Source: Lepiota brunneoincarnata (lineage: Eukaryota; Basidiomycota; Agaricomycetes; Agaricales; Agaricaceae). From it: 64,000 nt of DNA. Location: assembly GCA_023014365.1 (NCBI GenBank), contig JAEBUN010000001.1, positions 186,001 through 250,000 of the forward strand. Direction: 5' to 3'. Below are positions 1 to 64,000 of the stretch, one piece after another (the stretch's first letter is position 1; each line of letters starts with the position of its first letter). The notes beneath the pieces were generated by a model, which saw only the letters and a program-made list of their open reading frames with translations, did no database searches and had not been told where the DNA came from. Both the position numbers and the translations under genes were made by a program.

Positions 1-1567
1 AAGCTGAGTCTTACCAATCCTTTCGAATCAAGCTAGCGAAATGTATGACTTCCCTCTTTTACAAATGAAATAGTTGTCGAGTAAACATCGGGTGGGATGT
101 CCCAAGCGGAGTCAGCCTTACTGAACGATCCTTAGGAACCACGGGCGGTAAACGGGTTTCCCTAAGTAAGAGGGCCGAAACACGTAACGCATAACGCCAC
201 CGTCACCTTCTCCGGCGCGAGTCCACCTGACTTGCCCAGCACGCTCCAATTTCCAAATACCCTCCGCGATTCTTCTGTAATTTTGACCGTACCCAGGTTG
301 GTTTCAGCAGAAACCATGAACCGGGGACTAATGTTGGTGGTGTTGTGGATGGTGACGGGATGGCGACCGGGCTTCGTGCCAGTTTACATGCTCATCTTGA
401 ACTGGCCTCTACTCCGGGAAGGCTTATTGTTACGTATCCCAGTTTGTGCCTTCAGCTGTTCCGTCATCCCGTGCACGTTACACGTGGCCACTCTCTTCAC
501 AATTTCCGGGCTGCGGCGGTGTGGAATTGGCCTTCGAGTCCATCAAGTAGGACTTGCACGGGCACGTCTCTGCATCACCTGGGTTTCTCTTCAAAGTTCC
601 TGAATGGTGCTCCGTCTGACAACACCATAATCGCTGAACACTCGTTGTTGAGTCGAATGCTTTCAGTCACCACCTCCTGCCTTTAGAGGGTCATTTTTCA
701 TGAAAGAAAAGAACCCCCAACCGACCACAGCACAGACGCTAGAACTCCAATCCTGCCTTCCAGGCACTATGACTCTGCGCTTGCTTGACCTATGGCATAA
801 ATCTCTCGCCGTAGTAGCTAGGTCACAATCTAGTCGCTGAGAGCAACATCCACCGATTGATGGGTAAGTGTTCGGGGCGTATTCCTTATTCGAGTTTTGC
901 TGACTGAATACATCAGATATGCGTGATCATACCAGCCTTCGAACGCCCCTGTTTGGAGCTTCTTATTCGAAACGTTGCCGAAGCATTGCCGCAAATCTTT
1001 GTCGGCTATGCTTCAACGATTCGTCTTCAAACCCTCGATCCCTGAGCCACAGTGTTGGAACATATTGGCGCGGTCTGCACCAGAGTTTCGGATATGCGTG
1101 GTAAACAGGCTTCATGGACAGAAAGTGTCCTTCCTCCTTTGTCGTTGATCGCAGCTTGATGTTATCAATGCATCACTGACCTATCTAGACCCGTTCGAAT
1201 ACCCATGATACGACACTACGTTCAAATGCCAGGCTCCTGGGGTATAGGGAAGAGTATGAAGCGTTCTTGGTCTCACTTATGTGTTTGATGTACTGGCGTA
1301 AATATCCACAGGCATTCTTCGCTCAAGAGCATTCTGTTCCGCTTCTCCGCAGGAAGTCACATTCCACTCAGCTCTCAGCCGCGCCACGCGTTCTGAGTAT
1401 GCCGTCCAGTGATCGCCTGGATCGACCCTGGGGATATATTGTTCCACAGCCTTGGCTCGTGCACTCTTCATACCCTTCATTTTTCTCACCGACCCCAGTA
1501 TAAGAGATTCGGTAATTGACTGCCTCCGTGAGCCAACCCCTCCCCCCTACCATTAGCCTTTGAAGTC
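1..1567. other. Region with no confident gene
   Basis: No complete gene is recognisable. The stretch holds one copy of a dispersed repeat (listed separately, near 140-317). On the minus strand, about 905-1045 and 1297-1465 have coding-like composition without an intervening stop, but I recognise no family and no start or splice path links them. They may be the 3' part of a decayed gene. Confidence 0.4.
140..317. repeat. Dispersed repeat, copy 1
   Basis: This segment is clearly similar to 4030-4222 in the same orientation. Shared blocks include ACGGGCGGTAA, CACCTTCTCCGG, GTCCACCTGACTTGCCCAG and a TTTCAGC block near the end, with small indels between them. It has no terminal inverted repeats or target-site duplication that I could see. 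It may be a fragment of an old duplicated coding region, since the minus strand of the second copy has a 120-codon open frame, or part of a mobile element. Confidence 0.55.
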
Positions 1568-3668
1568 ATGCAAGATACTATCTTGAAGCCGAGCAACTCG
1601 AAGCTCCTCAGCCCTCGCTTAAAGAAGGCCCTGTCCCGGCTTGTCATTCTTCATGCTGTAGCAAACCTGGCCATATTCCCCCTGGCGTACCCATATCTGA
1701 AGGGGAACACAGGCCATGTCCTGTCTGATGTCGACCTGGTCATGATTTACGTTTTGCCGCCCGCATCGATTTTCATACACAATATAATACGGTATGTGGG
1801 AATATTCTCAAGTTCTTACTACATTGCTAATCAGTAGCTATCGTCTATCGTAGCTTGTGGGAGTTGAAGTATTGGTTTGTGATATTCGAGTTGCTGTGGT
1901 CAGTCACCGAGATTGCTGGACGTAGGTTATGTCTATGTTTTATTTAGGCTTTTTCTCACCACCATTCAGTTGCAGTCTCCTTGGCGCTTCCCTTTATCCT
2001 CGACTACTTTCGTCTTGCATGGTCCACCTTTGCGCCCGATGTAATTCAAGCAATCCTCATCTTTCCTCCTCGCGATATATTGCACCCGTCGAGTTCATTG
2101 GGCTGTTGTGGGACATCTTTCACGATTCCGGTCCTTCGCAGAACCTCTTGGAACCTTTTGATTTCTTTCGAGAAGTAAATGAGAAGAAGCACAGACACCG
2201 TAAGTTTATACTTGGTACGAGGCCATGGAACCCGCGATTCAGGTATAAATCTCCTGTTAATAAGAACACCGATCTCATTTCCCACTCATTTGGCAAGCTC
2301 GGAGCATTGGATTCTCGTATGGGTGCGGGGTATAGTGGCTGTGTTTTGTCTGCTTGTAATAGGAATGGTAGCGTTCTATGCGCTTCTTGCACGACCATCG
2401 AATTTACTATCAAGCTCCCACCGTGTTCCTTTTCGGAGCTACTGGTACTCCTCACCAGACTCCGAATTACGAACAATGCCAACGAGTATAATCCTCGTGA
2501 GTTTAATCGTTAATTACCTTCGCTACGCATTGCACTCATCTCAGATCAGGTATTTCCTCCATCATTCACCGATTCTTCGTCCCTGGACGGGATCATCAAT
2601 ATCACAGTGGCTAGCAAACCGACGAGGAGTGGTAAGCAAGTCATCATTTAAATACCTTTCATGGTGATCTTGAGTTGTGGGAAACCTAGCCTGTCGTCTC
2701 GAAGAGTCGCATCTGGGTGCCACTGCGATAGTAGTCTCTTGTGCTCCAGTCTCAAACGAGACCTATGCCCATAGGCGGGGAAAATATCTACATCGTTGAT
2801 TTCTCCCGTATTCCTGGATCGCCATCCATTGCCTCATTCTATTTGTGGGATAACCGGAACTCAACAATTGATGATGTACTCGAGCACGCAGAACCCGTTG
2901 TGCTTTTGCCTGGTGCGCGGCTATTCGGGGCGCTATCATTCTCTCGTAGTGAAATGATGTCAAATATATGGGTGACCGCACTCGCCCTACCGCTTGTAAG
3001 TGTCATCTGACCATTCCCTGTCAAATCTTGCTGATAATTATATTCTGGGAAGCGACGGCTTGTGAGCATAGCCAGCGTGCGTTCGCTTACGACGGACACT
3101 TCATCTCTTCAATCGCCCGGAGATCAACTCGCATCACTACGTATTCGTATTTTGCCAAGTCGACCAAGTCTTCTCATCGAACAAGCAACTCCTGAGGACT
3201 CTTTGTTGGAGGGTTTTGCTCTTCTTGGAGGTGTCTGGACATCCGTCAATAGGATGTTCGCCCTCACTTTTGGAAGTACCCTATTGCTGGTCCTCTTTGG
3301 TAGGTCACTCTTATCCGGCCGCTTGGTATGGCAATCTCACATGTGCAGGGATAAAACCTCTTTCGGTGTATGGCCTGATTCATATGCTACCAGGGCAGGG
3401 TGATGCGATTACATCCAATCCAGAAGCTGTGAAGCTTACTGTTGAAAAAATGGCTCCGATCGTTGCAATGCTGAAAGAGCACTTATTGGACGTGAATGAG
3501 GAAAAAATGGCCAAATTGATTGGTCCTGGCAGTTCTACAGATAGTACAAGTGGGCTGACCCGCGGCAATTATACCCCCTTGGCGAAACTGCGGTGTAGCA
3601 TATGGTTCACCTATTGTACATGTATAACTGACTTATATTCATCTCATCGCCTCACAAGACACAACTGA
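1568..3668 (+). CDS. Multi-pass membrane protein resembling an Agaricomycete-expanded family
   Basis: Function unknown. Readable exons are 1568-1791, 1854-1921, about 1976-2039, then from about 2101 onward. Predicted hydrophobic segments occur near the N-terminus, in the second and third exons, around 2310-2390 and at 3250-3300. The last one, with GGVWTSVNRMFALTFGSTLL followed by a splice to GIKPLSVYGLIHM, resembles the C-terminal segment (GGLWTF...RPLSALG) of a large membrane-protein family in mushroom genomes. That family link rests on memory of the motif. The frame shifts by +1 near 2773 (GG in CATAGGCGGGG), after which the extracellular-looking domain continues intact to about 2997. The exact 3' end is uncertain; 3668 is the first stop after the last recognised exon. 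Confidence 0.55.
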
Positions 3669-4466
3669 ACGCGGCGTCCATGACGTCAAAGCAATGTCAA
3701 CAACGAAAATATGTAGTGATAGTAGTACCGGATTGATCTACTTGAAATCGCTCCATGTTTGGTAAAACTGAGCACTCGAGGAAATTAGCCATGACGGATT
3801 GTATTAAAGGATCAGGGCGGCCATTAGGGACGCGTTACGATGACTTGTAGACGCGTGCGTTTTTGGTGGGGGCCCTGGTGGTGGTCAGATGCTCGAGGTG
3901 TGAGGGATTGAGCGACTTGTCACGGGACCGGGTTTCGCTACAAGTTGGCATCCTTGCACGGCAGCTACCCTCGTTCCCCGCCATAATCACGGTCCACGAA
4001 GAACATGCTTGAGAGATGTGGTGCAGTACAACGGGCGGTAAGCGGGTTAACGTAATACACAACATTGCCATCGCCATCACCTTCTCCGGTGCTTCACACC
4101 CAAGTCCACCAGAGTCCACCTGACTTGCCCAGTACCTTCCAAATACCGTCTGCCATTCTTCAGTGAGCTCAAAATAGGCTGCAATTTTTGATCGCACTCA
4201 CGCTGATTTCAGCTGAACACCGTTAGTGATCAGAGCACACGGACAGACGTCGACATGCGCATATCCACGGTGGTTCAACGTCATCTATGTTGATCTTCTC
4301 CATGAGAAACTACCTATGTGGGCAGTGCTGTGATGTGAAAAGCCTGCTCAGTGCATGGGGCTGGAAGCCCTTGTGATTAACGATGGCGTGTGGGCTGGAT
4401 TCGTCAAGTGAATATATTGTGAAGTGGCGAGCTCTGGGACGTATCGCGCTCAGGCATACTCGGAGG
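3669..4466. other. Intergenic region with repeat copy 2
   Basis: No gene recognised. It contains the second copy of the dispersed repeat at 4030-4222. The minus strand of 3835-4197 has a 120-codon open frame that overlaps the repeat and resembles no family I know. The stretch from 4223 to 4466 is the 5' flank of the carboxylesterase gene. Confidence 0.4.
4030..4222. repeat. Dispersed repeat, copy 2
   Basis: Direct-orientation match to 140-317, about 3.9 kb away. The best conserved core is GTCCACCTGACTTGCCCAG with flanking CACCTTCTCCGG and CCAAATACC. This copy has an extra 15 bases or so in the middle. Confidence 0.55.
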
Positions 4467-6862
4467 ATGCTAAGACTTCTCCCTGCATTACTTGCTTATG
4501 TCGTCTTGGCTGTTATTGCAGCACCAACCACAGCGCCAACTGTCAAACTGGATGCTGCCACCATCACTGGGAAGGATGTTGGCTTGACGCACGAATTCCT
4601 TGGGATACCCTTTGCGAAACCACCGTATGTATTCATCGTTCTTTAACGCTGGTCTCGATTCCTGAGCTTGCTTCGCCGTCAGTACTGGAGACCTTCGTTT
4701 CCGTCTCCCACAGCCCGTTTCCCCATACACAAGCCCCTTTAGTGCGACAGCATATGGACCTTCCTGCCCTCAGCAAGCTTTTGAGCTACCAATTCTGACT
4801 GGCCTGCCCCAGGAAACTGTAGACTTCCTTGTCAACTCCATTTTCAAGGCAATACTTCCAGACGATGAGGATTGTAAGTTCGCGCGTGTGGTCATCAACG
4901 CCTTAACCTCTGGATGGGTTCAGGTTTGACTATCAATGTCGTCAAGCCCGCAACAGCGACACCAAATTCCAAACTTCCTGTACTGGTGGTAAGTCCATCG
5001 CTGTTTGTTTTGTTCTTTCAATGCCTCTGAAAGGGATACATTCATCCATAGTGGATTTTTGGAGGTGTGCCTTGATTGTTCGTGAGGCCCCTTGTACTAT
5101 TATTCATCACTGCTCAGGTGGTTTCGAGTTTGGTGGCACCTCTATGTGGGTATCTACCTCATCTTGAGAGAGTTTAATTCTGATGTTGATGCATTCACAA
5201 GGTATGATGGGAGTGCTATCGTCAACAAGGCAATTGAGCTCGGCAAGCCCCTCATTTTCGTGAGCATGAACTACCGGCGAGTTTTTTTTCTTTGGAGTAA
5301 CGACCAACAATGACTGTTATCTGACAAACACATAGACTGACTGGTGAGGGTCGAAGACCTCTGACCAAACCATGAAGCTTACTCGCTCCAGGTTTCGGAT
5401 TTTTGGCGAGTAAGGAAGTCAAAGCCGCTGGCGTGGGTAATCTTGGTCTGCAGGACCGTAAGTGAAGCCAGGACTGTCCTAGTACTATATGCACTATGTT
5501 GTCTCTAGAACGAGAAGCCCTCCGCTGGGTGCAGAAATATGCTGGCGCCTTCGGAGGGGACCCAACGAAGGTTACCGTGTGAGCCCTCTCATGCTTATAT
5601 TCATCGATTCCCAACTTAACCAATATTGGATAGCTGGGGGGAGTCCGCAGGAGCGATCTCCGTGTCACTGCACATGATTGCGAATAACGGTAATCATGAA
5701 GGCCTCTTCCGTGCAGCTGTTATGGAGTCTGGTGCACCTATCCCGGTCGGTGACATCACCAATGGACAGATATATTACGACCAGATTGTCAAGGATACCG
5801 GATGCGCAGGCTCTGTGGACACCCTTCAGTGCCTTCGAACTGTACCATATGCGAATCTCAAGGCCGCCATCGATAGGACTCCCAGTATCTTCGCTTATCA
5901 GGTAATCTATGCTCTTTATTTGATGAAGGACGCACCAGACCTCTTTCTTACAGGCATTACGCCTCGCTTGGCTCCCTCGAGCGGATGGTGTATTCTTGAC
6001 GGACAATCCTCAGAGGTTAGTTGAGCAAGGAAAGATTGTCAGGGTGCCATTCATCACAGGTAACTGAGTCCGTAGAACAAGCAAATTCCATAGCTAATGC
6101 CTGTACAGGGAATTGCGATGACGAAGGAACACTGTTCTCATTGTCCACGCTTAATATAACGTGAGTAGGGCCTGTAACTCCTGAAGGAGCACCCAATTTT
6201 AAACCACTCTTAGCACCGAAGCCGAAATTCGAGAATATGTCAAGGACGTTTTCCTTCCAGGAACCACTGATTCTCAGCTGGATCAACTCTCGACTCTATA
6301 TCCGGGTGACATAACCAAAGGATCCCCATTCGGTACAAGTATCTTCAATGCAATAACACCGCAGTTTAAGCGCATTGCTGCCGTCCAGGGTGATGGTGTC
6401 TTCCAAGCTCCTCGTCGATGGTTCCTACAACATACTTCTGGAAAACAGAATATCTGGGTCTTCTGTGAGTTCTCACCGGTGGCGATTGGGTCAACAAACA
6501 TTGGACTAATTTGTTCTAGTGAGCAAACGTTTGAAGGCCCTTCCCATTCTTGGATCTGTGAGCGGAGCTTACTTTTCCAGGTGCACGTCAAGCTCACCCA
6601 GTGATCATAGGTCCACGGGTCCGACCTTCTCAATGCCTTCTTCGTTGGAAACGAACTGCAAAGCTATATCATCCGATTCGCAGTCAACTTGGACCCGAAT
6701 GATAATGGGTTCCTCTCCTTCAAATGGCCTCAATACACTTCTTCCAACCAAAACCAGCTCGTCTTTGCTGATGGACTGATTCCGCAGAGCATCCAGAAGG
6801 ATAACTATCGTGCCGATCAGATGAACTTTTTGACAGAGTTGACTCTAGTAAACCCTGTATGA
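4467..6862 (+). CDS. Secreted carboxylesterase / lipase, type B
   Basis: Alpha/beta hydrolase of the COesterase (type B, cholinesterase-lipase) family, expected to cleave carboxylic esters outside the cell. The chosen ATG is followed by a clear signal peptide (MLRLLPALLAYVVLAVIAAP). I read 15 exons: 4467-4624, 4683-4873, 4924-4988, 5052-5064, 5118-5145, 5202-5276, 5336-5343, 5392-5457, 5509-5578, 5634-5901, 5954-6059, 6109-6160, 6214-6464, 6520-6557, 6611-6862. They sum to 1641 nt, 546 residues with no frame break, which is the usual family length. The nucleophile motif GESAG, the FGGDPTKVT block before it and the C-terminal HGSD containing the catalytic His are all present. The intron at 5277-5335 has a GC-AG border and is followed by an 8-nt micro-exon. 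Substrate cannot be told. Confidence 0.9.
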
Positions 6863-7591
6863 GAAAGTCGTTCGTTTAGGGGTTCACATCTGCTTGTGCC
6901 GAAAAATAAGGATGTTTTTGCATGAGATAAGCGTCATCCATCGCCCACCTGACATCTAGGGAGCGAACCTCGAGAACAAAATACGAACTAGATCTGGCAA
7001 TTTTGACGTCTCTGTACGGTTCATGGACCCCGAAATATCTGTTCCCCTTACTACCGGCATTGTCACTAATGATTTTAGTGTCGCAGGGGCCTCAACGCTC
7101 TTTGGAAGGGCTACCCTGTTTCAGCTATCGAAATGGGTTCGGAAACACTAGTGTCTGCTCCGTTGGCGCTGGTCGCGGCCGATTTAATCAAACACCATTT
7201 CATGAACCATTGTAACCGATGGGGGACAACATCTGCAACTCTGGCAGTTTCAATTAATCAGTTAGTATCTGTGACCGGTCCACTCGAGGTTCCCTCATCA
7301 TTACAAGATGACCTCTTTCACGAAGATAGAAGAATATCCGGTGCTAGTGTCGGTGCTCGAGGTAAATTGGGGTAAAAGCTGAGTGGCGCTGTGGGCTCAG
7401 GAGCCTTTCGATGTTTCACATGCTGTTAGCCGAGGCTCGACATCACGGAGTGCGTATAAAAAGCCAGTGAAGCATGAAGCTACTCACTCATACATCATCC
7501 AAACCGCCAGCGAAATCGACTAGGTAACCACTGGCGTTCCTCAATACATATGGCTTTTAATCTTCCTTCTTTCAGCAACTACATCATCTCA
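6863..7591. other. Intergenic region, promoter side of the S33 hydrolase
   Basis: No gene recognised between the carboxylesterase stop and the hydrolase start. The second half is the promoter region of the downstream gene. Confidence 0.5.
7455..7462 (+). promoter_or_regulatory. Probable TATA box
   Basis: TATAAAAA lies 88 bp before the first in-frame ATG (7550) and 130 bp before the second (7592) of the hydrolase gene, a normal distance for a fungal core promoter. Confidence 0.5.
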
Positions 7592-8553
7592 ATGCCTGCT
7601 CACCCTTCTGCTATCGCAAAGGAGGGCAAAGTCGATTTCACCTACTGTGGCGAAACGTACCAAACGTATTACAAGCTTTACGGGGACATAGATAATAACC
7701 CCAGGCGTCCCTTGATCGTGCTTCATGGGGGCCCAGGTCTGGTTCATGAGTATCTCGTCGCTCATTCGGATTTGACTGTCAAGTATGGCATCCCTGTCAT
7801 CCTTTACGATCAACTCGGCAATGGCCAGTCTACCCATCTCAAAGAAAAGCCACGAGAGTTTTGGTCAATCGAGCTATTTGTCGAGGAGCTCGAGAACGTT
7901 ATTAAACACTTCGGCATTCAGGATGACTTTGACATCCTCGGCCATTCGTGGGGTGGGGCTTTGGCCTCAGAGTTCGAGGTTCGCAAGCAGCCGCCCGGTT
8001 TGAAACACCTCATCTTGACGAACTCTCTGGCTGCCTATAACCTCTGGATCCAGTCGATTATACAGCTCCTTCAGCCATTCCCAGAGGACGTCCGTCAAGG
8101 GATTTTGGGGGGTATGGCAGATCCGCAGAAGTTTCGGGCTGCCTTGAAGGAGTTCCACGCTGTTCATGGGGTAATCATAAAACCTGTCCCTCAAGAACAC
8201 ACGAATACCATGGACCAAATCTTTGGCCCTAACGGCGATCCCACTGTGGCGAACGCCGGGTAAGTTCCACTTCACAACTACTGATACTGAAATGTCGGTT
8301 TAGCTGATGACAACACACTTACCCGTGCAGTATTCTCGACAATTGGTCAATAATCGACCGTCTTCATCTTGTCCGCACATCAACCCTCGTTATCAACGGT
8401 CGCAAAGATATAGCCCAAGACTCTGTGGTCAAACCCTTTTTTGATCATATTCAGCGAGTGAAGTGGATTACTCTTGAAAAGTCGAGTCATACGCCTTTCT
8501 TCGAAGAGCGTGATAGGTACATGGAACTTGTCGGGGACTTCCTTGCGTTGTAG
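7592..8553 (+). CDS. Proline iminopeptidase-type alpha/beta hydrolase (S33)
   Basis: Peptidase S33 / L-amino-acid amidase type hydrolase, predicted cytosolic, releasing N-terminal residues or hydrolysing small amides. Two exons, 7592-8259 and 8331-8553, give 296 residues in frame. An upstream in-frame ATG at 7550 would add 14 residues; 7592 was preferred because it matches my recollection of how the family starts. The HGGPG oxyanion motif begins at residue 45, the nucleophile is Ser119 in GHSWGG, the acid is probably the Asp of NGRKD, and the catalytic His sits in SSHTPFFEER near the C-terminus. A TATA box lies upstream. No frame break. Natural substrate is unknown. Confidence 0.87.
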
Positions 8554-9044
8554 TTACATAGGTAGCTACTTTCAGCTCAACTTGAAAGCACGAGACGCAG
8601 TAGAAAAGCCGGGCTGCGGGGTCCTGCTTCGCACTCCGATACGCTTGCCTCCGGGACCCACATCTGCAAAATATCTGCAAATAAGATAACTTAACGCTGA
8701 GCTTATTGCGTGATCATGTTACAGCATCAGCCCCTTACGGGCATAGTGAATTTATTGCCACTGCTACCACACACTACCACATATATGTCATAGTAGTATC
8801 ACAGTACGATGGTGATAATGTATGGTAACGTGGCTGCAGCCCTTCTTTATACACCGCGTGCCAGCTGCGATAAATTAATTTGTGAAGATATGTTAATTCA
8901 GATACCAAATATGGGAGGATATACCGAATAGGGCAATATGTTTAGCGCATTTTCACGATTTTTTCTGGGGATTTATGCGCATGCAGTGAACAGACAGGCT
9001 TGACCCGCGCGCGCACCTTCGGCACGCTATGTTTGGGCAACTAA
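8554..9044. other. AT-richer intergenic region
   Basis: No gene recognised. The stretch contains short direct repeats (CACTACCACA units near 8765-8785) and the 3' flank of the S33 hydrolase. Confidence 0.4.
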
Positions 9045-9640
9045 AACAGTCTTTCGAGAACCAAAACTTTGCAGTGTGAACACTATCGATGGCTCACCAC
9101 CGGAACCATCGTGGAAGACCCTAACAGTGGACCCCTCCTTTCTTCCCCATACCTTCTAGAAGACGTTTGGGTTATCGACTTTGGCCAGTCGTTTGCCATC
9201 GCTGATCGGCCGAAGAGCTATCAGCCTGCAATGCCCATACACTATATACGTCCCGAATCATTGTTCGATTCCGAATGTGCTCCAGCCTCAGATATCTGGT
9301 GCCTTGCCTGCACTATCTTCCAAATCTGTTCTGGAGATACTGTGTTCGAGCCTTGGTGGGGCCACATGAAGGAGGCGAAGGCAGGTGGGAGGATGAAGGG
9401 GATGAGGGGGGCAATAGGGACAAGGGGGGCAAAGGAAAGCAGGGGGACTCGAAGCTGCCAATATCAATTCGTGAGCTCCTAAGAGAGACTGGAGAGGATG
9501 AATTTCCTGCAGAGGCAGACGGTCCAATGTTCGAAAGACCAAGGTCTATTGGGTGACCTACTTGAAAGGATGCTTAGATACGCTCCGAAGGAGAGGTTGG
9601 CCGTGCGTGAGGTGATCCAACACCCATGGTTCAACTAGAC
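9045..9640 (+). pseudogene. C-terminal fragment of a Ser/Thr protein kinase (SRPK-like)
   Basis: Only the C-lobe of a kinase is present: VIDFGQSF (the DFG motif), PIHYIRPESLFD (a degenerate APE region), then ASDIWCLACTIFQI, typical of helix F in SRPK-type kinases. The frame then shifts near 9360 into a segment ending in LRETGEDEFPAEADGPMF, and shifts again near 9545 into GDLLERMLRY and the terminal VREVIQHPWFN with a stop at 9640. The N-lobe, the Lys and the HRD motif are missing, and a stop precedes the fragment. I read it as a truncated, frameshifted remnant. A functional short protein is unlikely because no catalytic loop remains. Confidence 0.65.
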
Positions 9641-10311
9641 TGAATGATGGCTTGCGACTACGGGATTCCTTTGTATAACATGGTTCATGCCAGTCGGTCA
9701 AGATCATGAAAATGTAGATGATAGCCGTGGCCCCGAGTTGCATTGCAGTACCAAGCGAGAGTAAAATCTATATGTCAGTTCCACTTGGGCTGAACTTGTA
9801 CTCCCCGAGCTGGGACTCATTATCTCGATAGTTGTTTGTCAGCCATGGAGGAAAGTACACTTCATCGCTGACTGGGTGTGCTCTCGTGAAGTGTGAGCCT
9901 TTCGAACCTTCCATGTGGGCACGAATCTAGTGGTTCTGGTTCTGGTGTGCTAAGTAATGGTGCTCGCCACGACTTGGAAAATAAGGGGAACATTCCCCGC
10001 CGGGTGACAGTGGATTCTCAGCCCGAGTTGTCTGCGCAGATGCGAGAAACGAGAGGCAAAAGGTAAATACAGCATCGTGGACCTGGATAGGGAATTCCTA
10101 TTCGCCTTCGACTTTGATTCAACCTGCTCACGGTCGTGGTTATATTCCTGAATCAGAATGACTGAGTGGAAGGATGGCGGATGGGTGAGGTAGCTCGACG
10201 GTGGAGGTGAGTGGACAAGTTGTTGAATAATGTTTGGAAGAGATACTTTGCTCTTCTGCTCGGCAATGAGATGAGAACCAGCAGAGTGCCAATTTGACTT
10301 ACACTCCCACA
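9641..10311. other. Intergenic region
   Basis: No gene recognised. The second half is probably the promoter of the dioxygenase-like gene. A minus-strand open frame across 9950-10312 has no recognisable content. Confidence 0.4.
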
Positions 10312-11650
10312 ATGCCCTTCCGTACCCTCACTTCCACCCTCAGGTATCCCGCTCGTTTATCATGCACCCCTGGAAGCGCAATTGGTCTTCTATCACACCC
10401 ACCAAGCGCGGGCGTCACTATCCATGCACTTAACAGTACCACTTTCCCGTATATCTGGCTTCGAGACTCGTGTCAATCGTCCCCGGAATGTATACACCCA
10501 TCTACCAAACAGAAGGTTCATAGTACATCAGGCATTCCGCTTGATGTGAAGCCTACATCGCTCGGCTCGGAGGGGAATCAAAGTCATCCACGACGGACTC
10601 GAGATCGCATGGACGGATGGGCATAGATCCGTCTTCACCCGGGAAGTTTCTGGAAAGGCACTCAGACGCTAAGAAATTACACGAGTTTCATAAGGACATT
10701 CAGGACGTTGCATGGGACAATGCTTCGATTCAAAAGTCGGACTTATTCATATCCTATGAGGGAGTTCAGACTCCTAGGGTACTTGTGCAGGCCATCACAC
10801 AGCTGGCGAAGTATGGGCTGTTGTTCGTGACAGGGGGTACCGAACTCGGAGACCAGTAACGGAGGGTGTGAGCTGAAGAAGTTCGGAGAGATCTTTGGAG
10901 AACTCAGGCCGACCTTCTACGGTTTGCTCTGGGACGTGATAAATGTGAGGAACAGCAAGAACATCGCGTATACGAATTTGGATCTGGGATTGCACATGGA
11001 TCTACTGTGCGTCCTCCCAATTTCTCGTTACGGGGATACAACGCAGGCTAATAACTTTACCGCGGCAGATACTTTCAACACCCACCCCGCTACCAGATTC
11101 TCCATTGCCTACGCAACCGCGTTCAGGGAGGAACCTCCATCTTCGTCGACGCATTTACAGCAGCCCAGACCCTGCGCAGGACTCATCCAGAGCATTTTGA
11201 AGTCCTCACAGTTTCCCCAGTTCCCTTCCACTATATCAACGATGGACACCACCTACACTTCAAGCACCCGACTATCGAGCTCGCTTCCCCTTCAGTCGGC
11301 AGCGCCATCTTCAGTTGGCGAGAAGGATAGCTCACATTAATTACTCCCCGCCGTTCCAGGCGCCTCTCCCGGTTAATACCCCACTAGACTTTTACCCCGC
11401 CTTCAGGAAGTTTTCGGAGCTGTTGAACGACCCTATGAATACGTACCAGTATACCCTGAGAGAGGGTGATGCGGTGTTATTTGATAATCGACGTGTGTTG
11501 CACGCACGCACGGCGTTTTATGAAAGGGGCGACGCACAGGACAAAGAGGGGGAGACAAATCGGTGGTTGAAAGGGTGTTATTTGGAGGCAGATGCAATTA
11601 TGGATCGCTTCAGGGTGTTGAAGACCAAACTTGAGCGGGGATTGATTTAG
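10312..11650 (+). CDS. Gamma-butyrobetaine dioxygenase-like (TauD/BBOX) gene, frame interrupted
   Basis: Fe(II)/2-oxoglutarate oxygenase of the gamma-butyrobetaine/trimethyllysine hydroxylase type, which acts in carnitine synthesis. The N-terminal domain shows FPYIWLRDSCQ and IHPSTKQK. The catalytic domain shows LGLHMDLL with the HxD iron ligands, YQILHCLRNRV, FHYINDGHHL, and the terminal VLFDNRRVLHARTAF with the second His and the oxoglutarate Arg. One intron is clear: donor just after GATCTACT near 11008, acceptor CGGCAG near 11070. As read, the frame is broken by +1 bases near 10573 (GGGG), 10651 and 10836 (GGGGG) and by one further shift (-1 or +2) near 11310. Conservation across each break is continuous, so either the sequence has insertion errors or the gene decayed recently. 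Confidence 0.75.
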
Positions 11651-12323
11651 GAACAAACAGGTTTCCTCAGTACTCACTAGAATATTTTCAGGGAAAGGAG
11701 GAACGATTGTAGGGCGGGTCGGTGCGGGTTTCGAGAGGAATGGCGTATCAAATAAGAGCGATGCTTGATCATCACGCTTTTTCTGAAGTCGTGCTACCAT
11801 CTAATTGTCTTTGCCCAAATTCCGATGGAAGTCCAGTCAGGTCATGATGCATGATACTGCACATTGGATTTCTACGAGCCGGATGGTTGTGTGTTATTCT
11901 GAGGACTCGACGCAGACGAGAGGAGCCAATAGAACTATGAACTAGATACAAATTAACACCGGTAGGGAACTTGTACACGCAGGCGGTGTACTCACCGTAG
12001 TCTTCGTGGGCGGAATCGGATTGGCCAAGCATATCGGGCCAACAATCACAGTAAGGCTCATCAACATGCTAGACGTCTTACAAGTAACAAGCAGCGCCAC
12101 TAGCGAACGAGTTGTCAGGGGACGCTAGGGACCGAAGGTGAGGGCAGACCGATGCAGACGATAACATAACTTGAAAGGGCTATTGTACATTACTGGGCAG
12201 ACCATTCTTATGATTCTCTTGCAACCAGAACTGAGCCTAAATCCAACGCTCAGCTAACGGCCCTCGGCCCCGTTGGCCAGTAACGATGTCCGTCCCACGA
12301 AACAATGGCTACATAACGGGTTC
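11651..12323. other. Intergenic region between convergent genes
   Basis: No gene recognised. It lies between the 3' ends of the dioxygenase-like gene (plus) and the MaoC gene (minus). Confidence 0.4.
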
Positions 12324-13691
12324 TCAGAGCTTGGCCTGGGAAGCCTTCCTGACATACGCGATACCACCGCCAAGGGCGACCTAAAGAAGAAGGAAATGAG
12401 TAAAATGCGCTATAGAAAATCGCTGGTAGTGACCCCACCTTTCCGGTAGCCAGATTTTTGGTAATAAACGTAACCTCAGTTGTCCCATTAGGGCCTGGTC
12501 CGACCTCCCACACCTGTGTCTCAAGCGCATCACCAGGCTTCACGGGCGCCGTAAATCTCACACCAAAGAACCTCAAACTCCTCGGGTCATTCCCTCCAAC
12601 CGCCTTGATGATCGCACGGGCGGCAAATCCGAACGTCGAGAGTCCATGAAGTATGACACCGCCAAAGCCTGCAGCCTTGCCAATGCTGGGGTCGATGTGT
12701 AGTGGGTTGTAGTCACCGCTGAGACGGAAAGTGATGGCCTGTTCGGGGGTGGTGGATTCGGCGATGGTGTAGTTTGGTGCACGGTCCTTTGGGATGGGCT
12801 TTGCTTGGGGTGGGCCGGCGATGACTTTGGTGTATTTTTCACCGGTGGCTTTGGCGCCGAGGTTGAAGGAGGAGCTCTGGATTGCGAGGGTATTGTGTAG
12901 CGGGTGGTTGGGCTGAGTAGGCTATTACTTACATAGAGCTTGGCGTAGACTTGGCCATCAGGGCTAACCAACATGTTTTCAGCAGTCAAGACGATGCCAG
13001 TTTCTGTGTTCGAAATTCCGTGAATAAGGCATTCAAGGGTAAGGATCTAGAAACATACTATTTTCATTGATGCCAGTGTAACGGGTCTTCCATGTCCAAC
13101 CCGGGCCAGAGACGAGAGGGATGTCCTTGATGACTTCAATCGACTGAGTTGCGTGCACCTATATCGTAAAACCCCGAATCCAGTCAGGACATTTGTGCTC
13201 TATACCGATGGGACTGTGACACATACAACGCGGCCAGGATTCACAGCCGGCATTCCGGGGATTGGCCTACCCTTGATTCTCTCAGCAAACAAATTCACAT
13301 CCTGGTTATCACCCTTGAGCTGCAAGACGACAGGGTAGGTGGGGATAGGGGAAAAGTTCTTGTCTTGAGGCAGTTAGTCAGCTCCCATGCCGAAAGACGG
13401 AACGCATATGGATTCGCACCGAGCTCTAGATACCAATTAGATACGTCATAGGTAAGAGGGGAAGAGAAATGGTGAAGAAACGTACCGTAGACAAAGTGGA
13501 ATTCATTGTTCTTTGCACCAACACCAACGGCGTAAGTCAACAAGTCGCGCTTGTTCCACCCAACCTACACAGTATGTTCCGAGGTCGCTCAGCCGCATAG
13601 TTCGTGTGCTGAAGTTCAGCCCATAGCCAGAGTCACTTACGGGTTTATCAGGCAACTGGAAACCAACGACTTGTGCTAGGTCAGCGGGCAT
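12324..13691 (-). CDS. Peroxisomal (R)-specific enoyl-CoA hydratase, MaoC / hydratase-2
   Basis: Double hot-dog MaoC dehydratase that hydrates trans-2-enoyl-CoA to (3R)-hydroxyacyl-CoA in peroxisomal beta-oxidation, like the C-terminal part of multifunctional enzyme 2. Eight exons (13641-13691, 13486-13564, 13399-13425, 13227-13363, 13059-13158, 12933-13003, 12439-12876, 12324-12380) sum to 960 nt, 319 residues, no break. The N-terminal half has VGWNKRDLLTYAVGVGA; the catalytic half has the hydratase-2 signature FRLSGDYNPLHIDP with the Asp and His, then GFGGVILHGL. The protein ends in AKL, a type 1 peroxisomal targeting signal. The intron after 13399 has a weak donor (GTCTTT) and is only about 35 nt. 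An upstream in-frame ATG at 13748 would add 19 residues without family resemblance. Confidence 0.88.
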
Positions 13692-14483
13692 ACTGTCTGG
13701 TATCTTGTCGGTGGGAGGGGTGGCAGGGGAATACGGGGAAGGGTTCAAGTACAGGATCCGGCAACTCCGGCTATCATTAACGCCGCCCCTTTCACATTCA
13801 CTGCCAGGTATTTCTTACATGTGCTACACATTCGCACACTACAGTAAGACCACAAACATGCTCGACCTTGCCTGGTTGACGCCGTATGTATGAATCCGTA
13901 GTCCTGTATCCCAATCCTAGATACGCAACTATTCAAGCGTGTCCTATGGTAGATGACATCCTGTGTTTTTCCTAGCATGTCTCCCCAGATTTGTGAGTGT
14001 GCTCAATGCTGTACTGCTGGTGCTTGATCCAGGGGGTTAGAAATTGTTTCAGTTGTTGCGGTTTTCGTGAGCCTAGAGCTATCTTTGCTATATCTATTCT
14101 GGAGTCAAAATTCCATCTGTGTGCGTTGTATGGTATATAATCTTGGAGGCTGGATGCTGAACTTTCAAAGGAAAAAAACCACGATGGCCACCAGCTGTCC
14201 TATTTTCTTCAGTCTACGAGGTGTTTGACCCAGGCTCTGCATTCCGCAATGTCGATTACACCGCAATTGCTCCCTAAGTCAGGTATTTCTGTTATCGTCC
14301 TGTACTATGTATTACATCTATCATTAAGAGAATATAGGTGATCGAAACATAGGTCCTAAGGAGTCTAGCAGCATGGGGCTGGGTATATCCTAAAGTGTAA
14401 ATAATGCTACAGTGCAGGTAGAACTCTACTCAGGTTTTCGTTCTTTCACGTTCCCGGCCTCTACTTCTTCCATTTGCACGCGC
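13692..14483. other. Intergenic region
   Basis: Contains the promoter side of the MaoC gene and the 3' flank of the transporter gene. No further gene recognised. Confidence 0.4.
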
Positions 14484-15807
14484 TCATAAGCTCCTTGTGG
14501 GGAATTGCTGGCAGGTGCGGAGGGATTCTTGATGTTTAATCCAGGTGTACCCAATCGAGCCAAGGAGGATGATGGCAATGGAAGATGCGCGTCCGCTAGA
14601 AAACAGTGGAATGAGTAGGCAAGGAGAGGACATCAAAGCAGCACACACACCTCGTGATGACATCATGGAACAACCACATTCCTAGAAGCGATGCTGCTAC
14701 ACCACGAACGGCGGAGGAAATCATATGGGTGATCGGAGAGGTGACTTTGATGGAGAGGAGGCTGGCGATGCTCATGAGGAAGCCAAAGACGCCCTGATAG
14801 TCGGCGTGTGTCAAAATATAGTCTACTGTCAGGCTAATGCAAAAGCACGACATACAGTGATAATAGAGCCCCAAATGAAAGTGGTCAATGGGCTGAAAGA
14901 GTCCTCGGGGTTCAAGAGTTCGTCCACGCCGAAGAGGAGCTTGATTACTGCGGGGCCTTCACCAACAACTAGGACAATAGGGGCAAGCACGACGGCACTC
15001 AGAAGGTTGGTATACCAAGACAGAGCCAAGGCGCTGCCGTTGACAATATTGAGACTCTGTTTGATGACGACGGAGTGGACGGCAGTGATGGCTGAGCTGG
15101 CAACGCCAAAGAAGATACCAGTCACGGAGATGGGAGTGCCGTCGAGGAAAACGCCAACGAAGAAACCCAAGGTGACAACTGTACAGGCGATGAGGATGAG
15201 GAGCGATGGGCGAGCATGGAGAAAAATGAAGGAGGTTGTGACGGTGAAAGGGAGCAAGAGACCGCGTGCAACTTGGTAGAAGGAGGCATCGACGAATTTG
15301 AGGGTATAGTTGCTGAAGCTGGGTTAACGTAAGAGAGTGAGACCAGGTAGAGGCAATGTTGGACGGCACCTGAGCCCAATCACATTTAGGCCAACCATTG
15401 GTACAAGCCCCTTGCACACGCCGAGTTCGAATGACAGACGGTCCGGCAGCAAACGCAATAGGTCAGAAATGATAAACAAGGCGATAGCGATCATGAGCTG
15501 CGTCCATAAGAAAAAGAGAGGCGCATCCGTGGCGTTGAGCACCCATTTGTTACTGTGCCCATAGGTTAGCCAGCTAGCGTCGAGAATTAGTTTGTCACTC
15601 TTACACCATAACCATCTGGAAGCGCCAAGTTCAGTGTGTGATATGTTAGGATATGAGGGCTAGACACGAACTGCTAGTGCTGCGACTAGGTAGAACATCA
15701 CGACGCCAGTCTATAAAATGCTCTGAGGGCGTGGGTATGGGCACAGGGGCAGGACGACATACCACCTGGGCCTTCGAGGCTGATTTTTGTGGGTTTTGTT
15801 GCGTCAT
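14484..15807 (-). CDS. Nucleotide-sugar transporter, triose-phosphate-translocator family (SLC35C-like)
   Basis: Multi-pass antiporter of the TPT/EamA superfamily, most like GDP-fucose-type SLC35C transporters of the Golgi. Seven exons (15763-15807, 15672-15710, 15605-15615, 15370-15552, 14856-15318, 14651-14793, 14484-14595) total 996 nt, 331 residues. The 11-nt exon 15605-15615 joins MFYLVAALA to MVNKWVLN. Diagnostic stretches are FVDASFYQVARGL, then GVASSAITAVHSVVIKQSL, and the conserved LSIKVTSPITHMISSAVRGV before the last helices. Ten or so hydrophobic segments are visible. The start is shared with a divergent promoter facing mre11, 152 bp apart. The sugar carried cannot be told from sequence. 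Confidence 0.85.
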
Positions 15808-15959
15808 GTCCCAAGAAATAAAAGAGAGGAAGGAAAGAGAAAATAGGGGAGAGAATTGAAGAGAGTCGTGTGAACAGGTGGCTCTGCCTCATTGACTCCG
15901 CCGTGCGCGCCAATCAAAACAGAGCATAAATCAGGCGCGTCGCGTCCTCGACGGACACC
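15808..15959. promoter_or_regulatory. Bidirectional promoter region
   Basis: The 152 bp between the start codons of the nucleotide-sugar transporter (minus) and mre11 (plus) must hold both promoters. The part next to the transporter is purine-rich (AAAGAGAGGAAGGAAAGAGA). No canonical TATA is seen. Confidence 0.6.
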
Positions 15960-18803
15960 ATGTCCGAAGACGAGCCCCAATCCCCTCGACCTACTCCTGC
16001 TATCGAACATGCTTGTAAGTTGTCGTTAGTTCAGCGTTGGGACAAACTTAATAGGGTGCAGCTCCGGACGACACTATCCGCATCCTCCTAGCCACAGACA
16101 ATCACATCGGTTACAACGAACGAGACCCAATCCGAGGCCAAGACTCTATCAACACATTCGAAGAAATTCTCCAGCTAGCAGTGAAAAACGATGTTCGTTC
16201 AGCTCACGCCCTCTTTGACCCGGCAATGCTAAACACCAATAGGTTGACTTCATACTACTCGCAGGAGACCTCTTCCATGAAAACAAACCATCAAGAGAAT
16301 GTTTATACAGGACTGCAGCGCTGTTGAGGGAGTACACGATGGGTGATAAGCCAGTGCAGGTCGAGTTGCTGAGTGATCCTAATGAAGGAAAGGCAGAGAG
16401 CTTCTCGTGAGCACCTTTCTCATGCTTGCAACACACTCCACATCCATAGACTACACACTTTAGGTTCCCTGCCATTAACTATGAAGATCCCAACTTCAAC
16501 GTTGGCATACCCGTCTTCTCAATACATGGCAACCACGACGACCCACAGGGAACAGGTTCAGATGGTGCACTCTGCGCACTTGACATCCTCTCTGTCTCAG
16601 GACTACTCAACTACATGGGTAAAATTGACCTTCCCGTGTCGGACGCCAATGCGCAAACTACGGGTATCGCTGTGCGCCCTGTGCTCCTTCGTAAGGGCAA
16701 TACATATCTTGGGATGTATGGTATCGGAAACGTCAAGGATCAGAGGATGCACTTTGAATTGAGGAGTAATCGTGTGCGGATGTATATGCCGAAGAATAAG
16801 GATGAGTGGTTTAATATCTTATTGCTACATCAGAACCGGTGTGTGCAAGCCTTTTTTGTTGCTGTATCGGTGCTCATTCGCCTAGTGTCAAGCATGGTCC
16901 ACAGGAATTTGTTCCCGAAGGCATGTTTGACGACAGTATCGACCTGGTCGTTTGGGGACATGAACACGATTGTCGTATCGTGCCGGAATCTGTAGCGGGA
17001 AAGAACTATTACATTACTCAACCAGGCTCCTCAGTAGCTACGTCGCTTGCCGATGGTGAATCATTGGAGAAGTGGGCTGTGTTCTCTTGTATACTGTCGA
17101 AGCTCTCTAACGCCGAACTACCAGACATGTCGCCCTTGTCGAAATCCAAGGCAAAGAGTTCCAGCTGACGCCCATTCCACTTGACACCGTCCGACCTTTT
17201 GTCATTGAAGAAATCAACTTGGTAGATGCGGCCGAGGAGGAAGGCTTTGACATCTCTGATCACGTTGACATCATCAAGTTTTTGAAATCCAGGGTCAATT
17301 CCTTAATTTCAAAGGCGGGGGAGCAATGGCAAGAGCGCAACGCACGTGCCAAAGCACAGGGAAAACCTGAACTTAAACCAATGCTTCCCCTCATCCGAAT
17401 AAAGGTGCCTCTCCCTTATGCCCCGCATCTCTATTCTTCCCTGATTCCTGAGGTTTCATACGACAGGTTGACGCAACAAATGTTAGCGAAACATTCAACC
17501 CCATCCGCTTCGGACAGGAATTCCAAGGCAGTATTGCCAATCCGCGCGACGTCCTCACCTTCCACCGCTCCAAGAAATCAGGTACTCGTTCAGGCAGAGT
17601 GGCGATCGACCAACCAGAGCTGAGTATCGATGATCCCGATTTGAGTGTGTCGGAGAAGCTGGCCAAAGTGAGGGTGCAGACGCTTGTGAAGGAGTATTTG
17701 TCGGCACAAGAGTTACAGCTGCTTGGAGAGACCGGGATGTCGGACGCGATTCAGATGTTTGTGGAGAAGGATGATATACATGCTATTGAAACGTAAGTTT
17801 TTATCTCCGTTGTCGCCGTGAGCATGATGTTGATATGAGCGACGTGATCCAGCCACGTGGATAAGTCATTGAAGGGGCTGATGAAGAGTGTGTTGAAGCA
17901 GGACGAGATGAATGAGGATGATTTAGAAGAACTGGTGTGCTCTCACCCTTTCTCCTCCGCATAAGCCTTGTTCATGCCCTTTCACCCATAGCTTGCAAAG
18001 GCAAGAGAGCAACAAGAACAGCAATACATTGACCAAGTCAAAAACAAAAAGAGCAAAGGCAAGGTGGGCTTTGTCTCCCTCTATTGCTCTTCAATGCATT
18101 GCTTATTCATAAAATCCCTCCCAACCAGTCGAAAGCACAACAAGAAGCGGCGGTCGCGTCAGACGATTCGATGCTTATGGATGTCGATGCCAATGAGGGG
18201 GGTTCCGACTTTGAAGAGCCTGATTTCGATGTGCCTCCCACGAAGAAACGCGGCACAGCCGCTGCTTCGAAAGCCAACAAAGCTTCTACGACAGGTGCTG
18301 GGAGAGGAAGAAAGCTGCGACGACGACTACGACGAAGAAGGCACCTGCGAGGGGAAGAGGCAAGAAGGCTTGCTGCTGAGGTGAGAGTTTTCCGGCCAAA
18401 TGATTGGGCTGTTGGTTGATCTGTTTAGAGTGACGAGGATGCAGAGGTTATTGATCTTGATGATGTGGAGGATGACGATGAAGACGAGGAAGAGATGCCG
18501 AAACAAACAAAGCGGACGAATAGAGCTGCAATACTGAGGTTTGCACACCACCCCCTCTGTTAATTCTCTGGTTTCTAAAACCATGTTTGCAGTCAACCAG
18601 CGGCCAAAAAGGCCCCAGCCAAGAAGAAAGCTACGGCCCGTAGCAGCACGCAGGGGCAGAGCCAACTGAACTTTGCACCTGTTGGGAGGACTCCGAGGAC
18701 AGCAGCCACGAGGGCGAGAGGAAGGATTGCGGTAAGCAGCAGGTGATGTTATGAGCGTTGCAACTAAAGTGAAGTGTTCTAGATTGAAGACGATAGTGAC
18801 TAG
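15960..18803 (+). CDS. mre11: Double-strand break repair nuclease Mre11
   Basis: Phosphoesterase subunit of the Mre11-Rad50-Nbs1 complex, with Mn-dependent endo- and 3'-5' exonuclease activity at DNA breaks. Thirteen exons sum to 2193 nt, 730 residues, normal for a fungus. Metal motifs in order: [39 protein letters not shown] and WGHEHDC. The Mre11 DNA-binding domain follows ([31 protein letters not shown]). The C-terminal tail is acidic then basic, with an Arg-rich block near 18300-18370 and a final IEDDSD. The intron 16839-16885 has GTGTGTG as donor; its only AG acceptor skips an AHSP segment usually present after LLHQNR. The start was chosen by MSEDE followed by [16 protein letters not shown] after one intron. 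Confidence 0.93.
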
Positions 18804-19253
18804 TTAGTGCTATTAATAGTTGCTCTATTTTTGGCCAGTCATTACGACTCTACGTCACAATAACCGAGATCTTGTCTCTGGTCGTCGACTACAAGCACCT
18901 CGTAAATCCTCAGCTTCATCCCAGTGAAACCTGCTTGAGTGGCCGGCCCGGCGTGACGAGTCATTTGACTTGCGTCATCGTGCAACCAGGGATCATGGGC
19001 CGTTGTTATGCACCCTCCCGCGTCTAGGTAATATCGCTCAGGAGCGCAACTTAGACTTCTGGCATTTAATCTACACGTGCGCCAGGAGCTCAGCCCTTTC
19101 AACCTTCCAGTCTAGAGCCCACCAGCCTCGACTCCGCCCGCCACACCTGTCAGCCTTAATTCACGCTGTTGACTGACATCTGATACACTAACTTTCATTC
19201 CCCGTCGGTTTCCGTCGGTGTACTCTTGCCTCCGTCTCTCGAGGACTCACTAC
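18804..19253. other. Intergenic region
   Basis: No gene recognised between mre11 and the downstream kinase gene; presumably the mre11 terminator and the kinase promoter. Confidence 0.4.
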
Positions 19254-21359
19254 ATGGATTCCCAGAACCTGGGCGCTACGGCACTTTCATGCTGCTCTGA
19301 GGTTAAGAGTAACCGGGTTTCGTTTGTGGAGTCCTTGGAAGAGCTATCCGATACGTGCCCAGATGGCGTGAGCCATTCGACCGGCCGCTCTACTTACCGA
19401 TTCGAGGCACGGTCTTCTGGGGTCGCGTCTTCTTCTTCCTCAGGGAGTTCATCCTCTGCATATATGTTTCCATGGTACATTTGGGACAGGTATGCGATTC
19501 AAGGGATAGGAGCGGGGAGTAGTATCCACCTGGCCCGGAGGTTGGAAACAGGGGGCGCAGGCGGGAGCTTGTGTGCCATCAAGTGCTTGGGTTCCAGCGT
19601 CGATGGCCACGACGACAGCGGGGTGAAGAACCCATTGGAAAAGGTGCTGGAGGTGTTGGATCGGCTTGTGGAATACCAGGTGTCGGCATCAACCTCCGCG
19701 CCGCCGCGGGAATCTTCGAGTGAGATTGTGGATGAAAGTGGGAGCGTGTTCTTGCAGAAGATTTATGATATTTTCTGCAGGGGCGACAAGGTTTATGTCG
19801 TACATGTGCGTATATTCGCTTTTCTTCACTAATGGGGGCTGTGGCTGAAGGTCTGGGGATAGAGCTATTGCGAGCGGAATCTCGCAGATCCTGCAATTGC
19901 CACTTGGTTTCATCTTCCGGTTCTCCCTGGAAGCTCCACAACCCCAAGCTTTCTTCTGGATCCAGACGGTACTTTTCAGCAACAAACGGAGCGGATATAT
20001 CAAGATGTGATGCATTCTCTGAGGCTTTTGGCGGCGGAGTTGACTCTCGGGATTCTATTTCTTCACAACCTTGGAATCGTTCATCAGGATATAAAGCCCA
20101 CAAATATCCAGATTACTCCCTTGGGACATGTGCAGATCAGTGACTACGGCGCTGCAAACTTGTTGCCGAAGCTCCTTCCAGGGCTTCCAGATCTTTCGGA
20201 TTTGGGCTGTGCACCTCCCAGTATGCCCAGGACCCCCGTATCCGAATTTAGCGAGAAGTTACCTTGCAGTACGAGGAAGTTTGTGTCGTTGGTGGTTGGT
20301 TTGGATGAGCCGATTACGTTGACACCGCGATATGCGGCACCGGAGATGTTGGAGCATGATGAACAGGGTTTGATTGTGTACGACGAGAGGGCGGATTGGT
20401 GGAGCTTTGGTTTGGTTTTGTATGAGTTGGGTTACGGGAGCGAGAGCTCGGATGTTGAAAAATTGGGTTCGGATGACTCTGGGGAAGGGTTCTGTCATTT
20501 CATTAGCCAGGTATGTCGGGTGTATTCTGGGCTTCCGGGGCTAAATTTAGACACCGCAATAGCTACTCGTTGTAGACCCCAAGGAACGATTGGACGGCCC
20601 CGCCGTTCGCGACCACCGTTTTCTCAAATTTGAGCGGCAAACCCTGGGACGAAATTCTGGATCTGCGACATCCACCCTGTCCAGCTACAATACCCCCAGT
20701 ATCTCGGCTCAGCCTGGGGGGAAGCAGGCCAAACAGTTTCAGTCCATCGTTGTCGTCCAAAGCAGGACAAAGAGCACAGGTTAATATAGCGGATGCGGGT
20801 CTGTCGCCAATCAACTGATCAGGGCCACGCTATTCTATCTGAATCCGACGATCAGAAGAGCGATATCCAACCCTTTCCCTCGACTGCTTCATTGTATAAA
20901 TACTCCAACAGTCGGCCGACCTGCAGGCTTGGCAGGGAAGTTGTACCCCAGATCGTGGTACTAAGCGAAGAGCCCAATGATTCTGGATTGGGTTTGCATG
21001 AAACATTTACGCTATTGGCGGATAATGAGGTCGAAAGCGACGGAGACGGCAGTGATGGCCACTCGAAGGAGATCAAAGCGCCCCAACGAGATACGGAGTG
21101 CCCTTGCTCGTCCCTGGTTGGACGGTGCGAGCAGCACGGACTTGGAGAGGACTGGGTGGATATGACGGTAGATGAAATGGTCGTGCTCTCATTACTTCAG
21201 GCCAGGGACGATATCAATACTCAGCTGGCAAAGGATTGGCGGCCCTGCAAGGTCCGGGTAAAGATACGATCAAGGAAGGCCCGGATTATTGCAAGGGCGT
21301 CCAAACGGATTATCAGACTTGTTTCGCAGTATATCTACGCTGCAATGCGATGCAGATGA
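19254..21359 (+). CDS. Ser/Thr protein kinase with HQD and DYG variants
   Basis: Protein kinase of unclear group. The chosen ATG precedes a Ser-rich N-terminus. The N-lobe has IGAGSSIHLARR (Gly loop) and LCAIKCLG (ATP-binding Lys). After an intron at about 19808-19870 follows RNLADPAIATWFHLP, then the catalytic loop GIVHQDIKPTNI, the metal motif as ISDYGAAN, a long insert, PRYAAPEML and ERADWWSFGLVLYELGYG. Catalytic Lys and both Asp residues are kept, so activity is possible although HRD reads HQD and DFG reads DYG. An intron at about 20511-20560 leads to LLVVDPKERLDGPAVRDHRF. There a +1 shift in AAATTT (20626-20630) separates this from an AGC-like continuation SGKPWDEILDLRHPP, and another shift near 20800 leads to a 190-codon open frame ending at 21359. 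The C-terminal half is therefore uncertain. Confidence 0.7.
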
Positions 21360-21779
21360 GGATAATGTAATGTGGCACAGACTAGACTTATCTGTAAGAA
21401 AAATTGATGTAGTTTTGTAATCTCTAGACCATATATAAATATACACGTAGGCAATCATGCATTGTCCATTCGAGTAGGAATTTAACCGATAACAAACCTT
21501 CAAACTTGGAACCGTACCAAGCGCGATAAATCAATCCGGCGAACAAGGATGTGTCCATGTTGAGGGAAGAACCGGAACAGGGGGCACAGCGTGATGAGTC
21601 AAAACATATATGACCGTCCGCGGCCCAAAGAGGCAAGGAGGACGGAGTGATGCTCTTTACGTCATCTATGAACTATCAGCCGACATTCTCCGTCCACTCC
21701 ATCCAGCAATTTACTGCACTTATAAGCTTACATTTATGTTTCGTTCTATCCCTTACTCTAACCCCGCGTCTTCCTTCCT
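21360..21779. other. Intergenic region
   Basis: Kinase 3' flank and promoter of the NADH dehydrogenase gene. No gene recognised. Confidence 0.4.
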
Positions 21780-24086
21780 ATGCAACGCGCTGCTACTTCG
21801 AGGCTGAGACCGGTCTTAGTCTCGTCGACCATTGTACGATCCGCCACACGCAATTTTGGCTCGACTGCAGCAAGGAGTAAGCAGCGAGTCGTCGTTCTTG
21901 GCTCAGGATGGGGAGGGTATGGACTTCTTCGTGGGATTGATAAGGAACGATATGGTATGTTGTTCACAGTTCACCCATCGGTACCCCTTTGTTCAACGCT
22001 TCTCTGTAGATGTAACTATTGTGTCACCTAACACGTACTTCAACTTTACGCCCCTGCTGGCGAGCACCGCTGTTGGCACTTTGGAGTTCAGGACTGCTAT
22101 TGAACCCGTCTGTTTAACATTTTTCTTTCTCAATTACCTGCGTGTTCATTGTATGTCCCTTCCAGGTCCGGAGATATGTTCCTGATGTGGTATGCAACGA
22201 ACTGGGCATTCTCTATCTTTTCCTCAATCCCTGACATGCAGGCTTAGGCGTACTATCAAGCCTGGTGTGATGAAATCGGTGTGTCTGATCTTCGTAGCAA
22301 CTACATCTCCTCGGACTCAAGTGATGCCTAGATTTCAAAAACAAGCGTTTGACATGTGTTTGTACCCCCTTGTTAGATTGATTGCGTTCGCACGTCTGAG
22401 CGACTTTATGATAAATGCAGATGCCTGCTACACGACCAGTGACCAGGGAGGCCTCTGACCCAACCAGCACTGATGACGTTGGCTTTCGCGCCTCGCCCCA
22501 TAACCCGTTCACCCTGCGATTCGACAAACTCATAATTGCTGTGGGAGCCTACTCACAAAGTGAGGATGCCTATAGTGTTCCTAGAACGCACCAACTGACT
22601 TTTCTTAGCATTTGGGATTCCAGGGGTAAAAGAACATGCTCATTTTTTGAAGGATGTCAAGGACGCACGCAAAATACGTTCCCGGATTCTTGAATGTAGG
22701 TCGCATGGAGCCTTCGGTCCGAGAGTCATACATAATTGAGATACATCTCAGGTTTCGAGCAGGCAAACCAACCCACGCTAAGTGATGTCGAGCGTCGCAA
22801 TCTCCTCAATTTCTGCATTGTTGGTGCGCTTTTGTTGGCCTTGTTGTGCTTTATCCATCCTCACACCCTCACAGGCGGCGGACCCACAGGTGTCGAGTTT
22901 GCTGCAGAACTTCACGACCTCCTTCAGACTGATGCCCGTGCACACTATCCAAATCTCGCGAGATTTGCAAAGATTACTCTATATGATGTTGCTGAAAGTA
23001 TTTTGGGTACCTTCGACAAGTCCCTAGTCAAGTATGAGCAATCAATACCTTCCTTGGAAATCTCGCTGACATGATGAGTACAGGTACACGGAAAATACGT
23101 TTGCTCGTGAGGGTGTTAGCATCCTCACAAAACATCACGTGGAGCGTGTCGAAGCGGTATGTCTTTTGAGTCCAGCACCCCTAGCACAACCACTGATCAT
23201 GAAACATTAGGGTAAAATGATCGTGCGCGAGCTAGGCGAAGGTATATTTTGTTTTCATCTAGACCAGACCCACCTCTCTCAACCGCAATTAGTACCATTT
23301 GGACTTCTCGTTTGGAGTACAGGGCTGTCGCCGAACCCTCTCATTTCTTCGATTGCCGAGGTGAAGAAGCACCCTCAGAAACAATGGTATGTATCTGGAT
23401 CGCATTTGGCAAGAGAACTTGACTCATGATGCTTTTAGTCTGATAACCGATGATCAATTAAACGTCATCATGAAAGACGATAACCAACCAAACCCCGACA
23501 TCTGGGCCATTGGTGATGCAGGAATCATTGAAGATATGCCTTTGCCAGCGACGGCCCAAGGTAATTACTGCGTTTGGAAGCTGAGACCTTGAAGTTGACG
23601 ATATTCTTTTTCACCTAGTCGCTAGCCAAAAGGCGAAATATATGGCCAAAAAATTGAACAAATTTGCCAAAAACAAGGAATGGACAAAGCCATTTGAATT
23701 TCAGAACAATGGTAGTATGGCCTACGTCGGAAACTGGTTCGTATACTATTACGACTATGAGTGCATTCCTAATGTGCTCTTCAACCCAAACAGGAAAGCT
23801 ATCTATGATCGGTCGTCAGGATCCGAGGAGGACAAGTTCATGTCGAAAGAAACTGGTCGTGTGGCTTGGTTACTGTGGCGTTCCGCATACTTCACTATGA
23901 CACTGAGCTGGAGAAATAAGTAGGTTCTACCTCACAGAAATCCGGCACTCAGATACTAATCGAGTTCCAGAATCCTCGTCCCTACTTATTGGTTCCTAAA
24001 TTGTAAGCATTATACATTTGCAGCTGAGCACCCCCCCTGATCCAGTGAATCTAGGGATTTTTGGAAGGGATTTGACTCGATTTTAG
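21780..24086 (+). CDS. Alternative (type II) NADH:ubiquinone oxidoreductase, mitochondrial
   Basis: Non-proton-pumping NADH dehydrogenase (NDH-2) that passes electrons from NADH through FAD to ubiquinone at the inner mitochondrial membrane. The basic, Arg/Ser-rich N-terminus ([20 protein letters not shown]) looks like a mitochondrial presequence. The FAD-binding [18 protein letters not shown] is followed by [20 protein letters not shown]. The NADH-binding [19 protein letters not shown] is split by an intron, and [19 protein letters not shown] is the second FAD contact. The C-terminus has [17 protein letters not shown] and, after a last intron, [10 protein letters not shown]. About 14 introns of roughly 50-65 nt all resolve without a frame break. 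No EF-hand insert is seen. Confidence 0.92.
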
Positions 24087-24290
24087 GCCCCTTAACACAA
24101 ACACTATTCCTTCTCCCCTCAGCATTTACCTTTACCCGCCATTGTTATTAATTTATATCATTACCCTAATCCACTGACACGGTATCCGATATCGTAGAGG
24201 CTACAGCCTGTAATAGCACTCAAACCAAACCAGGGCGTCGAGCCCAGCTGAACGCCACTTCCCCTTCAATGCTCCACCACACAGCGCACA

Positions 24291-25479
24291 TCAATTCGCA
24301 GCAACTGGTCGACTTGTACTTGGATTTCTCTGAAGCGTATCAATATCCTTCCAGAACCCTTGAACAAAATCAAGGTGCTCTAGCACTACACTTTCGGTCA
24401 CGTTTGACTGCATGCGTAGGTCAGACAAAATCTCGCGGAAGGAAGGGTCGAGGTCCTTGGAAGTTTCGAGGGCACCCCTGTTCGAGTTGAAGCCAACGTG
24501 GGCGACATGCTTGAACGAATCGGGTGTCGGAGAGGATATCATGGAGACAGAGATGCCGTGGTGTGCGCCCGCCTGGGCGGTGGAAGAGGATCTCTCCTTC
24601 GCCTTAAAATTTATGGTCCTGATGCTCAGACTTCGGGCACGAATCTTTGGTGGTTTCGCTGTGAAAGCCAAGGTCAGCGACAGCAAGGTGAAAAATGGGG
24701 AGGGAGTTACAGGAGGCTGCGAGCGCGGCTGTGATCTTGGAAATTACCTCAGTCGAAAATGTAGAGGCCTCCCTGTCGTCGTCGAAGAGGAATCCGTACT
24801 TCCGGCTCTAAAGGCGCCATCGGCGTATGAGCTCCTGGAACTCTTGGAAAGCTGGGGCGAACAACTTACGCTGCCCCGGAAGACGTGGAAAAAAGGTCTA
24901 TCGAGCTCGTAATTAAACTTGGCACTCCCTAGTGAAAGCGGGATCTTGAATTTCCACACCATCTTGCCCGTGGCATCATCGACGAGCTGGAACCACCAGT
25001 CCGAGTTGGAGTCATCGCCTTGGCTATCCACTGACGGAGCTGGAGCTGCTACTGTGCTTGGGGGTGGGGGCTGTGGTACGGCAGCAGCATGCTGCTTATC
25101 CCGACCAAACACCAACGTCCCCTTGAGGTGCGAGAAGGTCCACTGGCCCCCGTTGCTCTTGCCCTTTGAGCTCCCACCACCGTGACCCCAGCTAAAGCCG
25201 AGAGTACCGGTATGGTTGCTTCCTGTGAGCTGCGTGCTATGATATATCCGAGCACCGGCGATAGCATAGACAGTGTACGTATCGGGAGAACCTCCCGGGA
25301 GGAAATAGTCCTCCGGATTGGAGGTGGTACGGAAATGGGCGGTGCTTGTCCGTGGGGTGAGACGGCGGGAAGGTGGGGGTCCGTGTCCGCTTCCCTCGCC
25401 GTGAGAGAGAGCTGGAAGAATGAGAGGAGGCGATTGAGGAGATAATGACCCCTGACTGGTTCGTAAGAGTGCTAGTCAT
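24291..25479 (-). CDS. WH1-CRIB (WASP-like) protein
   Basis: Predicted actin regulator or Cdc42/Rac effector. The WH1/EVH1-like domain runs from TYTVYAIAGARIYHS through WTFSHLKGTLVFGRD, then WWFQLVDDATGKMVWKFKIP and FNYELDRPFFHVFRG, with a splice to KYGFLFDDDREASTF. After one more intron comes a full CRIB motif, ISSPTPDSFKHVAHVGF, and a 50-residue tail that ends at 24291. No WH2, polyproline or acidic VCA segment follows, so Arp2/3 activation is not expected from this protein alone. The only upstream ATG (25479) is out of frame with the WH1 domain by one base; the break coincides with CCCC at 25449-25452. Start and first intron are therefore uncertain. Confidence 0.65.
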
Positions 25480-25898
25480 AGTTAACGAAGCTTGTTTCTT
25501 TAGGTTGGAGGGAAGGGAGTTAGGGGATGGGAGGGAGGGGGGAGGCGTGCAAGTTGTTGCAAGAAAATGGACGATAGTATTTAGCGACTGAAGTTGTATT
25601 CACAACCTTTTCGCCTTGAGGACTTCACAAGTACTATGAAACCCTCAGTCATCCCCTCTCCCTTCCTTCTTGCATCATGCCTTCCGCAAGGTGTTGGGCA
25701 TGCACAAACCTCAACCTGTGTCAGCCGCAGAAGCTGGACAAGTCGTGTGCGCCGGCTATTAATTAGTGCCCGTCATAGGGCCTGCCGGATGATCCTTTGC
25801 GATAGGATGTATGCGGTTGGAGAAATACACAAGCGAGTTTTAGGAAATCTGAACAACTCAATGTATATTGCATGATTTCGAGACACGAAGTCAGAAGA
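25480..25898. other. Intergenic region
   Basis: Promoter side of the WH1-CRIB gene and 5' flank of the tRNA gene. No gene recognised. Confidence 0.4.
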
Positions 25899-25970
25899 AG
25901 CAGCATGGCGCAGTGGTAGCGCGCGGGGCCCATAACCCCGAGGTCACTCGATCGAAACGAGTTGCTGCTA
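25899..25970 (+). tRNA. Initiator tRNA-Met (CAT), no intron
   Basis: A 72-nt cloverleaf. The acceptor arms are AGCAGCA and TGCTGCT with discriminator A. The D-arm is GCGC with GCGC, the anticodon stem CGGGG with CCCCG, and the loop CCCATAA carries CAT. Initiator identity is supported by the A1-T72 pair, three G-C pairs next to the anticodon loop and A at position 54 (GATCGAAAC instead of TTCGAAAC). C33 in place of T33 also occurs in metazoan initiators. Confidence 0.93.
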
Positions 25971-26199
25971 TTGAATATCTTTTTCTGGGCTAGACCATAA
26001 CAGGCAGCATTCATACCTGGCTCAGCCGACTCGCGCATCCCTGAACGCTGAACATGGTTGTACATAAGGTAATATGTATGATTAGCTAGAGGAATCATTC
26101 CCTCGATATCCAAGTCCGTATCAATAAAAGAGCGTTAGTATCCCTAGATGCAAACAAAGACAAGAACCCAAAAGCAAGGACGATAGTAACAAAGAAAAA

Positions 26200-27928
26200 T
26201 CACATAGGGCCCCATTGTGGCCCTGTCTGGCCAGGAAACGCGCCCTGGGCATATTGGATCTGACCAAACGGATTGGTCATTGGCTGTTGTTGGGAAAACC
26301 CAGCACCGAATTGTCCATTCGGTTGCATACCCATCATCGAAACTTGGGTTTGTACCGGCATTCCTCCACCGATACCATTCATCATGGGCTGCGGGCTTGG
26401 CCCTGCGTATCCTGGACCCATCCCTACACCGTTGCCGATGGTAGAATTAAATTGTAGTGAGTTTGGAGTTGTCGACTGAGGTTGGGGGCTATGAGAGGGT
26501 ATAAATTGCGAATTCGGGCTGGATGAGAGGAATTGGGGGTGTGCATGTTGTTGGGGTAACGATTGGGGCTGTGGTTGATAAAACGGGGTTGGTGCTATTT
26601 GTGGCTGGAGTTGATTCTGGAACAAGGAACCTGGCTGGGCGAATGTCTGCGGTATTTGCGGTGTGCTGGGTTGGAAGGAAGGTGTTGTTATGGTTGGGAA
26701 GGGTGACATTAGCGTTTGAGGTGAAAAGTGTTGCTGAGCGAACGGATTGTGTACGAGGGAAGGTTGTTGTGGAAAGGGATCAGCTGTTGGGTTTCCTATT
26801 GGCGACCCAGATGTGTTGCCAAACGGTGTGTTGGTCCCTAATATGTTAGGTACAGCGTTGTGCGTACCGTTGTTCATGGATAGCGCGTTGTAATGAACGC
26901 TGTTGGATTGGTATTGTAGAGGAAGAGAAGCATTGGTAGCGGGCTCCTGGAGGGATATGAGATCTGCCCAGACACCTTCCGGCTTTGCGGCCGTGGAAGA
27001 TTGTTGGGCATTATTCTTTGGGGGAGTCGTTTGCGAGGTTGATCGTAGTGGTTGGGCTTTGGGTATCTTCGAAGAAGTTTGCTCCGCTGGCTGAGAGAGT
27101 ACTGTCCGGGGTTGAAGCTGGGGCCTCGTTGTCGAGAACATGCTTGCTGCGAAATCTGTTGCGGTCTTGGGTACGGGAGGGGCCTCTCGTTGAATGGGAG
27201 GCTTAGACACCTTGGATGAATTCATCGAAGAAGTAGACCTTGAAGGTCCTAGTTTGGACGTTGCAAGGGCATTCCTGTCCAAAAACTTTCGGTATTCGTA
27301 TTTGGCTGGAGAGTATTGTCAACTTGGCTGTATCTATATCAATTCATATGACCCACATCTGATGTATGTTTCGAGTTCGCTATCGCGGGTTGGGTCCTCT
27401 AATGCCGGAGGAGGAGGATGTCGGACCTCATTTGAGTTGTAGATGGCATTGGATTTGACATTCCCCATTTCCTTCATCCTCTGTGGATATTATTAGCAGA
27501 GCACCACTCCAGGCAACGTGATTCTCACGTACATCAACTTGTTCTTTGGTCCATGAATCCAGGGTCAAGCTTTTCCTGTAGTCGAATCAGCAATACTCCA
27601 CACTCGGGTGGAGAAAAGGCACGGACACTTTGGAGATGTGCGTCCCGATCTTGCGGTGGATACTTGCACACCCGACACTGGAGAACCGGTTAGCCCATCT
27701 TATTACCCTTCAAACCCACTATAATACAGCCGCACCAAACGAATATTCCTAAATTGTGTGACGCCCACCGTGGATTCCTAGCCTTGCAATCCGCGCAAAC
27801 ATCTAGAAAATGAGATTCGACTCGTCGCGGGCCCATAGGAAGAGCTCACCGTTTCCAGGCTGCGAGACGAGCTCAATCAGTGCGCGCTGGTTGCGTTCTG
27901 CGGCGAGCTTGTTGACGCCTGAGGACAT
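26200..27928 (-). CDS. Arf GTPase-activating protein (SMAP/Age2-like)
   Basis: ArfGAP that stimulates GTP hydrolysis on Arf proteins in vesicle traffic. Six exons (27850-27928, 27736-27802, 27627-27677, 27533-27575, 27357-27480, 26200-27305) give 1470 nt, 489 residues. The zinc finger is intact: CADC, 16 residues, then CVGC across an intron, followed by SIHRKIGTHISKVKSLTLDSW, with the catalytic Arg of HRK. The domain ends with YIRSKYEYRKFLDRNALA. The C-terminal 330 residues are low-complexity, rich in Gln, Pro, Ser and Asn, with NPFGQ/NPFAQQ repeats that may bind EH-domain or clathrin-adaptor proteins. The gene faces the next one across a 94-bp divergent promoter. Confidence 0.9.
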
Positions 27929-28022
27929 GGGTTTGGGAAGAGAGCTGATCTACTCGGCGCATTGCCAGGGTGACCGTGACGTTACATGTCTGACGTCACT
28001 TTCCTTCCAACCGTGTCACCTC
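27929..28022. promoter_or_regulatory. Compact bidirectional promoter
   Basis: Only 94 bp separate the start codons of the ArfGAP gene (minus) and the small basic protein gene (plus). The region includes GTGACGTTACATG and TGACGTCA, the latter a CRE/ATF-type palindrome at about 27991-27998. Confidence 0.5.
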
Positions 28023-28749
28023 ATGGCGAGGCATCTTGCAAGACTGGCAAAACCTCCGGTGTATACCCATGTCTCCGTATGTTGTTCTTCAAGTTCTTTG
28101 ACAATATATCAGCTCACTTACCCCCAAGTTCTATCGCCAACACCCTGGCTCGCCAAGTGTCCTCTGCCAGCGCAAGATAGGTCCGAGTGTCCTCGATCCC
28201 ACACACCCCGCTTGCCGAACACCGTATAAAGTCTTTCCACAGATACAGACGAACTACTTCTCCCTTCGTGCTTTTCCAAACGCGATTCTTATCCCGCATC
28301 CCGATTCGACTGGCTCTCCCAACTGGCCTCGGACAGATACTTGGAAGGATCGGATCGAGCGCGCTGCTGAACTGCGCAAGGAGCTGGATTTGGATCGCAC
28401 TGTTCAAGTGCAACCCAGCCTCTTAGCAGATGTCAACGCATATACAAAATGGGTTGCACCAGCCATCCTATTACCGCATCCAGAAGGCTCAATTCCCATG
28501 AGCTTGTATTTTTCAACCTCAAAGGCACGAACGCACAAGCACGCTGTAAAACGGAGGAGGCTTCGGACAAGATTCAGAGAAGCAGTGAATTTGACTGTTA
28601 CCAGGGGCGCCTATACTACAGAGGCTAAGCCCGGTGTCAAAGGCCTGGCATTTAATTACGAGGAGGTCGAGGAAAAGGGGAACAAATGGATACTGCCAGG
28701 TCCGGGATTTCTACCCGAGCCTTTTTACGGTGTCGCTGACTCGAAATAG
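28023..28749 (+). CDS. Small basic protein, probably mitochondrial; family not recognised
   Basis: Two exons, 28023-28076 and 28129-28749, give 224 residues in frame. The first 18 residues (MARHLARLAKPPVYTHVS) are positively charged and could be a mitochondrial presequence. The body contains RTDTWKDRIERAAELRKELD and, near residue 150, the very basic SKARTHKHAVKRRRLRTRFR. That segment resembles the RNA-binding RNR region of bacterial-type RNase P protein (RnpA) or a ribosomal protein, but this is only a visual resemblance. The start was chosen because its splice joins two long open frames without a stop; the donor is GTATGT and the acceptor CCCAAG. I assign no function. Confidence 0.6.
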
Positions 28750-29397
28750 ATTGGGCGTACGTCTGCTATCCAAGTCCACTACTATATCTTGCACCGTTCC
28801 ATGAGATCGTTTCTCAAGCCCGAACAGCACTCCAGAGAATCTGGAAAATTGGGACGTCCCTCGAGACGGACTGGGCGAAATTGGAGATGCGAAGACAAGC
28901 AGGGTTGCTACCAACAGAAGACTCGCAGAACGGTTCTCACTCGTCCCGCATTCGCAGCGGCAAACGACCCGTCAAACGCAAAAGTGACTGAGCCCAACGG
29001 TAACAGCACACGCGATAGTTTATGCGACGCTCTTCCCAAAGCGTGATCATAACGACTACCTTCCGTTCGAGATTGTAAATTGGTGGCGATCCAGATGAAG
29101 ATTATAGGCACCTTGAGCAGCAGAAATAAATGCTTCGAGTAGTGGTCCTACGGTAAGCTGTCATGGTGCCCAAGGCGCCATTACTAAAGGTTGTGCTACG
29201 CTTGTAATTGTACAGGGTATGGGAAAAAATAATATTCCTTCTCCGCCATGCTTGATACGTTGGGCCTTCGCTCTTTGTGGGGAAATTCAATGACAAACAA
29301 GATCCCCCTTCTTGATGTAGTACCCCCACAAACCAAGACTTTCGTCTGTGCAAGTTCCCGTTGCTGTTTCTGCAATTCGGATAGAAGTTGCATTAAG
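28750..29397. other. Intergenic region
   Basis: No gene recognised between the basic protein gene and the NACHT gene (convergent 3' ends). Confidence 0.4.
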
Positions 29398-31569
29398 CTA
29401 TCGGGCGACCGAGGCTATATAATTCACCACATCAACACCGAGACCAGAGGTTGGACATACTGCCCTAGAGGTTGAACCCACCCTTCGCAATCTGAGTTCA
29501 AAGCGAGGACCCCCCGGTTGGCATCCAGAGTAATATTTTTGATCCAGAACCCACGGTGCTGTTCCTCCTCTAGTGACGATATCCTCGAAGTCAAGGTCCC
29601 GCAGCAAGACCTCCTTAACGATTCCTCTGCGTTCCAGCTTCCGAGCTGAAGCCTGCTGTCACAAAGTAGATCAGGAAAGAGGTACCTATGTTGAGGGACA
29701 TGACCCCACCTGCCACAAATTGAACATCCAATCCATGAAGCTCTCGATATCAGAGTCAGTGTTTGAGCGGAAAAATACATCACCCAGTTTGCTGAAGTCA
29801 AGCTCAGCAAGCATATCCAGACATTCAGATTCGTCTAGGGAGATGAAGGGGTCGGATGTGGTGGACCAGTCCTCGTGGCCACGAGTTAATAAGTGAACAA
29901 ATTCATATCGCGCTTGGTAGTAAAGATGCTGCAAAAGACTGGTTTGCCACTTCCTTGTCTCGCTTGTGGATTCTTGGAGAGGCCAAGAGAGCGTGATGTT
30001 TTCGAGGGACATCAACAATGGTGGAAGGTGTGCTAGGGTTCGAGTCCATCAATGGCCAAACAACCAACATTCTATAAGACCTGACTTACGGGAAAGGCTG
30101 ACTTGGCGCAGGATTCTGAAGTAACAACGGCAAGTGTCCGCAACGGCTTCAGTACGGTCGATGGAAAAAATTTTTGGATCTTATGGGATCCTCGAGATAG
30201 TCGGCAAAGGAGGCATGCAGGAATTGGATAAATTTAGTGTTGGCAAGTTCCGGAGGAGGAATTTCAAGGACAGAATAGAGCTTCTGAAGAGCGCCATAGA
30301 CAACGTTCTGTTCGAGGCCAAGTATGTTGGATACAGACAGAAGGGTAGGTGGACAACCTCCATATCGAATATCCATCACCAGAGATCTATCCGAGATGTG
30401 GCGGACCACGAGCAGGTGTCCGAGGAGACGTCGTGCGACGGATAAGACAGATGGGGGTATTCTGGAAAGAATTTGGGTATAGAGAGCGTCAAGGAGAGCA
30501 AAAGGATGTTCTTGTTGAAGGGCTTCAGGCTCGGGGAATGTAGCGTTATCGATAACGGAAAGTATGATTTTCAGCTGAGTAACCGGATCAGCGATATTGG
30601 AATCCCCCACAAATCGAGTCACGGTTGATGCATAGATGAAGAGGCCGGCCGCGGTTCTGGAAATCCTGAGACAGTCGATTTCGGCTGGCCATTGAGACCC
30701 TGCTGGAATTGCGAATGCGTAATCTTGGCGGATTCTCTCGAAACCATTCCGTAAAAAGCGCTCCACGTCCTGACATGCGTCAGTAGAGTCGATAGGAAGG
30801 TACTCTTGCCAATGGCTTTTCTGAACGCCATAAAGGGAGAATATTGCCTGTAGCTTGGGTTCCGGGCGACTTGCGATTACCCAGAGAAATGGTGCGGCGG
30901 GAAACCGGAGCACCAATGAACTTATGAGGAGGATAATTTCACACTGCGAGTTCTCCCCATCACATTCGTCCAAGCCATCCAGCAGTATTACCCAAGATAA
31001 ATCCCCTTGGCATATTTTCCGGTGCACGAAAGGCTCGAGGATGAGCGCCTTGAATTGTTCCTCCATGTTCTTGTCTAATAGGTTGGGATTTGCGGATATC
31101 TGCTCGTTGATGAAAGCTAGGTAGGATGGTATCCGGACAGCTAGCTGGAAGGCAATCGTGATGAATACTCGTTGAGGGTCGTTGCGACGGTTGGGTCTCG
31201 AGAAGAATAACGTGGCTCCCAGACGCTGAGATCCCGACAAGGATTCCGCGAGGGTTTGGATGACAGCGGACTTCCCGACTCCCGCAGGCCCGGTCAGCCA
31301 GAGCAAGCTCTCGCTCCGATGATCACCATTAACCCATTTCTGAACTTTGTTAATAAGAGTCGTGCGTGTTCCGGGATGGCAACGAGGAGGCGGGTCGCGT
31401 GCAGACGAATCGAATTCTGCGCCACGGATGATGTGATTGGAAAGTTTCTCCAACGCTGTTGTTCTTCGTTAAGCAGGCTTAGCGAACGGAGCTCATTTTG
31501 AATGTTACCTGGGATCAAGCTGTTGTCGTAGTGAACATTGGTGACATCGTAAACATTCGGGCTATTCAT
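29398..31569 (-). CDS. NACHT-domain NTPase (fungal NOD-like receptor type)
   Basis: STAND-class P-loop NTPase as found in fungal NLR-like proteins linked to non-self recognition. A short N-terminal exon (MNSPNVYDVTNVHYDNSLIP) splices to EKLSNHIIRGAEFDSSARD, with PPPRCHPGTR before the NACHT domain. Walker A is GPAGVGKS; Walker B is WVILLDGLDEC. The domain continues with FLWVIASRPEPKLQ, then the winged-helix part QFLHASFADYLEDP. A +1 shift in the run at 30165-30170 breaks the frame; beyond it the open frame continues with TEAVADTCRCYFRIL. After an intron comes SLENITLSWPLQ and about 120 further residues. No WD40, ankyrin or TPR repeats are visible at the C-terminus. Further 5' exons may exist upstream of 31569. 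Confidence 0.75.
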
Positions 31570-33393
31570 CACGAAGTGACTTGCATTGTTAAAACAGCCC
31601 GTGAGGGTAGCCTGAGGGTCTTTCGAGCGACCGCGATGAGTCTATGCGATAAGCGCAGAAGTAATCAAATAATTCTCACCACTGGGACCGCTTGATGAGC
31701 TTTCAGGGACCCCAGACAAGTGGGAGCTGAGTCTGGTCTGCCCCGAGCTGCGTCTCCACTCGTTAGGAGTCTCAGTTATGGACACCATCTGGTGGTCGGG
31801 GGGAAGAAAGAAGACAGAGGGAATAGCCATCTGACTCTGCCACGCGCTTATTCCCTGCCTCGTCGCCCGCTTTGTAATGTTTTCTTCATTCCGACATGTC
31901 GGTATTTCTGTCTTACCCGTCCTCTGAGGTAAGTATCTACCGCTTATGGTAAATATCCCTGAAAGCAGGGGTATCACACGACTTGGCCCTCCTACAGTTG
32001 CGCTTGACCTATGCTTTTCAGTCGAAAGAGTTGGAAGAACTTGACTACCGAGTAGACCTGGCGTAGGGCGACCCGCGGCGTTTTAGCACTAGTGTGGTGT
32101 GTGGTCTTGACTCTTGTATGCACGTGATCCAGACCGTTCGATTATGGATAGATTAAACTGCCAACCCTGTGCTATCAGAACACGGATGGAATTAAAGCTG
32201 CTTGATTGCCCCCGCCATCCTGCACATAGAATACTTATCCTTTATCATTTTGTCGTGTCGTTCTCTCGGCGATAACGATGTTTAAAGGCCCAATTCCCAA
32301 ATCCCAGGAGCCACGCGCCGTTTTCACCATAGGCATCACACCTCTTTCTGCGGGTAGTGGATGGTAGATAAAGGTTCCATTCTATTGACCGGTGACCAGG
32401 GCTGCAACACACCTTACTGTTGGAGATATAATAAAACATATCATTTTCAGGGAGGGCCTTGGTGAGAGGGGGGTCTGCTGATCCCACAGATGAACATCAG
32501 GCCAAGGTCTCGCAGCAATATCCAAACAATAAAACGAAGCTCCCGACCCGGAAGAGACCTTCATAAGTGGTGTTCTTAGTGGGAGAGTAGAGAAACCCTC
32601 GCCCCCAGCCATCAGGCTTCCGAATTTCTGTATGACTGGTCAGCGTAAGCTAGGGTTCGAGTAATCGTCAAGGCGCACTGTATGAGCTGGAGCGGCAACG
32701 GTGGGCAATAAGCTGTTGGGAAAAGAGTGTTTTCGGGTTGAGAGCGCATTTTGTACACACAACAAAAAAGGTACTTAAGGGCTGTGGTGCTCTGCGTGGC
32801 TTCAGTCTCCATTCATCTGAAAGCGGGGGTGGCTCTCGTTCATCTAGAATGCCAAAAACCGGGTTTGTTAAAGGTCTCTAATGTGAAAACTAGTCAAGCG
32901 TACCCGCCACAGCATGAACATCTAATTCACAAGATCCCTCATATCATTCACTAGCACCAGAGCGGAAGTAAACAATTTGCTGAAATCTATTTCGCAAGGG
33001 TATCCAACCAATCAGACTCGTTGAGGGACATCATAATCATGAGCCAACAGCTCAACGTGCTCATGTCGTGCCTGGTTAAAAAGACAGCGTAAACCGAGGA
33101 TCTACTGGAGCTTCTGAGGAGCACCATAGACTAAGTGCACTTGTACAGTACATACAACTTGTGCACCCTCACCACCCAAACACGATCGGTAGCAACTCAC
33201 AACTAAACGTCAAGGGCAGAAACCAATTAATTATACATTATATATGGGCTTTATGACAAGATTGGTGCTAAATAACACAAACCACAAGCACGGCAAGCAG
33301 CACCCTTGGTCACTCGCAGATGCCTCCAGTTGCTACGTATCCTATTGTGCCTACCCCTTTTCCCGCAGACCCCCTATGGCGCGATTCATATAT
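31570..33393. other. Gene-poor region with degraded sequence
   Basis: A minus-strand open frame (about 31683-31827) could be a first exon of the NACHT gene, but no phase-consistent splice was found. The rest shows no intact gene. It includes a remnant of the NACHT gene at about 32955-33130 (listed separately). Confidence 0.4.
32955..33130 (-). pseudogene. Decayed fragment of a NACHT-protein gene
   Basis: Two pieces resemble the neighbouring NACHT gene. Minus-strand codons near 32982-33035 read MMSLNESDWLDTLAK, matching ISLDESECLDMLAELDFSKL of the intact gene (encoded around 29800). About 33093-33130 matches 30262-30305 with GAGCTTCTGAxGAGCxCCATAGAC. Stops and indels interrupt both, and the intervening part of the gene is missing. 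Confidence 0.55.
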
Positions 33394-35578
33394 TTAAGAC
33401 TCGACAGCCGCCTGTTCAATGAGTTTGGCAGCGTTCACATCTCGCACTGTCACCACACAACGGAACGGGTCAGGTTTCCTGAAAACGACAAATGTAAGCA
33501 CGGACCACTAAGCCCATAATCATCTGAGAGATTGCAATAAAAACGCACCCAACAAAGTTAGGATAATTGGGAACAGGAGTGATCTCTTTCCCAAACTCAT
33601 CCTTCGCTTTCCGCACGTCAAAAGTCGCAACCAAGCACGCGACAGCCAACCAAATCTGCTGGTCTGCGAAGTACTGACCGACGCACACCCGGCGACCAAA
33701 GCCGAAGATGAAATTCCTCGGATCTATTTTTTTTGCCTTTTCCTCGTCCAAGCCAAGGAATCGTTCTGGGTTGAAGTTGAAAGGCTCTGGATAGTTTTCC
33801 TCGTTATGTGTCATTGACCAGATGTTTGGATGGATAATTGTTCCGGCGGGAATGTGGTAACCGTTATATTCATCATCAACGAGGATTTGATGGGAGGGCC
33901 CTAGGGTGTATGTTGTTGGACGGGTTTTCGCAGGAAGATGATGGATTGCGTTACTTACCCAACGGAGCAGCCGGATTCCAACGCAGAAGTTCTTTCACCA
34001 AGGCATCAATATAAGGCAGAGATTCCCTATCAGAAAAGGTGGGAAGACGGTCCGTCCCAACAACACGGTCAATCTCTTCCCTGGCCTTCTTTTGGACGTC
34101 AGGGTGAAGAGTGGACGCCAAGAAGAATGAACTGAGGATTGAATACGTCTAATGGATAGTCAATTTACTGAAAATGCGAGATAACAACAGTAGCGACGAA
34201 CCGAGTCCGTTCCAGCTTTGAAAATACAATATCAGGTTTCAGAAAAGGTAATACACGAGACATGTATACACACCTGCATATAGCACAGCAGAAGTGTCCT
34301 TGACGATTTGTTCCTTTTCCTTGGACACTTGAGTCCCTCCAAATTCTTCAAGTAGGCGTGTGACGTAAGAGTTGACCGCCTTTCCAGCGAGCTATCAAAG
34401 AAATAAGAAAATAGGAAGTGGTAGAAAGGGACATTGGGACTTACCCAGCGTTCTTTAGTGTCCCTGAATGGTCCTTCCAGAATTTGCTCGCCATAAGGTC
34501 GCGATGCCTCCGCAAACTTCTTGAATTGAGCGCCCGGGACCCAAGACGGAACTAAACAGGTATAGGTGAAGGGTGAAAGTCAGAGAGATATGACTTGGCT
34601 AATAAGCAATGCTGACCATATTTCACTGTTTGTGTGGCGTTGGTCAGAGAGAGTACGGGTACCATTATGGAGTAGGTTCATACATATCGGAATCTTATCC
34701 ACCATGAACCCCATTCCTTGAGCTGTAGTCAGGGCCTCGACAGCTTTCTTGACCACTGGCATGTACTCGTCTTTCTCCTTCAGGTCATAGCCGTAGGTGC
34801 TGATGTGCAGGCACGGATACGGATCAGCACAGGCACAAAATTCGACGTGTTAACTCACAATTTCATGATTGCTGATCCTGTCAGACTGTCAGGCTGGTCA
34901 GCATCTTAGCATAAATGAGGGAAAATGACAAGATGTACTGCTCGATTTGATAAAGCCAATCATCGGGGTTAACGACGAGCTTCTTCAGGAACTTGTGTGT
35001 AGCGTCTTGCTGCAGTTGACGCCATTCACGAACAGCACGATTGTTGAGGTTCTGGTGCATGGCACGTCGGTGCTCCTTCCACCTTGCCCCGTAGTTGAAG
35101 AATGTCATATTGAATCCCCATCCTATTCTTTAGAAAGATGATCCGAGGCTCCCCGTCAACAATATCTCAATTGAGGTAGAGGTGTATACCTACAAATCCA
35201 GCATGACACTGCTTGGCCTATCAGAATAGAGGGTTGAACGTTTGTCAAGGAGTTCATATGCGATCTTGTAATCGTTGATGATTATGTTTTTCGTCCGAAA
35301 CACCGTAAAGTAGATTAAACCACCTAGTGAGCAGGAAGTAGGGTTGAATTTTGATCTCTCCTGGCCGGACAATTTTACTTGCCATATTTTTTGCCCCAGT
35401 TGTGGAATCCAACCCACGGCTTTTCGTGCGGTACGTCCTTGGCATTGCCGTATATGAACCGAGGCTTGGGTCCAGGAGGACGAGGCAAGCTCTTGTAAGG
35501 TCTTCGAAGGACCCGAGAGAGAACCAGATAAATAGCGGCCACGGCGGCGAAAACTGTGATGGGTAACGAGTAAGCCAT
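33394..35578 (-). CDS. Cytochrome P450 (1), left end of the cluster
   Basis: ER-anchored heme monooxygenase. The N-terminal membrane anchor is [20 protein letters not shown], followed by the proline hinge PRPPGPKP. The helix C region shows [13 protein letters not shown]. The oxygen-binding I-helix is AGTDSTYS, split by an intron. The K-helix ExxR is KELLRW, and the heme motif [10 protein letters not shown] carries the Cys ligand. The protein ends after a short last exon at [14 protein letters not shown]. The first intron (35334-35382) has a GC-AG border (GCAAGT). I found no frame break. It resembles CYP64-type enzymes of basidiomycetes, but no subfamily is claimed. It may act on the terpene product of the cyclase 4 kb to the right. 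Confidence 0.88.
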
Positions 35579-36573
35579 CGGTGAACTCTAGCAGGTGGGC
35601 TGTTGCGGCAAAAACTGGGAGAGGATTACGATCAAGTGTTATATCAAGAAAACCCATCGAGAGGTACTCTAGGACAGAGTTCCATTCCACTTACCGAGCC
35701 GTCATGGTATATTGTTATCATGGCAATTGACTCCATCCACCTGGGAAGAAGCAGACCATCGTTGTAGCTCCGAGATCGGGGCATCACAAGCCTGAGAAGA
35801 ATTCCGGAGCCATCTTGCACATCTGGATTTAGGGTGGGACCCGGTACAATCCGACTCGTGATGTGGGGCTCTATTACCTTGCGCTTCAAATTGCAGAGTT
35901 GAGGCCATTCGCTCGACAGTCTTGATTCATTTCCGATCAGGTCGCAAGAGATAGGTAGAGATTAGCTGTTGTCTCGTTTCATGACGTGCGAAGTGGATCG
36001 CTGCTTCGCACGGCGGCTATGTCAAAAAAAATATCACAACACCTCGGGCTACGTAGCCACAGTTGCGCTGATACTGATCTAACCGGTAGGGATGCGCATG
36101 TGGACTGATAAGAATATCAGCTCTCATCTGCACCAAGTTTTTCGCTGCATCGTTGTTCCACAGATCCATCTCTCAGATACCCGAAATGTGGCATGTAGCC
36201 TTCAAAGAATACCATCTTTCTCATCGTTGCTCGGCGCTCAGCCCCGGTGAAGAGAAAAATCCAAGCGACGGCTCGGAGTAGATGACATACCCGAGCCTTG
36301 CGGGCAAAGATCTTGTGCCAACCAACTTCCTGCAATTTTTGTTTTGTGAATGGGAATGATACAGAACCCAACTTCGGCGGGCAGACACACCCTCATTGTG
36401 CCACGGCCCTACGGGCCGACGCCCGCCGGACAAACAAATCGGCATCCACACCGGACATAATTGAAGTGAGAGTGGCACTCTCAGTAAATCCATCAATAGT
36501 CTAGGCTAAGTAGTACTATATCAAAGCCAGATCGAGTCACTCAGAGAAGAGAACACCCCCCGTAAATCAGCAG
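35579..36573. other. Divergent intergenic region with shared element
   Basis: Promoters of P450 (1) (minus) and the first SDR (plus). It contains a 48-bp element also found upstream of the third SDR (listed separately). No gene recognised. Confidence 0.5.
35978..36027 (+). repeat. Element shared upstream of two SDR paralogues, copy 1
   Basis: About 48 bp, from TTTCATGACGTGCGAAG through TGGATCGCTGCTTCGCA to GTCAA, lies about 550 bp before the first SDR start codon. It contains the palindromic arms GCGAAG and CTTCGC around TGGATCGCTG. The second copy lies at about the same distance from the paralogous SDR. Confidence 0.6.
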
Positions 36574-37723
36574 ATGGCACAAAAATACGTTTGGTTTGGT
36601 AGGGCCATCTGCATGATTACTATCATTTTCTGCGCCTCATCCAATTACTACTAGTCACCGGCACGTCGTCTGGACTCGGGAATACCCTGCTCCACGAGCT
36701 CCTCCGTTCAGGTCATTCGGTTATCGCTACCGCCCGCAAACCCGAAGTCCTCCAAGCAGCATTAAACAAAAAATACGACGCGGAGACTTTGAAGCGCGTT
36801 TTGGTCATCAAACTTGACGTTACCCAGCCAGAGGAAGTCAAGGCCGCCTTTGCCGCAGGAATCCAGGGATTCGGGCGGATCGATGTTGTTGTTAATAACG
36901 CTGGATATGTCCGTAATGCCAACTCCGTGAAAAATGGCTCTCTTTTTCATTGATTTTCTCTTAATCAGGCTGTGGTGGCAGAAATAGAGGCATGTCCGAT
37001 GGAGGAAGCACGCGCTCAATATGAAGTCATGTTTTGGGGACCAGTCCACATTTCGAAAGAGGTAAACCTCCGGCGTTATCGAGAGTGTAACCGAAGAGCT
37101 TGACTAATGATATTGAGTAAAGGCGGTCAGAATTTTCCGGGAGGTCAATCCTCCAGGCAAAGGCGGTCAGATTTTCAACGTCAGCTCTGCTGGGGGATAT
37201 TCTTCCCAACCCACACTGTCCTACTACAATTCTGCCAAATTTGGTACGCCTGAATAACGCTCTCCGCAGCCCTTTTCATTCCAAACTGACCATTATTTTA
37301 GCTCTCGAAGGATTCACCGAATCCCTCCGGAAGGAAATGTCACCAGAGTGGAACATTCAAGCGACCATCATTGAGCCAGGAGGGTTCAACACTGAGTGGC
37401 GAGGTGGTAACATGACGATTTTGCCCCCACATCCAGCATACAACACAGAATCCTCTCCAGCGAGGTACTTCCGTTCCTCGCTACGCGAGCTCCCCTTCAT
37501 TGGCGACCCAGAGAGGGGGGCTAAAGCGTTTGTGAACTTGGGTGGAAGGCGAGACCTGCCTCTGAGGATTCAGTTTGGGAGTGATTCGTTGGCTATTGTT
37601 CGTCATACAGCCATGAAGACAATTGCTGATAGCGAGAAGTGGGAGGATGTCTCGCACTCTACGAATGTGGATGGCGTTGATCCAAAGGAATACACCAAGA
37701 ATCTCCTCGCGGCTTTGGGATAG
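36574..37723 (+). CDS. Short-chain dehydrogenase/reductase (1)
   Basis: NAD(P)-dependent oxidoreductase of the classical SDR type, 304 residues from five exons (36574-36598, 36655-36908, 36969-37061, 37123-37243, 37302-37723). The cofactor motif is TGTSSGLG and the helix C motif NNAGY. The active site has Ser (FNVSSAGGYSS) and YYNSAK for Tyr-x-x-x-Lys. The C-terminal half has EPGGFNTEWRG. The arrangement resembles 1-acyl-DHAP reductase or retinol-dehydrogenase-like SDRs of fungi. It is a close paralogue of the gene at 56319-57465. In the cluster context, oxidation of a terpene alcohol or reduction of a ketone is the likely job. No frame break. Confidence 0.88.
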
Positions 37724-37972
37724 ATATAATTACTTGTACTCTGCTGCGTATTCTATCATCACAATGGCATGTTAGTATTGAAATTTGAGCCTCAACGGTA
37801 TAAGCGTCTATCAACATCTTAACAGATCGCAAACACTCTCATTTCTCTCAATAAGTGAGAATGAATTTCTTATACAGGCGGCGGCTCACGCAAGGGATAG
37901 CGGACATTATACTATAGATGGTTGAGGAAGTTGATATCACATGAAGACTCTGAGAACATTGTCATCTAGAAG

Positions 37973-39121
37973 CTACTGGTTAGAGGTTTCCCTCAATTTC
38001 TTTACAATCATGTCTCCATACGCCACACCATCCATTCCATCCTTGTCGCTCATCCTGGAGATCTCTGTGTACTTCTCAGCATCCTTCCCGACAATTTCCG
38101 CCTTGGTCTTGACGATAGCCAAGGAATCACTCCCCAAAGGCATGCGCATCGGAAGTTTGGGCTCATGAGAGAGTTTCACGATCGCCTTGGCTCCCTTTGT
38201 TGGGTCACCCAACATGGTGATGGACGACCGTAGGTTACGGAAGTTGGCAGGATTCCCGGCGTAGGCAGGATGTTGATCGAAGCTGACAAACGCGTTTCGC
38301 CACTCGGTCTCGAAACCTCCTGGCTCCAGAATACAAGCTCTGATGTTCCACTCGGGCAACATTTCTTTGCTAAACGATTCGGTGAAGCCTTCGAGCGCTA
38401 ATAAATAAGACGGAACAAGTCAGAAGCTGCATTGTTTACCCTGGGCTTCCTGATTAGGACTTACCGAATTTGCTAGAGGCATAGAAGGCAAGGCCCGGAT
38501 TGGCATTGTAGCCTCCAGCGGAGCTGACGTTGAAGATGATTGCTCCTTGACCCTTTTTGTTGACTTCGCGGACGGTTTTGGCAGTCTATGATCCCCATGA
38601 GGAATGGACTGCTAATCAATGAAAGATCGGAATACTTACCAGTTTCGAGATATAGACTGGTGCCCAGAATTGGACATCGAATTCTTTTCTTGCCGCCTCC
38701 TCTGGAATTCCCTCGACCTCACCGAAAACGGCCTATTGAAGTTTTATGAGAGATTAGCAGGAACGATTTGGAAGCGGAACCAAGGGCTCACATAACCAGC
38801 ATTATTCACGACAACGTCAACTCGCCCAAAATGATCGATCATAGCCTTGAACGCGCGATCTACCTGCTCGTTGATAGAGACATCGAGCTCGACAACGAGC
38901 AAGCGTGAAGACGGATAGCGAGCCTTTAGATCATCCAAGGCCGAGAGACGCCTAGCCGTGGCGACGACGCACTCTCCGGCTTCGAGGACGGCTTCTACTA
39001 AGGCTTTTCCCAATCCTCCGGATGAGCCAGTAACTGATTACTCTTCCGGTGAGCAGTTGATTCAAGGATAAGAGAGAGAGGATGTCTACGCACTGAACCA
39101 AACGCGTTGATCAGCAACCAT
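37973..39121 (-). CDS. Short-chain dehydrogenase/reductase (2)
   Basis: Classical SDR of the same subgroup as SDR (1) but clearly more diverged. A tiny first exon (MVADQRVWF) splices into TGSSGGLGKALVEA. Further motifs are VNNAGY, FNVSSAGGYNA and the catalytic FYASSK. The protein ends TSNQ, with EPGGFETEWRN conserved in the C-terminal half. Exons resolve without a break. It is tail-to-tail with SDR (1), about 250 bp apart, and its 5' side faces the 3' end of the terpene cyclase gene. A role in tailoring the cyclase product is inferred from position only. Confidence 0.87.
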
Positions 39122-39752
39122 TGTGCAATATTCTGAATAATTGTGCCGATGGAGGAAGGTGGCTGAGTCTTTTAAGCCTCGAGAGATCCTGGGATGCCGA
39201 GGGTCATCGGCACCCGGCTCTCGACGCGTGTAAGCTGGACTTTGTGGTAGGAAAAAAGTTGGAGCGACTGCTGTTTGTTAACCACGCCATCCCGCCCAAT
39301 AAGGTATCCATTCCCTTAAACAGCATAGTAGATTCTAAATATGCAATGGGGTTCGGCCATGAAAAAGAACGCCGAAGAAAAGTATGTGGGTTGCCCCTGT
39401 TCGTCACTTCTAAATCGGGAATTGGCTTCGCCGGACACAGTGGGTCACCTCGGGCCACATGCGGATTGTTTCTGGGAAACTTCTGTGGCTTCGCAACTAG
39501 CGTTGGATCCGAGAACAGAGGAAAGTGTGGATCCATCACCCTGGTAGAACAACTCTCCTCCTTGGCGGGGAAAACGACGAGCTCTCCTTATGGACTAGCG
39601 ATTAATTCTCTTGCAAGGCCAGGAGTACCCTCGATTGGACAATTTCATGACATTTGCCACACACATACAGTTCTATGTACAAGGTTTTAAAAAATTCATT
39701 ACAAATAGAGGAAAGGGTACATTCAGATTGAATGACTGCTGTCTATAGCATA
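39122..39752. other. Intergenic region
   Basis: Promoter of SDR (2) and 3' flank of the terpene cyclase gene. No gene recognised. Confidence 0.4.
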
Positions 39753-41561
39753 CTAATAACTCCAATAACCCTTGAATCGGTTGACAACAGAGGACAAGAG
39801 AGACGCAGAATTAACCAGAGAGGTAGACTGCGTCTTGCGCAGTACCCGGACCTGGTGGATGGCACGCATAGCCCACGCAGTGGTTACGCCATCGTTTTTA
39901 ATGAGGATACCGGATGACCCGTATTTATAAAACCAACCATTGCCCCACCCGCCATCTGAGCGCTGCATGGATAGGAGTGTTCCGACGTCACGATTGTCCA
40001 CTAGACCGACGACTGTCCCTGCAATAATCCGTGCAGCTAGGGAAAGTGCATCCGCCTCGGCTCCGAATCGCTCCATTATTCTTTCCTTGAATACGGGCAC
40101 GAAGCTCTGTCGGACTTCGGGAGAAGCCTGGAGAAGGCGAGCCAGGAAGAACAAAAATAGGTCAGCCCCGGCGTAGTAGTATGTTCCAGAAATATAAGCG
40201 CGGTTAATTAAAACCTGCTTAATCCAATTAAGCGTTTCAGAGAGCTCGCGACCTCTCCCGTTTTCGTAGAAGAGAGTTAGGACGTTGACGCATACAACGG
40301 GATCGATGCGAGGGCGCGAGTGGTCAAAGTACACTTGGATTATTCCATCAGAGTTCCTGTATTTGAGCATTTCGTCCATCACTTTGTGTTTCGTGGTGGC
40401 ATCGACGTGGTCAGAGACGGTGAGGCCAATCGAGGTTGTATCGAGGTCGTTCCTGGAAAAGAATACGAGATTACATTAGTATAACCATGAGAAAACTTGC
40501 AATTTTTTACTCACGGAAAAAGTTCGGTGGTGAGCACGCCACCATCCCTGAAGAAATTGAATTGTCCTGGGTGCTTCACGTAGTCCACCAGAGACCTTGA
40601 GAAAGTGTGGTGTGAATGGTTGTAATTTGATACCTGGCCGAAAACAAGACTTACTTATCGCCTGTAGCCTCGAGGATTAGCAGTTGGGCAAAGTTCTGCA
40701 TAACATAGAGTGTTTAGATCAAACGATATTGGGAGATACATGCGCGTAGGCTATACCTCAGACAGCTCGATATTATTTGAGGTCACAGATCTAAGCTTCT
40801 TCTTATTCGAGGCCAAAAACTCCTTCCCTCGCTCTATCGGATCATAACAAAGGTTTTTAAGTTCTTGGATTACTTTCGCTTGGTCATCGAAAAGTATCCC
40901 ATGCATCCCAAACGACCGAGCGGTCAAGACGTTCTCGAGCTTGTCATCGACAAATATTGTGGAGGAGGGGTCAATCCCAGTCTCCTTAATGACGTGCTTG
41001 AAGAAGCCGATATTTGGCTTGCGCTCACGGGCAGCCGCACTGAGAACAAGCAACTATTAGCCCAGGTGATAACAGCGAGTCATCTCGGCTGACAACGTAC
41101 GATGTGAACGTGCGATTGAAAAGGGCCCACTCCTCAGGAGTGGCTTTGGTGAATAAAACTTCCCAGTCCGGTGCTGAGATATTTGACATGGCGTATGTTG
41201 AAAGCCCTGCCTCCCTGAGTTCTCGAATGATTTCGAGCATTACGGGGTCGCTCTGCAGGGAGTCACGGGCAGCTTGGAAGGCATCCTTGACGTCGACAGG
41301 AGAGACATCGAACTCCCGCGCGACAAGAGCATAAGCTTCTTCCTCGCCGAGGTTGCCCTTTTCAAATTCGAACCAGTGATGAGAGCGAAGGATATTTCGA
41401 ATAACCTTGGCTGGAAGTGGAGACTTTGGAGTAGAGGGGGACCAGGTAAAGAGAACGTCGCCAAGATCGAAGATGACGGTGGTATAACGCTTCGACCTTG
41501 TCGAGGTAGGAGATGAGTGGTGAGTGTCCATAATGGCCATCGTCGTAAAGGGATTTGACAT
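39753..41561 (-). CDS. HAD-terpene cyclase fusion, DxDTT class II type (drimane/albicanol synthase-like)
   Basis: Bifunctional enzyme expected to cyclise farnesyl diphosphate by protonation and to remove phosphate. Five exons (41101-41561, 40757-41039, 40655-40695, 40515-40595, 39753-40452) sum to 1566 nt, 521 residues, no frame break. Residues 1 to about 240 form a HAD domain: FDLGDVLFTW (motif I), AMSNISAPDW (motif II), RERKPNIGFF (motif III Lys) and IFVDDKLEN (motif IV). Residues 270-521 form an alpha-barrel terpene-cyclase domain with NDLDTTS, the DxDTT proton-donor motif, and SDGGWGNGWFYKYG near the end. This architecture is known from Aspergillus AstC and basidiomycete albicanol synthases. 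The Gly after Leu in motif I replaces the second general acid/base region of many HAD phosphatases, so the phosphatase step may differ. It is the core of the cluster. Confidence 0.87.
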
Positions 41562-44010
41562 CTGGAAACACGAAACCCTTCCTTTTTACCTACAGCAAAC
41601 AAGGGGCTTCTGCATTCTTACACGCTCTCACAAAATCTCCGTAGAACGTGCGCTAGTCAAAAGCTGAACAAAGATCCCATCGGCGGAAGATGCTGGTAAG
41701 ATAAATGAACTATTTTTGGTGGGGAGAAATTCGTTGAAAGAACCCAAAAAAAAAAAAGGCTTGGCCGGTGTAACGGGTACAGGAATATCCAAGGAAACAG
41801 AACCACTCATGACTCGGAAGGCATGCACGCGAGAACATCAATGACAATTTGCCCGTGCCCCGACCGACCCGGAACATCGTTCTTGTGGGTCTTTGGGGAC
41901 GCCTGCGGGCAGCCTAGCCTATATCTGGACCCATCCCCGGACTCATTTTATCCGCTTCAGACAAGCTAGATGGGATTCTATAAATTGCTTGCGTAGTCAC
42001 TTTGATTGTCTGGATCCAGAAGCGAAATTAAGTCCAAGGCGATTTGTTCTTATGTTCCCAATGGCCTTTTTGGACATTTGTGCGTACTCGACACTCCAAC
42101 TTGGAATTACTTCACTCGATTCTCCAGTGGGTTCGTCTCCGATCACCATAACAACATTCCCTTAGCTTTCGCAACCTCTGTGACTGTTGTCGTGAACCGC
42201 AAGTAACCAGAATCAGTCAGGTCTTTTGTCAGAAACATCGCCCTTGTAGTTGCATCTGTCATTCCCTTCTTTCTTAGACCCTGGACGACCCGGACGGTTG
42301 GGTTTAATCCCCTCTGGTGCTATTCCCGATAGTGCCGGCTGCGGGTGTGGAAGAACCACCACTTCAATACTGATGAAAATGACATGCCCACATGCACGTC
42401 CGAAAGTGAAACTCCAGATGCCAGGTGGTATCTGTGCAGGAGATCATCCCAATCTTGTCCAGTATAGAGTATTATCAGGAATCTTTGAGCTGTCGGTCAG
42501 CCGAGCCCCTCCACTGGTGCGCGTACCCTATTGAGCGAACGTTTGCACATTTATCATCGAAAGCCACTCTGAACATGAAGATATTTTAGATTTAACCGCA
42601 TATGTGTGTCTATTCAGGGGGTTTTATTGACGTGAGAAATTGATGAGGATCAAATATCTTGCGTGGCCGACCCTGGCTGTGCACGGCGATGGATTGATGG
42701 GGAGGGTCCGATACGATCCCTAAAAGCTAATCGGCCACCATATGTTCAACGAGTGTCGACTGGACACAATGTGGCGGAGAAACCCCACTGCAAGGCCTAG
42801 GCCTCGGTACGGTCTGGTATGCGGATAGCTCCTTCCCCCCTCCCTCCCGGTGTTCCCGGTAGATATCGTACTTTCGCGTATCACTCCGGAATATTCTTGT
42901 TGCAGCCGATTGCAAAGCGACTGAATTGCTCTCAATCATAGATGACGCACAAAGTGATGTCGGATGGGGCTTTGCGGAAATAAACCCGTGCCAACACGGG
43001 CTGAAGGCGTACATACAACTACGACACCCCGCTTAACTTGCCGATCATATTCTCATTACATCAGCGGCGCGGTAGGCATCTAAAAGTCAAATTGTAGTCT
43101 ACTCCATATCTACAGGGTGTTGATTGTTTCTACCGAACAGCATGATACACCGATCCTGTGGTCGGTCATTCGTTGAGATGTGGCTCCAAATTTGAAGTAC
43201 TGCATCAGATCTGTAGGTGCATGCAGGACATGGACTGGGATTGTCTCCGTTTAGATGTCCCACATTGACCTGCATCAGGGGTTTCCCAGCGTATGGCCAT
43301 AAAGACTCCTGGCCGACCCTAGATCGTCGGGCTTGATAATGATAAGGGAATCTGTCGGCTCGTTAATAGGCATGTTTGACAACCCGTGGAAGCACACCTG
43401 CTCACACGCATCCAACAGACGCCCTGCTCGAAGCCCGAGGTTAGTCCGAACGGGTCTCGGATCGAGAAGTAAAAGTCTGCGGACCGGCACATGCATCGCA
43501 CCATACGTACAGACAAATTGCTTTGAAAACTTTAGTTGGCCTTTCGCTTCAAGGTTGAGGCGCTGACACTCCCCTCTTCCTACCAATGAGAGCGTATATA
43601 AGAATAATGTCGCAGAAGTGGATTCATTGCTCTGCTCGGCTATCAGCAGCCCCTATCTCCCTATCATCCCTGTGTCCACTGTTTCGTTGCTCGGACCGCG
43701 ACAGATTAGCCGAAGATCATTCGATGATCCTCATTGTTGCAAATATGCGCATTAGATCTGATGTTTCGTTGCAACACCAATGGAGATGTAAGGGCAACTT
43801 GCAAGATGTGGGTCGTTGCTTCTTGGCTGGAGAATCTCGTGATGCTCCCGAACTGTCAAGTAGGCATTCCGTAACTTGGACAGCCCAATTCAAAGGGATA
43901 TGTCTCAGGTCGCACAGTACCCATGCTTGGAAAAGATTTTACAGAGTTATATTTTTGGATCATCAGAAGTTACAGAAATCATGATTCATCTAGGGTCGTT
44001 TTACAGAAGA
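41562..44010. other. Gene-poor region
   Basis: No gene recognised in about 2.4 kb. It contains a 12-A run near 41747-41758 and several open frames under 135 codons on both strands without family resemblance. The left end is the promoter of the terpene cyclase gene. Confidence 0.4.
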
Positions 44011-45929
44011 CTACGTCCTCCTAGTAAAGGCAATATGCAAATCCCTTGGTAAGCTGAGAGCAAATGGAGAAAATCCATTTTTGGGATAGGCCTCATGGGG
44101 CGAATCCTTCGGCAAGGTCCATTCCCAGTTTTGAAGGAGCATTGCGGCCAGGGTCCTGAGTTCGTACATCGCAAAGTTGCGTGCAGGACATTGACGGGGA
44201 CCAAGAGCGAAAGGGACTAAAAATAAATAAAAAAAGAATTATCAGAGAAAAGTCCTGGGTTGATTTGAATAGACGATAATTACAGCCACAAACTGGCATC
44301 CACGCGAGTCTCATCCTTCTCAGACTTTCCCATAAACCGTTCTGGGAGGAAAGTGCCTGCATTTGGCCAGTAGGCTTCGTTATGATGGATAGACGTAATG
44401 TTCAAGATAACGGAAGTCTTGGGAGGGAGGATAATACGTTTTCCCGTTCGAGGCCTTCAGATCTGCGGGTTGTTCGGATGCACGAGGGACCATGTAAGTC
44501 TGTAAAATGGAAGGTATAACATTATTCGGAAAGATAACAACGGAGAACTGAACTTACGATGGGCGTGTTAATCCGCAATGACTCTCGAATACAGGCTTGG
44601 ACGAAATTCATTTGACGCAAGTTGGTTAGGCTTGGTTCGTCTTTTCCTAGTGCCGCTGAAACTTCTTCACGAGCCCGCCTCTGGAACTCTGGGTTCTTCG
44701 CCGAGATAGTAAACAAAGCTGGACATCGCGCCAGCAGTAGTATCATGACCTGCGATGAAGAACACAACCCTAGAACAGCCTGGTTAGCGGGGAATTACTT
44801 GGATAGGTGGATAGGCCAGATAGCCTACATGTTATCTCTATACTCTTCAGTCGGTCATTCCTGGTTCTTCCAGCATATAGGTGAGCATGTCGTTCCCCTT
44901 GTTTTCTTTCTTATGTGTCAAAATACCCTGGAACTTTGAAACAAGATTAGTCGATGTTGGCAATGACCGTGCGGCGGGGGAGCCAGTTTTCGAGCTTTGG
45001 GAAAACAATGTATCTGGCGGAAAGGCTCAGCATAGATGGCAAAAGGTTCAATAAATTACTCACAGAGGATCCGAGATCCCGTCCATTACTTCGTTGTATT
45101 GCCGAACAAAAGGGCTGTGGTCATCTTCTATGGCGCGGAAGTTGTGTCCGAGAGCAGTCGTGCCTAGCAATGTTGTTAGTCCCTCACGAAATCAGACTGA
45201 GGTTTACAAGGTACGTACCAACGGCGTCAAGAGTGAAGCGCTATGGGCACCGCTCCTGTCAGTTATACAGGCTGGAGAACAAGAATCAAGGCAAACGCTC
45301 ACCATTGTGAAATCGTCCCATTTGATTAATCCGCCATTTCCCATCTTGTCGAACAACTTCTTGGCCAAAGATACAAATTCATGAATAGGGAAGATTCCTA
45401 GAGAGCGCGGATTTGACAACACGGGAGTGCCTCGTCCAGGCCTCTCCGTTGGAGAGAATGACATTGGTCTTTCCAACGAACCTCCAGAGTAGCATAGGCA
45501 TCTGCAATTACCTGTCATTTTCAACTTTTGGAAAAATATACAGTGATACGAACCGGGTGGTTCCTCCTTGGGCCAGAGGGCAATGTTGTCTGACAAGTTT
45601 TTGGCGATCTAGGAAGCCAGTGAGCATAAGTGTAATATATAAAGTTCGAGGGGCCCAATGGTACCTGATGGTCGAGCACGTGCACGATCCAACGTCCAAG
45701 AGCATAAACCAGCACAACGCCTTCACCCCTCTCATTTGCAAAGGGCAGAAGGAGGCGCTTGATGCGAACGTCTTCAACTTCTCCAGTGGCATAACTCCAC
45801 AACAGGGGGATGATGGGAGCTCTAGGAAGATGGCGAAGTTCAGCAGGGGGGGTGAATATCCATTTGACGAGGGCGAAAAAGTAAGACGATTGGGAGGAGG
45901 AATTGCCAGCCAGCAGGTAAAGTCAACAT
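44011..45929 (-). CDS. Cytochrome P450 (2), frame interrupted
   Basis: P450 with an N-terminal anchor (LPAGWQFLLPIVLLF) and a hinge RHLPRAPIIPLLWSY. Further landmarks are GRWIVHVLDHQ, TNVILSNGEAWTRHSRVVK, the I-helix AGHDTTAGAMSSF, the K-helix ExxR CIRESLRI and the heme motif FALGPRQCPARNFA. The stop is at 44011. All these blocks are well conserved, yet the frame as read is broken by single extra bases near 45876-45880 (A5 on plus), 44949, 44849, 44701 and 44439-44442 (T4 on plus). A true pseudogene would normally also show missense change and deletions in the motifs, which I do not see. So either insertion errors or very recent inactivation. Its position next to the cyclase suggests a tailoring oxidase. 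Confidence 0.75.
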
Positions 45930-46327
45930 AATGCAAGTAACGAAGGAGAATGTGTCGCGCACTCCGAATCTTAAAGACCATCCCATCCACTCCCAACCCA
46001 ACGCCACTCCCAACGCGACCGATCACATGTTACGTCAATCAGGTCAATGAAATTAGCTGAGAAGGCCCAATTGTTCCCATTTGAATACCCGGAGATCTGG
46101 AATGGAGCGATCTCTGTAACTCCGGGCATCTGCGGCCGAATACCCCGGAGCAATCTCATAAACGACGTCGACCCAAACAACACCGTTCGCGCCACCCCGG
46201 TGCCCAGCGTGGGTCGCGTATGGATGTTCGTTATCCCGTGTAGAGATCTCCTGATATACCACCATCGGATTCCTGCAAGATTTCTTTAAGACAGATTGAA
46301 AGACGAGCTTGGTCGACCACCCCCAAC
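45930..46327. promoter_or_regulatory. Divergent promoter region between P450 (2) and P450 (3)
   Basis: About 400 bp separate the two divergently transcribed P450 genes, so both promoters must lie here. I see no obvious paired TATA boxes. Confidence 0.45.
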
Positions 46328-48879
46328 ATGGACTTCTCCAAACTCCCGTACCAAAGCCTCCCCTTCATCCACGAGCCCCTTAGCCTTGCACCAGTGTACA
46401 AGGCCGCATCTGTTGGGCTACTTGTCGTCTTGGCCGCCAAAGTTATCAAGTATCTGACCAGGCGCTCCCCGTATGATCACATTCATGGACCAGAACCATC
46501 CTCCAAGTTGGGTGAGTAGATGCCAGACCCAATGGTATGTCTGAAGTCTGAAACCCCGTAGGCTATCTTCTGGATATGCATGACCCGGATAACCTTGACT
46601 TCCACTTTAAAATGACTGAACGCTATGGTCACGTGGCCAGGTTAAAGGCTGGAATTATCGGCGTTCGTTCATAGTTCTACGTACGGTTCAAATTTCGGAT
46701 ACTAACTCCCAAGCTTGTAGTCGGATGGGCTCTACATCTCGGATCCCTTGGCTCTTCACTCAATTCTCGTCCGGGACCAGAATGTCTTCCGCGAGTCTAC
46801 AGAATTTTCGGGGTGAATGAACCTTTTTTTTCTCCATATTTTCAAGTAAACTCACAAAGACTCAAACTCAAGTCTCTTTGGAGTCATTCATCACGGTGAT
46901 CAACTAGCATCTGTCTGGGGTATTTAAATCATTTCCAATCTCCACGTCCAATCCTAACAGCTATGTACGTTTTCCAGGAGATGAACACAAGAAGCAAAGA
47001 AAGCTCATGAACCCAGTCTTTACGGCGGCTCACGTTTCCAAGCTCTCTCCATTATTCTACAGGATCGCAACAGAGGTACTTCCTCTTATCATTGATTTTG
47101 GAACTGGGTACTAATCAACTGTGTAGCTTCGTGACAGGCTGGCAGCGGAGATCAAGTCGAGCGCTGACAATACTGTTGATATCTTGGACCGCCTGACCAG
47201 AACGGCTCTCGAACTCATCTCGCAAGGAGGCATCGGCCACACCTTCAACTCGTTTGAGAAGAACAGCAAGGAGTTCCACGAGTTCCACGAGGCTCTCAAA
47301 GACGTTCTGTGAGGCACCCCCGCCCCGCAGATACGAGACTTATAACTGATGATATTGCATTGATTCATATAGTCCAACTGCCAGCAAATTATTTTTCATC
47401 CTCCCATTCCTTGAATCGTGGCGCAAAAAGGAGCCTGTATGGTTCCGTAGAGCAGTCGCCAATCTTGCGTATGTGATTCCTTGGCCCGCGATGCGCAGAT
47501 TCAAGGAAGGCCGTCGACACGATGCATCCCGTCTGTGCCAAGGTGTTTTACGAAAAGAAGGCCGCGTTCGATGAAGGAGGAATTGCAGCCCTCGCCAATA
47601 CGGCTTCTGGCGGTCGTGACCTGACCACTCTCCTCAGTGGGTTTCAAAAACTTTGAAAATAAACTCCCAATTTTGGATTTATCTTTCCTTCAGTGCAGGC
47701 CAACGCAGAAGCGGATGAGGAGGACCGTATGCCTGACGAAACCGTTATTGCCAATATGAGGTTCGATTCCGAGTTGGGGCTCCTTAGGCCAAGGCTAACG
47801 ATTCTATTTCTTCTTCAGTTCCATCGTCTTGGGCGGTCAAGAAACTACCTCTGGAGCTATGTCTCGGCTTTTGGATCTGATGACCTTGGACCCAAACCTA
47901 CAGACCTGGGTACGAGAAGAGATTAACGAAGCATTGGCCGTAAGCGAACTTTGGTTTTTTTTTTGTGATTGGATATGACTCGCTAACATTTCACTCTCAA
48001 TTATCAAGAAAAAGAACGGCGAACCTCTGGATTTCTATGAACTTAATGCCCTTCCTCGTCTCGATGCGACATGTCGAGAGGCGTTGCGCCTCTTCGCGCC
48101 CGTCACCTTCGTATGGAGACAGTGGGTTACTCCTTTCCCTTCCATTTTATTAAATTTCACCAAAATTCTTCCGCAGGACAATGAGAGACGTCAGTCGTTC
48201 CTCTACAGTTCCCTATCACTGACGTGAAGACCGGCAAGGAGTTGCGCGAGCTTGTCATTTATGAGGGAACTCCGGTATATGTTGGCATGGGAGCAACGAA
48301 CCGATCCACTGCCCTCTGGGGACCTGATGCGGCCGAGTTCAGACCTGAGAGGTGGATAGGACAAAACGCCCGCGATAGCGCGGTAGAGAGTATCAAGACG
48401 CCAGGCATATTCTCTAATATGTAAGAGATTATTTCCCAAGTCAAGGGTGACATACCTAACGTTGTCTGTTTTAGCATGACCTTTTTGGGAGGAGGTCGCG
48501 GATGCCCGTAAGTCTGCGTTTAAATAACGAATAACCTGTGGACTTTTTCCTTACCCAAAACTATTTCAAAAGGGGCATGAAGTTTGCCTTACTGGAAATC
48601 AGTACGTCCCGAACTCAGTTGGTGTTTTATTCTATATAGCTCAATTTTTCCCCTGCAGAGACTGTCATGTCAGTGCTCCTACCTGCCTTCCACTTTGAAA
48701 GGACAAAGGATATAGTCGATTGGCGCCTTGGGTATTACGCTCTCTCCATATGTTAGAGGCAAGGAGGCAGAGGGACCTCAGGTTCCAATGAAGGTGTCAT
48801 TGATGTAAGTTCCCACTACGCCGATAGCAATTCTATGGAGCCGACGGTAATCATACCTTCCAGTGAGGCCAAGAATTAG
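46328..48879 (+). CDS. Cytochrome P450 (3), frame interrupted
   Basis: P450 with an N-terminal hydrophobic segment (SVGLLVVLAAKVIKYL) and a hinge HIHGPEPSSKLG. It continues with LLDMHDPDNLDFHFKMTERYG, then DEHKKQRKLMNPVFTAAHV (helix C), I-helix GGQETTSGAMSRLL, ExxR as CREALRL, PERF-like FRPERWIG and the heme motif FLGGGRGCPGMKF. The last residues after the final intron are EAKN, stop at 48877-48879. About 13 introns. The frame is broken by extra bases near 47508-47510 (GG), 48193 (A) and 48730-48732 (GGG), with conserved sequence on both sides of each. It is divergent from P450 (2). Confidence 0.78.
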
Positions 48880-51800
48880 AAGGCTCTTGCATTTAGCCGA
48901 GCTTCGAAGGGAGGTCATTGTTGAATAGATGTAGACTGAGTTTCAATCTCCTGTCTGCCAATCGAATCGGATTGGATATTTGTTTGTCTTACACACAATC
49001 AGTTCTAATTTGTTATTGCTCCTACATACTTGCTCGAGTCCTAGTGATAAGCTGCGGAAACCGATCCGCAAAAAACCGTGTAAGACTGTCTTTCTAGAGA
49101 ATTAAGCCCAAAACGAACACATGTGGGCGGATGATCGTAAAGATACAAGTGGGGACTTTTGTCAACTATTGTTTGCTTCGATGTGGGGTGTTTCAAGAAA
49201 CATGAGGTAGGGCAGTGGCATAGTGTGGCGGTGCACCTGTGATAACTCCTATAGGGATCAAAGGATCGTGGGGGGGGGGGAAATATTTGACAGAGGGTCG
49301 TAGCACTCATATGTCGGAGGCTCCAATCCAGACAAAAGATCTGTGTTTCCAGGGGCAGCCTAAAATGTTCACCCCAAACTCCTACACCCCTTAGACATCA
49401 AGCATTTGAACATCTAACCCTCAATTCACACGGCGATTATAAAGAGTGTATCGAGGCAGAAGGGGACAAAAGAAAACAAAAACGGCTCTGGGGTCATCAG
49501 GGATCTACCATCGCACTGTGGGACCCACGACCCTACGGCGGGTCTCCACTCGAGTTTTCTTGCTTTTCTGATCATCGCAATGCGGCATGCCAGAGGAGTT
49601 TGGACCAGGTATATTATCAAGGTCCGCTGTTGGATTTTCGGGATTCGAATCGACTTGAGTAGGTCATAAATGTTCATGTGTATATGACGTCACCCGGCGT
49701 CCTTCCAGTCTGTAGGTTGTGATATCATCGAGCTCGCTGTCTGGAAGAACGCAGGAGGTTCCCGTGGATGCATTCCCTTTGCTCATAACCAGCGCAGACA
49801 ATAACACCTAGCGTGGACGAGCAGCTCGCGGACGTCAGTGAGGTATAGGAACAAGACGTGCCGGTCCGCGCAGTTATAGTGATCATAGCAGTAGTGTGCT
49901 GGCAGTTGTGTTAGAGGAACGTCCTGCGTTCCGGACTGCAGCAGAGGGCCGCAATTGACAATGGTTCATAAGGTGCTTTGAGCAGCTAGCCAGGCGGTGC
50001 GCCATAGAGGGTTATGATCCTGAACTTGGTCTTAAGTAGCATCGTATTGGAGGATGTACCGGGCCTACCCGTCCAATACAAGATCCTTCACATCTTGTAG
50101 GGGTTTCATTTTCTCCCGGATTCGAACCGTCTCGCCCATTCGGAGCGTGTTTCTGTTGGGAGTTGTAGGGACGTCCTCTCGGCTACGCGAGGACGTCACG
50201 ATTATCTCTAGGTAGTATAGATATTTCAGCTCTCGTTTATCTTTTCCTTATCTTACACCTCATACTTTCATTTACTCAGCTACGTAGTAGAAATTCGCTC
50301 ATTATCTCAGCCTCGTTCCCTCATTTTTACATATTCTACTTTCCTTTTAATTCCAAGGACTCGTAGAAATTCGGACACGTAGAGCTTATAAAATACGTGC
50401 CACGTAGTTACCGAATACACGTCATTTACCCCCGAACTCAGCAGCAGCCTTACAGGGTCCTTGCACATGTGGTTGGGGCGTTAGGGGTTCAGGCAGATTA
50501 TCGCGAGGGACCCAACGAGTGTCCGAGGAATAGAGGTTTACGAGGTGTCAGGTTTCGAATAGCAATTGCCGCAGAATCAATCGTAGGGGAGGGGGCAACC
50601 ACAGGACACGTTCTGGGCAATGGGTCCGGGTACCCTGTGGAATCTTGATAGGGCTGCGGGCTGGCGGGAGGGCATACTGAAAGGGGTAGAATGCTGGAGA
50701 ACCGATTGTAGAACCCATTTTCGCCCCAGGAGCTGGCCCCCATGACGGGCGGGAATGTGCTACGATCTATAGATGTGCTAATAAGGCCATTAGCCATTTG
50801 TGCACTTCTGCGGCTCGTCTCAGCCTTGTGTGATACTCGCCCGTACTCGCTCCCCATTCAGCCCGGCACAGAAATGTTGCTTGCGCCAACGCCCCCGCCG
50901 TCGACCGCTACTCTCCTCCCTAAGCGTTGTTCCATGCCGTATCCCTTTGGCTCAGCACCCAATCCCCCTGCAAAGCGTTCATCAGCATCAGTGCGAGGAC
51001 CGAAACGAAATTCAACAACCTACCAAGAAACCCGTAGGTGCCGAAATTTCTTTATACTGGGCTTCCCAGACGTAGGCCCTCCATCATTACAGCTCGAGGT
51101 TAGTCAGTGGTGAGAGAGAAGCAGCGCATAAAAAAACACCAAAAGTCTGTTGTATCGCACGGACCCGTGCATATCATGAATGAGACAGGATAAGGCTTTG
51201 CTGAAGAAGAGTCTGAGTCGGTCGTCCTGGGCTTCGGGACTAAGTTCGGTGGTAATTTGCCTCAGGGGATAGTGCTGGGATGCATCATGCATTGGCCATT
51301 GCAGTTGCGGGGTATCCCAAAGAGCAAGGAGTAAAGTGTCGGGGGGTGATAAAATGAACACCTGAAGCACACAGGGATTTGGAAAAGGCAAACCAGAGCC
51401 GACCCTGCGAACGGGGAGTGCTCGGACCGCCCGGGCCAGCAAACGAGGTACCTGTGTTCTCCCTTCGACTCGATGCACGCCAAACGGGCCCGGGTTTCGG
51501 GCATTTGATTACAGCGATCTGGTGGGGCGGCGCCAAAAAATAGGAGGTTCACGCAAGTTCAATGACTGCTGTCGGGCCTCCGAAAAAAGCTGAGAGATTG
51601 GCCAAAGGACGAATCCCGACAACGAAACACAGCGAAACACATGGGAGTGAAGCCCTCAATTTCGTTCTCTTGTTATAACTGGGTCTTCCGGCTTCCCCAT
51701 TCAAATCGGCCCTGGCTTTAGAGTACGTCGATGGCCAGCTGCACCACACTCTGACTCCCTTCGAGCTGTATCACTGGAGCGTTTGGAACAGGGAGACACT

Positions 51801-53492
51801 TGGTCGGATCATGGTCGGGCAATGACATCGTATGCTGAGATGTTTTCTTACTACCCCAGGTCTGCAGACTTCTTGATAGCCCCTTATGCATCTAACATCC
51901 GAAGCACTTGACAGGAGTGGCAGAGGGGGAACGACAAGAGTCTCTTGACACCATCGGCATTCGATTCCCTATGCTAGGCGTGTGGCGAGGAGCACTTTAT
52001 AATGGTTGTCGAACACCTACTGTTCCGCCCGGCTAGCCAAGGTCAGAGGAAGGAGCTTCTGCGCAGAGGCCCAAGTTGGCTATGATGATCCCCCGAGAAA
52101 TAATATGTCATCGGGTTGTTGGTCAAGTCGTTGGAATTCACGTGCGCTCGGCGACTACCGACCGTCAAAGACTCGTGAGCACATGTCCCACCAAAAGACT
52201 ACCTCAGCGTAGAGCGTTGCAGGCGCATCAGCAGGAGAACAATATTCCGTCGAGCGTCCGAGATGCACGCACAGATTTCCGGATCTTCAAAATTACAACA
52301 CCCATACGAGAATACGCCCCATTCCGAGCACCCCGATCCCCTAGCACTACCGCCAACCAGCGACCTACGCCTATCCCAGGGCCAAAAATTGTAGACACAT
52401 CAGTAGTTCCAATGGCGCTGTCGGCCCTGCCACAATGGAAGTTGTAGAAACTGCGGAAATCTCACTGCCGATGTCCCGAAACCGGATTTTGAAGCCTCTA
52501 AGGAACCTCTTCTTCCGCGGAACTTTGCCCAAGAAAAGCGGACACGCGCCTCCGAATGCGAAACCTCGCTCACAAACTATTCAACCGATCTGTTCACCGA
52601 TGTAAATCGACCCAGTCAAGTCCCACACCCAACCCCATACTCACAACTGTCAAAGCTATGGCCATTGCCCCGAGCTGTAACTCGATTCCGCTTTTAAAAA
52701 AAATGTGCCAAGGAAAATAGTGTGCTCCCTGATATCAAATAAGGATTACCGCCCGACGCGGAACTGGAGCATCCTATCCTGCTCTACAGAACACGTAGCA
52801 CAGCCCTAATATGTCAGCAAGAAAGATCAGCCTACCTCCAAAATATCCAAGAACGGCTGGGCGCTGTTCCCAAGACATCGCCCAACTCGTATGACTCCAA
52901 GTTGACCCACCCGAATACACAGCACTTGGATAACTTTGACCCTGAGCTGGTAACTTCATAGCTAACCGACTTACGGATCTGAATTGTGGCTAGCCAGCTT
53001 CAGGCTTGAGGTTCTGAAAGCTTGATGGCGGGTTGGTTACGGCCTGTCGAACCGTTTCCAAGTGACAATGTACGAGTACCCTGGTCCAGGCGTCTACATT
53101 ATTCAATGTTCATGTAAAGCTCTGAAACGTCTTGGAGACCCACACTGTCCCACGGCGTGCGAAAAGCTATTCCGCGGGCCGAAGGAGTTGACTATCAGTT
53201 GTCAACTGTAAGCGACTAAAAGTGTACAGCCAATAGACGGGCGGTTGCCAGAATCTATCACGTCAAGGAGCTTTTTGCATGTGCTCTACATCAATCATAC
53301 TTACCCTGCTTCCGGTCGGGGACCCTGTCGGCTAATCACTAGCATTTTCATTCCAGGCCTCTCGATGCTGTGGGAAGTCATCCTATCTCCGAATTTTGGA
53401 CTCATCGCAAATAAAGATGAGTGATACTCAAAGACATCTATAAAGACTGGCGGTTTGCCGGGATTGATCTTGCGCTCTTCGATTGCCCAAAG
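48880..53492. other. Gene-poor island inside the cluster
   Basis: No gene recognised in 4.6 kb; open frames up to about 125 codons look like noise. A possible solo LTR begins near 50153 (listed separately). A hairpin with 8-bp arms (GTATTGGA and TCCAATAC) sits near 50043-50082. A minus-strand GGTTCGAATCC box at about 50113-50124 resembles a Pol III B-box but is not part of a foldable tRNA. Confidence 0.45.
50153..50450 (+). mobile_element. Possible solo LTR or LTR fragment
   Basis: The segment opens with TGTTGGGAGTTGTAGGG and contains a hairpin with perfect 9-bp arms, GACGTCCTC (50170-50178) and GAGGACGTC (50189-50197). It is followed by a pyrimidine-rich stretch (TCTCGTTTATCTTTTCCTT) and a TATAAAA near 50390. 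This order resembles LTRs in mushroom genomes from memory. No second LTR, polyprotein, primer-binding site or clear target-site duplication was found, and the right end is a guess. Confidence 0.3.
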
Positions 53493-55554
53493 ATGCTCCG
53501 ACTTCCTTACCTCACATTGGCCCTTGCTCTAGCCATTTCCCCTATTGAAGCCGCAGTCACCTGCAAATGCCAACCCGGCAACTCCTGCTTTCCGTCCCGA
53601 GCAGTGATCTCTGCTTTCGAAAAGACGCTTTCCCATCCCTTAATCCACCCCCGTCCAATCGCGGCCGTGTGCTTCCCTAATGACCCCAGCTTCAATCAAG
53701 CTGCCTGTGATGTGGTCAGGAACAACTGGCACAACGGCACGTTCCGAACCACCCTTCCAAACGCACTGCAGTTCATTAATTGGGAGTCTATCATCAACTC
53801 GACTGCCATCGAACAATGTGATCCTTTCGGAGACGTTAACAACCCAGCCTGATGTCTGCTTCCAAGGAAGGGTGCCTTGGGGAGTTGTCAACGTCACCTC
53901 GGCCTCCGACATCCAAAAGGACTGTGAGGTTCGCCTCGGAGCACAATCTAAAACTAGTTGTGAAGAACACTGGGTAAGGTTTTTTTCTTGTCATTCCTTC
54001 ACGCTACCGTATACTAAGATTGACTATCAAAGGCACGAGAGCTTGGGTCGCAGTTTCGGGCAATCATCCATTATGCTATGGACCCATAACCTACAGGACA
54101 TCAAGTTTTCCGATAACTTCGTCCCAAAGGGTGCTCCCCGTGGCACTCAAGGCGTCTCCAGTACGTGAATCTTTGCAACCCGTTCCTACTATAGGCTGAT
54201 CTCATGCTACATAGCCTGTCACTATCGGAGCCGGTGTCCAATGGGGACCTCTGTACGAGGCTGTTGCACAACATGGTAAGGTTGTGGTCGGAGGTATTGG
54301 TGCAGGAGGGCTCAGTCGGAGCTGGTGGTGGCTGGCCTATGGGAGGTGGACACAGTATTCTGTCCCCTTTCTACGGTCTAGGTAGGCCTGTTACAATTTA
54401 TGAGAGAAGACAAAAGTCTGAAGAGATCAGCTAGGTGTCGATAATGTTGTCGAGGAAACGGTGGTTCTTCCAAACGGAGAGCTTGTTACTGCTAACCTTC
54501 ACACGAACCCCGATCTCTTTTGGGCATTGCGCGGAGGAGGTGGTCCCAGCTTTGGAATTCCTCACTTCCGTTACATATCGAACCCACCCAGCAGAGCCAG
54601 TCACAGCGGCATTCCTCGTCAGCAACACAACGAGCGACTGAGGCACGTCCTCGCCCTCTTTAACGAGTGGGTCAAAGTCCATCCCGCTCTGGTAGACGCT
54701 GGATGGGCCGGTTTCTGGCCCTACGATGGCGAACAGTTCTTCCTGACTCTAATGGCCCTCGGTAACCCCCCAACCAACCCCAACGCAAACGCGAACACTC
54801 CAGGGCTTCTACTGACACCATCTCCCAGATTCCCGGCGTCGCCATTGATCTGGAAGTGACGAAACCTTACACGGGCTTCCAGCAGTGGTACGACGATAAC
54901 TTTATCCACAGTCAAAACGGTATCGGGTTCAACTACACTGTTGGAGATTTCAGTGGAGTGCCAGTCTCCGTGGCCTCCGTCTTGATACCCCGCGAGAATT
55001 TCGAGAACAACACCGAGGAATTAGCCAGAGCACTTACAGCCCTTGATGATGCCCGTCCCTTGTCCGTAAAGATTCGTTTTCACTCTTAGGCTTCCTTGAA
55101 ACTGATGTTTATCGCTTATATATAGCCTTGTCGGGGGTGGAGTTGTGGCTAATGTTGATCGTGACGCAATGGCCGTCAACCCGGCCTTCCGAGGAATGCT
55201 CAGCGACCTCACCATCGCTCTGAGCTGGAATGTCACTAGCGCAACTCCCCAGGATGTTTTGGAGGTCGAACAAGAGGTCACACGGTTGGCAGACGGCGTT
55301 CGGGCTGTCACTACGCAAGTAGGCGCCTACGTCAATGAGGTTGGTTAATATTTTGCATGTTCAGGAACTAGTAATCTCACCTGCATCTCCAGCCCGAAAT
55401 CCTTATTCCCGACTTCCAGACGACATATTGGGGAGATCACTACCTCCGTCTTCGTGCATTTAAGCAAACGCTTGATCCGAAAGACTTGTTGATTGTTCGC
55501 CAAGGCGTTAACTCCGAGGGCTGGGACGACGAGATCCTCTGCAAGACTACCTGA
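53493..55554 (+). CDS. Secreted FAD-linked oxidase, berberine bridge enzyme type, frame interrupted
   Basis: VAO-family flavoprotein (FAD_binding_4 plus BBE domain) that oxidises alcohols, sugars or specialised metabolites with O2. It has a signal peptide ([19 protein letters not shown]). The FAD domain shows [45 protein letters not shown] and [19 protein letters not shown]. Then come [20 protein letters not shown], the substrate domain ([16 protein letters not shown]), FQQWYDDNF, and the C-terminal BBE element [20 protein letters not shown] with [13 protein letters not shown]. As read, extra bases break the frame near 53845, 53920, 54215, 54309, 54560, 54794 and 54813, and one base seems missing near 54630. 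Whether this is error or decay is open. It resembles fungal cluster oxidases. Confidence 0.75.
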
Positions 55555-56318
55555 GGCTATTCGACTTAGACCATATCTATTTTTGTGTTTCTTTCTCTAC
55601 GATTATTATTTGTTACCCTCCTTTAATTAACGTTAACTTTGATCCTTATCTACGTCTAATATGTGGTTAAAATTAAAGTTATACGGGGAAACCCCTTCAT
55701 TTCTGAATCGCGTGAGCTGGAAAGAACCCAAGTTTCAGCTTGCTTTGGCGAGCTACAAAGTTCACCGCCATAAAGGGGAATAGATCTACGTGACGAACGG
55801 CTTCTTGAACTCCGCTGAGACCTCCCTTTTGACGCTCCGAAACCTTTTTCTGCCAGTGTATGACATCATGAGCACATTCTGCTCGACTGTATTTGTGCGA
55901 CTTCAAACTCCGACACGCAGAAGCGTGCTTCCTTTAGACATTGTTTCGATCCACGATCATTTCGGCATATTCGGCCAAATAGCATTACGAATTTCGACTT
56001 AGCGAAAAGAGTCGACCGGTCGTATGACTATTTCTCAACGTGCGATATCCCTTCATGCTAAAATATCCAATTGCTCAAGGCCAGGTAGTAATTGGATATT
56101 CATACGCCAGTAGTGAGCATACTAATTAAATAATTAGAGTTAAGGAGTTAACAATTAGTCGCTTCTAAGTTCTGGATGCTGATGACTTATTTCCTCAGCC
56201 ATCTGTAGGACGTCCAAATTATCTATGCGGGCTGCTTCCTGTCTAAAATATGTATTTCACATGCCATCGTGGTGAACGATATACACAGAGGTAGTACACA
56301 GTTGAGTGTAAATAACAT
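55555..56318. other. Intergenic region between convergent genes
   Basis: 3' flanks of the FAD oxidase (plus) and SDR (3) (minus). No gene recognised. Confidence 0.4.
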
Positions 56319-57465
56319 CTATCCCAAAGCCGCAAGGAGATTCTTGGTGTATTCCTTCGGGTCAATGCCATCCACATTCGTAGAGTGCGAGACATCCTCC
56401 CACTTCTCGCTATCGGAAATTGCCCTCATGGCTGTATGACGAACGAGAGCCAACGAATCACTCCCAAACTGAATCCTCAGAGGCAGGTCTCGCCTTCCTG
56501 CCAAGCCGACAAACGCTTTAGCCCCCCTCTCTGGGTTGCCAATGAAGGGAAGCTCGCGTAGCGAGGAACGGTAATACTTCGTCGGAGAGGAATCCGTGTC
56601 GTATGCTGGGTGTGGGGGCAAAATTGACATGTTACCACCTCGCCACTCAGTGTTGAATCCTCCTGGTTCAATAATAGTTGCTTGAATGTTCCACTCTGGT
56701 AACATTTCTTTCCGGAGAGATTCCGTGAATCCTTCGAGAGCTAAAATAATGGTCAGTTTAGAATGAAAAGGCTGCGGAGAGAGTTTTTCAGGCATACCGA
56801 ATTTAGCAGAATTATAGTAGGACAGCGTGGGTTGGGAGGTATATCCGCCGACAGAGCTGACGTTGAAAATCTGACCGCCTTTACCTGGAGGGTTGACCTC
56901 CCGGAAAATTCTGACCGCCTTGTAGAAAAAGATTATTGTCAGTCAAGATCTTCGCCTGCAACCTCGATAATGCGAGATTACCTCTTTCGAAATATAAACG
57001 GGTCCCCAAAACATGACCTCGAACTGGGTGCGTGCTTCTTCCATTGGGCATGCTTCTATCTCTGCTACCACGGCCTGGTTAAGAGAAAATCAGGAAAGAG
57101 AAGGATTCACGGAATGGGCCCAACGCACATATCCAGCATTGTTAACAACGATATCGATATGTCCAAACTTTTTGATTCCTGCGGCAAAGGCGGCCTTGAC
57201 TTCCTCTGGTTGGGTAACGTCAAGCTTGACGACCAAAGCGCGTTTCAAAGTCTCCGCATCGTATTTTTGGTCTAATGCTGCTTGGAGGACTTCGGGCTTA
57301 CGGGCAGTGGCGATAATCGAATGACCTGAACTGAGAAGCTCGTGCAGCAAGTTATTCCCAAGTCCAGACGAAGTGCCGGTGACTGTTAATAGGACGACTC
57401 AATGTTAGTGATGATACTAGGAATCATATAGATAACTTACCAAACCAAACGTATTTCTGTGACAT
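56319..57465 (-). CDS. Short-chain dehydrogenase/reductase (3), paralogue of SDR (1)
   Basis: Classical SDR with the same five-exon structure and length as SDR (1), and near-identical protein in many blocks, for example ALEGFTESLRKEM, IEPGGFNTEWRGGNM and DPKEYTKNLLAALG at the C-terminus. The start reads MSQKYVWF against MAQKYVWF. Motifs TGTSSGLG, NNAGY and YYNSAK are intact, and no frame break was found although it sits among interrupted genes. It lies in inverted orientation about 20 kb from SDR (1), with a shared upstream element. A segmental duplication inside the cluster is the simplest explanation; the two may act on successive intermediates or be redundant. Confidence 0.88.
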
Positions 57466-58687
57466 CTGCTGCTTCACAATGGTGTTATTAGCAGGCGATT
57501 TTACAGGAAGCGAGACCCTCAGTTCACACATCTTATATCCGATAGATGACCTCTGAATAACCCCTTTCTAGCAAAGTGGAAATCTCGGCTGAAGTTCGTG
57601 CGCTCAGGTCCAATTCGCCAAGTAAATGGCAGGAAGTCGCTTGCCACCAGATTCTCGTCCGCAAACTTCGGGTTGGTTACCCACTCGTCGCTTGAGTTCC
57701 CTCCTGACCGAGGCCGAGAATTATTCCGTTCTCCGAATGTACCATGCCAGAGTTTTTGTGACTGAGATGGATCTACGGAACAACAGTGAACCGAAAAGGG
57801 TGCAGATAGTGGAAATGTGAACAATGATGAGGAGCAAGGGACTGTCATAAGCCCCTGAGACGCCGTGCCGGGATAATCCGTGTTCGGAGCGGCTTCTGCG
57901 AGTGCATTGCGTGGCAGCGCGGCTGCTGGGCTTCTTAGCTAATTAAAAATGTATATCCCCGCTGGTAAAATCAGTGGGAATGAATCAGAGGCTATTCCCA
58001 GCCGCTGTGAATTTTTAGTACAAGTTGACAGCATAGCCATGCGAAGCAGCGATCCACCTTACATGTCATGAAATGAAGCATTAGCCTTGAAGGGGCAAGG
58101 CCGTATTTTACGTCGCAGTATCAATAGTCTTTGGAAATGGATCATTGCGCTGTATGAACTCCTAAATCGTAACCCCACCGGTGTGTAAATTCTTGATGGA
58201 TCGCTTAACGAAGATGAAACTGCATACGGGCCCCACACCAGAGAGATCGGACCCTGACCATCGTGGACGCGGTGCGTTAGCAATCTGCCTGCCCCACCTG
58301 AATTCCGAATAGTGAGATGTCTGTTACGAAAAAGCCTCGTAGGTCCCACGTTCAAGATATATTTATGGAAGCAGAAGCACACCAGGCGCCCTAGGGGGTG
58401 TGATATTGCCTGTGATAGCCGTATTAGTAGCAATGAACCACGTTGTTCTGGCATCAATCACATTAGCAAGTAATATCGCGATGGAAACCCTAGTGCCCCA
58501 AGCTGCCCCTCGCAAGTATGACAAACCATGAGGATGTCAAGTCCGACCGCTCTGGCACGGTGGGACGGCCTCACAGCCATGGCAGCTCCCTTTTCCGACC
58601 GCCGACCTTGCGCCCATCTCTATTGAAATATCGGCGTTCGTCGACTCGGACCTATCACATTCTTCATTTTTTTTCCCACCGCACTGG
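57466..58687. other. Divergent intergenic region
   Basis: Promoters of SDR (3) (minus) and the MFS gene (plus). It contains copy 2 of the shared SDR upstream element. Short open frames here have no family resemblance. Confidence 0.45.
58030..58071 (-). repeat. Element shared upstream of two SDR paralogues, copy 2
   Basis: Read on the minus strand it begins TTTCATGACATGTAAG, continues TGGATCGCTGCTTCGCA and ends GTCAA, matching 35978-36027. It lies about 565 bp before the SDR (3) start codon. The left palindromic arm is not preserved in this copy (TGTAAG instead of GCGAAG). Confidence 0.6.
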
Positions 58688-61077
58688 ATGCGAAATTCTA
58701 CCTCCAACCCTCCTTCTCGAATTATGCTTGAACAACCCTCAGGGGAGTCGTTTTGTAGAGAGGAAACGACAAACATATCGGAACCTGGAAATTCAGGCCA
58801 AGTAACCGCCAACTGGATTCAATTACCAGGACCACAGCCCACCCGAGACCCGTTCCTCGTTCAGTTCGCAGAGAATGATCCTGGAAATCCACTCGTAAGT
58901 GGCTATTATAATCATGGCTGAAGAGCCTGGGCATACATACGTCTGTGTTTCTAGAACTGGTCGAGACTAAAAAGATGGTATCTGACAATAGCTAGCGGCA
59001 TCCTAGTCTTGAACGCGTGAGTTTTCTATCCAGACTTTGAATGCTTGGGCTACGAGTGACAATTCCTGTAGAACATTTGCTAGCTCTGCTCGTGAGTGAA
59101 TCCTATTTTCTTCTGTGGCATTTTAGGTGATTAAAATGTCGCTCGATGGTAGCCTCTGGGATCATCGGCGAGTTAACGGAGCGCTTTCATATGTCCGAGA
59201 AAGTCGCTACCCTCACGCTATCTCTTTTCGTGACGGGCTACTGTGTAGGGTACGTACCCCCTACCACATTCAAATTGGACCATCTTAATCACCATTTTCG
59301 AAGGCCTATATTCTGGGGACCCCTATCAGAACGTTATGGGCGAAGACCTATTTTTCTGGTTGCCTTTTTCCTGTATGTGGTGAGTTGAAATCATTCAATA
59401 TATTCTTCTTGGGAGTGAATGAACGCAAAATCGCAGTGCACTCAGCTTGGTTCAGCAGTTGGCCAATAATACGGCATCTGTCCTCGTGTTTCGATTTCTC
59501 GGCGGGACATTTTCCTGCATGTCCTCTTTCCAACTCTGGGTATGTTCAGCGCAAATAACTCCCTGAACTATCGGACTCGAGCTTACTGGAGTCGCATTAC
59601 TTTGCAGAGCTTTAATTTCAGACATCTGGGATGCAGAAACAAGGGGCAAAGCTTTGGCCATATTCGCCGTCACTCCATTTGCAGGTCCATCTCTCGGGCC
59701 CGCCATTGCCGGGCTGCTTGGAGAGAAGGCGGGCTGGAGATGGGTGTTTTGGCTTCTGACTATCTTCGTGGGTAGTCGACGTTGTCCAAACATTCGTGAT
59801 TACTGACTCTTTTCAAAGTCTGGCGTTTGTTGGGTGATGATCCTGTTGACCATGCCGGAGACTTATGCGTAAGTGAATAGGTTATGTACCAACTGTGGGC
59901 AATTAGTTTAGCCTTCCTTAGGCCCATCCTCTTGACCCAAAGAGCACGGAAGATTCGATCAGACACTGGCGATACAAGATACTACGCGGCTCTGGAGAAG
60001 GACCGCCCACGTCTTGTTCAAATCTTTGACAAAGTGCTTGCTAGGCCTTTCAAGGTGTTATTCCGGGAAGCCCATGCTAATCGCAATTACCTGTGTACCT
60101 CAGCGTACGTTTATCCAATTCTCTCGCTGGGTAGGCACTGACCTAAGAGAAAATGTGCAGTTCGCTTACGGTTGCCTCTACCTTATGTTTGAAGCGTACC
60201 CCTTCGTATTTACAGTTCCAGCATCACCTGTCACCAACACTTTCTGGCTTGACGTTTTTGCCAGTGGCTGTTGGAGGCACCATTGCGGTTATCCTTGTAA
60301 TACCATTGTTTATCAAAAATGGGTGAACTCAGCTGACATCTTTTTTTCCCTTAGTATGTCACCATTTTTAATCCGCGGTATGAAAGGGAGGCGAGGAAAC
60401 ATGCTCCAAACCCAGTCCCTCCGGAGTTCCGCTTGGAAATGACACTGATTGCTGGCCCTGTGTTTGCAATTTCTTTCTTCTGGTTCGGGTACGCATTTTT
60501 GTCCTGTATTGCTACTCTATTGTTAGAGCTCCTCACTCGACAGGTGGACGTCCTTCCCTTCTATCTCGCTTTGGGTCCCTCTCATGTCTGGGCTCACCGT
60601 CGGCTTCTCCATAAGTTGGATATTTGTACGCAGATCTTGCACTTCACACAGGGGGTAGTGTTACTTATAATCCACATTGCAGCTGAGCTTGTTCAATTAC
60701 ATCATCGATGCATATCTATCCGTTGCAGCTTCGGCTATTGCTGCCAGCATTGTTTGCCGAAGTCTCTCTGGAGCGGCTTTCCCTGTTCGTTTAATCCCTT
60801 ATTCCTCTGCACCCGTTGCTAATGGTCCCATCGGTTAGCTATTCGCATCAAACATGTATGAGAAGCTAGGCCCACGATGGGCTTCTTCACTACTGGGCTG
60901 CTTCGCAATTATTCTAATCCCGATCCCTTTCGTTCTCATGAAGTAAGTGCTCTCTGCAAAGTTTTCGACCCCGAGTTGATCTTGAATGTAACCAGATACG
61001 GACCGACACTGCGGAAAAAATCCAAATACGCGCCTGACACCGTGCCCATGGTGGTGATCAAGGTGGATAAAGTCTAG
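58688..61077 (+). CDS. MFS transporter (DHA1-like), frame interrupted
   Basis: Twelve-helix major facilitator, drug/polyamine H+ antiporter type, probably at the plasma membrane and suited to exporting the cluster product. The N-terminal cytosolic tail ends in WSRLKRWYLT before helix 1. The signature loop 2-3 is WGPLSERYGRRPIF. Helix 4 has LVFRFLGG and helix 5 PFAGPSLGPAIAGLLGEK, with AGWRWVFWLL behind it, matching motif C-type sequences. The C-terminal half has MFEAYPFVF, IAASIVCRSLSGAAFP and KLGPRWASSLLG; stop at 61075-61077. The frame is broken by extra bases near 59461, 59519, 60070, 60094 and 60218, each with intact homology on both sides. About ten introns. Substrate not deducible. Confidence 0.78.
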
Positions 61078-61513
61078 TAGGGATTGAGCAACAGATGTAT
61101 GGTTCCGCTTATCAGTTTGTTACATTAGTCTTGTCCTAATAATAAACATATTCTTCAATCTTTCGGGGGTAACGGCTAACAAATGACAGATGGCACTTGA
61201 CAGTGTCAGGGTCGACCCCGAGCGAGGGGTGAGCATACAGTGCATCGTGGATCTGGGATCTTGAGGAATCTCTCGCCTTTTATCGCGGAACATCGGAATC
61301 GGGATTGAATTAGAAAATATCCACCACCAAATTTACATTTTGTGCAAATCGGTTGCAGAATCTTTGTGCAGTATTCCGTTACTTCCATGAGGTGTATATC
61401 ACAGGAGGAAACTCCGACCCCACAGCTCAACGTCGCTATGGAGGAGCTTTAAAGGTAGCAAAGTTGGTCTTCTTTGATGTAACATAGTCTTACTCCTCTC
61501 AAATCTTTCGATC
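61078..61513. other. Intergenic region
   Basis: 3' flank of the MFS gene and promoter of SDR (4). No gene recognised. Confidence 0.4.
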
Positions 61514-62666
61514 ATGTCCTCTCAACAGGTTGCTATAGTCACTGGAGCAGCGGACGGTATTGGCAAAGCCATTGCCTTGCGTCTTGCTTCCGACGGCTAC
61601 GACGTCGTGGTAGCAGACCTTCCCAGCCAGCGCTCCCTCGTGGACGCTGTGGTTGCGCAAGTGAAGGCGACTACCGGGCCGCAAGGCGATTAGCTATCAA
61701 GTTGACGTCACTAAAGAAGATCAAGTAAAAACCATGGTGCAGTCCACTGTCGATAACCTTGGAGGACTTGATGTGGTAAGTATTCCGGCGTGAATCTACG
61801 TTGCTCTAAGAGTCTTCAACCACTTATTCGCCTTGTCCATGACAGATGGTTGCAAATGCGGGACTCTCAAGAATGACTCCCCTTCTTGACTGTCTGTACA
61901 ACTTTTACTTGAACCTATCAGTGGAAAAACTCACGCATTCGGATCTCCAGTGTCGCTCGACGAATGGCAAAGAGTCTTTGACGTTAATTCAACTGGGGCT
62001 TTTCTTTGCTATCGCGAGGCTGCGAAGAGCATGATAGCGCGCGGAATCAAAGGTCGAATTGTTGGTGCCTGTTCCATCTCTGGGAAAAAGAGTGAGTGAG
62101 TCTCGTCCTAACCTACTACGTTGACCATTTAATGGTCATTTTTTTCTTTTTTCTTTTTTCCGACAGGTGTGGCGCTTCTTGGTGCCTATGGCGCGAGTAA
62201 ATTTGCGCAGCGAGCTTTGACACAGGTTGCTGCATGCGAGTGGGCGCCGCACGGAATCCGAGTTAATGCTTATGCACCAGGACCAACGGATACTCCGATG
62301 TGTACGTTCATCACCCTTGGGTTCATTCTCAATAACTGAGTCAAAATAGTGGAAGGAGCGGACAAGCGAGCACAAGAAATTCTGGGCATGAAACCTGGCG
62401 AATTCCGAGAAGCAGTAAGTCGGTTTTGGGTCATGGAAGAATAACCTCAGTTGCTTACATCGACACAATTACAAAGATGAAGTCAACAACGCAGTTCAAA
62501 CGCTTCGGAAGACCAGAGGAGATAGCGAATGCTGTTTCGTTCCTTGTATCGGAAGAGGCTTCCTTTATCACAGGTAAGTTAAATCTCTGACATGGCAGAA
62601 AGTGACTCACCATAGGATGCTTTAGGCCAAACGATCAATGTAGATGGCGGAATGTGGTTTGACTAA
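61514..62666 (+). CDS. Short-chain dehydrogenase (4), diacetyl/butanediol-dehydrogenase-like
   Basis: Classical SDR of the bacterial-type 3-oxoacyl reductase / acetoin dehydrogenase shape, not closely related to SDRs (1)-(3). The cofactor motif is TGAADGIGKAIALRLA and the helix C motif is VANAGLS. The catalytic region has Ser (GACSISGKK) and YGASKF (Tyr-x-x-x-Lys). The C-terminal block is KRFGRPEEIANAVSFLVSEE with the terminal GQTINVDGGMWFD. Six or seven exons. A +1 shift in GGG at 61676-61678 interrupts the second quarter; the frame then continues with AISYQVDVTKEDQV. It is codirectional with the MFS gene and is the last gene before the F-box gene, so it probably marks the right edge of the cluster. 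Confidence 0.82.
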
Positions 62667-63237
62667 TTTTTTGGGCAAGGGTTCCAGGGCTGGGTTAGCG
62701 CTGGACTGGACTATTTTCAAAATCCAGCTCACGTCGAACCAGATACGAAAAAATATAGATTTCATTGATTTTGTTTAACAGCGCACATGCTAAATGCAGT
62801 CCTTTATACGCTATGCCATTCACCCCAAATGCGTTCGCCGTGAGATTGATTCATACAATACAAGAGAATGATGTTGGGATAGATAACAACGGTTCTGGAT
62901 CTGTGAAGTTGTGTTTTGAGTCACTCGCAATTTCGACAGAATTACCGAGAACTGGAGCATGATCAGGGATCCCTATTTACTGTTGGCTGTCACATATGTC
63001 ACAGTAGTTCTTTAAGTTCTTTCGCATCGAACAATCTCTGACTGATGTAAAATTACTCACTTGTAACCACCTGGTTACAGTGAATTCCAGGGATGAAACA
63101 TAGACTCAAGAATAGAGGTGCTCATAATGGTGGGTGGGGAGGTGGGAGTTTGTATGCATACTTTTGTAGGAATTCGGTGGTTTCGCGTCCATAAACGGTC
63201 CGCGCAGTATGGTGTAATTACGACTGGGGACGGTCAC
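62667..63237. other. Intergenic region
   Basis: SDR (4) 3' flank and promoter of the F-box gene. No gene recognised. Confidence 0.4.
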
Positions 63238-64000
63238 ATGACCGCTCATGAATATATGGGCGTCAAGCTCTTCATGTTGGTCGATTTGCTCAACATGTCG
63301 ACGGCTCCTAAGGACCAAGACCTGGATGACGCCGTCCTGCGGGAAATACGTCGAGTGGAAGACATGATACGCCAACTCCACGAGAGGCGCGCGACATTGT
63401 TGCAAAGACTCAACAGTCTACAGTCATTGACCCGAGCCCTTCCACCCGAGACCCTGTCTCTCATCTTCGAACACGCCCGTCCGCAGGATGTCTCCTTCTG
63501 CTCACCAACTTGCACCCACCAACCAAGACAGAAAGTCACTTATTCAGTCTTGACTTTTGGTCATGTTTCATCCCATTGGCGTCGGGTTGCCTGGTCGACA
63601 CCCCAATTATGGACCGGCATGACCGTTTGCATTAGGAAGAAAAATGCGGATAGCGTTTCTCATGTTCTTGACCTCCACTTGAAAAACGTTAGGAGTCTCC
63701 CATTTGACCTCAATCTCAGCTTTGTGCGTGGTTCAGGTCCTATACTCGCTTTCCAAGTTGCCGTTCAGTCAATCAAGGCGCTGCTTCTCAATGACGAGTA
63801 TTCTGGGAAGGTCAGAGTCCTTCACTTGCACAAAGCGCCAGCAGAGTGGTTATCTGCTATTTCCTCTAACTTTTCCCGGCTGGAACACCTCTCGATAACC
63901 AAACCATCTGACCGCCTTCCCACCCTCGCACTCGAAGCCATCCCTCTTCTACGTCGCATTCGTTTGCGGGAAGTGCGTGGAAATATATCACTCCCTTGGC
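63238..64000 (+). CDS. F-box protein, truncated by the window end
   Basis: An open frame of 254 codons runs without a stop from the ATG at 63238 past the window end. A coiled-coil-like segment (LREIRRVEDMIRQLHERRATLLQRLNSL) precedes LPPETLSLIFEHARP, the F-box core of the mushroom type. VSSHWRRVAWSTPQLW follows, as in hundreds of Agaricomycete F-box proteins that recruit substrates to SCF ubiquitin ligases. The downstream part has leucine-rich spacing. An alternative start at the later in-frame ATGs (for example 63256 or 63297) is possible. The gene seems unrelated to the terpene cluster. Confidence 0.75.
   Translation, partial: MTAHEYMGVKLFMLVDLLNMSTAPKDQDLDDAVLREIRRVEDMIRQLHERRATLLQRLNSLQSLTRALPPETLSLIFEHARPQDVSFCSPTCTHQPRQKVTYSVLTFGHVSSHWRRVAWSTPQLWTGMTVCIRKKNADSVSHVLDLHLKNVRSLPFDLNLSFVRGSGPILAFQVAVQSIKALLLNDEYSGKVRVLHLHKAPAEWLSAISSNFSRLEHLSITKPSDRLPTLALEAIPLLRRIRLREVRGNISLPW

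What the first reader, a model, noticed from the sequence alone, without database searches (positions are those of the whole stretch)
33394..62666. Candidate terpenoid biosynthetic gene cluster of about 29 kb
Ten biosynthesis-type genes lie together: P450, SDR, SDR, HAD-cyclase, P450, P450, FAD oxidase, SDR, MFS, SDR. No housekeeping gene interrupts them, whereas the left 31 kb is ordinary genome. No prenyl diphosphate synthase or transcription factor is seen inside, so substrate supply and control would come from elsewhere.
Basis: inference. Interest (0 to 1): 0.85.

Follow-up and report, generated by a model that had tools for sequence, protein, structure and literature searches.

The report
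Mushroom sesquiterpene gene cluster, HAD-type cyclase
A stretch of mushroom DNA carries ten neighbouring genes that look like an assembly line for a small terpene compound, built around a two-in-one enzyme of a recently recognised kind; the kind is known, but what this cluster makes is not.

Summary
The ten genes are present in the order and place given (33394-62666). The anchor is sound: 39753-41531(-) encodes a 511-aa HAD-like terpene cyclase in five open exons, homologous almost end to end to AstC (PDB 22tz, E=6e-106), with the class II DLDTT motif and, unlike AstC, an Asp at the HAD site. It probably cyclises farnesyl diphosphate and then dephosphorylates the product, like AncA/AncC of the antrocin pathway. 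Its clade is Agaricales, 66-80% identical. P450-1 (33.4-35.6 kb) is intact; two relatives lie two locus tags either side of the cyclase gene in Panaeolus cyanescens, so cyclase plus P450-1 is a conserved core. The flavin oxidase shares a contig with P450-1 relatives in Flammula and with a cyclase in Dendrothele and Mycena vulgaris, but not with the cyclase in Panaeolus: ten-gene membership is unproven. Five right-hand genes have broken frames, but so do 5 of 7 HSP70 loci of this assembly, so decay cannot be inferred. Ordinary genes flank both sides. A new member of a known kind; product and co-expression unknown.

The parts
33394..35578 (-). P450-1, 510 aa, 12 exons, open frame; relatives flank the cyclase gene in Panaeolus cyanescens
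   Evidence: model; p450, E=4.4e-72; relatives
36574..37723 (+). SDR-1, 304 aa, 5 exons, open; 85% identical in DNA to SDR-3
37973..39121 (-). SDR-2, 302 aa, open; 50% identical to SDR-1
39753..41531 (-). HAD-like terpene cyclase, 511 aa, 5 exons (four GT-AG introns of 59-62 bases), open; HAD domain Asp22 and Asp175/Asp176, class II motif D281-L-D283-T-T
44011..45929 (-). P450-2; coding pieces in several frames, so broken as assembled; ends approximate
   Evidence: 189 aa in three pieces, p450, E=7.2e-37
46328..48870 (+). P450-3; nearly complete, at least one frame break near the C-terminus and a doubtful junction near 47.5 kb; right end approximate
   Evidence: p450, E=1.4e-49
53493..55554 (+). 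FAD oxidase of the berberine-bridge-like type, N-terminus looks like a signal peptide (by eye); at least three frame breaks
   Evidence: (FAD_binding_4, BBE)
56319..57465 (-). SDR-3, 304 aa, 5 exons, open; inverted near-copy of SDR-1
58724..61077 (+). MFS transporter; frame breaks; start approximate
   Evidence: MFS_1, E=3.9e-29
61514..62666 (+). SDR-4; one clear frame break
   Evidence: adh_short_C2, E=2.8e-62

Best explanation
A sesquiterpenoid biosynthetic gene cluster of an agaric mushroom. The HAD-like terpene cyclase takes farnesyl diphosphate from the general mevalonate pathway, protonates its far double bond with Asp283 of the D281-x-D283-T motif (class II cyclisation) and makes a drimane or monocyclofarnesane diphosphate; its HAD domain (Asp22, Asp175/Asp176) then removes phosphate to give a phosphate-free or monophosphate product. 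P450-1 and probably P450-2/-3 hydroxylate the skeleton, the SDRs change the oxidation level of the new groups, the flavin oxidase may perform a late, possibly extracellular oxidation, and the MFS exports the product. Shown: the genes, their families, the cyclase motifs, and linkage of cyclase and P450-1 in a second genus. Inferred: every reaction, their order, and membership of the right-hand genes.
For: Cyclase homologous to AstC over residues 4-480 at E=6e-106 and to AsDMS at E=3.2e-62; all catalytic positions named for AstC conserved and Asp where AstC has Glu13 (PMC13244436). Panaeolus cyclase CVT24_006369 (79%) and P450-1 relatives CVT24_006367 (74%) and CVT24_006371 (78%) are listed with the same contig of 74,578 bases. 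In this genome matches of at least 60% identity over at least 60 residues to the Panaeolus P450-1 and FAD-oxidase proteins occur only in this locus (candidate lists capped in 68). Ten of ten genes between the ordinary flanks are of biosynthetic or transport type. FAD oxidase shares contig lengths with P450-1 relatives in Flammula (213,982) and with cyclases in Dendrothele bispora (76,605) and Mycena vulgaris (279,077). SDR-1 and SDR-3 at the two ends are an inverted local duplicate pair.
Against: None of the six Panaeolus FAD-oxidase relatives listed is on the cyclase contig. Collybia nuda, Galerina and Gymnopilus dilepis have a close cyclase but no close P450-1 relative among the 120 listed (Collybia nuda 40%, the other two not listed), and no Flammula cyclase is among the 120 listed. 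Two of the five shared contig lengths between cyclase and oxidase are genes about 350 locus tags apart (Paramarasmius) and one is a 6.9 Mb contig (Marasmius). P450-2, P450-3, FAD oxidase, MFS and SDR-4 are not open as assembled. No expression or product data.
Confidence: 0.75

Rival explanations
1. Only the left part (P450-1, SDR-1, SDR-2, HAD-TC; 33.4-41.5 kb) is the sesquiterpene cluster; the right part is another set of oxidoreductases that happens to lie beside it, or a second, partly decayed cluster.
For: Proven linkage in a relative covers only cyclase and P450-1; Panaeolus FAD-oxidase relatives lie elsewhere; frame breaks lie in right-hand genes and none was found in the four left-hand ones; 2.4 and 4.5 kb gaps without recognised genes separate the parts.
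Against: SDR-1 (left) and SDR-3 (right) are near-copies with no third copy found; FAD oxidase and cyclase share contigs in Dendrothele and Mycena vulgaris, oxidase and P450-1 in Flammula; frame breaks are common assembly-wide.
Confidence: 0.17
2. Chance neighbours: detoxification-type P450s, SDRs, an oxidase and a transporter around an unrelated HAD-TC gene.
For: P450 exons are many in this genome (117 matches as a lower bound), and seven other HAD-TC genes on C17 have no P450 match listed between 550 and 600 kb, so a HAD-TC does not need such neighbours.
Against: Cyclase and P450-1 are near neighbours in Panaeolus as well; ten consecutive genes are of biosynthetic or transport type.
Confidence: 0.08

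Closest known systems
Antrocin cluster of Antrodia cinnamomea / Taiwanofungus camphoratus (AncA, AncC)
   Same: HAD-TC of the same family; the Taiwanofungus protein P0014 is 59% identical and has the AncC residues F271, Y459, F461, A468 (PMC12365925 passages).
   Different: The antrocin cluster encodes two HAD-TCs (paper title seen in reference lists); here there is one. P0014 also has the DDRIE motif tabulated for AncA (PMC10608071 passages), so whether it is AncA or AncC is left open. Query differs from AncC at two of the four named pocket positions. The antrocin paper itself was not held.
AstC (astellolide, Aspergillus oryzae) and AacA
   Same: Same two-domain architecture and DxDT motif; AstC homologous over residues 4-480.
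   Different: AstC has Glu13 and no phosphatase activity (PMC13244436); this protein has Asp22 at that place.
Termitomyces DS1-DS3
   Same: Termitomyces HAD-TCs P0008, P0009, P0010 and P0012 (66-67%) are in the same 13-row clade; DS3 made monocyclofarnesyl alcohols (PMC10126200, section 9 part 1). Which listed proteins are DS1-3 was not determined.
   Different: No P450 or oxidoreductase was detected within 30 kb of the genes in Termitomyces T153 (same section); here ten such genes surround the cyclase.
Sanghuangporus ancA locus (ACEPAI_7410)
   Same: HAD-TC 57% identical with the same FYY pattern at three of the four pocket positions.
   Different: Called by DeepBGC as a 112 kb region, not found by antiSMASH 7 (PMC12001456, section 17); gene content not comparable from the text seen.

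Membership tests
HAD-like terpene cyclase (HAD-TC) | N-terminal HAD-like domain | tested here: met
   PF00702 at E=3.2e-07, above its cut-off; residues 69-188
HAD-like terpene cyclase (HAD-TC) | C-terminal class II cyclase beta domain with DxDT motif | tested here: met
   isolated AstC cyclase domain 22ty matched at E=8e-73; D281-L-D283-T-T
HAD-like terpene cyclase (HAD-TC) | Aspartates for metal-dependent phosphatase (present in the dephosphorylating members, not in AstC) | tested here: met
   Asp22, Asp175, Asp176; activity itself not tested
HAD-like terpene cyclase (HAD-TC) | Head-to-tail dimer and cyclisation of FPP | not testable with these tools
   needs protein
Antrocin-type cluster | Two HAD-TC genes in the cluster | tested here: not met
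   one HAD-TC in the window; the only others found are on contig C17, 31-51% identical per piece
Fungal biosynthetic gene cluster | Backbone enzyme with contiguous tailoring enzymes and transporter, bounded by ordinary genes | tested here: met
Fungal biosynthetic gene cluster | Linkage conserved in relatives | tested here: inconclusive
   met for cyclase + P450-1 in Panaeolus; FAD oxidase mixed; other seven genes not tested
Fungal biosynthetic gene cluster | Co-expression and common product | not testable with these tools
   no expression data held

The most novel reading that the evidence does not exclude
An Agaricales HAD-TC pathway in which one cyclase feeds three P450s and a secreted berberine-bridge-like flavoprotein that finishes the exported sesquiterpenoid outside the cell; a recurrent cyclase / P450-1 / flavin-oxidase module (pieces of it seen in Panaeolus, Flammula, Dendrothele, Mycena) that cluster callers can overlook, as antiSMASH 7 did for the Sanghuangporus HAD-TC.
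Probability: 0.2. Interest if true: 0.55.

Novelty: new member of a known kind. Interest (0 to 1): 0.4.

Why it matters
HAD-like terpene cyclases are numerous (394 proteins at E<=0.001, nearly all of the 120 listed from mushrooms), but in the text seen only a handful of fungal ones have a measured product. This locus pairs one with an intact P450 whose linkage is kept in a second genus, which gives a ready substrate-enzyme pair to test and bears on what the Agaricales branch of the family makes (drimane or monocyclofarnesane).

Tried and rejected
Gene finding: a first intron model over-predicted introns and was discarded; stricter models found the intact genes; the cyclase model of the finder (483 aa) was corrected by hand to 511 aa and later threaded through the DNA with four GT-AG introns and no frame break; the other genes were read by eye in three frames. 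A second haplotype copy of the locus, as a check on the frame breaks, was looked for with the cyclase and SDR-3: none. Decay of the five broken genes was considered and set aside after the HSP70 control, though the breaks are denser on the right than in the left-hand genes, which this control does not explain. Prediction of the exact product from pocket residues was tried and given up: two of four named positions agree with AncC and three of four with the Sanghuangporus protein, whose product was not measured in the text seen. Recent duplication from the C17 array was considered: those copies are 31-51% identical per piece, so not recent. The shared-contig count was made after seeing the matches, on species picked out by eye, with an assumed 30 Mb genome; it is a hint, not a test. 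Literature: 7 searches in an open-access library; no listing shows an Agaricales HAD-TC cluster with tailoring genes (one search found no paper). The papers listed were not all opened.
Full report
What was checked. The finding names ten biosynthesis-type genes at 33394-62666. All ten are present in that order. Pfam gives p450 for P450-1, P450-2 and P450-3, short-chain dehydrogenase families for the four SDRs, FAD_binding_4 plus BBE for the oxidase and MFS_1 for the transporter. The cyclase gives only HAD families in the Pfam copy used; its cyclase half is recognised by homology to solved enzymes. Gene models come from a simple gene finder and hand reading. The first and last stop codons fall on 33394 and 62666.

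The flanks. To the left, 6 of 6 gene models tested gave carboxylesterase, alpha/beta hydrolase, MaoC/MFE-2 hydratase, protein kinase, ArfGAP and NACHT. To the right is a gene with a weak F-box match, followed beyond the window by EST1, a helicase and a GDP-mannose dehydratase. So the block is bounded by ordinary genes. Ten leftover ORFs gave no Pfam hit, 0 of 10.

The anchor enzyme. The gene at 39753-41531(-) encodes 511 residues; the protein threads through the DNA in five exons with four GT-AG introns of 59-62 bases and no frame break. It matches AstC (PDB 22tz) over residues 4-480 at E=6e-106 and the bacterial drimenol synthase (9mhs) at E=3.2e-62. Aligned with AstC it has D281, D283 and T284 for the DxDT motif, and N335 and Y372 for the residues that position the acid; the AstC counterparts are essential there (PMC13244436, parts 1-3 of 5 read). 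AstC has no phosphatase activity and has Glu13 in its HAD site; this protein has Asp22 there and Asp175/Asp176 further on, so an active phosphatase is expected. This is inference from residues, not an assay.

Relatives of the cyclase. A protein search gave 394 hits at E<=0.001 among 7995 scored candidates (best 120 listed), the nearest in Panaeolus cyanescens, Collybia nuda, Galerina marginata and Gymnopilus dilepis at 74-79%, and one metagenome protein at 80%. In a tree of 42 rows (40 chosen of the 120 listed, the query and AstC) the query is in a clade of 13 rows with support 100/99; its sister is Panaeolus at 93/78, below the tree's own mark for firm support. The nearest protein of studied function is the Taiwanofungus one, P0014, at 59%. 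Its numbering fits AncC at four of four positions (PMC12365925 passages), but its DDRIE motif is tabulated for AncA (PMC10608071 passages). I leave open which of the two antrocin cyclases it is.

Is the cluster real? P450-1 is complete and open (510 aa, 12 exons). Of the 120 relatives listed, six are 74-81% identical (Panaeolus, Flammula alnicola and a metagenome), a seventh (Flammula) 68%, and the others 33-53%. In Panaeolus two of them, CVT24_006367 and CVT24_006371, are listed with a 74,578-base contig, as is the cyclase CVT24_006369: locus tags two apart on either side. In the window's own genome, matches of at least 60% identity over at least 60 residues to the Panaeolus P450-1 and FAD-oxidase proteins occur only in this locus (in one search only 82 of 481 candidates were scored). 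The FAD oxidase has full-length relatives at 71-81% in Panaeolus, Tricholoma matsutake, Flammula and an unnamed source. In Flammula it shares a contig length (213,982) with two P450-1 relatives; in Dendrothele bispora (76,605) and Mycena vulgaris (279,077) a relative (50% and 41%) shares one with a HAD-TC. That these are the same contigs is read from equal listed lengths. Over 26 species picked by eye from both lists, 5 of 55 pairs shared a length against 1.44 expected with an assumed 30 Mb genome; two of the five are Paramarasmius genes about 350 locus tags apart and one is a 6.9 Mb Marasmius contig. On cyclase contigs under 400 kb it was 2 against 0.215, P about 0.02. That count was thought of after seeing the matches. 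Punctularia has a cyclase and a 47% P450-1 relative both listed with a 2.1 Mb contig, which is weak.

Against the module. None of the six Panaeolus FAD-oxidase relatives listed is on the cyclase contig. Collybia nuda, Galerina and Gymnopilus dilepis have close cyclases but no close P450-1 relative in the list of 120, and no Flammula cyclase is in the list of 120. On the other side, SDR-1 and SDR-3, at the two ends, are 85% identical in DNA and 272 of 304 residues in protein, inverted, with no third copy found; this ties left and right by a local duplication.

The broken frames. P450-2, P450-3, FAD oxidase, MFS and SDR-4 could not be read in one frame, even allowing introns. For the FAD oxidase, aligned to Panaeolus CVT24_003337, the frame changes with no room for an intron, and three such changes appear. 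As a control I took HSP70, an indispensable family: 7 frame changes with fewer than 35 bases between pieces, in 5 of 7 loci; four of the seven have gaps of 4 bases or less or overlap, the other three have 17, 23 and 31. The HAD-TC paralogues on C17 show at least five with gaps under 20 bases. The assembly therefore carries many small indels, and the breaks are no evidence of decay. They are, however, denser in P450-2, the FAD oxidase and the MFS than in the four left-hand genes (none found), so local decay is not excluded.

How it most likely works. FPP is cyclised by the TC domain and dephosphorylated by the HAD domain; P450-1 and perhaps P450-2/-3 oxidise the skeleton; SDRs adjust oxidation levels; the FAD oxidase, whose N-terminus looks like a signal peptide (by eye; nearest solved relative of its Panaeolus counterpart is MtVAO615), may act late or outside the cell; the MFS exports. 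Only gene content, motifs and the P450-1 link are shown. The ring system (drimane or monocyclofarnesane) cannot be told: at the four positions that were named for AncC (F271, Y459, F461, A468) this protein has F267, Y454, Y456 and I463, two of four in agreement, and three of four with the Sanghuangporus protein (F, Y, Y, L).

Comparison with what is known. HAD-TCs of fungi, the antrocin cluster and the Termitomyces enzymes are known. The window's cluster is not an antrocin cluster: it has one HAD-TC, not two. In Termitomyces T153 no P450 or oxidoreductase was detected within 30 kb of the HAD-TCs (PMC10126200, section 9 part 1); in Sanghuangporus antiSMASH 7 did not find one of the two HAD-TC loci (PMC12001456, section 17). 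None of seven literature searches listed an Agaricales HAD-TC cluster of this make-up, in an open-access library only, and not every listed paper was opened. I file it as a new member of a known kind.

Verdict. Real, well bounded, anchored by a convincing enzyme, with a conserved two-gene core; the ten-gene extent, the product and the state of five genes remain open.

Noticed in passing
G000 contig C17:556-592 kb (loci L031-L035): Seven HAD-TC genes in about 36 kb (six on one strand, one apart), 31-51% identical per piece to the window's cyclase, best matched by relatives from the other large branch of the family, with no P450 match listed at 550-600 kb.
   Followed up: partly
window 50163-50455: A dispersed repeat of about 290 bases with 40 other places in the genome (capped list, 71-90% identity), in the gene-free gap of the cluster; it may be a solo LTR, not tested.
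   Followed up: partly
window 35324-35382: The first intron of P450-1 appears to be a GC-AG intron with donor GCAAGT.
   Followed up: no
whole assembly G000: Small indels break reading frames of housekeeping genes (7 intronless frame changes in 5 of 7 HSP70 loci), and several contig pairs carry equal P450 matches (for example C43/C50, C28/C33), as if haplotypes were partly kept apart.
   Followed up: partly
window 36574-37723 and 56319-57465: Inverted near-copies SDR-1 and SDR-3, 85% identical in DNA, about 19 kb apart inside the cluster.
   Followed up: yes
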